The notes under the pieces are model-generated. The model made no database searches, had not been told where the DNA came from, and saw nothing but the letters and a program-made list of their open reading frames with translations. From the NCBI RefSeq assembly GCF_021117405.1, contig NZ_CP088251.1:2728001-2792000 (forward strand): 64,000 bases of DNA, written 5' to 3'. This document shows positions 1 to 64,000 of the stretch, one piece after another. Numbering within the stretch: position 1 is the first letter of the stretch; each line of letters starts with the position of its first letter. The position numbers and the translations under genes are program-made. Origin of the DNA: Frateuria edaphi (GTDB taxonomy: Bacteria; Pseudomonadota; Gammaproteobacteria; Xanthomonadales; Rhodanobacteraceae).

Positions 1-819
1 TGCCCCACTGCCGCGCTCATCGCCGCCGACCCGTACGTCGCCTACGCGAAGATCGCCGCGCTGTTCGAGCGTCTGCCAGCCGCCCCTCGCGGCATCCACC
101 CCAGCGCGGTCGTCGCCACCAGCGCGAAAGTGAGCGCCAGCGCCAGCGTCGGGCCACACTGCGTGATCGAGGACGGCGCGGTGGTCGAGGATGGTGCGGT
201 GCTCGGCCCGCACTGCATCATCGGTCCGGACTGCACGGTGGGCGCGCAATCGCGGCTGGTCGCGCGCGTGACACTCGTGACGCGGGTGACGCTGGGCAGG
301 CGGGTGCTGGTGCACCCGGGCGCGGTGATCGGTTCGGACGGCTTCGGCCTGGCCTTCGAGCGCGACCACTGGGTGAAGATCCCACAGCTGGGCGGCGTGC
401 GCATCGGCGACGATTGCGAGATCGGCGCCAACACCACGATCGACCGCGGCGCGCTGGAAGACACCGTGCTGGAAGAGGATGTGCGGCTAGACAACCAGAT
501 CCAGATCGCCCACAACGTCCACATCGGCGCGCACACGGCCATGGCCGGCTGCGCCGCAGTCGCGGGCAGCGCCCGGATCGGCCGCTACTGCCAGATCGGT
601 GGCAACGCGGGCGTGCTTGGCCATCTGGAGCTGGCCGACCGGGTTACCATTACCGCCAAGAGCCTGGTCACGCATTCGATTCGCGAGCCGGGCGAATATT
701 CCTCGGGCGTGCCGCTGCAGGACAACCGCCAGTGGCGCAAGAACGCTGCCCGCTTCAAGCACCTGGATCAGTACGCGCGCCGCCTGTCGGCGCTGGAGAA
801 GGACAGTAACGATGAGTGA
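1..819 (+). CDS. lpxD: UDP-3-O-acylglucosamine N-acyltransferase LpxD (5' partial)
   Basis: This is the third committed step of lipid A synthesis: LpxD transfers a 3-hydroxyacyl chain from acyl-ACP to the 2-amino group of UDP-3-O-acylglucosamine in the cytoplasm. The frame is open from base 1, so the start lies outside the window; 272 residues are visible against about 340 in the family, so roughly 70 N-terminal residues are missing. The visible part is a left-handed beta-helix built of hexapeptide repeats, for example IGPDCTVG and [10 protein letters not shown]. The conserved AHN histidine, which is catalytic in the family, is codon 171 of the visible part. The stop overlaps the fabZ start by 8 bases, as expected for the lpxD-fabZ-lpxA-lpxB operon. 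Confidence 0.97.
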
Positions 820-1285
820 CAACCCCGCGACCTTGGCCCTGCCGGTCAACGTGGAGCAGATCCAGCAACTGCTGCCGCACCGCTATCCGTTCCTGCTGGT
901 CGACCGCGTGATCGAACTGGTGCCGGACAAGAGCGTGGTGGCACTGAAGAACGTGACCATCAACGAACACTTCTTCCTCGGCCATTTCCCCGGCCATCCG
1001 GTCATGCCCGGCGTGCTGATCGTCGAGGCGATGGCCCAGGCCGCCGGCCTGCTGACGCAGATATCCAGCCGCATGAAGGGCGACCAGGGCAGCCCGCTGT
1101 TCTACCTGGCCAAGGTCGACAACGCCCGCTTCAACGCCCCGGTCGTACCCGGCGACCAGTTGCGCCTGGAAGTCTCGCTCAAGCGCCTGATGCGCGGCAT
1201 GGGCCTGTTCGTCGCCCGCTCGCTGGTCGAAGGCAAGGAGGTGGCCAGCTGCGAGCTGATGTGCGCCGCGAGGGCCGACAAATGA
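812..1285 (+). CDS. fabZ: 3-hydroxyacyl-[acyl-carrier-protein] dehydratase FabZ
   Basis: FabZ dehydrates 3-hydroxyacyl-ACP to trans-2-enoyl-ACP in fatty acid elongation and competes with LpxA/LpxD for hydroxyacyl-ACP. The 157-residue protein is a single hot-dog domain. The active-site segment [20 protein letters not shown] contains the family catalytic His (H58) and Glu (E72). The ATG at 812 is chosen because it gives the normal N-terminus ([12 protein letters not shown]) and overlaps the lpxD stop by 8 bases; the frame stays open upstream but that part is lpxD read out of frame. The TGA overlaps the lpxA ATG (ATGA), which implies translational coupling. Confidence 0.98.
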
Positions 1286-2055
1286 TCCATCCCACCGCGC
1301 AGATCGATCCCAGTGCCGTCATCGGCAGGAATGTCGCCATTGGCGCCTACAGCGTGATCGGTGCGGAGGTGGAGATCGGCGAGGGGACGGTGATCGGCCC
1401 GCACGTGGTGATCGAGGGCCCGACGCGGATCGGGCGCGAAAACCGGATCAGCCAGTTTGCCTCGATCGGCGGCGCGGCGCAGGACAAGAAGTTTTCCGGC
1501 GAGCGCACCGAACTGGTGATCGGCGACCGCAACCTGATCCGCGAATTCGTCACCATCAACCGCGGTACCGGCGAGGGCGGCGGCATCACCCGCATCGGCG
1601 ACGACAACTGGCTGCTCGCCTACGTGCATATCGCGCACGACTGCCAGGTCGGCAACCGCGTGGTGTTCTCCAACTACTCGGCCCTGGCCGGACACGTGGA
1701 AATCGGCGACTGGGTGATCGTTTCCGGTTACGCCGGCGTGCATCAGTTCTGCAAGGTCGGCGCGCACGCCTTCATTGGCATGGGCTGCCTGGTCGGCTCC
1801 GACGTGCCGCCGTTCGTGATGATGGCCAACGAGCAGCACGGCCGCCCGCGCGGCATCAACAGCGAGGGCCTCAAGCGCCGCGGCTTCGATGCGCCGCGCA
1901 TTTCGGCGATCAAGCGCGCCTACCGCACGCTGTACATGGCCGGGCTGTCGCTGCCGGAGGCGCGCGTGCAGCTCGCCACCCAGGCGCAGGACAGCGACGA
2001 CGTGCGCGAGATGCTCGCATTCCTGGAGCGCAGCGAGCGCTCGCTGGCGCGGTAA
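1282..2055 (+). CDS. lpxA: acyl-ACP--UDP-N-acetylglucosamine O-acyltransferase LpxA
   Basis: LpxA performs the first step of lipid A synthesis, transferring a 3-hydroxyacyl group from ACP to O-3 of UDP-GlcNAc. The protein has 257 residues, close to the family length. It is an N-terminal left-handed beta-helix of hexapeptide repeats ([16 protein letters not shown] and similar) followed by a helical C-terminal part. The catalytic His of the family falls in LAGHVEIG at about residue 138, and the conserved GVHQFC and EGLKRRGF segments are present. The start at 1282 overlaps the fabZ stop. An upstream in-frame GTG at 1261 would add seven residues of fabZ-derived sequence and is less likely. Confidence 0.98.
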
Positions 2056-2154
2056 TCGAGCGCGATCGCGTCCGCCTCTCCGCGTTACGGTGCCGGCCGG
2101 CCCGGGCCGCTGTTGCGGTGACCCCCGCCGCCTTCGCCGCTACACTGCCGCTCC

Positions 2155-3351
2155 ATGAGTTCCTCCCCCCTCATCGCCCTCATCGCCGGCGAAGACTCCG
2201 GCGACCAGCTCGGCGCCGAGCTGATCGCCGCGCTGCGCAAGCGCTATCCGCAGGCCCGCTTCGTCGGTATCGGCGGCGCGCGCATGCAGCGCGAGGGTTT
2301 CGAGTCCTGGTACGACATCCGCGAGCTGTCGGTGATGGGTTTCGCCGAAGTGGTCCGGCACCTGCCGCGGCTGCTGCGCCTGCGCAAGGCGCTGCTCGGT
2401 CGCCTGCGCGAGGCGCGCCCGGACGTGGTGGTCGGTATCGACGCGCCGGACTTCAACCTCGGCGTGGAACGTCGCCTGCGCGAGGCGGGACTGCGCACCG
2501 TTCACTACGTCAGCCCCTCGGTATGGGCCTGGCGCGAAAAACGTGCGGAGAAGATCGGCCTGAGCGCCGATCAAGTGCTGTGCCTGTTCCCGATGGAGCC
2601 ACCGATCTACCAACGCCACGGCGTCGATGCCCGTTTCGTCGGCCACCCGCTGGCCGACCGCTTCGCGCTGGTTTCCGACCGCGTGGGCGCGCGCGACGTG
2701 CTGCAACTGCCGCAGGACGCGCCGGTGCTCGCCGTACTCCCAGGTAGCCGGCCTTCGGAAATCGACAGGCTGGGCACGATCTTTATTGACGCGGCCCGTC
2801 GCGTTGGCGCGGCCCTGCCCGGCCTTCGCATCGTGGTCCCCGCGGCCAACCCACAAGTGCACGCGCGCCTGAAGGCGCTGCTGGCCAGTGGCCCGCGCGA
2901 CGAGAGCGCACCGCTGCTGATCGAAGGGCATGCGCACGAAGCCATGCAGGCCGCCGACGTGGTGTTGCTCGCCTCCGGCACTGCCACGCTCGAAGCGATG
3001 CTGGCCAAGCGGCCAATGGTGGTCGGCTACCGCGTGTCGCCGTGGAGCTATCGCATCGCCCGCGCTTTCAACATGCTCAAGACCGACGTCTACGCGCTGC
3101 CGAACATCCTGGCGCGCGCCTGCGGCCTGGGCCAGGACAAGGTGGTTCCCGAGCTGATGCAGGACGAATGCACGGCGGAGAACCTCGCCCGGGCGACGCT
3201 GGCGCTGTTTGCCGACAGCGAACGGCGCGGCCAGGTAGTCGCCGCGTTCGAGCACTTGCACCGGGCGCTGCGCGGCTCCGAGGAAGGGGGCGCGGGCGAA
3301 CGCGCGGCCGCTGCCGTGGCCGAGTTGCTGGAGACTCCGCGTGCGTCCTGA
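2155..3351 (+). CDS. lpxB: lipid-A-disaccharide synthase LpxB
   Basis: LpxB condenses UDP-2,3-diacylglucosamine with lipid X to form the lipid A disaccharide at the inner face of the cytoplasmic membrane. The 398-residue protein is a GT19 glycosyltransferase. It shows the N-terminal [15 protein letters not shown] motif, the [14 protein letters not shown] segment and the late [13 protein letters not shown] nucleotide-sugar region. It starts 99 bases after lpxA, a wider gap than elsewhere in the operon, and overlaps rnhB by 11 bases. Confidence 0.97.
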
Positions 3352-4084
3352 CGATCTCGACGAAGCCACCGCTCTGCTTCCTCGATCCTCAGTGGATAGC
3401 ACGGTGGGGAGCGGCCTTCGCGACGCATTGGTCGCGGAGCGCGCCCCGAGTGGAGAAGAAACCGGTTCACCGGTACCTCCAGCCAAGGCCGCGCCAAGAA
3501 CCAGGCGTCTCATCGCCGGCGTGGATGAAGCCGGTCGCGGCCCACTGGCCGGCCCGCTGGCGGTCGCGGCCGTGATCCTCAACCCGCGGCACAAGATCGA
3601 AGGCCTGGACGACTCCAAGAAACTCACCGAGGCCCGCCGCGAAGCGCTCTACGCGCAGATCGTCCAGCGCGCGCTGGCCTGGCACGTGGTGCTGGTCGAG
3701 GTGGATGAGATCGATCGCATCAACATCTTCCAGGCGACCATGGCCGGGATGTGTCGCGCCGTGGCCGGCCTGAAGGTTGCCGCGCACGAGGCCTGGGTCG
3801 ACGGCAACCAGCTGCCCAAGGCCCTGCCCTGTCCCGGCAAGGCCATCATCGGCGGCGACGCGTTGAAGCCTGCGATCAGTGCCGCCTCGATCATCGCCAA
3901 GGTCACCCGCGATCGGCTGATGTGCACGCTGGACGCGCACCATCCCGGCTACGGTTTCGCCAGCCACAAGGGTTATTCCACCCCCGAACACCTGGCCGCG
4001 CTCCGGCAGCTCGGGCCCTGTGCGCTGCACCGGCGCAGCTTTGCGCCCGTGAAGCTTCTGTTCGACCAGGGCACCCTGTTCTGA
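3341..4084 (+). CDS. rnhB: ribonuclease HII
   Basis: RNase HII cuts the RNA strand of RNA-DNA hybrids and removes single misincorporated ribonucleotides. The catalytic core begins at [15 protein letters not shown] (D62, E63) and includes DDSKKL and the later KVTRDRLM region. At 247 residues it is about 50 longer than typical RnhB because of an N-terminal low-complexity extension of about 55 residues. The GTG at 3341 is supported by GGAG at 3330-3333 with 7-base spacing and by overlap with lpxB; a later GTG near 3392 has no visible ribosome binding site. The lpxB-rnhB-dnaE order is the classic gammaproteobacterial one. Confidence 0.94.
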
Positions 4085-4161
4085 CATACGATGACGCGTC
4101 GCGCCGGGAGGCGTGACGCCGCGCACCTTCAGTGGCCAGCTGTTCGTCGGGGGAGAAACGC

Positions 4162-4695
4162 ATGCTTCGCAAGATCGCATTGGCCCTGCTGGGTCTGGCG
4201 TTGGGCTTTGGCGCCCGCGCGGACGTCAAACCGGGCGAACCCGCGCCTTCCGCGCTCGGCTCGGACCTGCACGGGCACGCGCTCGACGTGCCGGCACTGC
4301 ACGGCAAGGTCGTGGTGCTCAGCTTCTGGGCCACCTGGTGTGGCTACTGCATGAAGGAGATGCCGGTACTGGCCAGCCTTCAGAACGTCGCGGACGAAAA
4401 GCACCTCCCGCTGCAGGTCGTGCTGATCAACTCCCAGGAAGACCGCGACGTCTTCCGCCACACCAGCGGCGTGCTGCGCAGGCAGGCGCCGGGCGTGCTC
4501 GCCACCTGGGACCGCCACGGCGAGATCGGCAAGCCCTACGGCGCCGACCGCAGCATTCCCGTGATGGTGATGCTGCGACGGGATGGCACGGTAGCGCACG
4601 TGCACGTCGGCTACGGAGAGGACATGCTCGACAGCCTGCTCGCCGAGATCAACGCGTTGCTGCAGGAACCGCAGGCCGCGGCAAAGGGCTCCTGA
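4162..4695 (+). CDS. TlpA-like periplasmic thiol:disulfide oxidoreductase
   Basis: The product is a 177-residue exported thioredoxin-fold protein. It has a short signal peptide (residues 1-20, cleavage likely after GARA), the AhpC/TSA-Redoxin style start KPGEPAPS, the active site WATWCGYC (C60 and C63) and a cis-proline segment SIPVMVM. The family reduces or oxidises disulfides in periplasmic proteins, for example in cytochrome c maturation. The ATG at 4162 is preferred over frames starting upstream because GGGGGAGAAACGC lies just before it and because it yields an intact signal peptide. It sits between rnhB and dnaE, where classical operons have no such gene. No partner reductase is adjacent, so the substrate is unknown. 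Confidence 0.88.
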   Translation: MLRKIALALLGLALGFGARADVKPGEPAPSALGSDLHGHALDVPALHGKVVVLSFWATWCGYCMKEMPVLASLQNVADEKHLPLQVVLINSQEDRDVFRHTSGVLRRQAPGVLATWDRHGEIGKPYGADRSIPVMVMLRRDGTVAHVHVGYGEDMLDSLLAEINALLQEPQAAAKGS

Positions 4696-4898
4696 CCGCG
4701 CTGCCCGGCGGGCCGATCGTCCTCGCGACCGGGCGCGACAACGCGCTGCACACCGGGGGAAAATAGGCCATAGGTCTATGCAACTTTTCGCGAAAGTGGA
4801 GCATCCTATCCACGTGGGAAGACGGCCAAGCGGCCTCTTCCAGCGTTCGCACGGACGCCGTGTCCTCCACCGCGGAACCCCTCCGCAGGAGTCGTGCC

Positions 4899-5105
4899 AT
4901 GTTGTCGCGCTTCTTCCACGTGCGCTCTGCACTCAAGCCCTTCGCCGCGCCATCGGCCAGTCCCACCGTCGAAGCCGACGAGGCTCGACCAGCCAGCGAT
5001 CCCTACTACCACCACGTCGACTACGACCGGCATTCGCTGGAGACCAGCGGCTTCGACCACTATGTCGAGTGGAACGAGGACGACGAGCGGTTTTTCGTCC
5101 ATTGA
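4899..5105 (+). CDS. small hypothetical protein rich in His, Tyr and acidic residues
   Basis: A 68-residue protein of unknown function. The ATG at 4899 is chosen because GCAGGAG lies a few bases upstream; an in-frame GTG at 4860 lacks such a site. The first 25 residues are basic and hydrophobic (MLSRFFHVRSALKPF). The last 33 are unusually rich in Asp, Glu, His and Tyr (DPYYHHVDYDRHS, EWNEDDERFFVH), which could bind metal, but this is speculation. It lies 99 bases before dnaE on the same strand. Strand-consistent context and the ribosome binding site favour a real gene. Confidence 0.55.
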   Translation: MLSRFFHVRSALKPFAAPSASPTVEADEARPASDPYYHHVDYDRHSLETSGFDHYVEWNEDDERFFVH

Positions 5106-5203
5106 GCACGGCCGCGAGGCCGTCTCCGCTGTCAAGCTTGTGGGAAGCGGGCACCGCAGCGTAGCCTTCACGGACTAAGCCGGGGAATGCTCCCGAGTCC
5201 TTG

Positions 5204-8743
<3,540 letters not shown>

Positions 8744-8945
8744 TCCCAAACCCTCCCCTACCCCAGAAAACGCCGTCCACCCTGAGCGCAGGCCGCGGTG
8801 CCGAAATCGAAGGCGGCCTCTGTGCGGACGCGGCGCCGGGGTTCGCGCCGCCACGCCCAGCGCGAGCCGCCCCATACGCGCCCGTTCCCGCCTTTGCACC
8901 CACCCCGGCTATACTGGCCCGCTCAGCGTCACGAATCGCCTGCGA

Positions 8946-9902
8946 ATGAACCCCAACTTCCTCGATTTCGAACAACCGCTCGCCGAACTGGAAGCGAAGA
9001 TCGAAGAACTGCGCCATGCCAGCCATGGCCAGGCGTTCAACATCGACGAGGAAGTCGCGCGCCTGCGCGAGAAGCTCAAGGTCAAGACCGCCGAGATCTT
9101 CCGCAACCTCAACTCCTGGCAGATCACCCAGCTTTCGCGCCATCCGGCGCGGCCCTACACGCTCGACTACATCGGCGTGATCTGCGAGGAGTTTCAGGAA
9201 CTGGCCGGTGACCGTGCGTTTTCCGATGACGCCGCCATCGTCGGCGGCCTGGGCCGAATCAACGGCCGGCCGGTGATGATCATCGGCCACCAGAAGGGCC
9301 GCGACACCAAGACCAAGGTACGCCGCAACTTCGGCATGCCCCGCCCTGAGGGTTACCGCAAGGCGCTGCGCCTGATGAAGATGGCCGAGCGCTTCGGCCT
9401 GCCGCTGCTGACCTTCATCGACACCCCCGGCGCCTACCCCGGCGTGGGCGCCGAGGAGCGTGGCCAGAGCGAGGCGATCGCCCGCAACCTGCTGGAAATG
9501 GCCGACCTGAAGACCCCGATCGTGTGCACGGTGATCGGCGAAGGCGGCTCCGGCGGCGCGCTGGCGATCGGCGTGGGCGACCGCGTCAACATGCTCCAGT
9601 ACTCGACCTATTCGGTGATCTCGCCCGAAGGCTGCGCCTCGATCCTGTGGAAGAGCCAGGACAAGGCGCGCGACGCCGCCGAGGCGCTGGGCATGACCGC
9701 GCCGCGCCTGCACGAGCTCGGCCTGGTCGACAAGGTGATCCGCGAGCCGCTGGGCGGCGCCCACCGCAACGCGCGCTCGATGGCGGTGCGCCTCAAGGCC
9801 GTGCTGATGAACCAGCTCGACGAACTCGAAGCGATCGCCGCGCCGGACCTGCTGGAGCAGCGTTACCAGCGCCTGCGCAGCTACGGCGCCTACGCGGAAT
9901 AA
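8946..9902 (+). CDS. accA: acetyl-CoA carboxylase carboxyltransferase subunit alpha
   Basis: AccA forms, with AccD, the carboxyltransferase half of acetyl-CoA carboxylase that makes malonyl-CoA for fatty acid synthesis. The 318-residue protein begins [19 protein letters not shown], the family start, and carries [39 protein letters not shown] and [15 protein letters not shown], which form the crotonase-fold active-site and oxyanion regions. An upstream extension of the frame is rejected because the ATG at 8946 gives the family N-terminus. The dnaE-accA order is conserved widely. Confidence 0.98.
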
Positions 9903-9906
9903 GTCC

Positions 9907-10293
9907 ATGACCGGCGTGCGCGGCCTCGCCCATGCCAACATCCGCGCACCCGAGGCGATGATCGAGCGCCTGCGCCGCTTCTACATCGACGTGGTGGGCC
10001 TGCGCGAAGGCCCGCGGCCGGCGTTCCGCTCCGGCTCGCGCGGCCATTGGCTCTACGCCGGCGAGACCGACGTGCTGCACCTGACCGTCGCAGGGCCGGG
10101 TGATGCAGTTCCCACGCGAACCGGCCACCTCAACCATCTTGCCTTCGCCTGTACCGACCTCGACGTCACCCGCGCGCGCCTGGACGCGAGCGGGCTGGCG
10201 TACGAGGTCGACGGGGTGGACGAACTGGGCCAGGTGCAACTTTTCCTCACCGATCCCAGCGGCCTGGACATCGAGCTCAACTTCAGCCGCTGA
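9907..10293 (+). CDS. VOC-family (glyoxalase/dioxygenase fold) protein
   Basis: A 128-residue protein with a single vicinal-oxygen-chelate domain of two beta-alpha-beta-beta-beta modules. Module one includes ANIRAPEAMIERLRRFYIDVVGL; module two includes HLNHLAFACTDLDVTRARLD and ends DPSGLDIELNFS, the typical Glu-bearing final strand. Candidate metal ligands are the His in LNHLAF and the Glu in IELNFS. The substrate cannot be told from sequence; members include glyoxalases, isomerases and antibiotic-binding proteins. It starts 4 bases after accA and is probably co-transcribed. Confidence 0.8.
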   Translation: MTGVRGLAHANIRAPEAMIERLRRFYIDVVGLREGPRPAFRSGSRGHWLYAGETDVLHLTVAGPGDAVPTRTGHLNHLAFACTDLDVTRARLDASGLAYEVDGVDELGQVQLFLTDPSGLDIELNFSR

Positions 10294-10297
10294 TCCC

Positions 10298-10354
10298 GTG
10301 GGAGCGTACGTCTGCGCGACCGGGATGCCTGCGGTCGCGCGGTTGCTCCTACAC
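10298..10354. repeat. REP-like palindromic intergenic element
   Basis: An imperfect palindrome opening with GTGGGAGC and closing with GCTCCTACAC, with an inner GCGCGACC/GGTCGCGC pair. Related elements occur at 19853-19910 and 46694-46758. It lies between the VOC gene and the NYN gene and could end transcription of the accA unit. Confidence 0.6.
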
Positions 10355-10406
10355 GAGCCACGCCCGCCCACGGTTACTATCGGGGTCCGTCCCGAAGGGC
10401 ATCGCC

Positions 10407-11162
10407 ATGGCCGACCACGCCAAGCTCGCCGTATTGATCGACGCCGACAACGCCCAGCCCGGCCTGGCCGAGGGCCTCCTCGCCGAAGTGGCCCGCTACG
10501 GCACCGCCCACGTCAAGCGCGCCTACGGCGACTGGACGGACAACCACCTGCGTGGCTGGAAGGACCGGCTGCTGGACCTGTCGATCCAGCCGATCCAGCA
10601 GTTCGGCTACACCAAGGGCAAGAACGCCACCGACTCGGCGATGATCATCGATGCGATGGATCTGCTTTACACCGGCCGCTTCGACGGCTTCTGCATCGTC
10701 TCCAGCGACAGCGACTTCACGACGCTCGCGCGCCGCATCCGGGAATCGGGCCTGACCGTCTACGGCTTCGGCGAACGCAAGACACCCGGGCCGTTCGTCG
10801 CCGCCTGCGACAAGTTCATCTACACCGACGTGCTCGGCGAACCCGACAGCGACAACGAGAAGCCCGCCGAGCCCGCGCAGCGCATGAACACGCAGGAGCT
10901 GCGCCAGGACGCGCGGCTGGTCAATCTGCTGCGCAATGCGATCGAGGACGCCGCCGACGATACGGGCTGGGCGGGCCTCGGCGCCGTCGGCAGCATGGTC
11001 AGCAAGCGCGCGCCGGAGTTCGACTCGCGCAACTGGGGCTACGGCAAGTTGAGCGGCCTCATCGGCGCGATCGGGCTGTTCGAGACCGAAGACCGCCAGC
11101 TCGGCAACGGCAAGCACATCTACGTGCGCAACAAGAAGAAGAAACCGTCCGGCCGTGAGTAG
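10407..11162 (+). CDS. NYN-domain (PIN-like) nuclease with C-terminal LOTUS/OST-HTH domain
   Basis: The N-terminal 145 residues are a NYN domain, a PIN-like RNase fold. The acidic metal-binding set is visible as VLIDADNA (D12, D14), NATDSAMIIDAMD and CIVSSDSDF. The C-terminal part (from about residue 165, QELRQDARLVNLLRNAI to the end) resembles the LOTUS/OST-HTH RNA-binding domain with a winged-helix pattern (WGYGKLSGLI). The family is inferred to act on RNA; its target is unknown. The coding end overlaps tilS by 8 bases, so the two are translationally linked. Confidence 0.85.
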   Translation: MADHAKLAVLIDADNAQPGLAEGLLAEVARYGTAHVKRAYGDWTDNHLRGWKDRLLDLSIQPIQQFGYTKGKNATDSAMIIDAMDLLYTGRFDGFCIVSSDSDFTTLARRIRESGLTVYGFGERKTPGPFVAACDKFIYTDVLGEPDSDNEKPAEPAQRMNTQELRQDARLVNLLRNAIEDAADDTGWAGLGAVGSMVSKRAPEFDSRNWGYGKLSGLIGAIGLFETEDRQLGNGKHIYVRNKKKKPSGRE

Positions 11163-12459
11163 TCCGCGCACGCTGGCCGACACGCTCGGCCACGCCCTCG
11201 ACCGCCACCCGGACGGGCCGCTGTGCGTTGCCTTCAGCGGCGGGCCTGACTCGACCGCCCTGTTGCATGCGCTGGCCGCGCTGCCTCAGGCGCGCGCGCG
11301 CGGCCTGCGCGCGTTGCACGTGGACCACGGATTGCATCCGCAAAGCGGCGACTGGGCCACGCAGGCGGCGGCGTTCTGCGCAACGCTGGGTATCGACTGC
11401 GAGGTGCGCAGGGTCGAAGTCGCACGCGCCGGTGGCGAAGGCCTGGAAGCGGCCGCACGGCACGCGCGCTACGCCGCCTTTGCCGGCGCACTGCGTTCGG
11501 GCGAATGGCTGTTGCTGGGACATCACCGCGACGACCAGGTCGAGACGGTGCTGCTCAAGCTGCTTCGCGGTGCCGGTCCGCAGGGGCTCGGCGGCATGCG
11601 CGTGATCCGCCCGCTGGGTCGTGGCTGCCTCTGGCGCCCGCTGCTGGACCTGCCTCGCGAGGTGTTGCGTGCCTACGTCGAAGCCCACGCGCTGGCCTGC
11701 GTCGATGACCCGTCCAATCGCGACACCACCCTGGCGCGCAACCACCTGCGCCACGAGATCCTGCCGCGCCTGCGCCGGCACTGGCCGCACGCCGCCGATT
11801 CCATCCTGCACAGCGCCGCGCTCTGCCGCGCCGCGGATGAAAGTTTGCGAGCGCGTTGGCGGGACGCTTTCGCCGCGCTGCACGACCCCGCCAGCGGCAG
11901 CCTCGATGCCCAAGGCTGGCTCGCCCTCGACGCTGCACTGCGCGAGCCGCTGCTCGACCACTGGCTGCACGCTCGGGGCCTGCCCGCACCGACCGCTGCG
12001 CAGCGTCGGCAGATCGAGCGCCAGTGCCACGCCCGCGCAGGCCAGCAGCCGTGCGTGCGCTGGCCAGGGGCCGCGCTGCATATCTGGAAAGACAGGCTAT
12101 GGGCGCATGCGCCGCGGCCATCATTCGATCCGCGCTGGGAGGCCCGCTGGCACGGCGAGGCGTTGGCCCTGCCCGACGGCGGCCATCTCTCGCTTGCTCC
12201 GGCCCGCCGCCTGCCCACGCCTCTCACCGTGCGGCTGCGCCAGGGTGGCGAACGGATCAAGCCCCTCGGCGACCGCCACACCCGCGAGCTGCGCGACCTG
12301 TTCCAGCAGGTGGCGCTTGCGCCATGGCAGCGCGAAGCCTGTCCGCTGCTCTATGACGGAGACGAGCTGCTTGCGGTGGCCGACCTGTGGCGTACGGCTT
12401 CGGGCGCGGAGTTGTTCGAGGCGCTGGGCGCCTGGCCGCGCTGGATCCGGGCCGACTGA
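11155..12459 (+). CDS. tilS: tRNA(Ile)-lysidine synthase TilS
   Basis: TilS attaches lysine to C34 of the CAU anticodon of tRNA-Ile2, changing decoding to AUA; it is essential in most bacteria. The 434-residue protein shows the N-type ATP pyrophosphatase P-loop FSGGPDSTALLHAL (residues 27-40), the LLLGHHRDDQVETVLLKLLRG segment split across residues about 120-140, and the C-terminal TilS substrate-binding domain. Start is GTG at 11155, overlapping the NYN gene. It lies downstream of accA, as in many gammaproteobacteria. Confidence 0.96.
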   Translation: MSSPRTLADTLGHALDRHPDGPLCVAFSGGPDSTALLHALAALPQARARGLRALHVDHGLHPQSGDWATQAAAFCATLGIDCEVRRVEVARAGGEGLEAAARHARYAAFAGALRSGEWLLLGHHRDDQVETVLLKLLRGAGPQGLGGMRVIRPLGRGCLWRPLLDLPREVLRAYVEAHALACVDDPSNRDTTLARNHLRHEILPRLRRHWPHAADSILHSAALCRAADESLRARWRDAFAALHDPASGSLDAQGWLALDAALREPLLDHWLHARGLPAPTAAQRRQIERQCHARAGQQPCVRWPGAALHIWKDRLWAHAPRPSFDPRWEARWHGEALALPDGGHLSLAPARRLPTPLTVRLRQGGERIKPLGDRHTRELRDLFQQVALAPWQREACPLLYDGDELLAVADLWRTASGAELFEALGAWPRWIRAD

Positions 12460-12610
12460 GCGCCGCCGGCCCGCGCGGAAGCCCGCGCGTGGGCGATGCT
12501 TTTCATATCGAGCCGCCACGCCCACAAGTGGGCTTCTGCAAGGGAGTTCCAAGCTTCGGCTCCGCGCCGGACATTGATTCCAACCCCCTGCTGCGCTAGC
12601 GTTGCGGCCC

Positions 12611-12868
12611 ATGGCCAAACCCGCTCCCGCCTCCGCGGAAACCCCATCCGTCGCCGACTTCGAGCATTCGCTGGACGAACTCGAGCAGCTGGTGGCGCGC
12701 ATGGAAGGCGGCGAGTTGAGCCTGGACGAATCGCTGGCCTCGTTCGAGCGCGGCATCGGCCTCTACCGTCACTGCCAGCAGGCCCTGGACAAGGCCGAAC
12801 TGCGCGTGCGCCTGCTGCTCGATCCCGATGCGCCCGACGACGCCGAACCCTTCGAATCCGACCTCTGA
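12611..12868 (+). CDS. xseB: exodeoxyribonuclease VII small subunit
   Basis: XseB is the small subunit of exonuclease VII, which degrades single-stranded DNA. The protein has 85 residues. The body ([20 protein letters not shown] through [13 protein letters not shown]) is the all-helical family hairpin with the [14 protein letters not shown] signature. The ATG at 12611 gives the usual short disordered N-terminus; an in-frame TTG at 12602 is less likely. The 3' end overlaps ispA by 41 bases. The large subunit gene xseA is not in the window, which is usual. Confidence 0.95.
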
Positions 12869-13763
12869 CGCGCCGCTCCAACTCGGCCCCCGGCTGCTCG
12901 CGCTGACCGCGCGCGCCGACGCCGCGCTGGCGCGCGTGCTGCCCTCCGAGCAACAGCCGCCACTGGAGTTGCACCGGGCCATGCGCTACGCCGTGCTGGG
13001 TGGCGGCAAGCGGCTGCGTCCGCTGCTGGTCTACGCCGCCGGCCACGCGCTGGGCATGGACGGGATCGAACTGGACGCACCCGCCTGTGCGGTGGAGCTC
13101 ATCCACGCCTACTCGCTGGTACATGACGATCTCCCGGCGATGGACGATGACGCCCTGCGCCGCGGGCGGCCAACCTGCCATATCGTCTACGGCGAGGCGA
13201 TGGCGATCCTGGCCGGCGACGCGCTGCAGGCGCTGGCCTTCGAAATCCTTGCCCACGATCCGCACACCGGCGCCGACGCCGCGCGCACGCTGGAGATGCT
13301 GCGCGTGCTCGGCCGCGCCTGCGGCGCGGAAGGCATGGCGGGTGGCCAGGCGCTGGATCTGGCGGCCGTGGGCCGCAAGCTCACGCTGGACGAACTCGAA
13401 CACATGCACGCCTGCAAGACCGGCGCGCTGATCCGCACGGCCGTGCGGCTGGGTGCCCTCGCCGCCGGCGCGGACGCGAACGCGCTCGATGCGCTGGACC
13501 GCTACGCGGGCGCCGTCGGCCTTGCGTTCCAGGTACGCGACGACATCCTCGACGTGGAAGGCGAATCGGCGGTGATCGGCAAGACGGCCGGCAAGGACGC
13601 GGCGGCCGACAAGCCGACCTTCTCCTCGATCATCGGCCTGGAGGCTTCGCGCGCGCGCCTGGCCGAACTCACCACCACCGCGCTGCAGGCCATCGCCCCG
13701 TTCGGCGATCGGGCCGTGCTGCTCCGGGAACTGGCGCACTACGCAGCCAATCGCTCCCACTAG
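12828..13763 (+). CDS. ispA: (2E,6E)-farnesyl diphosphate synthase
   Basis: IspA condenses isopentenyl diphosphate with DMAPP and then geranyl diphosphate to give farnesyl diphosphate for quinones and undecaprenyl carriers. The 311-residue protein carries [10 protein letters not shown], the first aspartate-rich motif DDLPAMDDD (residues 100-108), [10 protein letters not shown] and the second motif [10 protein letters not shown]. The start at 12828 overlaps xseB by 41 bases; this gives an N-terminus about 10-15 residues longer than common, so the true start could be slightly later. In many gammaproteobacteria dxs follows ispA; here the next gene is convergent and unrelated. Confidence 0.95.
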
Positions 13764-13768
13764 AAAGA

Positions 13769-13798
13769 CTGAGGGAGCGCATCGCTGCGCTCCCTCAG
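13769..13798. terminator. bidirectional hairpin terminator between ispA and the DUF4870 gene
   Basis: A perfect 13-bp stem, CTGAGGGAGCGCA with TGCGCTCCCTCAG, closes a TCGC loop between two convergent genes. Read on the minus strand it is followed by TCTTTCT, so it is a better terminator for the gene on that strand, but it can stop both. Confidence 0.8.
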
Positions 13799-13834
13799 GC
13801 AATCCGGCGGGCCGGAGCCCGCGCGTGGAGTTAC

Positions 13835-14296
13835 TTACTTGATCAGTCGCAGCGTGAACGGATAACGGTAACGCTCGCCCTCGTTCGCCTTGATCGCGGC
13901 GATGATCGTGAACACCAGCCAGGCGATGCCGACCAGGATGCCGACCGGCACCGTCAGCAGCGCGCCGAAGCCGAAGGTGACCAGGGTCAGCAGCAACAGC
14001 GCCACGCCGACGATGGCCAGGGTGATGTTGAAGTTCAGCGCTTCCTTCGCCTGGTCATCGACGAAGGGCATGGTGTCCTTCTTGATCAGCCAGATCACCA
14101 GCGGGCCGATGAAGCAGCCCAGGCCGGCGAACGCGCCGGTGAGCAACCCGCCCACCAGCGCGGACAGATGCGCGAACAGCGCCCACTGGCGCTCCTCGTG
14201 GCTGGGCATGCCGACCGAATCGATCGGCTCGGGCGGCGGGACCGGCTCGCCCGAAGGCGGCGGGGGCGGGACGACGGAATCGGGTGGAACGCTCAT
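13835..14296 (-). CDS. DUF4870 family membrane protein
   Basis: A 153-residue membrane protein of unknown function. The N-terminus is a proline-rich cytosolic tail (residues 8-24), followed by HEERQWALFAHLSALVGGLL, a hydrophobic hairpin at about 40-71, the conserved FVDDQAKEALNFNIT segment and a second hydrophobic stretch at about 92-135. This is the pattern of the DUF4870 (Tic20-like) family. The ATG at 14296 is preferred because AAGAGGAG lies just before it; the frame stays open upstream without such a site. Confidence 0.85.
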   Translation of the reverse strand: MSVPPDSVVPPPPPSGEPVPPPEPIDSVGMPSHEERQWALFAHLSALVGGLLTGAFAGLGCFIGPLVIWLIKKDTMPFVDDQAKEALNFNITLAIVGVALLLLTLVTFGFGALLTVPVGILVGIAWLVFTIIAAIKANEGERYRYPFTLRLIK

Positions 14297-14384
14297 GCCA
14301 GGCTCCTCTTTCCTTCGATGACGCCGGCCTGTCGCCGGTGCCGCGATGCTAGCAAAGCCACGCGGCGACGCCATAGGCCAAAGG

Positions 14385-15737
14385 CTATTGGCCGCCGACC
14401 GTCATCCGGTCGAGCAGGATCGAGCCGGTCAGGATCTGCGCCCGCCGGTCCACGTCGCTGCCCACCGCCACGATGCCCGCGAACATGTCGCGCAGGTTGG
14501 CGGCGATGGTGATCTCTTCCACCGGGAAAGCGACCTGCCCGTTCTCGACCCAGAAGCCCGCCGCGCCGCGCGAGTAATCGCCGGTCAGCGTGCTCACGCC
14601 CTGTCCCATCACCTCGGTCACCACCAGGCCGGTGCCCATGCGCCGGAGCAGCGCAGCGAAGTCGTCCGGGCCGGACTCGACCAGCAGGTTGTGGATGCCA
14701 CCGGCGTTGCCGGTCGACTCCAACCCCAGCTTGCGCGCCGAGTAGCTGCCGAGGATGTAGCGCGCCAGCACGCCATTCTCCACGAGCGCGCTGTCGGCGG
14801 TGGCCACGCCCTCGGCGTCGAACGCGCCCGAACCCATGCCGCGCGGCAGGAATGGCCGTTCGACGATGTTCATCCATTCGGGCATTACCCGCTTGCCCGC
14901 GTGGTCGAGCAGGAAGCTGGCCTGCCGGTAGAGCGCGCCGCCGCTCACCGCGCTGACCAGGTGACCGATCAGCCCGCGCGCGAGTTCAGGCACGAACAAC
15001 ACCGGGCACTGGCGCGTGCCCAGGCTGCGCGAGTTCAGCCGCGCCAGCGTGCGCTCGGCCGCCTTGTCGCCGAGCGCCTGCGCGCTCATGAAGTCGCTCG
15101 CGTCGCGCACCGAGTCGTACCAGTAATCGCGCTGCATGCCGTCGCCCTCGCCGGCGATCAGCGAAAGCGAGAGCGCATGCCGCGTGGCGCGCTCGCGCCC
15201 GACGAAACCGTGCGAGTTGGCATATACCGACAGGGTCTGGCCCGCCTGTACCGCCGCCCCGTCGGAATTGGTGATGCCCGCGTGCGCACGGCCGGCCGCC
15301 TCGATCTGCTGGCCCAGCGCGATCGCCTCGGCCGTGTCGACCTGCCAGGGATGCCACAGGTCCAGGTCCGGGAAGCTCGTCGCCATGCGCGCCGGATCGG
15401 CAAGGCCCGCGGCGGGGTCGGCTTCGGTGTAGCGCGCGATCGCGCAGGCCTGGTCGATCGTGGCCTGGATCGAAGCCGGGTTGAGGTCGGCGGTGCTGGC
15501 CGTGCCCTTGCGCTGGCCGAAGTACACGGTCAGGCCGAACCCGCGGTCGCGCGTATGCTCGACCGTCTCCACCTCGCCCAGGCGGACGTTCACGCTGAGA
15601 CCGCTGTCGATGCTTGCCGCCACCTCGGCCGCACTGGCGCCCGCCACGCGCGAGCGGCGGATCACGTCCTCGGCGAGCTCGGCCAGGCGGTCGAGTTCCT
15701 GATGGCTGGTGTCGGCGGTCAAGGCGGCTGCACTCAC
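14385..15737 (-). CDS. pmbA: metalloprotease PmbA (TldE)
   Basis: PmbA/TldE pairs with TldD to form a heteromeric metalloprotease that matures microcin-like peptides and degrades CcdA in E. coli; TldD carries the active-site zinc. The 450-residue protein shows the conserved regions VNVRLGEVETVEHTRDRGFG, YARASFLLDHAG-like segments and the C-terminal TGDYSRGAAGFWVENGQ. The GTG at 15737 is chosen because GAAGGAA precedes it and the family N-terminus starts there. No tldD lies in the window. It is divergent from the DUF1653/yjgA pair, and pmbA-yjgA adjacency is common in gammaproteobacteria. Confidence 0.93.
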   Translation of the reverse strand: MSAAALTADTSHQELDRLAELAEDVIRRSRVAGASAAEVAASIDSGLSVNVRLGEVETVEHTRDRGFGLTVYFGQRKGTASTADLNPASIQATIDQACAIARYTEADPAAGLADPARMATSFPDLDLWHPWQVDTAEAIALGQQIEAAGRAHAGITNSDGAAVQAGQTLSVYANSHGFVGRERATRHALSLSLIAGEGDGMQRDYWYDSVRDASDFMSAQALGDKAAERTLARLNSRSLGTRQCPVLFVPELARGLIGHLVSAVSGGALYRQASFLLDHAGKRVMPEWMNIVERPFLPRGMGSGAFDAEGVATADSALVENGVLARYILGSYSARKLGLESTGNAGGIHNLLVESGPDDFAALLRRMGTGLVVTEVMGQGVSTLTGDYSRGAAGFWVENGQVAFPVEEITIAANLRDMFAGIVAVGSDVDRRAQILTGSILLDRMTVGGQ

Positions 15738-15826
15738 GGGGCGTTCCTTCAGGCAGGTAGAATGGGCGGCGACAAACGCACGACTTCCGGAGATGGGGTC
15801 GCCCTGCCCGATCAAAAGGAGCGCGC

Positions 15827-16066
15827 ATGGCACCGGTCCCCGGCATCTACCGACACTACAAGGGCCAGCGCTACGAAGTGCTCGGCATCGCCCGCCACAG
15901 CGAAACGCTGGAGGAACTGGTCGTGTATCGCGCACTGTATGGCGAACACGGCCTGTGGGTGCGCCCGATGGCCATGTTCAGTGAAACCGTCACGATCGAC
16001 GGCGAACCCGTGCCCCGCTTCGCGCTGGAAACGCCCAGCCAACCCGATTCCATGGAAAGCCAGTGA
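15827..16066 (+). CDS. DUF1653 domain protein
   Basis: A 79-residue protein consisting of one DUF1653 domain: GIYRHYKGQRYEVLGIARHS, then ETLEELVVYRALYGEHGLWV and RPMAMFSETVTIDG. Function is not known. It is preceded by AAAAGGAGCGCGC, a good ribosome binding site, and overlaps the next gene by 4 bases (GTGA), so the two are translationally coupled. Confidence 0.88.
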   Translation: MAPVPGIYRHYKGQRYEVLGIARHSETLEELVVYRALYGEHGLWVRPMAMFSETVTIDGEPVPRFALETPSQPDSMESQ

Positions 16067-16626
16067 GCCCGAGCCGCAGCCGCAACCAGACCGAACTCGA
16101 CGAGCAGGACTATGGTCCCAGCCGCACCCAGCAGCGCCGCGAGGCACTCGCCGTGCTGGCGCTCGCCAACCAGCTGGTCGAGTTGCCGCCCAGCCGCCTG
16201 GCCAAGCTGGAGCTGCCCGAGGAGGTGCGCGAGGAGATCGCCAACGTGCGCCGGATCAGCTCGCACATCGCGCGCAAGCGGCAGCTGGCGTTCCTGGCCA
16301 AGAAGATGCGCCGGCACGAGGACGCGGTGTTCGACAGCGTGCGCGCCGAACTCGGCGAGAACCGCGAGCGCCAGCGTCAGGAAACGGCCGCCATGCATCG
16401 CCTGGAAGCGCTGCGCGAACGGCTTCTCGACGACGACGAAGCCGTCGCCACGCTGATCGCCGAGCACCCTTCCGTCGACCGCCAGCACCTGCGCTCGCTG
16501 ATCCGCCAGGCGCGCAGCGAGCGCGCGGCTAACAAGCCGCCGCGGGCGTACCGCGAGATCTTCCAGTTGCTGAAGGATCTGCAGCAGGAAGATGCCGGCG
16601 ATGAGGGTGAGGACGCCGAGGACTGA
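16063..16626 (+). CDS. darP: ribosome-associated protein YjgA/DarP (DUF615)
   Basis: The 187-residue protein is a highly charged helical DUF615 member. In E. coli the homologue associates with late 50S assembly intermediates. The family blocks are visible: KSRTQ-like GPSRTQQRREALAVLALAN, LVELPPSRLAKLELPEEVRE, RKRQLAFLAKKMRR and HPSVDRQHLRSLIRQARSE. An acidic tail closes the protein. The GTG start at 16063 overlaps the preceding stop. Confidence 0.93.
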   Translation: MSPSRSRNQTELDEQDYGPSRTQQRREALAVLALANQLVELPPSRLAKLELPEEVREEIANVRRISSHIARKRQLAFLAKKMRRHEDAVFDSVRAELGENRERQRQETAAMHRLEALRERLLDDDEAVATLIAEHPSVDRQHLRSLIRQARSERAANKPPRAYREIFQLLKDLQQEDAGDEGEDAED

Positions 16627-17065
16627 AAGACCCATCGCCTTCGCTGATCGCCAAGGCGAGCCCGACCCCTCACCCCAACCCTCTCCCCGGAGGGAGAGGG
16701 CGCATCTCTTTGGCAAGCGCCAACTTTCCAGCCATCTGCTTTCGCCGCGCGCGCAGCCCGGCTCTGCGCTCTGGCTCTGCGCTTTAGCTCGGCGCCTTTG
16801 CTTCCCAGGTCCCCTATGGCGCGGCGGGCGGGTGGTGGATCAGCCCGCAGGGTGGCCGGCAGGACGCCGGCCAGTTTTTCGCCGGGGCAGGAAGCCCCGT
16901 CGAAAAACCCCGCCATCCGCACGTGCACCCGGGGGGCCGAAGGCCCTAGGGCGCGCCATCGGGGTGCCCTTCTCTTTGGTTACTTTCTCTTGGGCAAGCA
17001 AGAGAAAGTGACTCGGGCGCCGACAGGCGTCCGAAAGCTATTCGCTGGGCGAAAAACTCTTCGCT
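16627..17065. repeat. gene-free stretch made of intergenic repeats
   Basis: This 439-base gap between convergent genes holds no credible gene. It contains the CCCTCTCCC hairpin repeat (16679-16700, stem CCCTCTCCC/GGGAGAGGG) next to CCCCTCACCCCAACC. It also holds a second widespread Xanthomonadales-type repeat ending at 16978-17011, whose stem GTTACTTTCTCTTG pairs with CAAGAGAAAGTGAC around a GGCAAG loop. Frames open through it on the plus strand but look like repeat translation. Confidence 0.7.
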
Positions 17066-18334
17066 CTAGAGCGACCGCCGGGGTGAAACCAGCAAGTCAC
17101 CGAACAACAACCCCGCCACCAGCGAAATCAGCAAAGTGATCAACAGGATGAAACTGTCCATCCCGAGCGTCGTATCCCGCTCGAACAGATAGGACACGCT
17201 GCGAAATCCCACACTGCCCGGCACCAGCAGGATGATCCCCGGCTCGCGTATCACCGCCCCCGGCCGATGCATGTACCGCGCATAGAGATTCGCCAGCGCC
17301 CCCAGCAACAACCCGCCGAGGAACACGCCAAACGGCGCCCCCGGAATCGCCCCCGACAGCAACCCGCCCCAGCGGGTGGCCAGATAGCCCACGACCACCG
17401 CCGCCATCACGATCAGCCAGTCGCGCCGCGCCGCGCGGAACAGGATCGCAAAGCCCAGCGCGCCGATCAGCAACGACGGCCAATCCATCCATCGCGGCAG
17501 AGGCGGCAACACGAAGGTGCCGGGGTAGATGCCGAACGCGGCGCACACCTGACTGGCCGCCACGGTGCCGAAGGTGAGTTTGAGCAGGGTGGCGATGGCC
17601 CCGCCCATGCGCGCCGTGCCCGAAGTCAGGTGCTGGCTGGAAATCTCCCGCACCGCCGTGGTCAGCGACATGCCCGGGATCAGCACGATCAACGCCGCGA
17701 GCACCACCGACTTGATCGCCAGCGGCACGATGAAGGCGCTGACCAGGATCGCGCCGGCGGTCGCCACCAGGGCGCTGATCGCCTCGCTGGCGGCGGCCAG
17801 CCGTGGCCGCGTGCCCGAGAGCACCGTGATCAGGCCGATCACCAGGCCGATCGCACCGGCCACCACCAGGTCGGCCCAGGAACTGTGCAGGAACAGCGCC
17901 GCGACACTGGCGGCCGACAGCCCGTAGCTGCCGACCACGGCGGCCTGGGCGCGCCGCGTCTCCGGCCGGCCCAGGTCGCGCAACAGGCGGAAGCCTTCGC
18001 GGAGGCCAAGCTCGCCGGCGATGGCGCGGTCGGCGATCGCGTCGGCCTCGCAAAGGCGCGCCAGGTGCACGTCGCCCGGTGGTAGCCGCATCACCTGGGT
18101 GACCTGGGCCAGCCCTTCCTCGCTCTGGCTGGGGTCGGCAAAGGAAATGATGATCGCGGTCGGACTGGACCATACGTCCGCGACCAGCGCCAGCCGCTGC
18201 GCGGCGGCGGCGATGGCTATCTCCAGGCGCGCCGCGGAGGTGCCGTATTGATGCAGCCGGCGCGCCAGCTCGACCAGGAAGGCGATCCGCGTATCGACTG
18301 GCGCCTGCGCCGCGCCTGCGATCAAACCGCTCAT
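17066..18334 (-). CDS. threonine/serine exporter family (ThrE-like) membrane protein
   Basis: A 422-residue polytopic protein with both halves of the ThrE family fused in one chain. The N-terminal half (DUF1212-like) begins with a soluble segment RIAFLVELARRLHQYGTSAARLE and VWSSPTAIIISF, then transmembrane helices from about residue 125. The C-terminal half is DUF3815-like. ThrE of Corynebacterium exports threonine and serine; the substrate here is inferred only from family. The ATG at 18334 overlaps the nfeD stop (ATGA), so it is read with nfeD. Confidence 0.87.
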   Translation of the reverse strand: MSGLIAGAAQAPVDTRIAFLVELARRLHQYGTSAARLEIAIAAAAQRLALVADVWSSPTAIIISFADPSQSEEGLAQVTQVMRLPPGDVHLARLCEADAIADRAIAGELGLREGFRLLRDLGRPETRRAQAAVVGSYGLSAASVAALFLHSSWADLVVAGAIGLVIGLITVLSGTRPRLAAASEAISALVATAGAILVSAFIVPLAIKSVVLAALIVLIPGMSLTTAVREISSQHLTSGTARMGGAIATLLKLTFGTVAASQVCAAFGIYPGTFVLPPLPRWMDWPSLLIGALGFAILFRAARRDWLIVMAAVVVGYLATRWGGLLSGAIPGAPFGVFLGGLLLGALANLYARYMHRPGAVIREPGIILLVPGSVGFRSVSYLFERDTTLGMDSFILLITLLISLVAGLLFGDLLVSPRRSL

Positions 18335-18777
18335 GCGGCGGGCCGCACCTGTAGCGTATTGCCATCGACGCCGACTACCTCGACGGTGGCGCCAAGCGGC
18401 AGGTCCGGACCGTTGACCAGCCATTCGCCATCGCCCACGCGCGCCTTGCCGCGGCCGTTGACGATCGGCTCGATCAGCACGTAGCGCCGGCCGACCATCT
18501 GCGCACCGCGGCGGTTGAGCCGCTCGCCGGTGGACTCGGTGCGCCGCAGCTTCGGTCGCAGCATCCACGCGTAGACCGCGCAGGCGAGGAAGGCCAGCAC
18601 CGCGAAGGCGATCGCCTGCCCCAGCAGCGAAAGATCCGGCACCAGCCAGGCCAGCATGCCGGTGGCCGCGGCGCCGATGCCGATCCACAGCAGGAAGTAG
18701 CCCGGCAGGGCGACCTCCAGCCCGATCAGCAGCAAGGCCAGCAACCACCACAGGTGATGCGCGGAAAGTAGTGACAT
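18331..18777 (-). CDS. NfeD-family protein (short form)
   Basis: A 148-residue protein with two to three N-terminal membrane helices (residues about 8-70) and a C-terminal OB-fold NfeD domain (NRRGAQMVGRRYVLIEP through LPLGATVEVVGVDGNTLQV). It lacks the ClpP-like protease domain of long NfeD forms. Short NfeD proteins are usually encoded beside SPFH/stomatin proteins and are thought to work with them in membrane microdomains. Here the SPFH gene lies just upstream on the same strand. Confidence 0.88.
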   Translation of the reverse strand: MSLLSAHHLWWLLALLLIGLEVALPGYFLLWIGIGAAATGMLAWLVPDLSLLGQAIAFAVLAFLACAVYAWMLRPKLRRTESTGERLNRRGAQMVGRRYVLIEPIVNGRGKARVGDGEWLVNGPDLPLGATVEVVGVDGNTLQVRPAA

Positions 18778-18865
18778 CGATGGAGCTCCTGCCAGGTCCT
18801 CGGGATGAGCCGTCGCGCGAGCCGTCGACTCCGCAGCGTTACGCCGGAATGGAACGACCGGGAAT

Positions 18866-19810
18866 CTACCGCGGCGGGGGGACGATCTTGGCCGAGCCCT
18901 GCTGCGACATCGCCTCCTTCGCCAGCTCGGCGATGCCCGCCAGCGAACCGATCACGCCGGTCGCTTCCATCGGCAGCAGCAGCATCTTCTGGTTGGGCGA
19001 GTGTGCGATTTCCTTCAGCGCCTCGACGTACTTGTTGGCAACGAAGTAGTTGAGCGCGTTGATGTTGCCGCTGGCGATCGCGTCGGACACCATCCGGGTC
19101 GCCTCGGCCTCGGCCTCGGCCAGCCGGATGCGCGCCTCGGCTTCGCGGAAGGCCGCTTCCTTCTTGCCTTCGGCGGCCAGGATCGCGCTTTGCTTCTCGC
19201 CGTCGGCCTTGAGGATCGCCGCCTGCTTGAAGCCCTCGGCCTCCAGGATGTTGGCACGCTTCTCTCGCTCGGCTTTCATCTGCCGCGCCATCGAATCGAT
19301 CAGGTCGCGCGGTGGCGCGATGTCCTTGATCTCGATGCGGTTGACCTTGACGCCCCACGGGTGGGTGGCCTCGTCCACCACGCGCAGCAACTGCGCATTG
19401 ATCGCATCGCGCTTGCTCAGGGACTCGTCCAGGTCCATCGAGCCCAGCACCGTGCGAATGTTGGTCATCACCAGCGCCAGCGACGCCTGCTCCAGGTTGG
19501 CCACCTCGTAGGCGGCCTTGGCCGCGTCCAGCACCTGGTAGAACACCACGCCGTCCACGCGCACGACTGCGTTGTCCTTGGTGATGACGTCCTGCGAGGG
19601 GACGTCCAGCACCTGCTCCATCATGTTCATCCTGGCGCCGACGGCCTGGTAGAACGGCACCAGGAAATGCAGGCCCGGGCTCAGCGTGCGGGTGTAGCGA
19701 CCGAAGGTCTCCACGGTCCATTCGTAGCCCTGCGGCACGATCCGCACCAGCTTGGCGATCACGATGATCACCAGCAACACCAACACCACGCCGATTATCC
19801 AGCTGCCCAT
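18866..19810 (-). CDS. qmcA: SPFH/stomatin-like membrane protein (QmcA family)
   Basis: A 314-residue band-7 protein. One N-terminal membrane helix (residues 3-20) is followed by the SPFH domain ([51 protein letters not shown]). A long charged Ala/Glu/Lys/Arg-rich coiled coil follows (about residues 185-250), then a C-terminal helix region. Such proteins form large oligomeric cages associated with FtsH or NfeD partners in the membrane. The nfeD gene follows after an 88-base gap, matching the usual pairing. Confidence 0.92.
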
Positions 19811-19852
19811 GGCCCCCTCCTGTGGTTGAGCGACCAGTATAGGCGCGCGATG

Positions 19853-19910
19853 CCTGCAGGGCGCGCCTGTGCGCGCCCACGGGCCGGTCCAGCACCGGCG
19901 CGCTCCTACT
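19853..19910. repeat. REP-like element with perfect 8-bp hairpin at the end of the ABC transporter set
   Basis: The core is GGGCGCGC-CTGT-GCGCGCCC at 19859-19878, flanked by GCGCGCTCCTAC. It lies immediately after the histidine kinase stop on the minus strand and may end the long transcript, although no U-run follows. Confidence 0.55.
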
Positions 19911-21282
19911 GGTTTCTTGCCGGCAGCAGCAGGCTGACCCGCAGGCCGCCATCCTCGCGGTTGGCCAGCGTGATGCGCCCGCCGTGCGCCTCGGTGATCT
20001 CGCGCGCAAGCGCCAGCCCGAGGCCGGTGCCCGCGCGCTTGGTCGAATAGAACGGCAGCAGCGCCTGCGCCAGCACCGTCTCGCTCATGCCCGGACCGCG
20101 ATCGGCCACTTCGATGCGCCAGTCGTGGCCGACCTGTGCCAGCGCGATCGTCACGCCGTCCTCGGCGCCGCCCGCCTCGTGCGCGTTCTTGATCAGGTTG
20201 ATCAGCACCTGCTCGATCTGCGCCTTGTCGAACCAGCCCGGCTCGGTCGGCACCGGCCCGGCCAACTGGAACCGGCAGTGCAGCGCAAGGCTGTCAAGGA
20301 ACGCCTGCCAGTCGATCGCCTGAGGCTGCGGCGCCGGCAACTTGGCGAAGCTGGCATAGCCGGCGATGAAGCCGTGCAGGTGGCGCGCGCGCTCGCCGAT
20401 GGTGGCGAACACGCCGGGCAGCCGCGCCAGGTCGCCGCGGCGAGCCAGTTCCGCGCCCGAATGCGCCAGCGAGGAAATCGGCGCCAATGAGTTGTTGAGC
20501 TCGTGGCTGATCACGCGGATCACCCGCTTCCACGTCGCCACTTCCTGGCGCGACAGCTCGCGCGTCATGCGGCGCAGCGAATACAGCTTGTGCGGCCGTC
20601 CCTGCAGCCGGAACAGCCGCTGGGACAGGTGGAACGTTTCCTCGGCGCCGTCCATGGGTACGCTGAGCAGCGCATCCTCGCCGCTCTCCACTGCGCGGCG
20701 CAGCGCCTCGGGCACGTTGAGCAGCAACTCGCCGAAATCGAGGCCGTTGAGGCTGCGCCCCTCGTTGAACAGGTGCCGCGCGGCGATGTTGGCGTAGGCG
20801 ATGCGTCCCTGGGCGTTGGCCAGCACCAGCGACACGGGCGTGTGCTGCACCACCGTGTCCAGCAACAACTCGCGCTGTACCAGGTGCTGGCGCTGCTCGC
20901 GCAGGGTCTGGCCCAGCGTGTTGTGCATGCGGATCAGCGCGCCGAGTTCGTCGCGCCGGTCGGCCGCGATCGAGAAGCTGAAGTCGCCGTCGCGGAAACT
21001 CGCCACCGCGCCTTCCAGCGCACGCAGCAGGCGGCGGATCGGCGACATCACCTGCCCACCCAGCCAGAACGCCAGCGGCAGCAACACCAGCATGGTGGCG
21101 AGCAGGCTCCCGGAGATGCCCGGCCAGGTCGGCAGATGGACGCCCAGGCGCGGGTCGTGGCGCAGCCACGCCAGCACCTGGGGCATGGGCCACTGGGTGA
21201 GGCCGGCATAGACCAGCGCGCCGCTGAGGCTCGCCAGCAAGAGCAGCCCGGTCAGTCGGACCTGCAGCGATCTCAGTTGCAT
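19906..21282 (-). CDS. NtrY-like membrane sensor histidine kinase
   Basis: A 458-residue two-component kinase. Two membrane helices (residues about 9-28 and 58-76) bracket a short periplasmic loop of about 30 residues; a HAMP-like linker (78-130) and a PAS domain (about 137-235) follow. The H-box [20 protein letters not shown] (H260) is of the NtrY type. The ATPase domain shows NLIKNAHEA (N366), DRGPGMSE and GTGLGLALA. The ATG at 21282 is preferred because it places the first helix at the N-terminus. The partner regulator is encoded two genes upstream on the same strand, and the set controls or senses the permease array by context. Confidence 0.92.
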
Positions 21283-21310
21283 GCGACGCTCCGGCCCCGG
21301 GACGGTTGCG

Positions 21311-21646
21311 TCAGTGGCACGCAGGATCCATCGGAGTCTGCGGGCAGTTGACTGCCGGACGGCCATTGCGATCCATGGTGCCCATGGTGCCGACCGCGGC
21401 ATGACCCGAATGCTGCTGCGCCGCGTTGCCCGGGGGTTGGGTATAGCTGTCGCGCTCCTTGAACTTGAAGTGCGATGCGGACTTCTTCTCCTTCACCCCG
21501 GGAATGGCATCGGCCCGATAGCTCGCCGTGGAAGCCGGCGCCGGGGTGCTCCAGCTGTCGCTGGGCTGGGTGGAGGGTGGCACCGCCTGGGCGTGGGCCC
21601 CGGCAGCCGCCAGCAGCGAGGCAAGCACGATGATCCGGATACGCAT
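21311..21646 (-). CDS. small exported protein between response regulator and kinase
   Basis: A 111-residue protein of unrecognised family. Residues 1-20 form a signal peptide ending AGAHAQA. The mature part is hydrophilic and rich in Ser, Pro and Lys and ends with NCPQTPMDPACH, which contains its only two cysteines. The ATG at 21646 is preceded by AAGGAGCAGGAACC. It sits between the NtrC-type regulator and the NtrY-like kinase on the same strand. A periplasmic accessory role in signalling is an attractive guess from position only. Confidence 0.6.
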   Translation of the reverse strand: MRIRIIVLASLLAAAGAHAQAVPPSTQPSDSWSTPAPASTASYRADAIPGVKEKKSASHFKFKERDSYTQPPGNAAQQHSGHAAVGTMGTMDRNGRPAVNCPQTPMDPACH

Positions 21647-21718
21647 GGTTCCTGCTCCTTGGGGACTGGCGTCGATCATCCCGCGCGCCCGTCGTACCGG
21701 CAACCGCCGTTGTGGACT

Positions 21719-21770
21719 GCAGGGTGGGCTTCAGCCCGCCAGCCTCGCGCAGGGCCCCAGCCCACCCTGC
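21719..21770. repeat. GGTGGGC-family inverted repeat
   Basis: Arms GCAGGGTGGGCT (21719-21730) and AGCCCACCCTGC (21759-21770) pair perfectly over 12 bp. Relatives lie at 45639-45713 and 53174-53195. It lies between the response regulator and the small exported protein gene and may lower expression of the distal genes. Confidence 0.6.
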
Positions 21771-21781
21771 GCCAGGCGCCG

Positions 21782-23119
<1,338 letters not shown>

Positions 23120-23201
23120 TTTTTTCCTGCACATGCCGGCATGGATGCATCTCCACGCCAAAAGGTTGCCACAGGTCCGCCAAAGGGGAAGCCATTACCC
23201 T

Positions 23202-24431
23202 TCAGACCGACCGCGTCGCCACCACCGGCGGCACGCGCGAGGCGCGCAGCGCCGGCGCCAGTACCGAGAGCTGGCCCAGTGCCCACAGCGCCAGCGCGCC
23301 GACCGGCAGATACCACAGCGGCAGGCGCGGCAGCTCGTAGCGGCTCATCAGCAGCAGGTTCAGCGCCAACGCCAGCAGCATGCCCAGCGCCACGCCGCCG
23401 CCCACGATCAGGGCGTTCTCGGCCTGGAAGTAACACAGGATGTCCGCGCGAGTGGCGCCGATCGCGCGCCGGATACCGATCGCGCGCGTGCGCTGCTGTA
23501 CCCAGAAGTTGGCCAGGCCAGCCACGCCCAGCGCCGTGACGAACAGCAGGCCCAGCGCGGCGGCCAGCAGCAGGCCGACCATGGTGCTGTCGCGCTGGAA
23601 GTAATCCTCGCGCATCTGCGTGTAGGTGCGTTGGCCAGTTTCGGGGATCAGGCGGTTGGGGTCGAGCGCCTGCAGGGTGGTCACGGCAGCGGCGAGCACG
23701 CGCGCGCGATCGGCCGGCGCGCTGCGCAACAAGTAGCTGGTCTCGTTGTCATCGGGCAGTTGCGGCCACAGCATGACCTCGCCGTCGCTGCCGTCGCCGC
23801 GCAGCATCGGCCGAACGGTGTCGCTGACGATGCCGATCACCCGGCTGCTGTGGCGGCCGGCGTAGACCACCTGCCCCAGCGGATCCTTGCCGCCGAAGAA
23901 CTTTTTCGCCGCCGCCCCCGTCAGCAGGATCGACGGTACATCGCCAGTGACGTACTCGTCGGCGGTGAAGTCGCGCCCGGCGATCACGTGCAACCCCAGC
24001 GCGCCAAGGAAGCCCGGCCCACCGCTGTAGGTGTCGATCGACATGCAGCCGGTGTGATCCAGGCTGCTTGCAACCATCGCACGCTTGAGCGCCTCCTCGT
24101 TGGGGCAGACGCCGTAGCTGTTCACGCTGCTGCTGAAGGGCAACGCCCAACCCACCGCGACGGCTGCCGTCACCCCGGGAATCCGGCGCAGAGCATCCAA
24201 ATCTGCTGCATGCCGCGCCTGATGGTTCTCGTCCTTGGCAGTGCCCTCCACTCGGATCAACGAGAGCTCCTGCTCGGCCAGCCCGCTGGGCGTGTGGATG
24301 CGCTGCACGCGCTGGGCCACCATGAAGGCGGCGTTGGCGACGATCGCCAGCGTGAGCGCCACCTGCAGGATCAGCAGGCTGGCGGTGAGCTTGTGATGGC
24401 GCAGGCTGGAAAGAATCGGACGCAAAGGCAT
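23202..24431 (-). CDS. MacB/FtsX-type ABC permease, B type, pair 6
   Basis: A 409-residue permease with one N-terminal membrane helix (about 18-40), a large periplasmic MacB-PCD-like domain and three C-terminal helices. The cytoplasmic coupling segment is RTRAIGIRRAIGATRADIL. It ends with the B-type tail SRVPPVVATRSV. It is the most divergent B protein in the array (MVAQR, GIRRAIGA). Its periplasmic domain has two cysteines (YGVCPNEE and HTGCMSI) that other B proteins lack at these places. It starts 10 bases after its A partner. Confidence 0.9.
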   Translation of the reverse strand: MPLRPILSSLRHHKLTASLLILQVALTLAIVANAAFMVAQRVQRIHTPSGLAEQELSLIRVEGTAKDENHQARHAADLDALRRIPGVTAAVAVGWALPFSSSVNSYGVCPNEEALKRAMVASSLDHTGCMSIDTYSGGPGFLGALGLHVIAGRDFTADEYVTGDVPSILLTGAAAKKFFGGKDPLGQVVYAGRHSSRVIGIVSDTVRPMLRGDGSDGEVMLWPQLPDDNETSYLLRSAPADRARVLAAAVTTLQALDPNRLIPETGQRTYTQMREDYFQRDSTMVGLLLAAALGLLFVTALGVAGLANFWVQQRTRAIGIRRAIGATRADILCYFQAENALIVGGGVALGMLLALALNLLLMSRYELPRLPLWYLPVGALALWALGQLSVLAPALRASRVPPVVATRSV

Positions 24432-24441
24432 GGCGTGGTCC

Positions 24442-25746
24442 TCACTGTGCCTTCAGTTGCAGGGCGGGAACGACGCGACTGGCGCGCCAGGCCGGCAGCA
24501 TGCCGGCCAACAAGCTGCCGGCGATCGCCAGCAACACGGTCAGCGCCAGCATGGACAGATCCATCCGGGCGATGTGTGCGTAGCTGTCCGGCCGATGCCG
24601 TACGCTCCACAACCCGGCTTGCGCGATGGCGATGCCGAGCAGGCCGCCGAGCAGGCCCACCAGCGCCGACTCGATGCCGAACTGCAGGAAGATGTCGCGC
24701 CGCGTCGCCCCCAGTGCGCGGCGGACGCTGACCTCGCCACTGCGACGCAGGAACTTAGCCAGTAGCAACGCCACGATGTTGACCAGGCAGACGATCAGGA
24801 AGCTCAGCGCCAGCCAGAGCTGGAGACGCAGATCGCCCGGCACCAGCTTCTCGTGTTCCAACCAGCCCATCAACGGATACAACGCGGCGTTCTGCGACGA
24901 GCGCTCGAACCGCCCCAACCGTTTCTGTTCGGCCGAGTAGTCGACCAGGAACTGGCGGTAGTTGCGCACTTGCGCGGCGTCCTTCAGCCGCACCCACACC
25001 TGCAGCCAGGTGTAGTAGCCGCTGGTCTTGCCGCCCTCCTTCCAGCTCGCCTGGTTGCCGCTGACGCTCATCCCCAGGTCCAGCGCGGTGGCCAGCGGCA
25101 GGAAGAAGCGGTCCGCCTCGCCGTAATTGCCCTTGCCAGCGGCGTCGGCATAGAACTGCGGCTGCGGCGCCCACTCGGAAGTTACGCCCATCACCTGGAA
25201 GCGTGCATCGCCCAGCCGTACCGTGCGGCCCACCACGTCGGTGCGACCGAACAGTTGCATGGCCAGTCCGTGGCTGAGTACCGCCACCCGTGCACGGGCT
25301 TCGTCGTCCGCCATGGTCCAGCCCCGCCCCTGTTCGAAGCGCAGTCCGAACAGGTCGAAGAACCCGGCCGTGGCATAGCGCCCACCCACCCGGAACGGCA
25401 AGCGGCCGGTCTGCACTGGCCACACCAGCACCCGGCCGCCGGCCATCGCGGCCTGCTGGTCCGCGCGATGGGCCTTGAGCATCGCCATGGCGTCGGGCCA
25501 GGTGAAGTTGTCGCTGGGATCCCCCCAGTCGTTGTTGGTCGGGTAGTTCGCCGGCAATGGATCCAGGTGCGGGTAGTAAAGCTGGGCGCTCAGTGCCGGC
25601 AACGGATCGCGGGTCATCACGTGCAACACGGTCAGCATGGTCATGCTGGCGCCGATGCCCAGGCCGATCGCCAGCACCATCAGGCTTGTGAGGACCGGAC
25701 TGCGCCGGAGGCTGTGCAGGGCGAGATCGAGGTAGTAGGCGAACAT
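24442..25746 (-). CDS. MacB/FtsX-type ABC permease, A type, pair 6
   Basis: A 434-residue permease starting MFAYYLDLALHSLRRSPVLT, the A-type N-terminus. One N-terminal helix, a periplasmic domain and three C-terminal helices are visible, with the coupling segment RRSGEVSVRRALGATRRDIF and the tail VVPALQLKAQ. It lacks the pair of periplasmic cysteines conserved in the other five A proteins; the corresponding region reads NQASWKEGG and YYTWLQVW. The start at 25746 is supported by CCAGGAGC upstream. It heads the last permease pair. Confidence 0.9.
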   Translation of the reverse strand: MFAYYLDLALHSLRRSPVLTSLMVLAIGLGIGASMTMLTVLHVMTRDPLPALSAQLYYPHLDPLPANYPTNNDWGDPSDNFTWPDAMAMLKAHRADQQAAMAGGRVLVWPVQTGRLPFRVGGRYATAGFFDLFGLRFEQGRGWTMADDEARARVAVLSHGLAMQLFGRTDVVGRTVRLGDARFQVMGVTSEWAPQPQFYADAAGKGNYGEADRFFLPLATALDLGMSVSGNQASWKEGGKTSGYYTWLQVWVRLKDAAQVRNYRQFLVDYSAEQKRLGRFERSSQNAALYPLMGWLEHEKLVPGDLRLQLWLALSFLIVCLVNIVALLLAKFLRRSGEVSVRRALGATRRDIFLQFGIESALVGLLGGLLGIAIAQAGLWSVRHRPDSYAHIARMDLSMLALTVLLAIAGSLLAGMLPAWRASRVVPALQLKAQ

Positions 25747-25793
25747 TCCGTGTGCTCCTGGCGAATCGAACGCTGCGGCGAGGTCACCCCCAT

Positions 25794-25895
25794 CCGCCCT
25801 TCGGGCACCTTTCCCTCTTGGCACGGGAGAAGGATCATTTGCGCGCCCATCTTCCGAGCCTTCCTCCGCACGCGGGGGAAGGTGCCGACAGGCGG
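25794..25895. repeat. long intergenic inverted repeat between permease pairs 5 and 6
   Basis: Arms CCGCC...GGCACCTTTCCC and GGGGAAGGTGCC...GGCGG pair with one mismatch around a 58-base interior. It occupies most of the 169-base gap before the pair 6 A gene. It resembles ERIC-like or BOX-like repeats common in these bacteria. Confidence 0.65.
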
Positions 25896-25915
25896 AAGGG
25901 ACTCCTGCGGCGATC

Positions 25916-27139
25916 TCACACCGACCGTGTCGCCACCACCGGCGGGACCGCCGCCGCGCGCAGCGCCGGCGCCAGCACGGCCAGCTGGCCCAGCACCCAC
26001 AGCGAGAGCGCGCCGATCGGCAGGTAGTACAGCGGCAGGCGCGGCAGTTCGTAATGGCTCATCAGCGCGAGGTTCAGGCCGAAGGCCAGCACCATGCCCA
26101 GTCCGATGCCGAAGCTGACGATCAGGAAGTTCTCGGTCTGGAAGTAGCGCAGGATGTCGCTGCGCGTCGCGCCCAGTGCGCGGCGCACGCCGATCTGCTT
26201 GCGCCGCTGCGCGACCCAGAAGCTGGCCAGGCCGACGATGCCCAGCGCGGTGACCAGCAGCAGCGCGGCGATCACGCCGACCAGCATGCCGGCCATGGCG
26301 CGGTCGTTGCGGAAGTAGCGGTGGCGCAGGTCGCCCAGGGTCTGGCTCTGGTCCAGGTCGAGCACGCCCTCCGGAACGGCGCGGATCAGCGCGGCGCGTG
26401 CGTCGCGCAGCACGCGCGGCAGGTCGGCGGGCGCGGCCTTGATGACGTAGTTGCCGGCCAGCTGCCTGCCCGGCGCCATCGGCAGGAATATCGACCATTG
26501 CGCCGTGGCCACGCCGCGCGCGCCAGGCTCCGGCTGCGCCAGGTGGTCGAGGATGCCGGCGACGCGGAAATGGTACTTGTCGCTCCAGAAGTCCTTGCCG
26601 AGCGGGTTCTTGCCCGGCCACAGGTGCTCGGCCAGCGGGCGAGTGATCCACACCGGCGCATCCAGCGGCAGCCAGGCGCCATCGGAGGGCTGGAAGTCGG
26701 CGCTCGAGAAGCGCCGCCCCTGCACCGGACGTATCCCGATCGCTTCGGCGGCCGCGGGACCGCCGGCGTAGAAGTGCGGCACGGTGCCGTAGTGGCGCTC
26801 GGCCTGCCCGGGCGGGTCCAGCGTGATGCCTGCATACCCGCTGGGCGCGCCGAACGGCAGCGAACTGACGACCGCGGCCGCCTGCGTGCCCGGCACCGTG
26901 CGCAACGCGGACAAGGCGCGCGCATTGAGGTCCGATTCGTTGCAGCCGTCGCAATCGAGCCGCAACTGCGCGAGCGAGGACTCGTCCACGCCGCTGGGCA
27001 CCTTCATCAGGTCCAGCCGCGAGACGATCAGGAAGCAGGCATTGCACAGCACCGCGCAGGCAAGCGCGATTTCGAGCGCGATCAGCAAGGTGGCAAGCCG
27101 GTGGCGGCGCAGCGCGGCGAGTATCGGTCGGATATCCAT
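25916..27139 (-). CDS. MacB/FtsX-type ABC permease, B type, pair 5
   Basis: A 407-residue B-type permease beginning MDIRPILAALRRHRLATLLI. The topology is the MacB one: helix 1 at about 18-40, a periplasmic domain, then three C-terminal helices with coupling segment RRKQIGVRRALGATRSDILR. The tail is AAVPPVVATRSV. It has a CDGC motif early in the periplasmic domain (RLDCDGCNESD), not present in the other B proteins. It starts 9 bases after its A partner. Confidence 0.91.
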   Translation of the reverse strand: MDIRPILAALRRHRLATLLIALEIALACAVLCNACFLIVSRLDLMKVPSGVDESSLAQLRLDCDGCNESDLNARALSALRTVPGTQAAAVVSSLPFGAPSGYAGITLDPPGQAERHYGTVPHFYAGGPAAAEAIGIRPVQGRRFSSADFQPSDGAWLPLDAPVWITRPLAEHLWPGKNPLGKDFWSDKYHFRVAGILDHLAQPEPGARGVATAQWSIFLPMAPGRQLAGNYVIKAAPADLPRVLRDARAALIRAVPEGVLDLDQSQTLGDLRHRYFRNDRAMAGMLVGVIAALLLVTALGIVGLASFWVAQRRKQIGVRRALGATRSDILRYFQTENFLIVSFGIGLGMVLAFGLNLALMSHYELPRLPLYYLPIGALSLWVLGQLAVLAPALRAAAVPPVVATRSV

Positions 27140-27148
27140 GATGCTTCC

Positions 27149-28471
27149 TTACAAGGTCTTCAGCTGCAGCGCCGGCGCCACGCGGCTCGCACGCGCGGCA
27201 GGCAACAGGCCGGCCGCCACGCTGGTGGCCACGGCCAGCACGAAGGTCACCGCGAACATCGAAACGTCCAGGTGCGCCATGTCCGCATACGCCACCGGCT
27301 GGTGCCTGACCAGCCACAGCCCCACCAGCGACAGCAGCCATCCGGCGATGCCGCCCAGCAACCCGATCATGCCGGCCTCCACCAGGCATTGTGCGAACAC
27401 TGCGCCACGCGTGGCTCCGAGCGCGCGACGCACGCCGATCTCGCCGCTGCGGCGCAGGAACTTGGCCAGCAGCAGGCCCACCGTGTTGAACAGGCAGATC
27501 GCCAGGAAGGCGAACGCCAGCCAGGTCTGCAGCCGCACGTCGCTCGGCACCACGCCGTTGTAGTCCAGCCATTCGGTGAGGTTGCGCATGCGCGTGTTGC
27601 CGGCATGGCTGAAGCGGCCCAGCGCCATCTGCTGGGCCGCATAGGAAGCGACGAAGCGGCGGTAGTCGTCCGCCTTGCCCGCGTCGGCCAGTTCCACCCA
27701 CAGCCGCACCCACACGCAAGGCGAGTCCTTGAGGTAACCGGGCCGTTCGGGCACCTGCCAGCAGGTGAACTGGTAGAAGTTGCCGTCGTTCAGATCCATG
27801 CCGGTGAAGAACGGCGTCATCACATCCTCGGGCTTGCCATAGAAGCCATCCGTATGGCCGTGCGCGAAACGGCCGCCGGCCACTTCGTAAAACAGCGGCG
27901 ACGGGCGCCAGGGCGCCAGCACGCCGACGATGCGCACGTCCTTGTCGCGCAGCCGCAGCGTGCGACCGACGCTGTCCCTGCCGCCGAACAGCTTGTTGTT
28001 GAGGTCCGCCGAGATCACCGCCACGCGGCTGTGCCGGGCGTCGTCCTCGGCCGACCAGCTGCCGCCGTACTGGAAGGCAACGCCGAACATCGGGAAGAAA
28101 TCGGCAGTGGCCGAGAGCATGTCGAGCTTGGAAGCGGGCACGTCCGAACCGGGCGCCGCGACCTTGATGGGGCTGGACACGACCAGCGCCTGGCGGTCGG
28201 CACGCTTCGCGCTCCACAGGTCCACGGCCGAGTGGTAGTCGAGCTCGTCGTAGGGCTCGTCCGAATCCTTGTTGGCCGGATCCGGGTCCACCTGCGGATA
28301 GAAGATGTGCTGGCTGCGGCCCGGCAGGGGATCGCCGGAAAGCAGCCGCATCACGGTAAGCGTGGTCATGCTCGCGCCGATGCCCACGGCGATGGCGAGC
28401 ACCATCAGCGCGGTGAGCGTCTTGTTGCGCTTGAGGCTGCGCAGGGCGAGATCGAAGTAGTAGCCGAACAT
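27149..28471 (-). CDS. MacB/FtsX-type ABC permease, A type, pair 5
   Basis: A 440-residue A-type permease beginning MFGYYFDLALRSLKRNKTLT, the longest in the set. It has the A-type features: SGDPLPGRS after helix 1, the cysteine pair in FTCWQVPE and DSPCVWVRLW, the coupling segment RRSGEIGVRRALGATRGAVF and the tail RVAPALQLKTL. It is the only A gene preceded by the ankyrin gene instead of a hairpin repeat. Confidence 0.92.
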   Translation of the reverse strand: MFGYYFDLALRSLKRNKTLTALMVLAIAVGIGASMTTLTVMRLLSGDPLPGRSQHIFYPQVDPDPANKDSDEPYDELDYHSAVDLWSAKRADRQALVVSSPIKVAAPGSDVPASKLDMLSATADFFPMFGVAFQYGGSWSAEDDARHSRVAVISADLNNKLFGGRDSVGRTLRLRDKDVRIVGVLAPWRPSPLFYEVAGGRFAHGHTDGFYGKPEDVMTPFFTGMDLNDGNFYQFTCWQVPERPGYLKDSPCVWVRLWVELADAGKADDYRRFVASYAAQQMALGRFSHAGNTRMRNLTEWLDYNGVVPSDVRLQTWLAFAFLAICLFNTVGLLLAKFLRRSGEIGVRRALGATRGAVFAQCLVEAGMIGLLGGIAGWLLSLVGLWLVRHQPVAYADMAHLDVSMFAVTFVLAVATSVAAGLLPAARASRVAPALQLKTL

Positions 28472-28509
28472 TCACTCACTCCATGGTTCGTCGGGGCGCG
28501 CCATCGGCC

Positions 28510-29193
28510 TCATCGGCGTGGCGTACCGCTTGCCGTCGCGCCCTTGCCGCGCAGGAAGCCCGCGACGGCATCGCCGCGGGCCTGGTTGAGGGGCGTGCGC
28601 CACTGGCCGTTGTCCGCCATGGCGCCAAGGTTGACGTCGGCGCCGTGCGAGGCCAGGTACTGCACGGCCGCCAGGTGATTGCCACGGACGGCCGTGATCA
28701 GCGCGGTCTCGTCGCCGGGGACGACGGCGTCCAGCCGCGCGCCGGCGTCCAGCAGTTGCGCCAGGGTGCCGACGTCGCCCGCCGCGGCCGCCGCGATCAG
28801 CGGATTGCCGTCACCGTGGCAGGCGCCGTTGACGTCCGCGCCCAGGCGAAGCAGCGCATCGACCATCGTCCGGTCGGCGCCCTGCGCGGCCACGATCAGC
28901 GGGCTGCCGTCGCCCGGCGCGCAGGCATCCACGCTGACGCCCGCGTGGACCTGCTGCCGCACGAGGTCGGTGCGGCCGTGCCGGACCGCTTCGACCAGCG
29001 CCGCCGCTTCTTCGGCATGGCCGGCTCGGGTGCCCGGCGGCGACACGGCCGCGGACGCCGTTGCGGGCAAAGCGCACGCGCCGACGCAGGCCGCGGCCAG
29101 TGCGCATGCCATCGAAAGAGGCAGGCGCCGGACGCTCCGGCGAGGCAACACGGAAGCTGGCGTACCCGATCGGGCGATGTGCTGCATGTTCAT
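28510..29193 (-). CDS. exported ankyrin-repeat protein within the permease array
   Basis: A 227-residue protein with an N-terminal signal sequence (basic start, hydrophobic LSMACALAAACVGACAL, AXA-like sites) followed by four to five ankyrin repeats, for example DGSPLIVAAQGADRTMVDAL, DGNPLIAAAAAGDVGTLAQL and DETALITAVRGNHLAAVQYL. Ankyrin repeats mediate protein-protein contact. The ATG at 29193 is preceded by GAGGAGACACGACC. It lies between permease pairs 4 and 5 with gaps of 18 and 38 bases, so it is likely co-transcribed. A periplasmic scaffold or substrate-binding role for the transporter is inference only; it could also be lipid-anchored through the cysteines near the signal end. Confidence 0.82.
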   Translation of the reverse strand: MNMQHIARSGTPASVLPRRSVRRLPLSMACALAAACVGACALPATASAAVSPPGTRAGHAEEAAALVEAVRHGRTDLVRQQVHAGVSVDACAPGDGSPLIVAAQGADRTMVDALLRLGADVNGACHGDGNPLIAAAAAGDVGTLAQLLDAGARLDAVVPGDETALITAVRGNHLAAVQYLASHGADVNLGAMADNGQWRTPLNQARGDAVAGFLRGKGATASGTPRR

Positions 29194-29211
29194 GGTCGTG
29201 TCTCCTCGAGG

Positions 29212-30435
29212 TCAGACCGAGCGGGTGGCGACCACCGGTGGCACCGCGGCGGCGCGGATGGCCGGGCCGAGCACCGCCATCTGCCCGATCAGCCACAGCG
29301 CGATCGCGCCCACGGGGAAGTAATAGGCGGGCAGCCGTGGCAGCTCGTAATGCAGCATCAGGAACAGGTTGATGCCGTAGGCCAACACCATGCCCAGCGC
29401 GATGCCGATGGTCGCCAGCAGGAAGTTCTCGGTCTGGAAGTAGGTGAGGATGTTGCGGCGGGTGGCGCCCAGCGCGCGACGCACGCCGATGGTCCGCCGC
29501 CGCTGCGCGACCCAGAAGCTGCCCAGGCCGACGATGCCCAGCGCGGTCACCACCAGCAGCGCAATGCAGACGCCGGCGAGCAGGCCCGCCATGGCGCGGT
29601 CGTCCTGGAAGAATTCGGCACGGATGTCGTCCAGCGTCTTCTTCTCCAGGATGATGCGGTGCGGGTCGGTCTTGCGCAGCGTGGCCACGGCGGCGGCCAG
29701 CACGCGGTCGCGCTCCTGCGGCGCGGTGCGGATCACGTAGCGGCTGGCGTTGTCCGAGTCCATCCGCAGCGGGAACACCATCGACCACTGCGCCGTATCG
29801 TCGCCGCCGAACAGCGCCGGACGGATCAGCCCGGCCACCACGCCGACCACCCGCACCGGATCGCCACCGAGGTAGATCGTCTTGCCGAGCGCGGACTGGC
29901 CGGGCCAGAGCTTCTCGCCGAGACCGCGGGTGATGATCACGGTGGTGATCTTCTTGGCGAGCTTTTCGTCGCGGGCGACCTGGCGCATTTCCAGGTACTC
30001 GCCCGGCTCGAAATCGCGCCCGGCCACGAGCTGCGCGCCGAAGGTCTTAAGCAGGTTCTCGCCGAAGTACTGGGTCGCGTTGAGGGTGGCCTGCTTCTGC
30101 TTGGGATCGAGCTTGACGCTGGTGTTCCAGGAGCTGTTGGTGAACGGCACCTGGTTGACCAGCGCCACCGATGTCACACCCGGAATCTGGCGCAGCGCGG
30201 TGAGGTCCTCCTGCGCGTGCGCCTTGGCGTCGGCGGTGTCGCCGATGCCGAAAGCCTGGACCTGGATCAGTTCGTGCTCGGCCACGCCGCTGTACATCTG
30301 CATGCGCTCGAGCCGCTGGTTGATCAGGAACACCGCGTTGCAGACGATCGCGCAGGTCAGCGCGATCTCCAGCACCAGCAGCAGGGCGGTGATCTTGTGG
30401 CGGCGCAGCGTGGAGAGGATCGGAAGAATGTCCAT
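29212..30435 (-). CDS. MacB/FtsX-type ABC permease, B type, pair 4
   Basis: A 407-residue B-type permease beginning MDILPILSTLRRHKITALLL. Helix 1 spans about 18-40 (LVLEIALTCAIVCNAVFLI); three C-terminal helices follow the periplasmic domain, with RRRTIGVRRALGATRRNILT as coupling segment and AAVPPVVATRSV as the tail. It has no cysteine in the periplasmic domain. It begins 9 bases after its A partner and is followed by the ankyrin gene. Confidence 0.92.
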   Translation of the reverse strand: MDILPILSTLRRHKITALLLVLEIALTCAIVCNAVFLINQRLERMQMYSGVAEHELIQVQAFGIGDTADAKAHAQEDLTALRQIPGVTSVALVNQVPFTNSSWNTSVKLDPKQKQATLNATQYFGENLLKTFGAQLVAGRDFEPGEYLEMRQVARDEKLAKKITTVIITRGLGEKLWPGQSALGKTIYLGGDPVRVVGVVAGLIRPALFGGDDTAQWSMVFPLRMDSDNASRYVIRTAPQERDRVLAAAVATLRKTDPHRIILEKKTLDDIRAEFFQDDRAMAGLLAGVCIALLVVTALGIVGLGSFWVAQRRRTIGVRRALGATRRNILTYFQTENFLLATIGIALGMVLAYGINLFLMLHYELPRLPAYYFPVGAIALWLIGQMAVLGPAIRAAAVPPVVATRSV

Positions 30436-30444
30436 GGGGTGCTC

Positions 30445-31746
30445 CTAGTTGCTCTTCAGCTGCAGCGCGGGGGTGACCTGGCAGGCGCGCCAGGCGGGCA
30501 GCAGCCCGGCCAGCAGCGAGGCACCGACGGCCAGCAGGAAGGTGGCCAGCAACATCGACAGGTCCAGATGGGCGAGCGCGGCGTAGTCCGACGGTTGCTT
30601 GCGCACCAGCCACAGGCCCACCAGCGACAGCAGCAGTCCGGCGACGCCGCCGGTGAGGCCGATCACGCCCGACTCGACCAGGAGCTGCATGAACACCTCG
30701 CGGCGCGAGGCGCCCAGCGCGCGGCGCACGCCGAGCTCGGGGCTGCGGCGCAGGAACTTGGCCAGCATCAGGCCCACCGTGTTGACCAGGCACACCAGCA
30801 GGAAGCCCAACGCGAGCCACGCCTGCAGCCGCACGTCACCCGGCACGACCTTGTTGTAGTCCAGCCAGCCCATCACATCGGGCAGGCGCACGTTCGGCGG
30901 GCGCTGGAAGCGGCCCAGCGCCTTCTGCTCCTGCGAGTAGTGCACCAGGTACTGCTTGTAGGCGGCGGCCTTGGCCGGCGTATCCAGCTGCACCCAGAAC
31001 TGCAGCCACACGCAGGGCGCGGTGTCCATGTGATCCGGATCGGAGCCCTTGCCCCAGCAATCGGTCGAACCGTTGCGCCCGAGCTTGAGCTCGTAGGCGG
31101 TGGTCAACGGCAGGTACACGCCCTCGTCCTCGGCGTAGCTGCCGCTGTTGAGGTCGTAGAAGTGCGGCGTCATGCGCCAGGTGTCCAGCACGCCGACAAT
31201 GCGGAAGGCGACGTCGTTCATGCGCAGGGTCTGGCCGGTGCTGTCGCGACCCTGGAACAGCTTGTCGTTGAGCTTGCGCGAGATCACCGCCACGCGCGCA
31301 TGCGCCTCGTCGTCGGCCGCCGTCCACGCGCGGCCGTAGCGGATCGGCACCTCGAACATGGGGAAGAAGTCGGCCGTGGTGTAGCGCGCGTCCTCGAAGA
31401 ACGGATCGATCGCCGACTGCGCCGGCTGCACCGGCACCGCGCCGCCGGTCATCAGCGCCTGCCGGTCGGCACGGCCCGCGTGCAACAGGTTCATGCCGTC
31501 GGTCCAGGTCACCTGCACCGGCGGATCGTCCTGCGGCTGGTAGCCGTCCATGTCCTGCGGGTCGAGCTGCGGGTAATAGAGCTGCGCGCTCTTGCCGGGC
31601 AAGGGATCGCCCGAGAGCACGTGCAGCACCGTCAGCGTGGTCATGCACGCGCCGATGCCCAGCGCGATCGCCAGCACCATCAGCGCCGTGAGGGCCTTGT
31701 TGCGCCTGAGGCTGCGCATGGCCAGGTCGAGGTAGTAGCCGAACAT
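30445..31746 (-). CDS. MacB/FtsX-type ABC permease, A type, pair 4
   Basis: A 433-residue A-type permease beginning MFGYYLDLAMRSLRRNKALT. The cysteine pair is in STDCWGKG and TAPCVWLQFW. The coupling segment is RRSPELGVRRALGASRREVF and the tail VTPALQLKSN. The start at 31746 is chosen because it matches the other A proteins; the frame extends 11 codons upstream into the hairpin repeat region. A long frame on the opposite strand is a compositional shadow. Confidence 0.92.
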   Translation of the reverse strand: MFGYYLDLAMRSLRRNKALTALMVLAIALGIGACMTTLTVLHVLSGDPLPGKSAQLYYPQLDPQDMDGYQPQDDPPVQVTWTDGMNLLHAGRADRQALMTGGAVPVQPAQSAIDPFFEDARYTTADFFPMFEVPIRYGRAWTAADDEAHARVAVISRKLNDKLFQGRDSTGQTLRMNDVAFRIVGVLDTWRMTPHFYDLNSGSYAEDEGVYLPLTTAYELKLGRNGSTDCWGKGSDPDHMDTAPCVWLQFWVQLDTPAKAAAYKQYLVHYSQEQKALGRFQRPPNVRLPDVMGWLDYNKVVPGDVRLQAWLALGFLLVCLVNTVGLMLAKFLRRSPELGVRRALGASRREVFMQLLVESGVIGLTGGVAGLLLSLVGLWLVRKQPSDYAALAHLDLSMLLATFLLAVGASLLAGLLPAWRACQVTPALQLKSN

Positions 31747-31768
31747 TCCGGTTCTCCGTGGCTGGAAT

Positions 31769-31789
31769 CCCTCTTCCACCGGAAGAGGG
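31769..31789. repeat. hairpin between permease pairs 3 and 4
   Basis: CCCTCTTCC pairs perfectly with GGAAGAGGG around ACC in the 49-base junction upstream of the pair 4 A gene. It belongs to the CCCTCTYCC hairpin family found at other pair junctions. Confidence 0.75.
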
Positions 31790-31795
31790 CAGAAT

Positions 31796-33016
31796 TCATG
31801 CGCTGCGCGTGGCTTCCACTGGCGGCACCGATGCGGCGCGATGGGCCGGGCCGAACACGGCCACCTGTCCGAGCAGCCACAACGCGATGGCGCCGACGGG
31901 CAGGTAGTACCAGGGCATGCGGTCCATTTCGTAGTGCTGCATCAGGTACAGGTTGATGCCGAACGCGAGCACCATGCCCAGCAACACGCCGGCGCCGCTC
32001 AACAGGAAGTTCTCGGTGCGGAAGTAGCTCAGGATGTGGCTGCGCCGCGCGCCGACCGCGCGGCGGATGCCGATCTGGCGGCGGCGCTGCGCCACCCAGA
32101 AGCTGGTCAGGCCGACGATGCCGAAGGCAGTGACCGCCAGCATCACCACGCACACCAGCACCAGCATCCAGACCATGCTGGCGGCGCCGGAAAAGTACTC
32201 GCCACGCATGTCGGGAAACGTCTTGCCTTCGGCCACGGCACCGGGCTCCAGCCCGGCCAGCACGTCCTCGGCCTGGCGCGCGACGCGGTCGCGGTCGGCC
32301 GGCGCACTGCGCAGCACGTAATAGCCGAGCGCGCCGGTCGGCTGCATCGGGAAGAACGCCGCGTCATAGATGCCCGGCAGGCCCGCGCCGGCCTGCTTCG
32401 GGCGCAGCACGTTCGCCACCACGCCCACCACCTGGTACCAGTACCGGTCCACGTACATCTTCCGGCCGAGCGCCGACTGGCCGGGCCACAGCCGTTCGGC
32501 CAGGCGCTCGTTGACGATGGCCACGTGCGTTTCCGGCATGAAGGAGGAGCCCATCGATGCGGTGGCGTAGTCCTCTGCGGTGAACATGCGTCCCTGCTTG
32601 AGGCGCAGCTCCAGCGCGCGATCGGCGCCCTCGCCCAGCAGGTACACGTTGGAGTTGATGCTGGCCTTGTCGGTCGGCTTCATGTCCGCCCGCGTGGTGA
32701 AGTTGCTGTTCCAGCCGTTGCCGGACAGCGGCATGGTGTTGACCACCGCCACCGCCTCCACGCCGTCGATGCGGCGCAGCGCATCGAGGTTGCGCGGGAT
32801 CTCGCTGGCGGCGCGGTCGGAATCGGCGCCGGAGAGGGTGACCACGCTCAGGCCCTGCTCGTCGATCGCGTTGGGCAGGCGGATTTCGCCGGCGCGTTCG
32901 CTGATCATGAACACGGCATTGCACAGCACGGCGCAGGCCAGCGCGATTTCCAGCACGATGAGCAGCGCCGGGATGCGGTGCTTGCGGAGGCTGGCAAGGA
33001 TCGGTGCGATTTCCAT
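31796..33016 (-). CDS. MacB/FtsX-type ABC permease, B type, pair 3
   Basis: A 406-residue B-type permease beginning MEIAPILASLRKHRIPALLI. It has the same topology as its relatives, with RRRQIGIRRAVGARRSHILS as coupling segment and the tail ASVPPVEATRSA, the only B protein ending in Ala. The start at 33016 is selected by alignment with other B proteins; the frame runs on upstream but that sequence belongs to the A partner out of frame. It begins 8 bases after the A gene. Confidence 0.91.
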   Translation of the reverse strand: MEIAPILASLRKHRIPALLIVLEIALACAVLCNAVFMISERAGEIRLPNAIDEQGLSVVTLSGADSDRAASEIPRNLDALRRIDGVEAVAVVNTMPLSGNGWNSNFTTRADMKPTDKASINSNVYLLGEGADRALELRLKQGRMFTAEDYATASMGSSFMPETHVAIVNERLAERLWPGQSALGRKMYVDRYWYQVVGVVANVLRPKQAGAGLPGIYDAAFFPMQPTGALGYYVLRSAPADRDRVARQAEDVLAGLEPGAVAEGKTFPDMRGEYFSGAASMVWMLVLVCVVMLAVTAFGIVGLTSFWVAQRRRQIGIRRAVGARRSHILSYFRTENFLLSGAGVLLGMVLAFGINLYLMQHYEMDRMPWYYLPVGAIALWLLGQVAVFGPAHRAASVPPVEATRSA

Positions 33017-33024
33017 GCGAAACC

Positions 33025-34323
33025 TCAGGCGCTCTTCAACTGTGGCGCAGGCGAGACCACGCAGGCGCGCCAGGCCGGCAGCAGTCCCGCGACCAGCGCC
33101 GACACCAGCGCGACGATGAAGGTGAAAACGAACATCGAAACATCCAGCCGGGCCAGGCTGGCGTATTCGGCCGGCTGGTGGCGGATGCCCCACAGGCCCA
33201 GTTCGGCGACCGCCAGCCCGAGCAATCCGCCGGCCAGGCCGACCATCGCCGCTTCCACCATGAACTGTCCGAAGATCGCGCCCCGCGTGGCACCCAGCGC
33301 GCGGCGCACGCCGATCTCGCGCGAGCGGCGCAGGCATTTGGCCAGCAGCAGGCCGATGGTGTTGGTCACGCAGATCAGCAGGAAGCCGAAGGCAAGTCCG
33401 GCCTGCAGCCGCGCGTCGTCCGGCACCACGTTTTCGATGCGCAGCCACTGCAGCACGTCAGGCAGCGCGGTATCGGTGCGGTGGAAACGGCCCTGTGCGA
33501 TCTGCTCGCGCACGTAGCCGTCGAGGAAGCGCTTGTAATTGGCGACCGCGGTGGCGTCGGTCAGCTGCACCCACAGGCCCAGCCACATGCACGGGGCGGT
33601 CTCCAGATGCTCGATGTCGGCCGCTTCCCAGCAACTGATGTTGTTGGGATCGAGCTGTACCGCCCGTGCCGCGCGCAGCGGCAGGAAGGCGCCATCGCCG
33701 TCGCCGTAGCTGCGCCCGATGTTGATCGCGTAGAAGCGCGGCTGCGGTGAGAAGTGGTCGAGCACGCCGACCACGCGGAAGTCGTGGCCGTTCAGGCGCA
33801 GGGTGCGCCCGACGCTGTTGGCTCCGCCGAACAACTTCTGGTTGAGGAAGTCGGCGATCACCACCACCCGCGCGCCGGCGGCGTCGTCATCGGCGCTCCA
33901 GCCGCTGCCGTAGCGGAACGGGGCACCGAGCATCGGCAGGAAGTCGGCCGTGGTCATCACCGCATCGCCGAAGAACGGCCGCCCGCCCGCATCGCGCGAC
34001 TGGATCTTCGCCGAGCCCAGCGCCACCAGCGCCTGCCGCGGCGCGCGGTGCGCGTCGAACAGGTTGTTGGCGTCGACCCAGGTGAGGTTTTCCTGCGGCT
34101 TGCTTTCGCCGGGGATATAGCCGTTCTTCGGATACGGGTCGATCTGCGGGTAGTAAAGCTGCGCGCTGCGGCCAGGCAGCGGGTCGCCCGAGAGCAGCCG
34201 CAGCACGGTCAGCGTGGTGATGCAGGCGCCGATGCCCAGCGCCAGCGCCAGCACCATCAGCGTGGTGAGCACGCGGTTGCGGCCGAGGCTGCGCAAGGCA
34301 AGGTTGAGGTAATAGCCGAACAT
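33025..34323 (-). CDS. MacB/FtsX-type ABC permease, A type, pair 3
   Basis: A 432-residue A-type permease beginning MFGYYLNLALRSLGRNRVLT. The cysteine pair is in NISCWEAAD and TAPCMWLGLW. The coupling segment is RRSREIGVRRALGATRGAIF and the tail VSPAPQLKSA. Its N-terminal third (SGDPLPGRSAQLYYPQIDP) groups it with the A proteins of pairs 4-6 and not with pairs 1-2. Confidence 0.92.
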   Translation of the reverse strand: MFGYYLNLALRSLGRNRVLTTLMVLALALGIGACITTLTVLRLLSGDPLPGRSAQLYYPQIDPYPKNGYIPGESKPQENLTWVDANNLFDAHRAPRQALVALGSAKIQSRDAGGRPFFGDAVMTTADFLPMLGAPFRYGSGWSADDDAAGARVVVIADFLNQKLFGGANSVGRTLRLNGHDFRVVGVLDHFSPQPRFYAINIGRSYGDGDGAFLPLRAARAVQLDPNNISCWEAADIEHLETAPCMWLGLWVQLTDATAVANYKRFLDGYVREQIAQGRFHRTDTALPDVLQWLRIENVVPDDARLQAGLAFGFLLICVTNTIGLLLAKCLRRSREIGVRRALGATRGAIFGQFMVEAAMVGLAGGLLGLAVAELGLWGIRHQPAEYASLARLDVSMFVFTFIVALVSALVAGLLPAWRACVVSPAPQLKSA

Positions 34324-34343
34324 CCCAGGCTCCTGGCTATGCT

Positions 34344-34366
34344 CCCTCTCCCCCGCGGGCAGAGGG
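34344..34366. repeat. hairpin between permease pairs 2 and 3
   Basis: CCCTCT and AGAGGG enclose a CCC-GC-GGG inner pair in the 51-base junction upstream of the pair 3 A gene. Same family as the element at 39709-39734. Confidence 0.65.
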
Positions 34367-34374
34367 ACTCCAAG

Positions 34375-35607
34375 TCAAACGCTGCGCGTAGCCTCCACCG
34401 GAGGCACGCGCGAGGCCTTCACCGCCGGCGCCAGCACCGCTCCCTGCCCCAGCAACAGGAGCATCAGCACGCCGGCGACCAGGTAGAGCGGCGACATCGG
34501 CTGTGAACCCATCCGGATCACCAGCCACACATTCATCGACACCGCGAGCACCACGCCCAGCAGCACGCCGCCGAGGGTGATCAGCAGGTTTTCGGTAAGG
34601 AAGTAGCCGAGGATGTCGCGCTGGCGCGCCCCAAGCGCGCGGCGCACGCCGATCTGCCTGCGCCGCTGGCCGACCCAGAAGCTGGTCAGGCCGACGATGC
34701 CCGCGGCGGTGATCACCAGCAGCACGGCGCTGATGATGCCCATCAGGATCGCCATGCCGTAGTCGCCGTCGTAGGCGCGGTGGCGGACCTGGGCGAAGGT
34801 CATGATGCCGTCCTGCGCGGGGATGATCCGCATCGGACTCTGCGCGTAAAGCGCATCCTTCGCCTGGCGCATGGCATCGGCGAGCTGCCCCGGCCGCGCG
34901 CGCACCAGGTAGAACGTGCCGTCGCCGGTCAGGCGCGCCGGGACCAGCACGGCGTTGTAGGCATAGGGCTTGGCCCACACCCCGGTCATGTGCGCCTGCA
35001 GGGTGTCGGTGATGCCGATCACGGTCGAGGGCGCGTTGTCGTTGGACACGTAGATGGTCTTGCCCAGCGCCGAGCCGCCCGGAAAGAGGATCTCCGCCAA
35101 CCCCTTGCTGATGATGATCTGCCGGGCATGCATGCGGTCGGTGCCGCTCTGGCTGCCGACCTCGTCCGCGCTGAAGTTGCGGCCGGCGATCAGGCGCGCA
35201 CCCAACGTCGCGAGGGTATGCTCATCGGAGAAAAAGATCGCCGTGTCGGTGGTCATCTTGACCTGATCGGGGCTCAGCCGGACGAAGTTGTCCCAGCCCG
35301 AGCCGCGCAGCGGGAAGCTGTTGGAGGAACTGACCTCCTGCACGCTGCCGAGCTGGCGCAGCGCCTGCAGGTCGGCGCGCATGCGCGCGTCGGCGTCCTG
35401 CGAGGGCAGCTTCTCCGGCCAGTCGTTCTGGATCACGAACAGGTTCGACTCCTGCACGCCGCTGGGACGGTCCACCCGCACCAGCCGCTGCTGGATGATG
35501 AACAGCGCGTTGCACACGATTGCCAGCGTCAGGGCGATCTGCAGCGCAATGAGCGTGGTGCCGGCCTTGTGGCGGCGCAACGCGACGAGGATGGGTCCGA
35601 TTTGCAT
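34375..35607 (-). CDS. MacB/FtsX-type ABC permease, B type, pair 2
   Basis: A 410-residue B-type permease beginning MQIGPILVALRRHKAGTTLI. Helix 1 is ALQIALTLAIVCNALFIIQQ, nearly the same as in the pair 1 B protein. The coupling segment is RRRQIGVRRALGARQRDILG and the tail SRVPPVEATRSV. It begins 10 bases after its A partner. Confidence 0.92.
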   Translation of the reverse strand: MQIGPILVALRRHKAGTTLIALQIALTLAIVCNALFIIQQRLVRVDRPSGVQESNLFVIQNDWPEKLPSQDADARMRADLQALRQLGSVQEVSSSNSFPLRGSGWDNFVRLSPDQVKMTTDTAIFFSDEHTLATLGARLIAGRNFSADEVGSQSGTDRMHARQIIISKGLAEILFPGGSALGKTIYVSNDNAPSTVIGITDTLQAHMTGVWAKPYAYNAVLVPARLTGDGTFYLVRARPGQLADAMRQAKDALYAQSPMRIIPAQDGIMTFAQVRHRAYDGDYGMAILMGIISAVLLVITAAGIVGLTSFWVGQRRRQIGVRRALGARQRDILGYFLTENLLITLGGVLLGVVLAVSMNVWLVIRMGSQPMSPLYLVAGVLMLLLLGQGAVLAPAVKASRVPPVEATRSV

Positions 35608-35617
35608 GCTTGCCCCG

Positions 35618-36937
35618 TCAGTTGGACTTCAGTTGCCAGGCGGGCTGCACTTTCGCGGCGCGCCAGGTGGGATAGAGCGCGGCGATCATCGTGGCCAGGA
35701 TCGCCAGCAGCAGCGTCGACAGCATCAGCGACACGTCCACGTGCGCCAGTTGGGCGATTTCCGGCGAGAACAGCAGTCCCACCCCGCCGACGCCGACCGC
35801 GGTGAGCAACAGGCCCAGCACGCCGCCGGCGGCGCCGACGGTGCCCGCCTCGATGAGGAACTGGCGGTAGATCTCGCCCCGCGGGGCACCCAGTGCGCGA
35901 CGCACGCCGATCTCGGCGCTGCGGCGCATGAACTTGGCCAGCAGCAGCCCGATGGTGTTGACCAGGCAAATCACGAAGAAGCCGGCCGCCACGATCAGCG
36001 AGATGCGGCTTTCCGGCGGCACCACGTCCTCGAAGTCCAGCCAGTCGGCGACGTCGCGCAGGCGCACGTTCGGCGCCCAGCGGAACCGGCCGGCGCGCTG
36101 CTGCTCGGCGGCATAGCCCTCAAGGAAATTGCGATAGGCCGACACCTGCGCAGGCGTGTCCAGTTGCACCCACATCGGGATCCACGAGCACTCGCCGTGC
36201 AGCCAGCCTTCGCGTCCGGCGTCCACGCCCGTGTTGGGCGCACCGCCGCAGTTGTTGCGCCCGGCCGTGTCGATCTTCAGGTCGTCGGCGCGATGGAACG
36301 GAATGTAGATCTGCGCGGGTTCGTCGAAGGCCGAGCCGTCGAACAGGTCGAAGTAGCGCGGCTTCGGGTCCCAGTGCTGGGTGACCCCGACGACGCGGTA
36401 GGTGTGCCCGCTCAGGTCGATATCCCTGCCCACGCTGTCGGCGCCGCCGAACACCTGCTGGTTGAACTCGTGGCTGAGCACCACCACGCCGGTGCGGCGC
36501 GCGTCTTCCTGCGCCGACCAGCCCGAGCCGTACTGGAAGGGCACGTTGAACATGCCGAAGAAGTCGGCGTTGGTCGCGTAGCCGATCGCCTTCAGCGGCA
36601 GGCTGCGGTTGCCGCCGGGAAGCACCGCCAGCGCGATCGGGTAGAACAGGGTCTGGTGCGGCGCCTTGTGCGCGCGGACCAGCGCGTTGGCATCGGTGTA
36701 GGTCAGCGCCTCCGGCGGCTCACCGTCGTTGTTGTACTGCGGGCCGCGGTTGTCGACCAGCACGGTGAACAGCTGCGAGGACTTCTCCGGGATCGGGTTG
36801 CCCGACACCACCCGGAACACCGACCAGGTGATCATCGAGGCGGCCACGCCGAACCCGATCGCGACGACCATCAGGGCGGTCAGCACGGGGTTGCGGCGCA
36901 GGCTGCGCATGCCGAGTTGGAAGTAGTAACCGAACAT
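35618..36937 (-). CDS. MacB/FtsX-type ABC permease, A type, pair 2
   Basis: A 439-residue A-type permease beginning MFGYYFQLGMRSLRRNPVLT. The cysteine pair is in RNNCGGAP and HGECSWIPMW. Helix 1 (ALMVVAIGFGVAASMITWSV) is close to the pair 1 A protein. The coupling segment is RRSAEIGVRRALGAPRGEIY and the tail VQPAWQLKSN. The start at 36937 matches the other A proteins; the upstream open frame crosses two hairpin repeats and is not coding. Confidence 0.92.
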   Translation of the reverse strand: MFGYYFQLGMRSLRRNPVLTALMVVAIGFGVAASMITWSVFRVVSGNPIPEKSSQLFTVLVDNRGPQYNNDGEPPEALTYTDANALVRAHKAPHQTLFYPIALAVLPGGNRSLPLKAIGYATNADFFGMFNVPFQYGSGWSAQEDARRTGVVVLSHEFNQQVFGGADSVGRDIDLSGHTYRVVGVTQHWDPKPRYFDLFDGSAFDEPAQIYIPFHRADDLKIDTAGRNNCGGAPNTGVDAGREGWLHGECSWIPMWVQLDTPAQVSAYRNFLEGYAAEQQRAGRFRWAPNVRLRDVADWLDFEDVVPPESRISLIVAAGFFVICLVNTIGLLLAKFMRRSAEIGVRRALGAPRGEIYRQFLIEAGTVGAAGGVLGLLLTAVGVGGVGLLFSPEIAQLAHVDVSLMLSTLLLAILATMIAALYPTWRAAKVQPAWQLKSN

Positions 36938-36956
36938 CCAGGGTTCCCGTATTTTT

Positions 36957-37110
36957 GCTCCCTCTCCCCTTTTGGGGAGAGGATTGGGGTGAGGGGCCGG
37001 GCAGGGCGCGGACGTCCACGCCAGTCCCGAGTTCCAATCCCGCTTTCGATGGAGTGCCGGGCGAACCCCGCCCTTCACCCCAACCCCTCTCCCCTGAGGG
37101 AGAGGGGCTC
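36957..37110. repeat. two CCCTCTCCCC hairpins in inverted orientation between permease pairs 1 and 2
   Basis: The first stem is CCTCTCCCC-TTTT-GGGGAGAGG (36961-36982), followed by ATTGGGGTGAGGGGCC. The second is CCCCTCTCCC-CTGA-GGGAGAGGGG (37084-37107), preceded by CTTCACCCCAA. The two units face each other, about 100 bases apart, and fill the 177-base junction. On the minus strand the first has a short A/T loop and could slow transcription. Confidence 0.8.
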
Positions 37111-37114
37111 GGAA

Positions 37115-38347
37115 TCACACCGAGCGCGTCGCTTCCACCGGCGGCACGCGCGAGGCCTTCATCGCCGGCGCGAGCACCGCGCCCTGCCCCAGCAGCAGCA
37201 GCGCGATCACGCCCGCCGCGACGTACACCATCGACAGCCGCTCCATCTCGAAATGGCTCACCATCCACAGGTTCATGCCGATCGCCAGCGCGGCGCCCAG
37301 GATCACGCCGCCGGCGCCGATCAGCAGGTTCTCGGTGAGGAAGTAGGAAAGGATGTCGTGCTTGGTCGCGCCCAGCGCGCGGCGCACGCCGATCTGCTTG
37401 CGCCGCTGGCCGACCCAGAAGCTGGTCAGGCCGACGATGCCCGCGGCGGTGATCGCCAGCAGCACCGCGCAGACCACGCCCATCAGGATGGCCATGCCAC
37501 GGTCGCTCTTGTAGGCCTGCTCGCGGACTTCGGCGAAGGTGCGTACGCCACGTTCTTCCGGGATCACGCGCATGCGGTTGGTCTTGATCAGCAACGCCGG
37601 CACCGCCTTGGTGAGGCGTTCGAGCTGCCCGGGCTGGGTACGTACCAGGTAGCTGCCGAAGTTGCCGGTGAGCAGGCGGGGAATCAGCATCGAGTTCTCG
37701 GCGAAATTGTTCGCCCAGGAACCCGTCCACGGCACCTGCAGCCGATCGACGATGCCGATGATGGTGCTCGGCTTGGTCTGGCCGGAGTGGTACAGCACCT
37801 TGCCCAGGGCGTCGCCCTTCGGATAAAGCTTGTGGGCCAGCTCCCTGGTCACGATCACCACCGGCGTGGTGGTGAATTCCTTGGCGTCGACCCAGTCGAT
37901 CTCGTCCGGCCGGAAGTTGCGGCCCGCCACCAGGGTGAGGCCCATCGCGGCCAGCGCATGGTCGTCGGTGAAGTAGAGCGTGGTGTGCGCCATCTCCTTC
38001 TTCGCTTCCGGCGTGATGTTGATGCTGGTCGACCAGCCACCGCCGCGCAGCGGATAGGAGTTGGTCATGGTGGCATCGACCACGCCCGGCATGCGGCGCA
38101 GCGCCTCCAGGTCGGTCTTGCCCAGCGACGGCGTCGCCTTGTCGTCGGCGCCGACCCAGCGGTTGGCGACGGTCAACAGGTTGGTCTCGACCATGCCGGT
38201 CGGACGCGAGAGGTGCTCGGTCCGCTGCTGGATGATGAACAGTGCGTTGCACACGATCGCCAGGGTCAGCGCGATCTGCAGCGCGATCAGGACAGTGCCG
38301 GCCTTGTGGCGCTTGAGGGCGGCGAGAATGGGCTTGATCTGCAACAT
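37115..38347 (-). CDS. MacB/FtsX-type ABC permease, B type, pair 1
   Basis: A 410-residue B-type permease beginning MLQIKPILAALKRHKAGTVL. Helix 1 spans about 18-40; three C-terminal helices follow a periplasmic MacB-like domain. The coupling segment is RRKQIGVRRALGATKHDILS and the tail SRVPPVEATRSV. The ATG at 38347 is 8 bases from AAGGAGG; an in-frame ATG at 38353 is only 2 bases from it and is less likely. It is nearly collinear with the pair 2 B protein. Confidence 0.92.
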   Translation of the reverse strand: MLQIKPILAALKRHKAGTVLIALQIALTLAIVCNALFIIQQRTEHLSRPTGMVETNLLTVANRWVGADDKATPSLGKTDLEALRRMPGVVDATMTNSYPLRGGGWSTSINITPEAKKEMAHTTLYFTDDHALAAMGLTLVAGRNFRPDEIDWVDAKEFTTTPVVIVTRELAHKLYPKGDALGKVLYHSGQTKPSTIIGIVDRLQVPWTGSWANNFAENSMLIPRLLTGNFGSYLVRTQPGQLERLTKAVPALLIKTNRMRVIPEERGVRTFAEVREQAYKSDRGMAILMGVVCAVLLAITAAGIVGLTSFWVGQRRKQIGVRRALGATKHDILSYFLTENLLIGAGGVILGAALAIGMNLWMVSHFEMERLSMVYVAAGVIALLLLGQGAVLAPAMKASRVPPVEATRSV

Positions 38348-38361
38348 CGTCATCGCCTCCT

Positions 38362-39669
38362 TCAGTTGGACTTCAATTGCCAGGCAGGCTGGACCTGCGC
38401 GGCCCGCCAGGTGGGATAGAACGCCGCCAGCAGCGTGGCCAGCACGGCGGCGACGATGGTCAACGCGATCAGCGAGCCGTCCAGCGTGGCCAGCCGCGCG
38501 ATCTGCTCGTCGAACACCCAGCCCACGCCGAGCACGCCCAGGCCGGTCAGCAACAGGCCCAGCACGCCGCCGGTCAGGCCAACCGTGCCCGCCTCGATCA
38601 GGAACTGCGCGTAGATCTCGCGGCGCGAAGCACCCAGCGCCCGGCGCACGCCGATCTCCGGCGAACGGCGCATGAACTTGGCCAGCAGCAGGCCGATGGT
38701 GTTGACCAGGCAGATCAGCAGGAAGCCCAGCGAGACCAGCAGCGAGATCTTTGATTCCGGTGGCACGACCTTGTTGAAGTCCAGCCAGTCGGTGACGTTG
38801 CGCAGGCGCACGTTCGGCGCCCACTTGAAGCGGCCCGCACGCTGCTGTTCGGCGGCGTAGCCGGTGAGGAAGCGCTTGTAGGCATCGGCGTCGGCCCTGG
38901 CCGGAAGCTCGGCCCAGTACTCGATCCAGATGCACTCCGAGTGCAGCCAGTTGTCCCAACCGGGACCGGGCGTGTCGTTGCAGTTGTTGTTGCCGGCCGA
39001 CGGCATCTGCAGGTCGATCGCGCGGGTGAACGGAATGAACAGGCCGATCGGATCACCGAAGCCGCCGGTGTTGACCGGGTCGAAGAACAGCGGCTGCGGG
39101 TCCCATTCGCCGATCACCCCGGTGATGCGGTAGTCGTGCCCGTCCAGGTTGATCGTCTTGCCGACGCTGTTGCGGCCGTTGAACAGCTTGTCGTTGAGCT
39201 TCTTGCCGATCACCACCACCGCCGCGCGCGCGTCGTCCTGCGCCTGCGTCCACGGCCCGCCGTAGATGAACGGGACGTCGAACATGGCGAAAGCGTCGCC
39301 GTACCAGGCGTAGCTGTTTTCCTCGATCGGCAGGCGGCTGGCGTCGGCCGGGATCACCGACGGCGCGATCGGATAGAGCGCGGTCTGGCGCTTGGCCTTG
39401 TGCGCCTGCATGAAGGCCATGGCGTCGGTGTAGGTCAGTGCCGAGGGCGGCTCGCCCTGGTCGAGGTCTTCGGCCTTCCAGTTGGCGATCTGCACCGCGT
39501 AGAGCTGGTCGGATTTCTGCGGGATCGGATTGTTGGAGGTCGCCCGGAACACCGAGTAGGTGATCATCGAGGCGGCCACGCCGAAGCCGATGGCCATCAC
39601 CATCAACGCGGTCAGCAGCGGGTTGCGGCGGAGACTGCGCAGGCCAAGCTGGAAGTAGTAGGCGAACAT
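38362..39669 (-). CDS. MacB/FtsX-type ABC permease, A type, pair 1
   Basis: A 435-residue A-type permease, the first permease after the ATPase. Helix 1 is at about 18-42, the periplasmic domain runs to about residue 305, and three helices lie at about 308-332, 358-382 and 400-420. The periplasmic cysteine pair is C230 and C246 (GNNNCNDTP and HSECIWIEYW). The coupling segment RRSPEIGVRRALGASRREIY sits between helices 2 and 3, where MacB-type permeases contact the ATPase. The tail is VQPAWQLKSN. Confidence 0.92.
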   Translation of the reverse strand: MFAYYFQLGLRSLRRNPLLTALMVMAIGFGVAASMITYSVFRATSNNPIPQKSDQLYAVQIANWKAEDLDQGEPPSALTYTDAMAFMQAHKAKRQTALYPIAPSVIPADASRLPIEENSYAWYGDAFAMFDVPFIYGGPWTQAQDDARAAVVVIGKKLNDKLFNGRNSVGKTINLDGHDYRITGVIGEWDPQPLFFDPVNTGGFGDPIGLFIPFTRAIDLQMPSAGNNNCNDTPGPGWDNWLHSECIWIEYWAELPARADADAYKRFLTGYAAEQQRAGRFKWAPNVRLRNVTDWLDFNKVVPPESKISLLVSLGFLLICLVNTIGLLLAKFMRRSPEIGVRRALGASRREIYAQFLIEAGTVGLTGGVLGLLLTGLGVLGVGWVFDEQIARLATLDGSLIALTIVAAVLATLLAAFYPTWRAAQVQPAWQLKSN

Positions 39670-39708
39670 GTCGGGGTTTCCGGATAGGTGAAGTTGCCGC
39701 GCCCGCTC

Positions 39709-39734
39709 CCTCTCCCCGGCGAGCCGGGGAGAGG
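39709..39734. repeat. hairpin between the ATPase gene and permease pair 1
   Basis: A perfect 12-bp stem, CCTCTCCCCGGC with GCCGGGGAGAGG, with a GA loop, lies in the 80-base junction upstream of the pair 1 A gene. Confidence 0.8.
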
Positions 39735-39749
39735 CTCCATCGACAAGGC

Positions 39750-40463
39750 TCAGGCGTCGGCGACGCGCGCGTTGTGCGAGTGGAAGCGCGGCTCTTCGGA
39801 CAGGTCGACCACCTGGCCGTCGATGATGTGCACGTTGCGCTGGGCGCGGGCGGCGAGTTCCGGATCGTGGGTCACCATCACGATGGTGGCGCCCTCGCGA
39901 TGGATCTCCTCCAGCAGTTCCATCACGCCGCGGGCCATCTGCGTGTCCAGGTTGCCGGTCGGTTCGTCCGCCAGCAGCAGGCGCGGGCTGCCGGCCAATG
40001 CGCGGGCGATTGCCACGCGCTGCTGCTGGCCGCCGGAAAGCTCGGCCGGGTAATGCTTGGCGCGCGAGGCCAGGCCCACGCGCTCGAGCGCGTCCATGAT
40101 GCGCTGCTTGCGCTCGGCACCCTTCATGCCGCGGTAGCGCAACGGCACTTCGACGTTGTCGTACACGTTGAGGTCGGGGATCAGGTTGAACGCCTGGAAG
40201 ATGAAGCCGATCTTCTCGTTGCGGATCTTCGAGCGGGCGTTGTCGTTCAACTGGCTCACCTCGATGCCGTCGAGGTGGTAGTGGCCACCGGTGAAGGTCT
40301 CCAGCAGGCCGGCGATGGTCAGGAAGGTGGTCTTGCCCGAACCGGACGGGCCGGTGACGGCGACGAACTCGCCTTCCTTCACGTCGATGTTGAAGTCGCG
40401 CAGGGCGTAGGTCTCCACCACTTCAGTGCGGTAGACCTTGGACAGGTGGGTCATCTTGAGCAT
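39750..40463 (-). CDS. ABC transporter ATPase, MacB/LolD type
   Basis: A 237-residue stand-alone nucleotide-binding subunit. Walker A GPSGSGKTT (38-46), Q-loop Q90, signature LSGGQQQR (142-149), Walker B LLLADEP (E167) and H-loop H199 are all intact. It follows the MacB/LolD type in the GLLETFTGGHY and IGFIFQAFNLIPDL segments. It is the only ATPase encoded among twelve permeases, so it probably serves all of them. It follows the adaptor gene after 170 bases. Confidence 0.94.
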   Translation of the reverse strand: MLKMTHLSKVYRTEVVETYALRDFNIDVKEGEFVAVTGPSGSGKTTFLTIAGLLETFTGGHYHLDGIEVSQLNDNARSKIRNEKIGFIFQAFNLIPDLNVYDNVEVPLRYRGMKGAERKQRIMDALERVGLASRAKHYPAELSGGQQQRVAIARALAGSPRLLLADEPTGNLDTQMARGVMELLEEIHREGATIVMVTHDPELAARAQRNVHIIDGQVVDLSEEPRFHSHNARVADA

Positions 40464-40498
40464 GGTTACGTCCTTCGGTGGTGGTGGTAGTTCGTGCA

Positions 40499-40623
40499 GG
40501 GAACGGAGGATGGGGAACGGGTAGATGCGTCTGCGGCGTCTGGGGTTTCACCGCCCGGAGGTTTCCACGGCAAGGAGGCCGCCTCCGGATGCCACTCTTG
40601 CCTGTTCCCCATGCTCCGTTCCC
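40499..40623. repeat. long inverted repeat between adaptor and ATPase genes
   Basis: Outer arms GGGAACGGAGGATGGGGAAC (40499-40518) and GTTCCCCATGCTCCGTTCCC (40604-40623) pair over about 18 of 20 positions. The interior contains a further GGAGGC/GCCTCC pair. It may form a structured leader or partial terminator that sets the adaptor-to-ATPase ratio. Confidence 0.65.
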
Positions 40624-40633
40624 CGCCTTTCGG

Positions 40634-41905
40634 TCAATCGCTGATGGCGACCTTGGCCGCATCCTTGAAGTTGTCGGTGCCGGAGATCACGATCCGGTCG
40701 CCTTCCTTCAGGCCGTCCAGGATCTCGACCTTGTCGATGCTGCTGGCGCCCACGCGGATCGGCTTCTTCTCGGCGATGCCCTCGTGCACGACGTAGGCGA
40801 AGTTGCCGCCGGACTCGTCGACGAAGGAACCGCGCTGCACGGTAAGCACGTTGTCGCGCTTGTCGAGCAGGATGCGCACCGACAGGCGCTGGTTCTGGCG
40901 CAGCTGCTTGGGCGTGGCGCCCTCGAAGCGCAGGCGGGCGGCAACCTCGCCGTTGACCACTTCGGGCGAGATCGCACTGACCAGGCCCTTCCAGGTGTGC
41001 CCGTTGCCGGTGATCTCGCCGGACATGCCGATCCCCAGGTCACGCGCGAAGCTTTCGGGTACCTGCATCTCCACTTCCAGCGCGGAGAGGTCGATCACGC
41101 TGAGCAGCTTGGCGTCCTTGGCCACGGTCGCGCGCTCGGCGATGAACAGCTGGCCGACCTGGCCGTCCACCGGCGACTTGACGTTGAGGTCGTCGACCTG
41201 GCGCTCGAGGTCCTTGACCAACAGCTCCTGGCGCTCGTGCGCGAGCTTCTTGGACTTGATGTCGAAGTTCAGGCTGTCGTTGTCCATCCCCAGGTCCGCC
41301 TTCGCGTGCTGGGTGGTCAGCCTGGCCTTCTGCAGCGTGTCCTTGGCGCGGTCCACGTCCATGCCGGAAACCGCGCCGAGCTTGAACGCCTTCTCGTTGC
41401 GGGCCAGGTCGCGCTCGGCCGCCTGCTGGTCGATCAGCGCGTTGTCGTAGGCCTTCTGCAGCGAGGAGCGCTGCTTGCGCGCCTCGATCTGCGCGCGCTG
41501 GTATTCCACTTCCATCGCATCGGCGTTGGACTCTTCCTGCAGCAGCTTGTTGGTCAGTTCGGGGCTGTCGACCACGGCCAGCACCTGGTCCTTCTTCACC
41601 GTGTCGCCCGCGTGCACCTTGAGCGTGACCGCGCCGCCGGAAGTGGCATAGAGCGTGGGGCTGACCGCCGCCACCACCTTGCCCTCGGCCGCGATGTCGC
41701 GCACGAACAGGCCGCGTTCGACGGTGGCGAAGGAAAGCCGCGAGGCGCTGACCGACGCGTCGGCCGAGAACAACCGCATCGCGGTCGGCAGCGCAAGGGC
41801 CAGCGCGACCAGCACGGCCAGGCCGATGCCGCCGATGAGCAGCTGGCGCTTGCGGTTGGGTTTGACCTCGACCAGGCGGTCTTGAGCGGAGGTGTCGCGA
41901 ATCAT
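40634..41905 (-). CDS. HlyD/MacA-type periplasmic adaptor (membrane fusion protein)
   Basis: A 423-residue adaptor. Residues 1-20 are cytosolic, a membrane helix spans about 22-42, and the periplasmic part has the split lipoyl domain (EGKVVAAVSPTLYATSGGAV and later VKSPVDGQVGQLF), a long helical hairpin (about 118-230), a beta-barrel domain (about 265-340) and a membrane-proximal domain. Adaptors of this kind link an inner-membrane ABC permease to an outer-membrane channel. No TolC-type gene lies in the window. The ATG at 41905 is chosen because it gives the normal short cytosolic tail and lies about 25 bases after the predicted start of transcription. It is the first gene of the set. Confidence 0.93.
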   Translation of the reverse strand: MIRDTSAQDRLVEVKPNRKRQLLIGGIGLAVLVALALALPTAMRLFSADASVSASRLSFATVERGLFVRDIAAEGKVVAAVSPTLYATSGGAVTLKVHAGDTVKKDQVLAVVDSPELTNKLLQEESNADAMEVEYQRAQIEARKQRSSLQKAYDNALIDQQAAERDLARNEKAFKLGAVSGMDVDRAKDTLQKARLTTQHAKADLGMDNDSLNFDIKSKKLAHERQELLVKDLERQVDDLNVKSPVDGQVGQLFIAERATVAKDAKLLSVIDLSALEVEMQVPESFARDLGIGMSGEITGNGHTWKGLVSAISPEVVNGEVAARLRFEGATPKQLRQNQRLSVRILLDKRDNVLTVQRGSFVDESGGNFAYVVHEGIAEKKPIRVGASSIDKVEILDGLKEGDRIVISGTDNFKDAAKVAISD

Positions 41906-41940
41906 CGGGCGGTCCTGACCTGAAGTGACTGGGCTGGTTG

Positions 41941-41956
41941 AGCAATCGCCGTGCCA
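41941..41956 (-). promoter_or_regulatory. sigma-54 (-24/-12) promoter of the ABC transporter set
   Basis: On the minus strand the sequence reads TGGCACGGCGATTGCT, which fits the sigma-54 consensus TGGCACG-N4-TTGCW exactly. Transcription would start near 41930, about 25 bases before the adaptor ATG at 41905. A matching NtrC-family activator is encoded at the far end of the set. Confidence 0.85.
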
Positions 41957-42002
41957 AGTCGGATCGGAGGCGCGCAACCCTTGTGGTTGCTGGCTTTTCG
42001 CA

Positions 42003-42069
42003 AGGACACACCCGACGTGTCCGCTGTCCGCGGACACCGTCACGGACAGACGGACAAGCCGCCGGACAC
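42003..42069. promoter_or_regulatory. cluster of CGGACA half sites, probable activator-binding enhancer
   Basis: Seven copies of a CGGACA-like unit occur in 67 bases: AGGACAC 42003, GTGTCCG 42017, CTGTCCG 42024, CGGACAC 42031, CGGACAG 42043, CGGACAA 42051 and CGGACAC 42063. The middle pair forms the perfect palindrome TGTCCGCGGACA (42025-42036). Lying about 70-140 bases upstream of the predicted start, they fit an NtrC-type upstream activating sequence. Which regulator binds is inferred. Confidence 0.7.
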
Positions 42070-42423
42070 CGGGTTTACGCTCTGCCCTTCCCTCGCTTGG
42101 GGGACAACAGGGCGAGGGCCCCGTGGCTTGCGGCGACGGCCGGGCAAAGCCGACACCCGGGCTTTGCTCCCTCTGCCGAGGTGGGGGTCAAGGCTTGCGA
42201 ATAAACACGGTGAAGCAGGAGCGCTGGCCGATGCGGAAAGTCCAGGGCGAGCCCCGGCCCCTCACCCAACCCTCTGGGGAGAGGGAGCCGAAGCGGCAAT
42301 TCCGCGAGCGGCGGAGCGCCTGCCCGGCAGCGACCATCACCAGCCTTAGGAATGCGGGACCAAGTCGTTGCGGATAGAACCGGCGAGCGTGGCGGCAAGC
42401 CGCGCGGCCAGGGATCCGGACCG
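42070..42423. other. gene-free stretch upstream of the ABC set
   Basis: No credible gene is seen here. It contains one more copy of the hairpin repeat (CCCTCT-GGGG-AGAGGG, 42270-42285, next to CCCCTCACCCAAC). Short frames on both strands have repeat-like, arginine-rich translations. Confidence 0.6.
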
Positions 42424-43392
42424 CTAACCGACCGCCTGCTCGATCCGCTGCTTCAGCGCCGCATCGATGCGTGGCACCAGCTCCAGCGCCGCCAGATTCT
42501 GCTCCAGCTGCTCGCGCCGGCTCGCCCCCAGCAGCACGGTGGACACGTGCGGGTTGGCAAGGCACCAGGCAAGCGCAAGCTGGGCCTGGCTCACGCCCAG
42601 CTCCTGCGCGATCGGCGCCAGGTGGCGCACGCGCTCCACGCGCTCGCGCCCCGACCCGAGCACCGTCTCGCGCAACCACTCGTAGCCGGCTTGCGCCAGC
42701 CGCGAATCATCAGGAATGCCGTCGTTGTAGCGTCCGGCCAGCAGGCCCGAAGCCAGCGGCGACCAGATCGTGGTGCCCATGCCGAAGCGCTCGTACAGCG
42801 GCGCGTATTCGCGCTCGACGCGTTCGCGGTGCAGCAGGTTGTATTGCGGCTGTTCGGCCACCGGCGCGTAGCAGTGGTTCTCGCGCGCGATGCGGTGGGC
42901 CTCGGCGATCGCCTCGGCCGGCCATTCGCTGGTGCCCCAATAGAGCACCTTGCCCTGGCGCACCAACGTGTCCATCGCGGCCACGGTTTCCTCGATCGGC
43001 GTATCCGGATCGGGTCGATGGCAGAAGTAGAGGTCCAGGTGCTCGACCCGCAGGCGTTCCAGCGCCTGGTGGCAGGCCTCGATCACATGCTTGCGCGAGA
43101 GCCCGCGTTGCGTGGGCCGGGGATTGTCCACGGCGCCGAAGAACACCTTGCTGGACACGCAGTAGCTGTCACGCGGGAAGCGCAGGTCGGCGAGCACGTC
43201 GCCCATCAGCCGCTCGGCCTCGCCGCGGTTGTAGGTCTCGGCGTTGTCGAAGAAGTTGACGCCCCGGTCCCACGCCAGCGCGAGCAACTCGCGCGCCTGG
43301 GAACGCCCCACCTGCCGTCCGAAGGTCACCCACGCGCCGAAGGACAGCGCGGAAAGTTGCAGGCCGGTGCGGCCGAGGCGGCGGTAGAGCAT
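42424..43392 (-). CDS. aldo/keto reductase (Kv-beta-like family)
   Basis: A 322-residue NADPH-dependent aldo/keto reductase. It begins MLYRRLGRTGLQLSALSFGA and has the catalytic-tetrad context NFFDNAETYNRGEAER (Asp and Tyr), SSKVFFG (Lys) and YFCHRPDPDTP (His). The C-terminus VLLGASRREQLEQNLAAL is the NADP-binding end, typical of the potassium-channel beta subunit/YghZ branch. The ATG at 43392 is preferred because GGAGA precedes it at 8 bases; an earlier in-frame ATG at 43434 lacks such a site. It stands alone between the ABC promoter region and pgpA. Confidence 0.88.
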   Translation of the reverse strand: MLYRRLGRTGLQLSALSFGAWVTFGRQVGRSQARELLALAWDRGVNFFDNAETYNRGEAERLMGDVLADLRFPRDSYCVSSKVFFGAVDNPRPTQRGLSRKHVIEACHQALERLRVEHLDLYFCHRPDPDTPIEETVAAMDTLVRQGKVLYWGTSEWPAEAIAEAHRIARENHCYAPVAEQPQYNLLHRERVEREYAPLYERFGMGTTIWSPLASGLLAGRYNDGIPDDSRLAQAGYEWLRETVLGSGRERVERVRHLAPIAQELGVSQAQLALAWCLANPHVSTVLLGASRREQLEQNLAALELVPRIDAALKQRIEQAVG

Positions 43393-43488
43393 GGCGGAGT
43401 CTCCACGGGTGAAAGACGGCATGGTGTCGGACACGGCCTCAATGGAGAGCGAAAACGCGAGGCCATTTGCAGGAGCGCCCTCGAACTC

Positions 43489-43992
43489 CTACAAGGCGAT
43501 GGCGATTAGCGCCAGCACTATCGCCGCGTAAGCGCCGGCCACCACGTCGTCGATCATCACGCCCAGCCCGCCCTTCATGTTCCCGTCCAGCCAGCCGATC
43601 GGCCAGGGTTTCCACACGTCGAACAGCCGGAACAGACCGAAACCCACGGCGACCATCCACCATGGCGCCGGCAACACGAGCAGCGGCAGCAACGCGAGCC
43701 ATTGCCCGACGAATTCGTCCCACACCAGGCTGCGATGGTCGTCCACGCCGAGCGTGCGTCCGGCCACGTTGCACGCCCACACGCCGAGCGCGAACGCCAG
43801 CACCAGCACCAGCACGTACAGCGGCAAGGCGAGATGGCGCAGCGCAAGCCAGGGCAGGATGGCCGCCAGCGATCCGAACGTGCCTTGCGCCACCGGCGCC
43901 AGGCCAGAGCCCAGGCCGCAGGCGATCCAGCCGGCGGGCGAGGCCAGCAGGCGTCGGCGCTGGTCGGGGGTGAGTTTCTTGCGGTCGGTCAT
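43489..43992 (-). CDS. pgpA: phosphatidylglycerophosphatase A
   Basis: PgpA removes the terminal phosphate from phosphatidylglycerophosphate to give phosphatidylglycerol. The 167-residue membrane protein shows GLGSGLAPVAQGTFGSL, the DDHRSLVWDEFVGQW metal-binding segment and GGLGVMIDDVVAGAYAA, the conserved DDVVAG motif. Three to four membrane helices are apparent. It lies 46 bases after thiL on the same strand, the usual thiL-pgpA order. Confidence 0.94.
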   Translation of the reverse strand: MTDRKKLTPDQRRRLLASPAGWIACGLGSGLAPVAQGTFGSLAAILPWLALRHLALPLYVLVLVLAFALGVWACNVAGRTLGVDDHRSLVWDEFVGQWLALLPLLVLPAPWWMVAVGFGLFRLFDVWKPWPIGWLDGNMKGGLGVMIDDVVAGAYAAIVLALIAIAL

Positions 43993-44038
43993 GGGGGTTC
44001 CGTTGGTTGCGGCTTTCCTGCAGGCGCGGCGTTCGCGT

Positions 44039-45001
44039 CTACGGGCCGAAATGATCCCAGCCGCCGCGCGTGGCGGCCAGTGGAGCGCCGCCGATCGCGC
44101 GTACGCCCTGGCCTTCGACGATCACACCGATGCGTGTGGCATGGCTTCCCACCGCCGCCAGTGCCGCCTGCATGGCGCCGATCGAGGCGGTCGGCACGGT
44201 GAAGCAAAGCTCGTAATCGTCGCCGCCAGACAGGGCCAGTTCGCGGGCGGCGGCATGGCCGAACACGCTGGGCAGCGCGGGCGACAACGGCAGGGCTTCG
44301 AGGTCGAGCTCGGCGCCGACGCCGCTGGCGGCGCAGATGTGGCCCAGGTCCGCAAGCAGGCCATCGGAAACGTCGATGCAGGCGCTGGCATGCGCGCGCA
44401 GCGCAACGCCGGTGCGCACGCGCGGGGTCGGGCGATCCAGCCGCTTGCGCAAGCTGCGGTGCAATTCGTTTCGCGGATCGAATGGCACCCTGCCCTGCGC
44501 CAGCCGCAGGCCGCCGGCCGCCGTGCCGAGCGCGCCGGTGACGAACACGGCGTCCCCCACGCCGGCCCCGCTGCGTGTCAGCGCCTGTCCCGGCGGCACG
44601 AAACCGTGCACCGCCACGCTCAGGCAGAACGGGCCGCGGGTGGTATCGCCGCCGACCAGCGACACGCCATGCTCGCGCGCCAGCTGCGCGAAGCCTTCGG
44701 CCAGGTCGTCGACGAAAGACGCCTCGCCCTGCGGCAGGGTCAGCGCGAGCAGCGCCCAGGCCGGCGTCGCACCCATCGCAGCAAGGTCGGACAGGTTCAC
44801 TGCCAGCGCCTTCCAGCCGATGTCCCGCGGCGCGGTGCCGTGCGGGAAATGCACGCCCTCGACCAGTGTGTCGATCGCCACCGCCAGGTGCTGGCCGGCC
44901 GGTACCGCCAGCACCGCCGCATCGTCGCCGATCCCCAGCCGCACGTCCTCGCGCGCCAGCGCGGTGCGGTCGCGGATGCGGTCGATCAGGCGGAATTCCA
45001 T
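44039..45001 (-). CDS. thiL: thiamine-monophosphate kinase
   Basis: ThiL phosphorylates thiamine monophosphate to the active cofactor thiamine diphosphate. The 320-residue protein has an AIRS-fold: N-terminal GIGDDAAVL with metal-binding aspartates, AVNLSDLAAMGATPAWALLA, GGDTTRGP and DVSDGLLADLGHI, all family signatures. The ATG at 45001 gives the normal MEFRLIDRI start; the frame is open further upstream without support. The usual nusB-thiL-pgpA order is interrupted here by a plus-strand gene. Confidence 0.95.
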   Translation of the reverse strand: MEFRLIDRIRDRTALAREDVRLGIGDDAAVLAVPAGQHLAVAIDTLVEGVHFPHGTAPRDIGWKALAVNLSDLAAMGATPAWALLALTLPQGEASFVDDLAEGFAQLAREHGVSLVGGDTTRGPFCLSVAVHGFVPPGQALTRSGAGVGDAVFVTGALGTAAGGLRLAQGRVPFDPRNELHRSLRKRLDRPTPRVRTGVALRAHASACIDVSDGLLADLGHICAASGVGAELDLEALPLSPALPSVFGHAAARELALSGGDDYELCFTVPTASIGAMQAALAAVGSHATRIGVIVEGQGVRAIGGAPLAATRGGWDHFGP

Positions 45002-45149
45002 GGCGTGGCCGTCGGCTTGGGAACGCGCAAGCAGAGCATCCGCGCGCCCGCGAATGCAAGCCTTGGCGCCCGGCAACCCATGCCGAATGGCAGGGCTGCG
45101 GCGTGCATCGGGCTGGCTAGAATCGAGACCTCTCCCAGGAGACGACGCC

Positions 45150-45638
45150 ATGCGCCCTACCCTGCTTTACCGCAGCCGCGCCCTCGCGGCCTCGATCGGC
45201 CACCATCGGCTGCTGCCGCTGCTTGGTGGCCTCACCCTGGTCTGCGCCGCCGCGCTGGCGGACACGCCCGCCTCCCACGGCCCACTGGAACCGGTGCACG
45301 CCTTCTTCGATGCCATGGCGCGCCATGACCAGGCAGCCATGCGCGCACAAGTACTGCCGGCCGGAACCGCCACGCTGATGCGCGACGGCAAGCCGGTGCA
45401 GCTCACGCTCGGCGATTTCGTCGACCACGTGAAGCCTGGCAAGGAGCGCATCGAGGAGCGCATCGGCAAGCCGCAGGTGATGGTCGACCACGACCTGGCG
45501 GTAGTGTGGGCGCCCTATACCTTCCTGCTCGATGGCAAGCCACATCACTGCGGCACGGACGTGTTCAACCTTGTGCAGGTCGATGGGCAGTGGCGCATCG
45601 CGGCCATCGCCGACAACAGCCGCAAGTGCGAACCGTAA
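45150..45638 (+). CDS. exported SnoaL/NTF2-like protein
   Basis: A 162-residue protein with an N-terminal signal sequence (hydrophobic LLPLLGGLTLVCAAALA) and one NTF2-like cone domain: PLEPVHAFFDAMARHDQAAM, then VMVDHDLAVVWAPYTFLLDG and the closing DVFNLVQVDGQWRIAAIADN. Proteins with this fold bind small ligands or act as enzymes; no specific role is visible. The ATG at 45150 follows CCAGGAGACGACGCC. It is transcribed opposite to nusB and thiL and separates them. Confidence 0.75.
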   Translation: MRPTLLYRSRALAASIGHHRLLPLLGGLTLVCAAALADTPASHGPLEPVHAFFDAMARHDQAAMRAQVLPAGTATLMRDGKPVQLTLGDFVDHVKPGKERIEERIGKPQVMVDHDLAVVWAPYTFLLDGKPHHCGTDVFNLVQVDGQWRIAAIADNSRKCEP

Positions 45639-45713
45639 GGTGGGCATGGCGGCGGGCTTGGGCCCACCGCTCCTCCGCCCGTTGGAGCCGGTGGGCTGAA
45701 GCCCACCCTGCGC
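45639..45713. repeat. GGTGGGC-family repeat between convergent genes
   Basis: It carries a GGTGGGC-TGAA-GCCCACC hairpin (45690-45707) preceded by a related GGTGGGC/GCCCACC pair. It lies between the SnoaL-like gene and nusB, which converge, and may serve as a terminator for both. Confidence 0.6.
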
Positions 45714-45717
45714 AGAA

Positions 45718-46163
45718 CTAGCGTGCGCCTTTCTCGGCCGCGCGCAATTCGCCCGCCAGCTTGTCCAGCACGCCGTTGACGTAGCTGTGTCCGTGGTCGG
45801 CGCCGAAACGCTTGGTCACTTCGATCGCCTCGTTGATGACCACGCGGTAGGGCACGTCCAGGCGGTACTTCAACTCGTAGGCGGCCAGACGCAGCGCGGC
45901 GCGCTCGATCGGATCGATCTGCTCGACCTCGCGATCCACGTAGGGCTTGATCGCGGCGTCGAGCGTGCCGACGTTCGCCTCGACACCCTGCAGCAGGTCC
46001 TCGAAGTACTCCTGGTCGGCCACTTCCATGTCCTGCTCGTGGCGGAACTGGTCGATGACGGACTTCATGTGACTGCCGGACAGCTGCCAGGCGTACAGCG
46101 CCTGCAGCGCGCGGCGACGGGCGCGCGAACGGGCGGCCAGGTCGATGCCCTGCGGACCGCTCA

Positions 46164-46164
<1 letters not shown>
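45718..46164 (-). CDS. nusB: transcription antitermination factor NusB
   Basis: NusB, with NusE (S10), binds boxA RNA and supports antitermination in rRNA operons. The 148-residue protein has the all-helical NusB fold with SRARRRALQALYAWQLSG at the N-terminus, DREVEQIDPIERAALRLAAYELKY and VINEAIEVTKRFGADHGHSYVNGVLDKLA. The start is at 46164, sharing one base with the ribH stop (TGATG). The ribH-nusB pair is conserved across many bacteria. Confidence 0.97.
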
Positions 46165-46625
<461 letters not shown>

Positions 46626-46693
46626 TGCGAATCCTTGGGCAGACGGGAAGCCCTTGCGGGGCCGGGTATTTTACGGGTTTGGGGCGTCGATAT

Positions 46694-46758
46694 CTCCTGC
46701 GGGAGCACCGTTGGGCGCGACAGGAGGCATCCGGGTCGCGCCCAAGGGAGCTCCTACG
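46694..46758. repeat. REP-like palindrome upstream of ribH
   Basis: The core stem TTGGGCGCGAC (46711-46721) pairs perfectly with GTCGCGCCCAA (46735-46745). Outer GGGAGC and GCTCCTAC parts match the other REP-like copies at 10298 and 19853. It lies between ldcA and ribH. Confidence 0.65.
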
Positions 46759-47674
46759 GGGACATGTGCGGGTAGCCGGTGCACTCCAGACGCGCCTCGC
46801 CACCGCTGACACGCAACCTCGCCTGGGCACCGAACGGCAGCGTGAGCTGGCGTGCGGCATGGCCGTGCGGCAAGCCGTGGATCACTGGAACGCCGGCCAT
46901 CCGGGCCAGCTGCGCGAACGCCGCGTCGAGGTCGTAGCCGTTGTCGCGCGGGCCCGGGCGACAGGCGTGGAAATCGCCCAGCACCAGCGCACGCTGCCTT
47001 CCGAGCACGCCGGACAGGTGCAGCTGGTAGAACAGCCGCTCGATGCGGAACGGCGGCTCGGCAAGGTCCTCGACGAAGAGAATGCCGCCGTCGATGGCCG
47101 GAAAATAGGGCGTGCCGAGGAGGCTGCACAGCACGGCCAGGTTGCCACCCCACAGCGGGCCCTGCACGTCCAGCCCGGCATCGCCGGCGCCGGCCCAGGT
47201 GGCCACGCTGGCGTCCGCGCTCAACGTGCTCCAGAAATGTTCCCAGGTGTAGGTGGGGCAAGGCTCGGCGCCGAGGTCCGCCAGCAGCGGGCCGGCGAAG
47301 CTGCGCACGCCGCTCCTCGCATACAGCGCCAGCTGCAGCGCGGTGAAGTCGCTGTGGCCGACCAGGGCGAGGTTCGAATGGGCCAGGCGCTCGCGCAGCG
47401 CGCCGTAGTCGAGTTGGCCGAGCAGGCGCGCGGCGCCGTAGCCGCCGCGGGTGACCAGTGCGATGTCCGGCAGCTCGTCGAGCGTGGCCAGCGCGTTGAT
47501 GTCGCCCGCGCGCTCGGCATCGCTGCCGGCGAAACGCAGCTGCGCGCGCCCCAGCACGTCCAGGTTCTCCACTGTGCAGCCGGCCTCGCGCAGGCGAGCC
47601 ACGCCGCGCATCATGGCGTCCGGATCGTGGGCGTAGCCGGAGGGGGCGATCAGGCGGATGCGGGCGTTGGGCAT
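46754..47674 (-). CDS. ldcA: LD-carboxypeptidase (peptidase family S66, LdcA-like)
   Basis: The S66 family removes the terminal D-Ala from tetrapeptides during murein recycling in the cytoplasm. The 306-residue protein has IRLIAPSGYA, RGGYGAARLL, the nucleophile Ser in LVGHSDFTAL, the Glu in FVEDLAEPPFRIERL and the His in HGLPHGH. These form the Ser-Glu-His triad. It lies between ribBX and ribH, an unusual place that splits the riboflavin genes. Microcin-immunity MccF-like proteins share the family, but the recycling enzyme is the likelier role. Confidence 0.88.
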   Translation of the reverse strand: MPNARIRLIAPSGYAHDPDAMMRGVARLREAGCTVENLDVLGRAQLRFAGSDAERAGDINALATLDELPDIALVTRGGYGAARLLGQLDYGALRERLAHSNLALVGHSDFTALQLALYARSGVRSFAGPLLADLGAEPCPTYTWEHFWSTLSADASVATWAGAGDAGLDVQGPLWGGNLAVLCSLLGTPYFPAIDGGILFVEDLAEPPFRIERLFYQLHLSGVLGRQRALVLGDFHACRPGPRDNGYDLDAAFAQLARMAGVPVIHGLPHGHAARQLTLPFGAQARLRVSGGEARLECTGYPHMSP

Positions 47675-47729
47675 GGGCTTGATGGCGATGGAGTACGGAG
47701 CATCCTAAGGCATGTGGGGCGCGGCGCCC

Positions 47730-48821
47730 TCACACGTACTCGACCACTTCCAGATCGAACCCGGCCAGGCCGACGAGCTTGCGCGGCGTCCCCATCACGC
47801 ACAGCTTGTGCACGCCCAGATCGGTCAGTATCTGCGCGCCCAGCCCGAGTTGGCGCCACTCCTGCTGCTGCGCGTCCTCCGGTGCGAGCGCCGCGGGTTG
47901 GCGTTTCAGCCGGGCCAGCAGCGCATCGGGCGTGTCCTCGCCGGAGAGCACCAGCAGCACACCGCGTCCCTCGTCGGCAATCCGGCGCAACGCACTGGTG
48001 ACGGTCAGACCGAGGTCCTCGCGCGTCAGGTGCAGCACGTCCGACAGCGTGTTGCGCACGTGCACGCGGGTCAGCACCGGCCTGCCGTCGTCGACCGTGC
48101 CGCGCGACAGCGCGTAATGCAGGCCGTGGCGGATGGCATCGCGGTAGGCGACCAGCCGGAACGGGCCGAACTCGGTCTCGACGTCCTCCTCGTGCACGCG
48201 CTGGATCGTCTTCTCGGTCTCCAGCCGGTAGCGGATCAGGTCGGCGATGGTGCCGATCTTCAAACCGTGTTTGGTCGCAAAGACTTCCAGTTCGGGGCGC
48301 CGCGCCATCGAGCCGTCCTCGTGCAGGATCTCGATCAGTACGGCCGAGGGCTCCAGCCCTGCCAGCGCGGCCAGGTCGCAGCCGGCCTCGGTGTGGCCGG
48401 CGCGGGTGAGCACGCCGCCGGGCTGCGCGGTGAGCGGGAAGATGTGGCCCGGCTGCGAGAGATCCTGGGGTCGGGCATCGGACTTGACCGCCACCTGGAT
48501 GGTGCGCGCGCGGTCGTGCGCCGAGATGCCGGTGGTCACGCCCTCGGCCGCCTCGATCGAGACGGTGAAGTTGGTGTGGTAGGGCGAGGTGTTGTCACTG
48601 ACCATGGGCTTGAGGCCCAGCTGGCGCGTGCGCTGCTCGGTGAGCGTCAGGCACAGCAGGCCGCGCGCCTCGCGGACCATGAAGTTGACGTCCTCGGGCC
48701 GCACCATCTGCGCGGCCATGACGATGTCGCCCTCGTTCTCGCGGTCTTCGTCGTCGAGCATCACGACCATGCGGCCGGCGCGGAGGTCTTCGAGGATTTC
48801 GGGGATGGTGTTGAAAGGCAT
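47730..48821 (-). CDS. ribB: 3,4-dihydroxy-2-butanone-4-phosphate synthase with degenerate GTP cyclohydrolase II-like domain (RibBX type)
   Basis: The N-terminal domain (residues 1-205) makes the C4 unit for riboflavin from ribulose 5-phosphate. It has the acidic loop [10 protein letters not shown] (23-32) and the [11 protein letters not shown] motif. The C-terminal 155 residues resemble GTP cyclohydrolase II but the segment that should bring the zinc cysteines (CLTGDVFGSRRCDC in active enzymes) reads [16 protein letters not shown], with no cysteine. GTP cyclohydrolase activity is therefore unlikely, and a separate ribA should exist elsewhere. The ATG at 48821 gives the normal [10 protein letters not shown] start. 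Confidence 0.93.
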
Positions 48822-48855
48822 GGTGGGTTCCAGAACGGATTCAATCTTGCGGGGC

Positions 48856-48933
48856 GTCATTCCGGCGAACGCGGGAATCCATGTTGGCTTTCCTGCATCG
48901 GAGCGAGATGGATTCCCGCGTTTACGGGAATGA
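48856..48933. repeat. GTCATTCC-type inverted repeat between ribE and ribBX
   Basis: The left arm runs 48856-48882, from GTCATTCCGGCG to GGGAATCCAT. The right arm runs 48908-48933, from ATGGATTCCCGCG to CGGGAATGAC. They pair with few mismatches. It is the common proteobacterial repeat based on ATTCCCGCGAAAGCGGGAAT and fills the 176-base gap. Confidence 0.75.
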
Positions 48934-48997
48934 CTTCAAGGCGATCGGCAGAGCACGGGCAAGCGTGGGACACGGCGAAACCGGCACAGTGATCGAG

Positions 48998-49639
48998 TCA
49001 GGCGAAGCCGTGCTGCTTGAGGAACGCCTCGTCCAGCCGCGGCGCCTGGCCGCTGCCGATCAACCGCTCGACGTACCGCGCGATCACGTCCACCTCGATG
49101 TTCACCGGATCCCCCGCGCGCCTGGCGTGGAAAGCCGTGTGTGCCACGGTGTGCGGGATCAGGTTCACGCCGAAGCGGGTGCCCGATACCTCGTTGACGG
49201 TCAGGCTGGTGCCGTCGATGCAGATCGAGCCCTTGGCGGCGATGTAGCGCGCAAGGCCCGGCGGCACCTCGAAGGTCCAGCGCTGCGAGCGCGCATCGGG
49301 GGTGATGGACACCACCCTGCCCACGCCATCGACGTGACCCGAGACCAGGTGTCCACCCAGCCGGTCGGCCAGCCGCAGCGCCTTTTCCAGGTTGACCGGG
49401 TCGCCGGCCTTGAGCCCACCCAGGGTGGTGAGCGACAGCGTCTCGTTGGACACGTCGGCCGCGAATCCGCGTTCGGTGAGCGAAATGGCCGTCAGGCACA
49501 CGCCGGACACGGCGATCGAATCGCCCAGCTGCACGTCGGAAAGATCGAGCTGGGCGGTATCGACGTGCAGGCGCACGTCGCCACCGCGTGGCTCGAGGCG
49601 CGCGATGGAACCCACGGTCTGGATGATGCCGGTGAACAT
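48998..49639 (-). CDS. ribE: riboflavin synthase alpha chain
   Basis: This enzyme dismutates two lumazine molecules to riboflavin. The 213-residue protein begins MFTGIIQTVGSI and contains two lumazine-binding repeats. Repeat 1 has SIAVSGVCLTAIS and VSNETLSLTTLG; repeat 2 has SICIDGTSLTVNEV and NLIPHTVAHTAF. The ATG at 49639 is fixed by the family start. It is the first gene after the FMN riboswitch. Confidence 0.96.
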   Translation of the reverse strand: MFTGIIQTVGSIARLEPRGGDVRLHVDTAQLDLSDVQLGDSIAVSGVCLTAISLTERGFAADVSNETLSLTTLGGLKAGDPVNLEKALRLADRLGGHLVSGHVDGVGRVVSITPDARSQRWTFEVPPGLARYIAAKGSICIDGTSLTVNEVSGTRFGVNLIPHTVAHTAFHARRAGDPVNIEVDVIARYVERLIGSGQAPRLDEAFLKQHGFA

Positions 49640-49715
49640 CAGCGCACCCTCCGGCCGGAGGCGGCTGCAAAACAAGCGACAAGGGACATGAAACGTTCTC
49701 CGCATGGGGTCAGCG

Positions 49716-49738
49716 AAAAACGCCTCAAGGCATGAGGC
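49716..49738 (-). terminator. intrinsic terminator of the FMN riboswitch
   Basis: On the minus strand GCCTCA-TGCCT-TGAGGC is followed by GTTTTT. It lies 48 bases after the aptamer and 77 bases before ribE, so FMN binding would be expected to favour premature termination. Confidence 0.8.
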
Positions 49739-49785
49739 CGACGCACCGCCATGGCCTTTCGGCCCGCGCGATGCGGTCTGCCGTC

Positions 49786-49956
49786 TTCTTTCATCCGGAC
49801 TGTGGGCCGCCCCGGATCACCGGAGTGGCTCGACCGTCGGCTCCGGCATCGGACCGGATCTGCTGACCCCTCGCATGGCGAGGGCGCTCGCGGGCTCGTG
49901 TCCTGCATCCATCCGGACACCTACCGCCGGTGGGGAATTCCACCCCGCCCTGAAGA
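49786..49956 (-). ncRNA. FMN riboswitch (RFN element)
   Basis: The minus strand reads the conserved blocks in order: TCTTCAGGGCGGGGTG, GAATTCCCCACCGGCGGTA, GCCCGCGAGCG, CAGATCCGGT, GCCGACGGT and AGTCCGGATGAAAGAAGA. This is the full aptamer core of the FMN riboswitch. Its placement upstream of ribE means FMN would down-regulate ribE and the genes after it. It begins directly after the LysR stop. Confidence 0.96.
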
Positions 49957-50003
49957 CGTTCGCCGGCAACGCCGGCGGGCGAAGTCTAGCAGCACCGGCC
50001 CCC

Positions 50004-50915
50004 TCAGGCCTGCGCGAGTGCACCGGCGAGGTGATCGATCAGCCGCCGCAGCGCCGGCGTGCGGTCCGCGCCGGGCAGCCACAACAGGTGGATCGGGAAC
50101 GACGGCAGTTGCCAGTCCGGGAACAGGTCCACCAGACGCCCGTCGGCGACCAGGCCATCGGCCATGTAATCGCCCTGCAGGCCGACGCCCACGCCGGCGA
50201 GCACCGCGTCGCGAATCGCCTGCGCGTCGTTGCAGGTCAGCACCGGGTCGATCCGCACCGAGCGCCGCTGGCGCTGTCGGCCGAACGACCAGAGCGTGCC
50301 CCGGCGATAGCCGCTGAAGGCAATGCAACGGTGCGCCTTCAGGTCGGCCGGATCACGCAGCGGTGGCGCGCCGGCAAGGTAATCGGGCGAGGCACAGGCA
50401 AACAGGCGCATCGTGCCTACCCGGCGCGCCACCAGTTGCACGTCGGCCAGCCGTCCGAGGCGCACGGCCAGGTCCACCCGACCGGCCACCATGTCCACGT
50501 AGGCGTCGTCATAAGTCGCCTCGATCCGCACGCGTGGGTGCTCGCGCATGAAATCGGCCAGCAGCGGCGCGACGCAATAACGGCCGTAATTCGCCGGAAG
50601 ATGCACGCACAGGCGCCCGGACAGCTCGCCATCCGTCGGGCGAAGGCCGGCCGCCAGGTCGGTCATCACCGCTTCCATGCGCTGCCACTGCGCCAGCAAC
50701 TGCTCGCCACGTGCGGTCAGCGCCATGCGCCGGGTGGTGCGCAGGAACAGCCGCGCGCCGACCGCCTCCTCCAGCGCCGCGATGCGGCGACTCAACACCG
50801 ATGCCGTGCAGCCGACCTCAAGCGCTGCGCGCGAGAAATTGAGACGACGCGCGGCCGCGGCGAAAGCGCGCAGTTCGCGCAGGCGGGTCGGCGTGAGGTC
50901 GAAGGATTGATTCAT
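50004..50915 (-). CDS. LysR-family transcriptional regulator
   Basis: A 303-residue regulator. The N-terminal winged helix (residues 8-66, LRELRAFAAAARRLNFSRAA) is followed by a linker helix and a periplasmic-binding-like effector domain (about 92-300). It is divergent from the oxidoreductase gene at 51005 with an 89-base shared promoter region that includes TTCA-N5-TGAA at 50911-50923, overlapping its own start. By the usual rule for LysR genes it probably controls that neighbour. The effector is unknown. Confidence 0.9.
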   Translation of the reverse strand: MNQSFDLTPTRLRELRAFAAAARRLNFSRAALEVGCTASVLSRRIAALEEAVGARLFLRTTRRMALTARGEQLLAQWQRMEAVMTDLAAGLRPTDGELSGRLCVHLPANYGRYCVAPLLADFMREHPRVRIEATYDDAYVDMVAGRVDLAVRLGRLADVQLVARRVGTMRLFACASPDYLAGAPPLRDPADLKAHRCIAFSGYRRGTLWSFGRQRQRRSVRIDPVLTCNDAQAIRDAVLAGVGVGLQGDYMADGLVADGRLVDLFPDWQLPSFPIHLLWLPGADRTPALRRLIDHLAGALAQA

Positions 50916-51004
50916 ACAGTGAACAGAAGATCACCCATTCGTGCGCATTATCGCAAGCCGTCGATGGCGGGACCATGGCCTCACCACTCACCACGGAGCC
51001 CCGC

Positions 51005-52015
51005 ATGCGCGCCATCCAGCTTTCCGCTTTCGGTCTCGACCACCTGCAACCGGTCGACCTGCCTGCCCCGCGCCCCGGCCCGAACCAAGTGCTGGTGCGC
51101 ATGGAGGCCGCCTCGCTGAACTTCCGCGACTGGATGCTGGTGGACGGCCAGCTGTATCGGGGCGTGTCCCTGCCGATCGTGCCGGTGTCCGACGGCGCGG
51201 GCACCGTCGTGGAAGTCGGCGATGCGGTGACGCGCTTCAAGCCGGGCGACCGCGTCACGACCTTCTACAAGTCGCGATGGATCGCCGGCGCGATGCGGCC
51301 GGAGTGGGAAGGCGCCGAGATCGGCGGACCGGAACCGGGCGTGCTGCGCGAACTGGCCTGCTTCGACCAGTACTGGCTGGCGCGCGCGCCTGGTCACCTG
51401 AGCAGCCTTCAGGCCGCCACGCTGCCGATTGCCGCTCTCACCGCCTGGCAGGTGCTGGAAGCGGCCCGTATCACCACCGGCCAGACCGTGCTGCTGCTCG
51501 GCACCGGCGGCGTGTCGCTGTTCGCGCTGCAGTTCGCGAAGTTGCGTGGCGCGCGGGCGATCGTGCTGTCCTCCAGCGACGACAAGCTGGAGCGCGCGAA
51601 GGCGCTGGGCGCGGACATCGGCATCAATTACGCGAAGCACCCGCAGTGGGGTGCGCTGGTGCGCGAAGCCAGCGGCGGTACCGGCGTGGACGCGGTGGTC
51701 GAGACCGTCGGCGCGGCCACCCTGGCGCAATCGCTGGAGGCCGTGCGCATGCACGGCTTCATCGGCGTGCTCGGGTGGCTCGGCGGGATGGAGGCCACGT
51801 TGCCACTGTCCAAAGTGGTGCTCAAGCGCGTGCGGATCCAGGGCATCTCGGTCGCGCCGCTGGAGGAGCACGAGCGGATGGTCGAGGCGATCGAGGCCAC
51901 CGGCCTGGAGCCGGTGATCGACCGCGTCTACGGGTTCGGCCAGGTGCGCGAGGCGTTCGAGCACCTGGTTGCCGGCCGGCACTTCGGGAAGCTTGCGATC
52001 GACTTCAACGCATGA
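51005..52015 (+). CDS. zinc-free medium-chain dehydrogenase/reductase (alcohol dehydrogenase/quinone oxidoreductase-like)
   Basis: A 336-residue NAD(P)H-dependent oxidoreductase. The GroES-like N-terminal domain has MRAIQLSAFGLDHLQPVDLP and ASLNFRDWMLVDG; the Rossmann domain has the motif VLLLGTGGVSLFALQFAKL. No structural or catalytic zinc ligands are apparent, so a quinone oxidoreductase-like or enoyl reductase-like member is likely. The ATG at 51005 has GGAG six bases before it and is preferred over the in-frame ATG at 50975. The LysR gene is divergent. The pair interrupts the ribD-ribE order. Confidence 0.85.
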   Translation: MRAIQLSAFGLDHLQPVDLPAPRPGPNQVLVRMEAASLNFRDWMLVDGQLYRGVSLPIVPVSDGAGTVVEVGDAVTRFKPGDRVTTFYKSRWIAGAMRPEWEGAEIGGPEPGVLRELACFDQYWLARAPGHLSSLQAATLPIAALTAWQVLEAARITTGQTVLLLGTGGVSLFALQFAKLRGARAIVLSSSDDKLERAKALGADIGINYAKHPQWGALVREASGGTGVDAVVETVGAATLAQSLEAVRMHGFIGVLGWLGGMEATLPLSKVVLKRVRIQGISVAPLEEHERMVEAIEATGLEPVIDRVYGFGQVREAFEHLVAGRHFGKLAIDFNA

Positions 52016-52025
52016 GGAGGCGCCA

Positions 52026-52064
52026 ATGAAGGCGCTGCGCTTGACCGCTCAGGGAGCTCAGTCC
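52026..52064 (+). pseudogene. possible truncated gene start after the oxidoreductase
   Basis: Ten bases after the oxidoreductase stop an ATG follows GAGGAGGCGCCA, an ideal ribosome binding site, and opens with MKALRLTAQGAQS. After about a dozen codons the frame enters the antisense of the ribD 3' end and loses protein-like character. It may be the remnant of a second gene of a mobile oxidoreductase/LysR segment that was cut at insertion. The evidence is the start signal only. Confidence 0.35.
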
Positions 52065-53161
52065 CTCACGCGCAGGCGCAGGCGCAAGTCCTGCCCCACC
52101 ATGCGCTGGTCGAGCACCTGCAGCTGCCAGCGGTCGGCCATGGCGGCCAGCGGGGGCAGTTCAAGCAGCGGCCGGGCCTGGTCGCCCAGCAGCACCGGCG
52201 CGACGTAGAGCAGCAGTTCGTCGGCGAGCCCTTGCGCGAACAGCGCACCGCACAGCGCAGGACCGGCTTCGACGTGGACCTCGTTGATTTCGCGTCCCGC
52301 CAGGGCGGCGAGCACGGCCGCCAGGTCGAGGCGGCCGGCGTCGCTGGTGATGGCCAGCCGCCCGACGCTTGCGAGATGGGGCGCGACGGGCGCATCCGCC
52401 GCATGCACCAGCACGGTGGGCGCCGCCGCATCGAGGACGTGGCTGCCCGCCGGCGTGCGCAGGTGCGTATCGAGAACCACGCGCAAGGGTGGCGCCGGCG
52501 CCCCGGCCTCCGCTTCCACCTGGCGCACGGTAAGGCGTGGGTTGTCGGCCAGCACCGTGCCGCTGCCGGATAGGATGGCGGAGCTTCGCGCGCGCCAGCG
52601 CTGCACATCGGCGCGGGCGGCTTCGCCGGTGATCCACTTCGACTCGCCGTGGGCCAGGGCCGTGCGGCCGTCCAGGCTCATCGCCAGCTTCACGCGCACC
52701 CACGGGCGGCCGCGTTCGATGCGGCTGAAGAAACCGATGTTGAGTTCGCGAGCCTGCCCGCGCAGCAGGCCGCTTTCGACGGCGATGCCCGCCGCACGCA
52801 GCTTCGCGATTCCGTTGCCGGCCACCTGCGGGAATGGATCTTCCGCGGCGATCACCACCCGCGCCACGCCGGCGGCCACCAGCGCATCGGCACACGGCGG
52901 CGTGCGGCCGAAATGCGCGCAAGGCTCGAGTGTCACGTACGCGGTGGCGCCACGCGCCGCATCCTTCGCTTCGCGCAGCGCGAACACCTCGGCGTGCGGC
53001 TCGCCGGCGCGCTGGTGCCAGCCGGTGCCGACCACCTGTTCGCCGTGCGCGATCACGCAACCTACGCGCGGGTTTGGCTGGGTCGTGTAGAGGCCACGGG
53101 CGGCAAGTCGCAGTGCGTGCGCCAGGTGCAGGTGGTCGATGCTGGAGAACGCTTCGGTCAT
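52058..53161 (-). CDS. ribD: bifunctional riboflavin deaminase/reductase RibD
   Basis: RibD deaminates and then reduces the pyrimidine intermediate of riboflavin synthesis. The 367-residue protein has an N-terminal cytidine-deaminase-like domain with zinc motif HAEVFAL (H56, E58) and PCAHFGRTPPC (C81, C90), and a C-terminal dihydrofolate-reductase-like domain (RPWVRVKLAMSLDGRTA, ESKWITG). The ATG at 53161 is the family start. It lies downstream of nrdR, and its stop meets the inserted plus-strand segment. Confidence 0.95.
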   Translation of the reverse strand: MTEAFSSIDHLHLAHALRLAARGLYTTQPNPRVGCVIAHGEQVVGTGWHQRAGEPHAEVFALREAKDAARGATAYVTLEPCAHFGRTPPCADALVAAGVARVVIAAEDPFPQVAGNGIAKLRAAGIAVESGLLRGQARELNIGFFSRIERGRPWVRVKLAMSLDGRTALAHGESKWITGEAARADVQRWRARSSAILSGSGTVLADNPRLTVRQVEAEAGAPAPPLRVVLDTHLRTPAGSHVLDAAAPTVLVHAADAPVAPHLASVGRLAITSDAGRLDLAAVLAALAGREINEVHVEAGPALCGALFAQGLADELLLYVAPVLLGDQARPLLELPPLAAMADRWQLQVLDQRMVGQDLRLRLRVRD

Positions 53162-53173
53162 GGCGTCGCTGTC

Positions 53174-53195
53174 GTAGGGTGGGCTTCGGCCCACC
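53174..53195. repeat. GGTGGGC-family hairpin between nrdR and ribD
   Basis: GGTGGGC-TTCG-GCCCACC at 53178-53195, preceded by GTAG, with a stable TTCG tetraloop. It lies in the 70-base gap between nrdR and ribD. Confidence 0.6.
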
Positions 53196-53231
53196 GCATT
53201 TCCCGCATCAGGCCGGAGGGCTGAAGGCCAC

Positions 53232-53744
53232 CTATTTGGCAGGCCGCTTGCTGCCGCCGAGCAACGGCAACTGCAGCGCATCGAGCCCCGGCAGGTCGCG
53301 CTCGAGCTTCTCGATCTCCTCGCGGAACGCCTGCACGTCCTCGAACTTGCGGTAGACGGAGGCAAAGCGCACGTAGGCGACCTGGTCGAGCTTCTTCAAC
53401 TCGCGCATCACCAGCTCGCCGACCTGGCGCGACGGCACTTCCCGCTCGCCGCTGCGGCGCAGGTCGTTGATGATCTCGCGTACAGCGTGGTCGACGTCGT
53501 GGCTGGCGACCGGCCGTTTCTGCAGCGCGCGCTCGAAGCTCGTGCGCAGCTTGCGCTCGTCGAACACCTCGCGCCGCTCGCCGCTCTTGACGATCGCGGG
53601 CAGTTTCAGCTCCGCCGTCTCGAACGTGTTGAAACGCTCACCGCACTGCGGGCACTCGCGACGACGGCGCACGGTGGCGCCGTCCTCGGTCAGCCGCGAG
53701 TCGATCACGCGGGTGTCTTCGTGCTGGCAGAAGGGGCAGTGCAT
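53232..53744 (-). CDS. nrdR: transcriptional repressor NrdR
   Basis: NrdR represses ribonucleotide reductase genes in response to ATP/dATP balance. The 170-residue protein has a zinc ribbon with C3, C6, C31 and C34 and then an ATP-cone domain (about residues 49-139, beginning [13 protein letters not shown]). It is a little longer than the usual 150 residues because of a Leu/Lys-rich tail. It sits between glyA and ribD, the typical nrdR-ribD context. Confidence 0.97.
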
Positions 53745-53754
53745 CCGGTGCCGG

Positions 53755-55023
53755 TCAGCCGTAAACCGGGAAGTTCTTGCACTGCGCCTCGACCTTCTCG
53801 CGCACCTTGGCGATCACCGCCTCGTCGCCCGGCGCGTCGAGCACGTCGCACAGCCAGTTGGCCAGGTCCACGCAGTCGGCTTCCTTGTAGCCGCGGGTGG
53901 TGACGGCCGGGGTGCCCACGCGCAGGCCCGAGGTGACGAAAGGCTTCTGCGGGTCGTTCGGCACGGCGTTCTTGTTGACCGTGATGTGGGCCTTGCCCAG
54001 CGCCGCTTCCGCATCCTTGCCGGTGACGCCCTTGCCGATCATGTCGACCAGCATCAGGTGGTTCTCGGTGCCGCCGGAGACGATCTTGTAGCCGCGCTCG
54101 ATGATGGTCTTCGCCATCGCCTGCGCGTTCTTCACCACCTGCGCCTGGTAGGCCTTGAAGTCAGGCTCCAGCGCTTCCTTGAAGGCGACCGCCTTGGCCG
54201 CGATCACGTGCATCAGCGGGCCGCCCTGGATGCCCGGGAAGACGATCGACTGCAGCTTCTTCTCGATCTCCTCGCCCGCCTCGCCCATCGCGTCGCGGCT
54301 GGCCACGATGATGCCGCCGCGCGGACCGCGCAGGGTCTTGTGGGTGGTCGAGGTGACCACGTGCGCGTGCGGCAGCGGGCTCGGATACACGCCGGCGGCG
54401 ACCAGGCCGGCCACGTGCGCCATGTCGACGAAGAAGATCGCGCCGACCGAATCGGCGATCTGGCGCATGCGCTTCCAGTCGACCACCTGCGAGTAGGCCG
54501 AGAAACCGCCGACCAGCATCTTCGGCTTGTGCTCGCTGGCCAGGCGCTGGACTTCGTCGTAGTCGATCAGGCCTGCGTCGTTCACGCCGTACTGCACGGC
54601 ATTGAACAGCTTGCCGGAGATGTTGACCTTGGCGCCGTGGGTGAGATGGCCGCCGTGGGCGAGGCTCATGCCAAGGATGGTGTCGCCCGGCTGCAGCAAG
54701 GCCAGGTACACCGCCTGGTTGGCCTGCGAGCCCGAGTGCGGCTGCACGTTGGCGTAGGTGGCGCCGAACAGCTGCTTGACGCGATCGATGGCCAGGCGTT
54801 CGGCCACGTCCACGTACTCGCAGCCGCCGTAGTAGCGCTTGCCGGGGTAGCCCTCGGCGTACTTGTTGGTCAGCACCGAGCCCTGCGCTTCCATCACGCG
54901 CGGGCTGGCGTAGTTCTCCGAGGCGATCAGCTCGACGTGGTCTTCCTGGCGACGCGCTTCGTCGGCGATGGCCTTGGCCAGCTCAGGGTCGAAACCTTCG
55001 ATCGTGCAATCCTTCGGGAACAT
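53755..55023 (-). CDS. glyA: serine hydroxymethyltransferase
   Basis: GlyA interconverts serine and glycine with transfer of a one-carbon unit to tetrahydrofolate. The 422-residue PLP enzyme has the Schiff-base lysine K229 in [28 protein letters not shown] and [18 protein letters not shown]. The ATG at 55023 gives the family start [10 protein letters not shown]. nrdR follows after 10 bases, so the two are probably co-transcribed. Confidence 0.97.
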
Positions 55024-55160
55024 GCGTCGCCTCGGCGGGGTGGGTGCGGGGTTTAGCCGAAAAGTGTAGTCCTCGCGGGGGTTCGCGGCCACTGCGGGCG
55101 CTTGCGCCAGAGTTGCGTACATCGTACCGTACACCGCACGCCACCCTGGGAGAACGTTCG

Positions 55161-56207
55161 ATGGCACCGATTGCGCGACGCCTGCGCTGCCTCATGGCAG
55201 TCACCCTGCTCTTGATCCCGTTGGCGCTGTGCGCGGTGGACGTCGAGGGCGCGGGCATACGACCGATCAGCTTCCCGGACCCGGTCAACCAGGCACAGAC
55301 GCCAGGCTTCGTGTTCTATCCCTCGTCCACGCCGACGCACGGTACGACAGCCTTCGGTCCGTATGACGTCGCCGCCACATCGGACGCTGCGCCAACACCT
55401 GGCCCGTGGCCGCTGGTGATCATCTCGCACGGGCATGGCGGCTCGGACCTGGGCCACCACGACCTGGCCAGCTATCTCGCGCGGCACGGCTTCGTCGTCG
55501 CCACCTTCGAGCAACCCGGCGACAACTTCCACGACCAGAGCGGCTCGGCCACGTCCAGGGTGCTGGTGGGGCGTGCCATCGAAGTGCGCGCCGTCATCGA
55601 CACGGTGCTCTCGGACGCGCACTGGAAAACGCTGATCGATCCGGCGCGCATCGGCGTGGCCGGTTTCTCGGCGGGCGGCTACACCGCCCTGCTCGTCGTC
55701 GGCGCCAAACCGCGATTCGATCTTTTCATCGGCTACTGCCATCGCCACCCGGACGACATGGAGACCTGTGGTCCGGCGAAGAAACTCACGCCCGAGGCGG
55801 CTGCGGCTTACCTGGCGGATATCCAGCACGACATCGGCCGCTGGGGCGATACCGCCGATCCGCGCGTCAAGGCCGCCTTCGTGATGGCGCCGCTGTCGCT
55901 GGTCTTCGACAAGGCCGGCGCCGGCGCGATCGATCGACCGGTCGACCTCTGGTACGGCCAGCACGACCACGTGCTGTTGCCCTCGGAGAATGCGCTGCAC
56001 CTCAAGCCGCTCGTTCCCACCCTCGCGCGCGTCAACGAGGTGCCCAAAGCGGACCACTGGGTCTTCCTGGCGCCCTGTTCGGCGGCGCTGGCGAAGGACG
56101 CCGGCGCGATCTGCAAGGATCCGCCGGGCGTGGACCGCGCGAAAGTGCACCAGCGGATCAACGCCGACGCCGTCGCTTTCTTCCGCAAGGCGCTGGGCAC
56201 GCGCTGA
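55161..56207 (+). CDS. exported alpha/beta hydrolase (PAF-acetylhydrolase/dienelactone hydrolase-like)
   Basis: A 348-residue protein with a signal sequence (residues about 1-31) and an alpha/beta hydrolase fold. The oxyanion-hole segment is [15 protein letters not shown] and the nucleophile elbow is [10 protein letters not shown] (S170). A C-terminal His in KADHWVF is a good triad candidate. The pattern fits platelet-activating-factor acetylhydrolase-like esterases; the substrate is unknown. The ATG at 55161 follows TGGGAGAACG. One base separates it from the TetR gene. Confidence 0.82.
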
Positions 56208-56208
56208 C

Positions 56209-56817
56209 ATGCCCAAGGCGCTCAGCGAGCACGACGCGGAGGCCTTCCGCGAACGCATCTGCCAGGTGGCGGCACGGCTGTTCGTCGAGGAAGGCCCGGC
56301 TGCCGTCAGCATGCGCCGCATCGCCGCCGAGCTCGGCTGCGGCACGATGACGCCTTACCGCTACTTCGCCAGCAAGGAGCAGATCGTCACGGCGGTGCGT
56401 ACGCGCGGCATGCACCGGTTCTCCGAGGCACTGGAGCGCGCGCTGGACACGCCTGGCGACGGCCGCACGCGCAGCCGCGCGGTGCGCGATGCCTACGTCG
56501 CATTCGCCCGCCGCGAGACGGCCACCTACCGGCTGATGTTCGAGTATCCCGAGCCCCGCCGCGACGACCCGGCCTATCGCGAAGCCCACGCGCGCATGTG
56601 GCGCACGATCGCCGCCCACGTCGAGGTGCTGGTGGCCGAAGGTGCGGTGGAGGCCGACGCGCCGCTGCTGGGTCACCAGATCTGGGCGGCACTGCACGGC
56701 GCGGTGATGCTGGAGATCGCCGGCCTGTTGCCAGAAGGCTTCGACGCCGCCTCGCTGCATACCCGCACCGCCGGCACGTTGTTCGAAGCGGCGCGACCCG
56801 ACCGCGCTCAGTCCTGA
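56209..56817 (+). CDS. TetR/AcrR-family transcriptional regulator
   Basis: A 202-residue regulator. The N-terminal helix-turn-helix ([20 protein letters not shown], then [25 protein letters not shown]) is of the TetR type; the ligand-binding C-terminal part resembles the TetR_C_33-like domains. It starts just after the hydrolase stop and probably forms a unit with it. The last 10 bases overlap the convergent DUF817 gene. Confidence 0.9.
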
Positions 56818-57677
56818 TCGGCGCCTCCCTTGCGCTGGTGCAACGCCCAGACCATCACGTAGCTGATCACCATCAGCAGCAGCCACGACCCCAGCTTCGA
56901 CACCGGGACCATCGACCAACCGTGGCGCTGCGGCGGATAAAGCCAGGCGCGGCTGAAGGTGCCCACGTTCTCGGCCATCCAGATGAACAGCGCCACCAGC
57001 ACGAAGCCCAGCAGCAATGGCATGCGCCGGTGCACGCGGCGGATGCGGTAGTGCACCCAGGTGTGCCGGAACAGCCACGCCAGCGCGGCGAACAGCAACA
57101 CCCGGGCGTCCGGCAGGTAATGGTGGGTGAAGAAGTTGAGGTAGATCGCCAGTGTCAGCCCCAGCGTCGGTGCAAAGCCCGGGTGCCCGGTGAAGCGGAA
57201 ATCGAACAGCCGCCAGGCGCGTGCGATGTAGCTGCCCACCGAGGCGTACATGAAGCCGGAAAACAGCGGCACCCCGCCCAGGCGCAGCAGCGAGGGCTCC
57301 GGATACGTCCACGAGCCCACGGCCGTCTTGAACAGCTCCATCAGCGTGCCGACCACGTGGAACAGCGCGATCACGCGCGCCTCGCGCGGGCTCTCCAGCC
57401 CGCTCGCCAGCAACGCCAGCTGGATTCCGACCGCCGTCAGCGTGATGAAGTCGTAGCGCGCCAGCGGGGCATCGGGCGGGTACCAGCGCCACGACGCCAG
57501 CAACAGCGCCACCATCAACCCGCCGAACAGGCAGGCGGAGGCCTGTTTCACCCCGAAACAGAGGAATTCGTAGGCGAAGGTCGCCGTCGGTCCACGCCGG
57601 GAAACCCGCTGGCCGACCCACCGTTCCAGCGCGCGCCAACCGCGCCGCCTGCTCCATACGCCGCCGATCGCTTCCAT
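56808..57677 (-). CDS. DUF817 family integral membrane protein
   Basis: A 289-residue protein with about seven to eight membrane helices. It shows the family blocks [60 protein letters not shown] and [18 protein letters not shown]. Function of DUF817 proteins is unknown. It converges on the TetR gene with a 10-base overlap and is divergent from ettA. Confidence 0.9.
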
Positions 57678-57833
57678 CGCCCTGCTCCCGAGCCCAAAAC
57701 GCCGAGCCTCAAGGGGAAAACGGCCCGCCGCGTGGCAAGACGCAGCCCGATCGGCGATAATTGGCGGTCATTTCCCCGCCTTTCTCTGTCGGACCGCTCC
57801 CGCGGCCCGCGGACGCCCTTAGGGAGCCGAAGC

Positions 57834-59492
<1,659 letters not shown>

Positions 59493-59527
59493 GCGTTTGG
59501 CCCCTCCACGCGAGGGGCCATCCCGCG

Positions 59528-59563
59528 CCCTCTCCCCTAGGTGGAGAGGGCTGGGGTGAGGGG
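59528..59563. repeat. CCCTCTCC hairpin repeat between ettA and pyrF
   Basis: CCCTCTCC (59528-59535) pairs with GGAGAGGG (59543-59550), followed by CTGGGGTGAGGGGCC, the extended form of the family seen in the permease array. Confidence 0.7.
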
Positions 59564-59623
59564 CCGCTCTAGCCCGGCAGCACCATCGAGCGAAAGACAC
59601 TACACACCAACGAGGAGCCCCCC

Positions 59624-60454
59624 ATGCACTTCATGCAGTCCCTGCACCAGGCATGGCAGCGCAATGACTCCCTCGTCTGCGTGGGCCTCGACCCCGAACC
59701 CGCCAAGTTCCCCGCCCATCTGCGCGACACCTCCGACGCGGTCTACACCTTCTGCCGCGCCATCGTCGACGCCACCGCCGACCTGGTCTGCGCCTACAAA
59801 CCCCAGATCGCCCACTTCGCCGCCCTTCGCGGCGAAGACGCGCTGGAACGCCTGATCGCCCACATCCACGACGCGCATCCGGGCGTGCCGGTCATCCTCG
59901 ACGCCAAGCGCGGCGACATCGGCTCGACCGCCCAGCACTACGCCACCGAAGCCTTCGAGCGCTACCGGGCCGACGCCGTCACCCTGAACCCCTACCTCGG
60001 CCGCGACTCCATCCAGCCCTTCCTGGACCGTGCCGACAAGGGCGTGATCCTGCTCTGCCACACCTCCAACCCCGGCGCCGCCGACCTGCAGGACCTGATC
60101 GTCGAAAGCACCAACGGCGAACGTCTGCCGCTCTACCAGCACCTCGCCCGCACCATCGCCCGCGACTGGAACGCGAACGGCAACTGCGCCCTCGTCACCG
60201 GCGCCACCTGGCCCGAGCAACTCGCCCAGGTACGCGTCCTGGTCGGCGACATGCCCCTGCTCGTCCCCGGCATCGGCGCCCAGGGCGGCGACGTCGAAGC
60301 GGTCCTGCGCCATGGCCGCACGGCTGACGGCACCGGCCTGATGATCAGCTCCTCCCGCGCCATCCTCTACGCGGGCGACGGCGAAGACTTCGACGCTGCC
60401 GCCCGCAAAGCCACCGAAGCCCTGCGCGACCAGATCAACCGCTGCCGCGCCTGA
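59624..60454 (+). CDS. pyrF: orotidine-5'-phosphate decarboxylase (type 2)
   Basis: PyrF decarboxylates OMP to UMP in pyrimidine synthesis. The 276-residue protein has [17 protein letters not shown], the catalytic segment [31 protein letters not shown] and the closing [10 protein letters not shown] with [11 protein letters not shown]. Length and motif order fit the type 2 subfamily. The ATG at 59624 follows AACGAGGAGCCCCCC. It is transcribed with ettA or from its own promoter. Confidence 0.95.
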
Positions 60455-60623
60455 GGCGCCCCCGCGTTCGCCACTGGGCGAATCGAATTACCGCTGGCAG
60501 GTTGCGGCGCCGGCGAGACGGGCCTGGCGCGGCCAACCGCCGCCGGGTCCGCCCGCAACAAGAGCGGACGTGCGATAAAGAGGCGTTGCCAGCCCTGGCG
60601 GCCGGCGTTTCCCGAGGCCATGC

Positions 60624-60956
60624 ATGGCAACAGATCTTTCCTTCATCGATTACGTCATCGAACAGGCGGCGCTGGACGAACGCATTACGTTCAAGCGGAT
60701 GTTCGGCGAGTACGGGATCTACATCGACGGGAAAGTGGTCGCTTTCGCGTGCGACAACAGCCTGTTCGTCAAGGCGGCGAACGCCACCGCCGAGCTGACG
60801 GCAAACCTGCCGCGCCGCCCGCCCTACCCCGGCGCCAAGCCCTATCCGGTCGCGGACGAGTTGCTGGACGATTCGGACCAGCTGCAGGCGTTGCTGCTGG
60901 CGACCGCGGGTGCCATGCCCGAGCCCAAGCCGAAGAAACCCCGGAAAGGTCGGTAG
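60624..60956 (+). CDS. TfoX/Sxy N-terminal domain protein
   Basis: A 110-residue protein with one TfoX-N domain: SFIDYVIEQAALDERITFKRMFGEYGIYIDGKVV in its first half, split here at about residue 25. The family includes the competence regulator Sxy but most single-domain members have no known role. A basic tail (PKPKKPRKG) closes the protein. It is preceded by a 169-base gap after pyrF. Confidence 0.85.
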   Translation: MATDLSFIDYVIEQAALDERITFKRMFGEYGIYIDGKVVAFACDNSLFVKAANATAELTANLPRRPPYPGAKPYPVADELLDDSDQLQALLLATAGAMPEPKPKKPRKGR

Positions 60957-61025
60957 TAATCACGGCGCCCCGGGAAGGGGATACCTGGTTGCCGGACGGC
61001 ACAACGAGCGCCGCCCAGCCCGCTG

Positions 61026-62945
61026 TCAGAACTGGTCGCTCGCCGGCACCCACGAGCTCGAGCTGCTGGGCGGCACGCGCGCGGGTGGAGGCGACGGCGC
61101 GACACCCTCGCAATTGGGCGGCAGCGGGCCGCCGCTGACGCGCGCAGCGGCGCATTGTGCCGCGTTGTCCAGCTTGATCGGCGCGGCGGGCACGGGGGTC
61201 GGTGTGGCCGTCGCCGCGCTGCTGGATACGGTGGGATCGAGCGATTTCACTGGCGCCAGGTTCAGGCGCTTGTAGAGCTCCGGATCCTTGGCGGCTTTCG
61301 CGGGCGGGTCGCCACCGCAGCCGAACAGCGCGATGGGAAACAGCGGGCTGACCTTGCAATTGAGCCGCACGCCCCGCGGCAGGTGAAAGGTGTGCTTGAT
61401 GGTGGTCTTCTCGACCGCGTGGCGCAGGGCGGTATCGATGGAACTCTCGCCTTCGGGCGCCCAGTCGTCCTCGAAGCGGGTGGGCCTGTAACCGATATCG
61501 GGCGCGCGATGGTCCATGATTTCGGTGTCGCCGTGTGGCTTGAGCTGGATGTAACTGCCCAGTCGGCCCCGCTGGGCGCCCTCGGCCGCGCCCGGTTGTG
61601 CCTTGCCCTGCTTGCCTTCGTCCTGCCCCTTGCCCTGGCCGGCCTGCGGCGCGGGTGCGCCGTTGGCGCTCGCGGTTTCGGATGCGCCTTCGCGGGCGCC
61701 GGGGGCGCCCGTGTCGCTGCCCTGCGGTGTCGCCTCGGGCGCGCTGGCGGGTGCGTTCTCCTGCGTGGTGGCACTACCTGGCTGCGTGGCGGCGGTTTCC
61801 CCGGCGGGAGTTGACGGTGCGGCGGCTTCGGCCGGTGCAGATGCGGTCGACGGCGTGGCCGCGATCTGCGGGCTGGCCAGGATGACCGGTGCCGCGGGCG
61901 AGGTCGCCTTGGGTACGTCGATGGCGGGCGCGGAGGGTTGCGGCGCCGCGGGCGCGGGCGTCGTTTCCAGCGGCACGGCCGAGAGCTGCGGTTCGGCGAG
62001 CTGGATGCTGGGCGCCTGCACGCGCGGGCGTTCGCGCGGCACGAGTGGCGTGGGTGCGTTGATCTGCGGCGCCAGGTTGATGGTGGGCGCGGCCTGTGCC
62101 GGTAGCGGGATCGCCTCGACCTGGGGCGTGGCAGGCGCGGCGGGCGGTTGCGGTCGGACCAGGTCCACCGTGCTGGGTGGCAGGGCTTTCGGCGGCGCGA
62201 CCTGGTCGATCGCGATGCTGGGCGTGGCGACCGGCGGGGTCGCCTGCGCGGGCACGGCAGGCATCGCCAGCGAAGGCGGCGTGGGCATCGGCCGGTTGCC
62301 TTCGGCCTGCGGCTTGCGCACCGGCTCGGGTTGGAACTTCGGTGGCACCGGGCGCACCGTCGGCGGCGCGTCGAGGTTGATCCGCGGCGGCGTGCCGGCC
62401 AGCGGCACAGGCGCGAGGTCCGGCGTCGGCTGCGGGCGCGGCAGCGTGAGCGGCGGAGTCGGCGCGGCGGCCTTGGCAATCTGGATGGTCGCCTTCGGCG
62501 CGGTGATCGTGATGACCGGCGTGTCGGGCCTGGAAGGCGTCGGCGTCGGTGGCGTGCTTGGTGCGCGCTGGGCCTGCACCGCAGCGGCGGTGCTGGTGTT
62601 GCCGCGGTGGCGCGGCCCGACCCGCTTGGGCGGCGTGCCGCGCACGGGCGGCGGAGGTGGCGGCTCGGGCTTGTCGATCAGACGCACCTGCAGCGGCTCA
62701 CTCGTGTGTTCGGGCTCCTGGAGATCGTAGGCGGGGCCGAGGATGGCGCCGAACAGCACCATGAGATGCACCAGCAGCGTGCCGGCCAGTCCGGCGATGC
62801 GCAGGGCGCGATCATGCGGCCGCTCGGCGCGCCGACGGCGGTAGACGATCGCTTGTGCCGCCGCCTCGCGTGGCGAGCGCAGCATGAGGACCGGGTGCGC
62901 TTTGGCGGGCGAGTCGCTCGGCTTGTCCGCGGGTGGCAGGGGCAT
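61026..62945 (-). CDS. TonB-like proline-rich envelope protein
   Basis: A 639-residue protein. A basic cytosolic start (VYRRRRAERPHDRAL) precedes one membrane helix (about residues 46-70), the short LQVRLIDKPEPPPPPP and a periplasmic region of about 380 residues rich in Pro, Ala and Thr. A conserved C-terminal part (about 470-570) follows, with RPTRFEDDWAP, LPRGVRLNCKV and FGCGGDPP. Topology is that of TonB or TolA, but no canonical TonB C-terminal domain (YPxxA) is visible. A paralogue lies next to it. A role in energy transduction or envelope bridging is inference. Confidence 0.75.
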   Translation of the reverse strand: MPLPPADKPSDSPAKAHPVLMLRSPREAAAQAIVYRRRRAERPHDRALRIAGLAGTLLVHLMVLFGAILGPAYDLQEPEHTSEPLQVRLIDKPEPPPPPPVRGTPPKRVGPRHRGNTSTAAAVQAQRAPSTPPTPTPSRPDTPVITITAPKATIQIAKAAAPTPPLTLPRPQPTPDLAPVPLAGTPPRINLDAPPTVRPVPPKFQPEPVRKPQAEGNRPMPTPPSLAMPAVPAQATPPVATPSIAIDQVAPPKALPPSTVDLVRPQPPAAPATPQVEAIPLPAQAAPTINLAPQINAPTPLVPRERPRVQAPSIQLAEPQLSAVPLETTPAPAAPQPSAPAIDVPKATSPAAPVILASPQIAATPSTASAPAEAAAPSTPAGETAATQPGSATTQENAPASAPEATPQGSDTGAPGAREGASETASANGAPAPQAGQGKGQDEGKQGKAQPGAAEGAQRGRLGSYIQLKPHGDTEIMDHRAPDIGYRPTRFEDDWAPEGESSIDTALRHAVEKTTIKHTFHLPRGVRLNCKVSPLFPIALFGCGGDPPAKAAKDPELYKRLNLAPVKSLDPTVSSSAATATPTPVPAAPIKLDNAAQCAAARVSGGPLPPNCEGVAPSPPPARVPPSSSSSWVPASDQF

Positions 62946-63106
62946 GGGGAAAGTGTAGCTTGCGGGGTGGAAGGGCCGTGCCCGGTGAACAGGATCCGGC
63001 GTTCGTTGCGGGGGCCGCTTGTGAACGGCGGCTTTTCCTGCGGGCCGGAAATCATCGCCCTCTAGCGCGGCCTAGAGGTCGAGGGATTGCATCCTGGCGA
63101 GGCGGC

Positions 63107-64000
63107 TCAGGGCTTGCGGCAGTGCATCGGCGGCGGCTTGCCGGCCTGCCGTGCTTCATCGCATTCGGCATCGACCGCGCGCACGGGCGTATCGACCGGG
63201 CAGCCGTGCGGCAGCGGCTTGCCGGCGCGGTAGAGGGCGATGCATTCGGCCAGCTTGCGCCTGGGCGGAGCCAGTTCCTTCGCCAGCGGGGCGGACGCCA
63301 TGTTGAGCCGCTCGTCGCCATCCTTCTTCGAAGGCGGCGCGGGCGGCATGGTGCAATCGGGCGTGGGGAGGCCGAACAGCGTCCTGCACTTGAGGTGGAT
63401 GCCATGCCCGAGGTTGACCGACTTGTGCTCGTTCGTGCGGGTCGCGCTCAGCGCCCGGCGCACGGTCTGGCCGACGAGGGTTTCGTTGGGCGACGGGAAA
63501 TATTCCTCGAAACGCGTGGCCTTGTACTTGATCGGGTTGTCGTGGCTCATCACCTGGCGGTCGCCCTGGGGCATGCGCTGCACGTAGTCGGGTATCGGCG
63601 CGGTGGTCGCCGCGCTTGCGGGAAGCATGGGTTGCCCGGTGCGGTCGTACAGGCGTGGCGTCCGGGAAGCCGGGACGGCGGACGGCGCAGGCAGGCTGAC
63701 CATCATCGCATCCTTGCGGGGTCGCTCGCGCGAGGGCGACGGCGGTCGCGTGGGCAACGGCGGTTGCGGCACGGCAGGTGGTGGTGCGGGTGCCACCGTG
63801 CGCGGCCGCGCGATCAGGCGCACCTGCAAAGCGCTGCCCAGTCGCGCGTGGACGACCTCGCGCGTGGGACGAGGCTGCATCTCCCACCACGCGACGATGG
63901 CGAACAGGCCGTGCAGCGCCAGCACCAGCGCAAGCGCAAGACGAAACCGCCAGGGTTCGTGCGGCGGCGTCCGCTCGCGCCAGGCGCGCAGCAGCGCACG
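63107..64000 (-). CDS. TonB-like protein, paralogue of the upstream neighbour (5' partial)
   Basis: The frame is open to the window edge (codons RALLRAWRERTPPHEPWRFR are read from 64000), so the start is outside. The visible 297 residues have a membrane helix (FRLALALVLALHGLFAIVAW), the same LQVRLIARP segment as the neighbour, a shorter Pro-rich region and the paralogous C-terminal part with KATRFEEYFPSP and LGHGIHLKCRTLFG. It ends GKPPPMHCRKP. The two genes are probably a tandem duplication with divergence. Confidence 0.72.
   Translation of the reverse strand, partial: RALLRAWRERTPPHEPWRFRLALALVLALHGLFAIVAWWEMQPRPTREVVHARLGSALQVRLIARPRTVAPAPPPAVPQPPLPTRPPSPSRERPRKDAMMVSLPAPSAVPASRTPRLYDRTGQPMLPASAATTAPIPDYVQRMPQGDRQVMSHDNPIKYKATRFEEYFPSPNETLVGQTVRRALSATRTNEHKSVNLGHGIHLKCRTLFGLPTPDCTMPPAPPSKKDGDERLNMASAPLAKELAPPRRKLAECIALYRAGKPLPHGCPVDTPVRAVDAECDEARQAGKPPPMHCRKP

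What the first reader, a model, noticed from the sequence alone, without database searches (positions are those of the whole stretch)
23202..41905. Twelve MacB/FtsX permeases in six A-B pairs served by one ATPase and one adaptor
Between an HlyD-type adaptor (40634-41905) with a MacB/LolD-type ATPase (39750-40463) and an NtrC/NtrY regulator pair lie twelve co-oriented permease genes. They alternate strictly between A type (432-440 aa, N-terminus MF(G/A)YY, tail QLK) and B type (406-410 aa, N-terminus PIL..L, tail VPPV.ATRS). Each A-B pair is separated by only 8-14 bases. MacB-like systems normally have one or two permeases. A single ATPase with six alternative permease heterodimers suggests a modular exporter with varied periplasmic domains. 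The substrate is unknown.
Basis: partly seen in the sequence, partly recalled or inferred. Interest (0 to 1): 0.85.

Follow-up and report, generated by a model that had tools for sequence, protein, structure and literature searches.

The report
One pump motor, many permease pairs
In this soil-type bacterium and many relatives of its family, one ATPase and one adaptor share a single stress-type gene cluster with up to twelve different pairs of export permeases, which looks like an export machine with interchangeable cartridges; we found no description of such an exporter in the papers we could search.

Summary
Twelve co-oriented MacB/FtsX-type permease genes form six A-B pairs behind one HlyD-type adaptor and one LolD/MacB-type ATPase, ahead of an NtrC-type regulator and a kinase. 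Closest named relatives are Frateuria (Rhodanobacteraceae).

Comparison turns a curiosity into a series. In 29 clusters read from family and order, 1 to 12 pairs stand with exactly one ATPase and one adaptor. Pair types are old, largely keep their order and are inherited as pairs. A paralogous operon in the same genome carries three fused A-B permeases of ADOP type. A TolC-type gene lies inside 6 of the 29 arrays, which points to a tripartite exporter.

All 29 have a sigma-54 box before the adaptor, 25 with the palindrome TGTCCGCGGACA. The same composite promoter elsewhere precedes extra A-B pairs mostly lacking an ATPase, secreted hydrolases, a TolC-type gene, and an undescribed family of 43-73-residue membrane peptides.

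Best reading: a MacAB-TolC-like exporter whose single ATPase serves exchangeable heterodimeric permeases, induced by envelope or peptide stress. ATPase sharing, substrate and inducer are inferred, not shown.

The parts
42025..42036 (-). Palindrome TGTCCGCGGACA, predicted enhancer (UAS) of the NtrC-type regulator
   Evidence: Exact in 23 and with one mismatch in 2 of 29 cluster promoters, its start 66-97 bases before the GG of the sigma-54 box; sequence
41941..41957 (-). Sigma-54 (-24/-12) promoter TTGGCACGGCGATTGCT
   Evidence: Full score, best site in the window; conserved upstream of the adaptor in relatives
40634..41905 (-). HlyD/MacA-type periplasmic adaptor, 423 aa
   Evidence: Pfam HlyD_D23, HlyD_3; RND_mfp above cut-off, MacA and DarC below cut-off
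39750..40463 (-). ABC ATPase of LolD/MacB type, 237 aa; Walker A, signature, Walker B and H-loop look intact by eye (motifs recalled)
   Evidence: ABC_tran; best NCBIfam model DarD, 255 bits of 375 needed
38362..39669 (-). A1 permease
   Evidence: FtsX + MacB_PCD
37115..38353 (-). B1 permease (alternative Met at 38347)
   Evidence: FtsX + MacB_PCD
35618..36937 (-). A2 permease
   Evidence: FtsX + MacB_PCD
34375..35607 (-). B2 permease
   Evidence: FtsX + MacB_PCD
33025..34323 (-). A3 permease
   Evidence: FtsX + MacB_PCD
31796..33016 (-). B3 permease
   Evidence: FtsX + MacB_PCD
30445..31746 (-). A4 permease
   Evidence: FtsX + MacB_PCD
29212..30435 (-). B4 permease
   Evidence: FtsX + MacB_PCD
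28510..29193 (-). Ankyrin-repeat protein with a signal-peptide-like N-terminus (by eye), 227 aa; accessory
   Evidence: Ank_2 and others; in 3 of 23 clusters
27149..28471 (-). A5 permease
   Evidence: FtsX + MacB_PCD
25916..27139 (-). B5 permease
   Evidence: FtsX above cut-off, MacB_PCD below
24442..25746 (-). A6 permease
   Evidence: FtsX + MacB_PCD
23202..24431 (-). B6 permease
   Evidence: FtsX + MacB_PCD
21782..23119 (-). NtrC-type response regulator (receiver, sigma-54 interaction domain, Fis-type HTH), 445 aa
   Evidence: Pfam
21311..21646 (-). Small secreted protein, 111 aa, ending in a C-x8-C tail; no family
   Evidence: Found in 12 of 23 clusters, between regulator and kinase; no Pfam match above cut-off and no NCBIfam match
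19906..21282 (-). Histidine kinase (HAMP, HATPase_c; PAS and HisKA matches below cut-off), 458 aa
   Evidence: Pfam

Best explanation
It is a MacAB-TolC-like (type VII) ABC exporter built as a shared chassis with exchangeable cartridges. Each A-B gene pair encodes a heterodimeric four-helix permease with two periplasmic domains. Any such dimer docks on the same dimeric ATPase in the cytoplasm and on the same HlyD-type adaptor in the periplasm, which joins a TolC-type channel. The pairs differ most in their periplasmic domains and so would take up different envelope-borne substrates, probably peptides or lipopeptides, and push them out. A two-component system encoded at the end of the operon senses envelope or antimicrobial stress and switches on, through sigma-54 and the TGTCCGCGGACA enhancer, the operon together with scattered permease pairs without ATPase, secreted hydrolases and small membrane peptides. 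Shown by sequence: gene content, pairing, one ATPase per cluster, co-inheritance of pairs, promoter layout and what lies behind the same promoter elsewhere. Inferred: heterodimer assembly, ATPase sharing, differing substrates, peptide-like cargo, direction of transport, the inducer, and that this regulator binds the palindrome.
For: One ATPase and one adaptor in 29 of 29 clusters: 23 with 1-7 pairs and six picked for size with 7-12 pairs (recount). One-pair form in 13 of 13 further loci, 8 of them from other families of the class. A and B match opposite halves of the fused ADOP permease, 12 of 12; three fused permeases with one adaptor, ATPase, regulator and kinase stand at 427-439 kb of the same genome. 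A and B trees agree: distance correlation 0.91, highest of 2000 within-cluster partner shuffles 0.37, nearest-partner agreement 87 of 88. Pair types are shared between genera, with 163 of 172 type pairs in majority order (0.95; shuffled mean 0.67, highest 0.77) over 18 clusters. All 12 genes have dN/dS 0.07-0.46 against the chosen orthologue. TolC-type gene inside 6 of 29 clusters and just before the adaptor in a seventh. First PDB hits of A and of B are MacB. Of 20 dispersed pairs 17 show no ATPase match and 9 carry palindrome and box (6 had been chosen for the promoter). Composite promoter in 42 of 59 genomes, reversed control in 0 of 59.
Against: No biochemical evidence of sharing. Neighbouring genes would give matching trees by linkage alone. 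The faster periplasmic divergence is seen in orthologues too (0.62 and 0.52 against 0.77 and 0.79), so relaxed constraint can explain part of it. One dispersed pair has its own adjacent ATPase (370 bits), two have weak matches (39 and 65 bits), and one (L238) begins 725 bases from a contig end, so its upstream side is unseen. Only 3 of the 14 dispersed pairs not chosen for it have the promoter. No TolC-type gene is in the window's operon; the genome has 6 or 7 OEP proteins elsewhere. The palindrome is missing from 4 of 29 clusters and from the paralogous operon. No structure model could be made. Substrate is unknown.
Confidence: 0.62

Rival explanations
1. Dosage or drift: the pairs are redundant copies of one exporter for one substrate, kept for amount or not yet lost.
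For: Copy number varies from 1 to 12 between relatives, and G005 has two type-4 pairs and G036 two type-8 pairs.
Against: Paralogues share only 30-41% identity in the periplasmic part, types are shared between genera and order is largely conserved; the window's copies are under purifying selection; no stop inside any A match listed.
Confidence: 0.15
2. The pairs are not transporters but signal transmitters of FtsEX or BceAB type: ATP-driven sensors that activate periplasmic hydrolases or the kinase.
For: FtsX-fold complexes can regulate hydrolases (PMC8277102, passages); clusters and sites behind the same promoter hold secreted hydrolases of DUF885, S33 and beta-lactamase kind.
Against: An HlyD-type adaptor in 29 of 29 clusters and TolC-type genes in 6 point to a conduit across the envelope.
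Confidence: 0.12
3. Combinatorial mixing: any A joins any B, giving up to 36 permeases from six pairs.
For: Helices and C-termini are conserved among all six A and among all six B.
Against: Partner trees match far better than shuffled partners, though linkage alone could do this; the paralogous operon has covalently fixed partners.
Confidence: 0.06
4. Each pair has its own ATPase encoded elsewhere.
For: Nine other ATPase matches in the genome at E <= 1e-25.
Against: The next best is 58% identical and sits in the ADOP operon; the rest are 33-48% identical. Clusters with 9-12 pairs also have one ATPase.
Confidence: 0.05

Closest known systems
MacAB-TolC and other type VII ABC exporters
   Same: FtsX/MacB permease fold, LolD/MacB-class ATPase, HlyD-type adaptor, TolC-type genes in some relatives
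   Different: ATPase on a separate chain, two permease kinds, and 1-12 permease pairs per ATPase
ADOP family duplicated permease (TIGR03434)
   Same: A and B correspond to its two halves; three full-length ADOP-like proteins stand in the paralogous operon, one above and two just below the cut-off. One species description counts 28 and 33 ADOP copies in two Dyadobacter genomes by RAST (PMC11573002, one passage)
   Different: Here split into two genes and linked to an ATPase; as recalled, ADOP was named for lacking a linked ATPase
LolCDE
   Same: Heterodimeric FtsX-type permease with a separate ATPase dimer (PMC8277102, passages)
   Different: No Lol permease model near its cut-off in the proteins scanned (34 bits of 362; 35 of 473); adaptor and TolC context; many pairs
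Darobactin exporter DarBCD
   Same: DarD is the best NCBIfam model of the ATPase, and DarC is hit by the adaptor
   Different: Both below cut-off (255 of 375; 82 of 450); darobactin genes were not looked for
Group II ECF vitamin importers
   Same: Works alike: one ATPase module serves several substrate-specific membrane proteins that compete for it (PMC7755397, passages)
   Different: Unrelated importers; here exporters, sharing unproven
Sigma-54-controlled COG0577 permeases
   Same: A 2025 survey reports sigma-54 enrichment for this permease class in Gammaproteobacteria, Opitutia and Bacteroidia (PMC12316311, passages)
   Different: No arrays, enhancer or peptides in the passages seen

Membership tests
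MacB/FtsX (type VII) ABC permeases | FtsX C-terminal domain | tested here: met
   12 of 12 above cut-off
MacB/FtsX (type VII) ABC permeases | MacB-type periplasmic core domain between TM1 and TM2 | tested here: met
   11 of 12 above cut-off, B5 below; best PDB matches are MacB
MacB/FtsX (type VII) ABC permeases | Four transmembrane helices | tested here: inconclusive
   Hydropathy over the aligned A and B sets gives one early and three late segments, some broken into pieces; no structure model
MacAB-TolC tripartite pump | Adaptor plus TolC-type channel | tested here: inconclusive
   Adaptor in 29 of 29 clusters; TolC-type gene inside 6 of 29, not in the window's operon
MacAB-TolC tripartite pump | ATPase fused to permease | tested here: not met
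   Separate ATPase gene and two permease kinds
LolCDE | LolC/LolE sequence family | tested here: not met
   Far below cut-off in the proteins scanned
ADOP | Single ~800-aa duplicated permease above 622 bits | tested here: not met
   Window proteins are halves, 151-189 bits; the paralogous operon has 655, 611 and 609 bits
Darobactin exporter | DarD and DarC equivalog cut-offs | tested here: not met
Shared-module transporter (ECF group II principle) | One energy module used by several membrane components | not testable with these tools
   Only gene content supports it

The most novel reading that the evidence does not exclude
A modular exporter regulon: one ATPase and adaptor power up to a dozen or more interchangeable heterodimeric permeases, including ATPase-less pairs scattered in the genome, while a co-regulated family of small membrane peptides with a C-terminal C-x8-C tail acts as cartridge selector or is itself the cargo.
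Probability: 0.35. Interest if true: 0.87.

Novelty: new variant of a known kind. Interest (0 to 1): 0.74.

Why it matters
ABC exporters are usually thought of as one motor with one permease. A natural series with 1, 2, 3 up to 12 permease pairs beside one motor makes motor sharing in exporters directly testable and shows how an export repertoire could grow by adding permease pairs alone. The enhancer and promoter signature also hands over a candidate regulon, including an undescribed peptide family, that can be used to look for the inducer and the substrate.

Tried and rejected
Structure prediction of A (and once of B) was asked for ten times and never accepted because the machine was busy, so no fold search was made. 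The comparison of supported splits between the A and B trees failed in parsing (no starred splits were read); only 57 of 90 shared splits, the distance correlation and the partner agreement are used. An own ATPase for each pair was considered and set aside. Internal promoters or terminators between pairs: no sigma-70-like sites, and 6 terminator-like sites against 7.5 expected by chance, over both strands. Matches to the palindrome with up to one mismatch in the own genome are no more frequent than the control (14 against 16), so only exact sites or sites with a sigma-54 box are used. A role of the palindrome near the pcm and TolC-type genes (3116009) is left open, as no good sigma-54 box is there in that direction. 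A DUF4440 check over the 29 clusters was unusable, because the reference frame taken also matched permease antisense frames. Literature: eight searches aimed at the array or its families and two at analogues; none listed a description of this array. That library holds open-licence papers only. Bacteroidota and Acidobacteriota, which I recall as rich in such permeases, could not be scanned here.
Full report
OBSERVATION. On the - strand, in transcription order, lie an adaptor, an ATPase, A1-B1, A2-B2, A3-B3, A4-B4, an ankyrin-repeat gene, A5-B5, A6-B6, a response regulator, a small secreted protein and a histidine kinase. All 12 permeases carry the FtsX domain above cut-off and 11 of 12 the MacB periplasmic core domain above cut-off. 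A to B gaps are 8-10 bases with the start codons chosen; gaps from B to the next gene are 18-177 bases. The other A share 40-62% identity with A1, the other B 37-55% with B1, so these are old duplicates. PF12704 finds 21 matches in the genome: 11 here, 6 at 429-436 kb, 2 at 365-367 kb and 1 each near 1499 and 1757 kb.

WHAT A AND B ARE. All six A proteins align with the first half and all six B with the second half of ADOP, a fused duplicated permease. The same genome has a paralogous operon, adaptor-ATPase-three ADOP-size permeases (frames of 827, 813 and 820 aa)-regulator-kinase, whose permeases score 611, 609 and 655 bits against a cut-off of 622. The fused form argues that A and B work as a dimer. 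Profiles of A and of B both find MacB structures first in the PDB.

COMPARATIVE SERIES. The A profile finds matches in 36 of 41 relatives, in 94 of 97 family genomes and 25 of 26 genera, and in 15 of 299 genomes spread over the phylum (where at most 5 candidates per genome were scored). Twenty-three clusters were read, the window's and 22 chosen from the genomes. Each is adaptor-ATPase-(A-B)n; the regulator follows in 22 and the kinase in 21 (G012 lacks both in the stretch, G009 the kinase). n is 1 (five), 2 (two), 3 (one), 4 (four), 5 (four), 6 (four) and 7 (three). Six more, picked for high counts, have 7, 9, 9, 11, 11 and 12 pairs (in G347 the stretch ends before a kinase). All 29 have one ATPase and one adaptor (recount). 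Thirteen further loci, 8 from other families of the class, 4 from the order and 1 from the family, carry one pair each; one has an extra B-like gene, and regulator and kinase are seen in 9. Named relatives are Frateuria, Dyella, Rhodanobacter, Luteibacter, Pinirhizobacter and others (77 loci from the best 80 of 532 matches).

HOW THE PAIRS EVOLVED. Trees of 93 A and 93 B proteins show pair types shared between genera. Distances in the two trees correlate at 0.91; 2000 shuffles of partners within clusters reach at most 0.37; the nearest foreign A and B are partners in 87 of 88 cases. Written as types, clusters read 1-2-3-4-5-6 in the window, 1-2-4-5-6, 1-2-3-4-4-5-6, 1-2-4-5 and so on. In 18 clusters with at least two typed pairs (the five single-pair clusters and one untyped pair of G016 left out), 163 of 172 type pairs stand in majority order, against a shuffled mean of 0.67; with the window alone for its genus, 106 of 115 (shuffled mean 0.70, highest 0.82). 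By eye G013, G015, G016, G024 and G036 depart most. Periplasmic parts are least alike among paralogues (A 0.41, B 0.30; TM2-4 0.57, 0.62), but also among orthologues (0.62, 0.52; 0.77, 0.79); type 9 and untyped pairs were left out of these means. Against the chosen orthologues all 12 genes have dN/dS of 0.07-0.46, and the ankyrin gene 0.47.

REGULATION. A full-score sigma-54 box ends 35 bases before the adaptor's start codon and is the best of the window. In all 29 clusters and in the paralogous operon the box upstream of the adaptor is the best on its strand of the stretch (24, six). The palindrome TGTCCGCGGACA stands upstream of it, exact in 23 and with one mismatch in 2 of 29 clusters; G009, G012, G020, G025 and the paralogous operon lack it. 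Its start lies 66-97 bases before the GG of the box. Among the 13 further loci 9 have a box of 16.5 or more and 5 the exact palindrome. The genome has one RpoN gene. The palindrome occurs exactly four times in the genome: here and at 2685421, 3116009 and 3366033; the last has a sigma-54 box 77 bases on.

WHAT LIES BEHIND THE SAME PROMOTER. Palindrome, 42-72 bases and TGGCAC were found at 95 sites in 42 of 59 family genomes, with no reversed-control match in any. I read 70 of the 95; many adaptor promoters were left unread, so the proportions are biased. The 70 are 16 adaptor genes, 35 small peptides recognised by a start pattern (5 of them two in tandem), 6 A-type permeases, 1 TolC-type gene and 12 others. 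The others are two S33-type hydrolases and two weakly DUF885-like proteins, one beta-lactamase-family protein and one match below cut-off to that family, one DUF4440 protein, a protein like the second by eye, a peptide variant, a pcm-like gene and two without an evident target. S33-type genes also lie within or beside 3 and DUF885 genes within or beside 8 of the 29 clusters, and DUF4440 genes in two, so cluster and scattered sites tell one story.

ATPASE-LESS PAIRS. Twenty dispersed A-B pairs from 13 genomes were fetched with about 5 kb on each side where the contig allowed: six because they had the promoter and 14 from off-array matches (not all of those). Seventeen have no match to the window's ATPase, two a weak one (39 and 65 bits), one a strong adjacent one. 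Nine carry the palindrome with at most one mismatch and a box of 16.5 or more: all six of the first set and three of the 14. Pairs without an ATPase would have to borrow one.

SMALL PEPTIDES. The peptides are 43-73 aa, with a conserved start (about MKxExLxLRxLFxAC), one hydrophobic stretch and, in most of the longer ones, a tail C-x-L-P-x-D-G-x-x-C-P. Two are in this genome, at 3366170 and 2602803. No Pfam or NCBIfam family fits those scanned. They occur in 40 of 59 family genomes and in 2 of 299 across the phylum, both of the window's genus (at most 20 candidates per genome). Genomes with peptides more often have two or more A genes: 35 of 40 against 6 of 19 without (Fisher p 3e-5; by genus 16 of 18 against 2 of 8, p 0.003). 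Shared ancestry weakens this. The small secreted protein between regulator and kinase also ends in a C-x8-C tail; the likeness may be chance.

MECHANISM. The adaptor, and the TolC-type gene inside 6 of 29 clusters (G011, G024, G336, G354, G364, G366) and just before the adaptor in G010 (Pfam run on the G011 protein), speak for a conduit across the outer membrane. Two reviews seen in passages describe MacB homologues thought to act on peptides from the outer side of the inner membrane, and homodimeric, heterodimeric and fused variants of the fold (PMC5985334; PMC8277102). Hydrolases behind the same promoter fit a response to peptides or cell-wall attack. The sharing of one ATPase by many dimers is the economical reading of 29 clusters and of the ATPase-less pairs, and resembles group II ECF importers (PMC7755397, passages). 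It is not proven.

NOVELTY. Sigma-54 control of this permease class was reported in a 2025 survey (PMC12316311, passages) and high ADOP copy numbers are on record (PMC11573002). The array principle, the enhancer, the ATPase-less pairs and the peptide family did not turn up in the eight library searches aimed at the array or its families. Verdict: a new variant of a known kind, real and of high interest.

Noticed in passing
G000:C1:3366170-3366373 (L152 1638-1841) and G000:C1:2602803-2602943 (L159): Undescribed family of small one-helix peptides, many with a C-x-L-P-x-D-G-x-x-C-P tail, behind the same enhancer and sigma-54 promoter as the exporter (second one with one mismatch in the palindrome); in 40 of 59 family genomes.
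   Followed up: partly
window 21311-21646 (-): Small secreted protein with a C-terminal C-x8-C between regulator and kinase, in 12 of 23 clusters; possible signal or ligand of the kinase.
   Followed up: partly
G000:C1:427000-439400 (L002): Second operon of the same layout with three fused ADOP-type permeases, own adaptor, ATPase, regulator and kinase, a sigma-54 box but not the TGTCCGCGGACA palindrome.
   Followed up: yes
G000:C1:3116009 (L151): Exact palindrome next to a pcm-like gene upstream of a TolC-type gene (OEP matches at 3116930-3118150); also before a pcm-like gene in another genome (L194). No good sigma-54 box here.
   Followed up: partly
G000:C1:2685421 (L149): Exact palindrome without a sigma-54 box, 51 bases before a long reading frame; meaning unknown.
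   Followed up: no
L126 (8042-9214): Order-level cluster with A-B followed by a third, B-like permease.
   Followed up: no
window 28510-29193 (-): Ankyrin-repeat gene next to the type-5 pair, also in two congeners, evolving faster than the core genes (dN/dS 0.47).
   Followed up: partly
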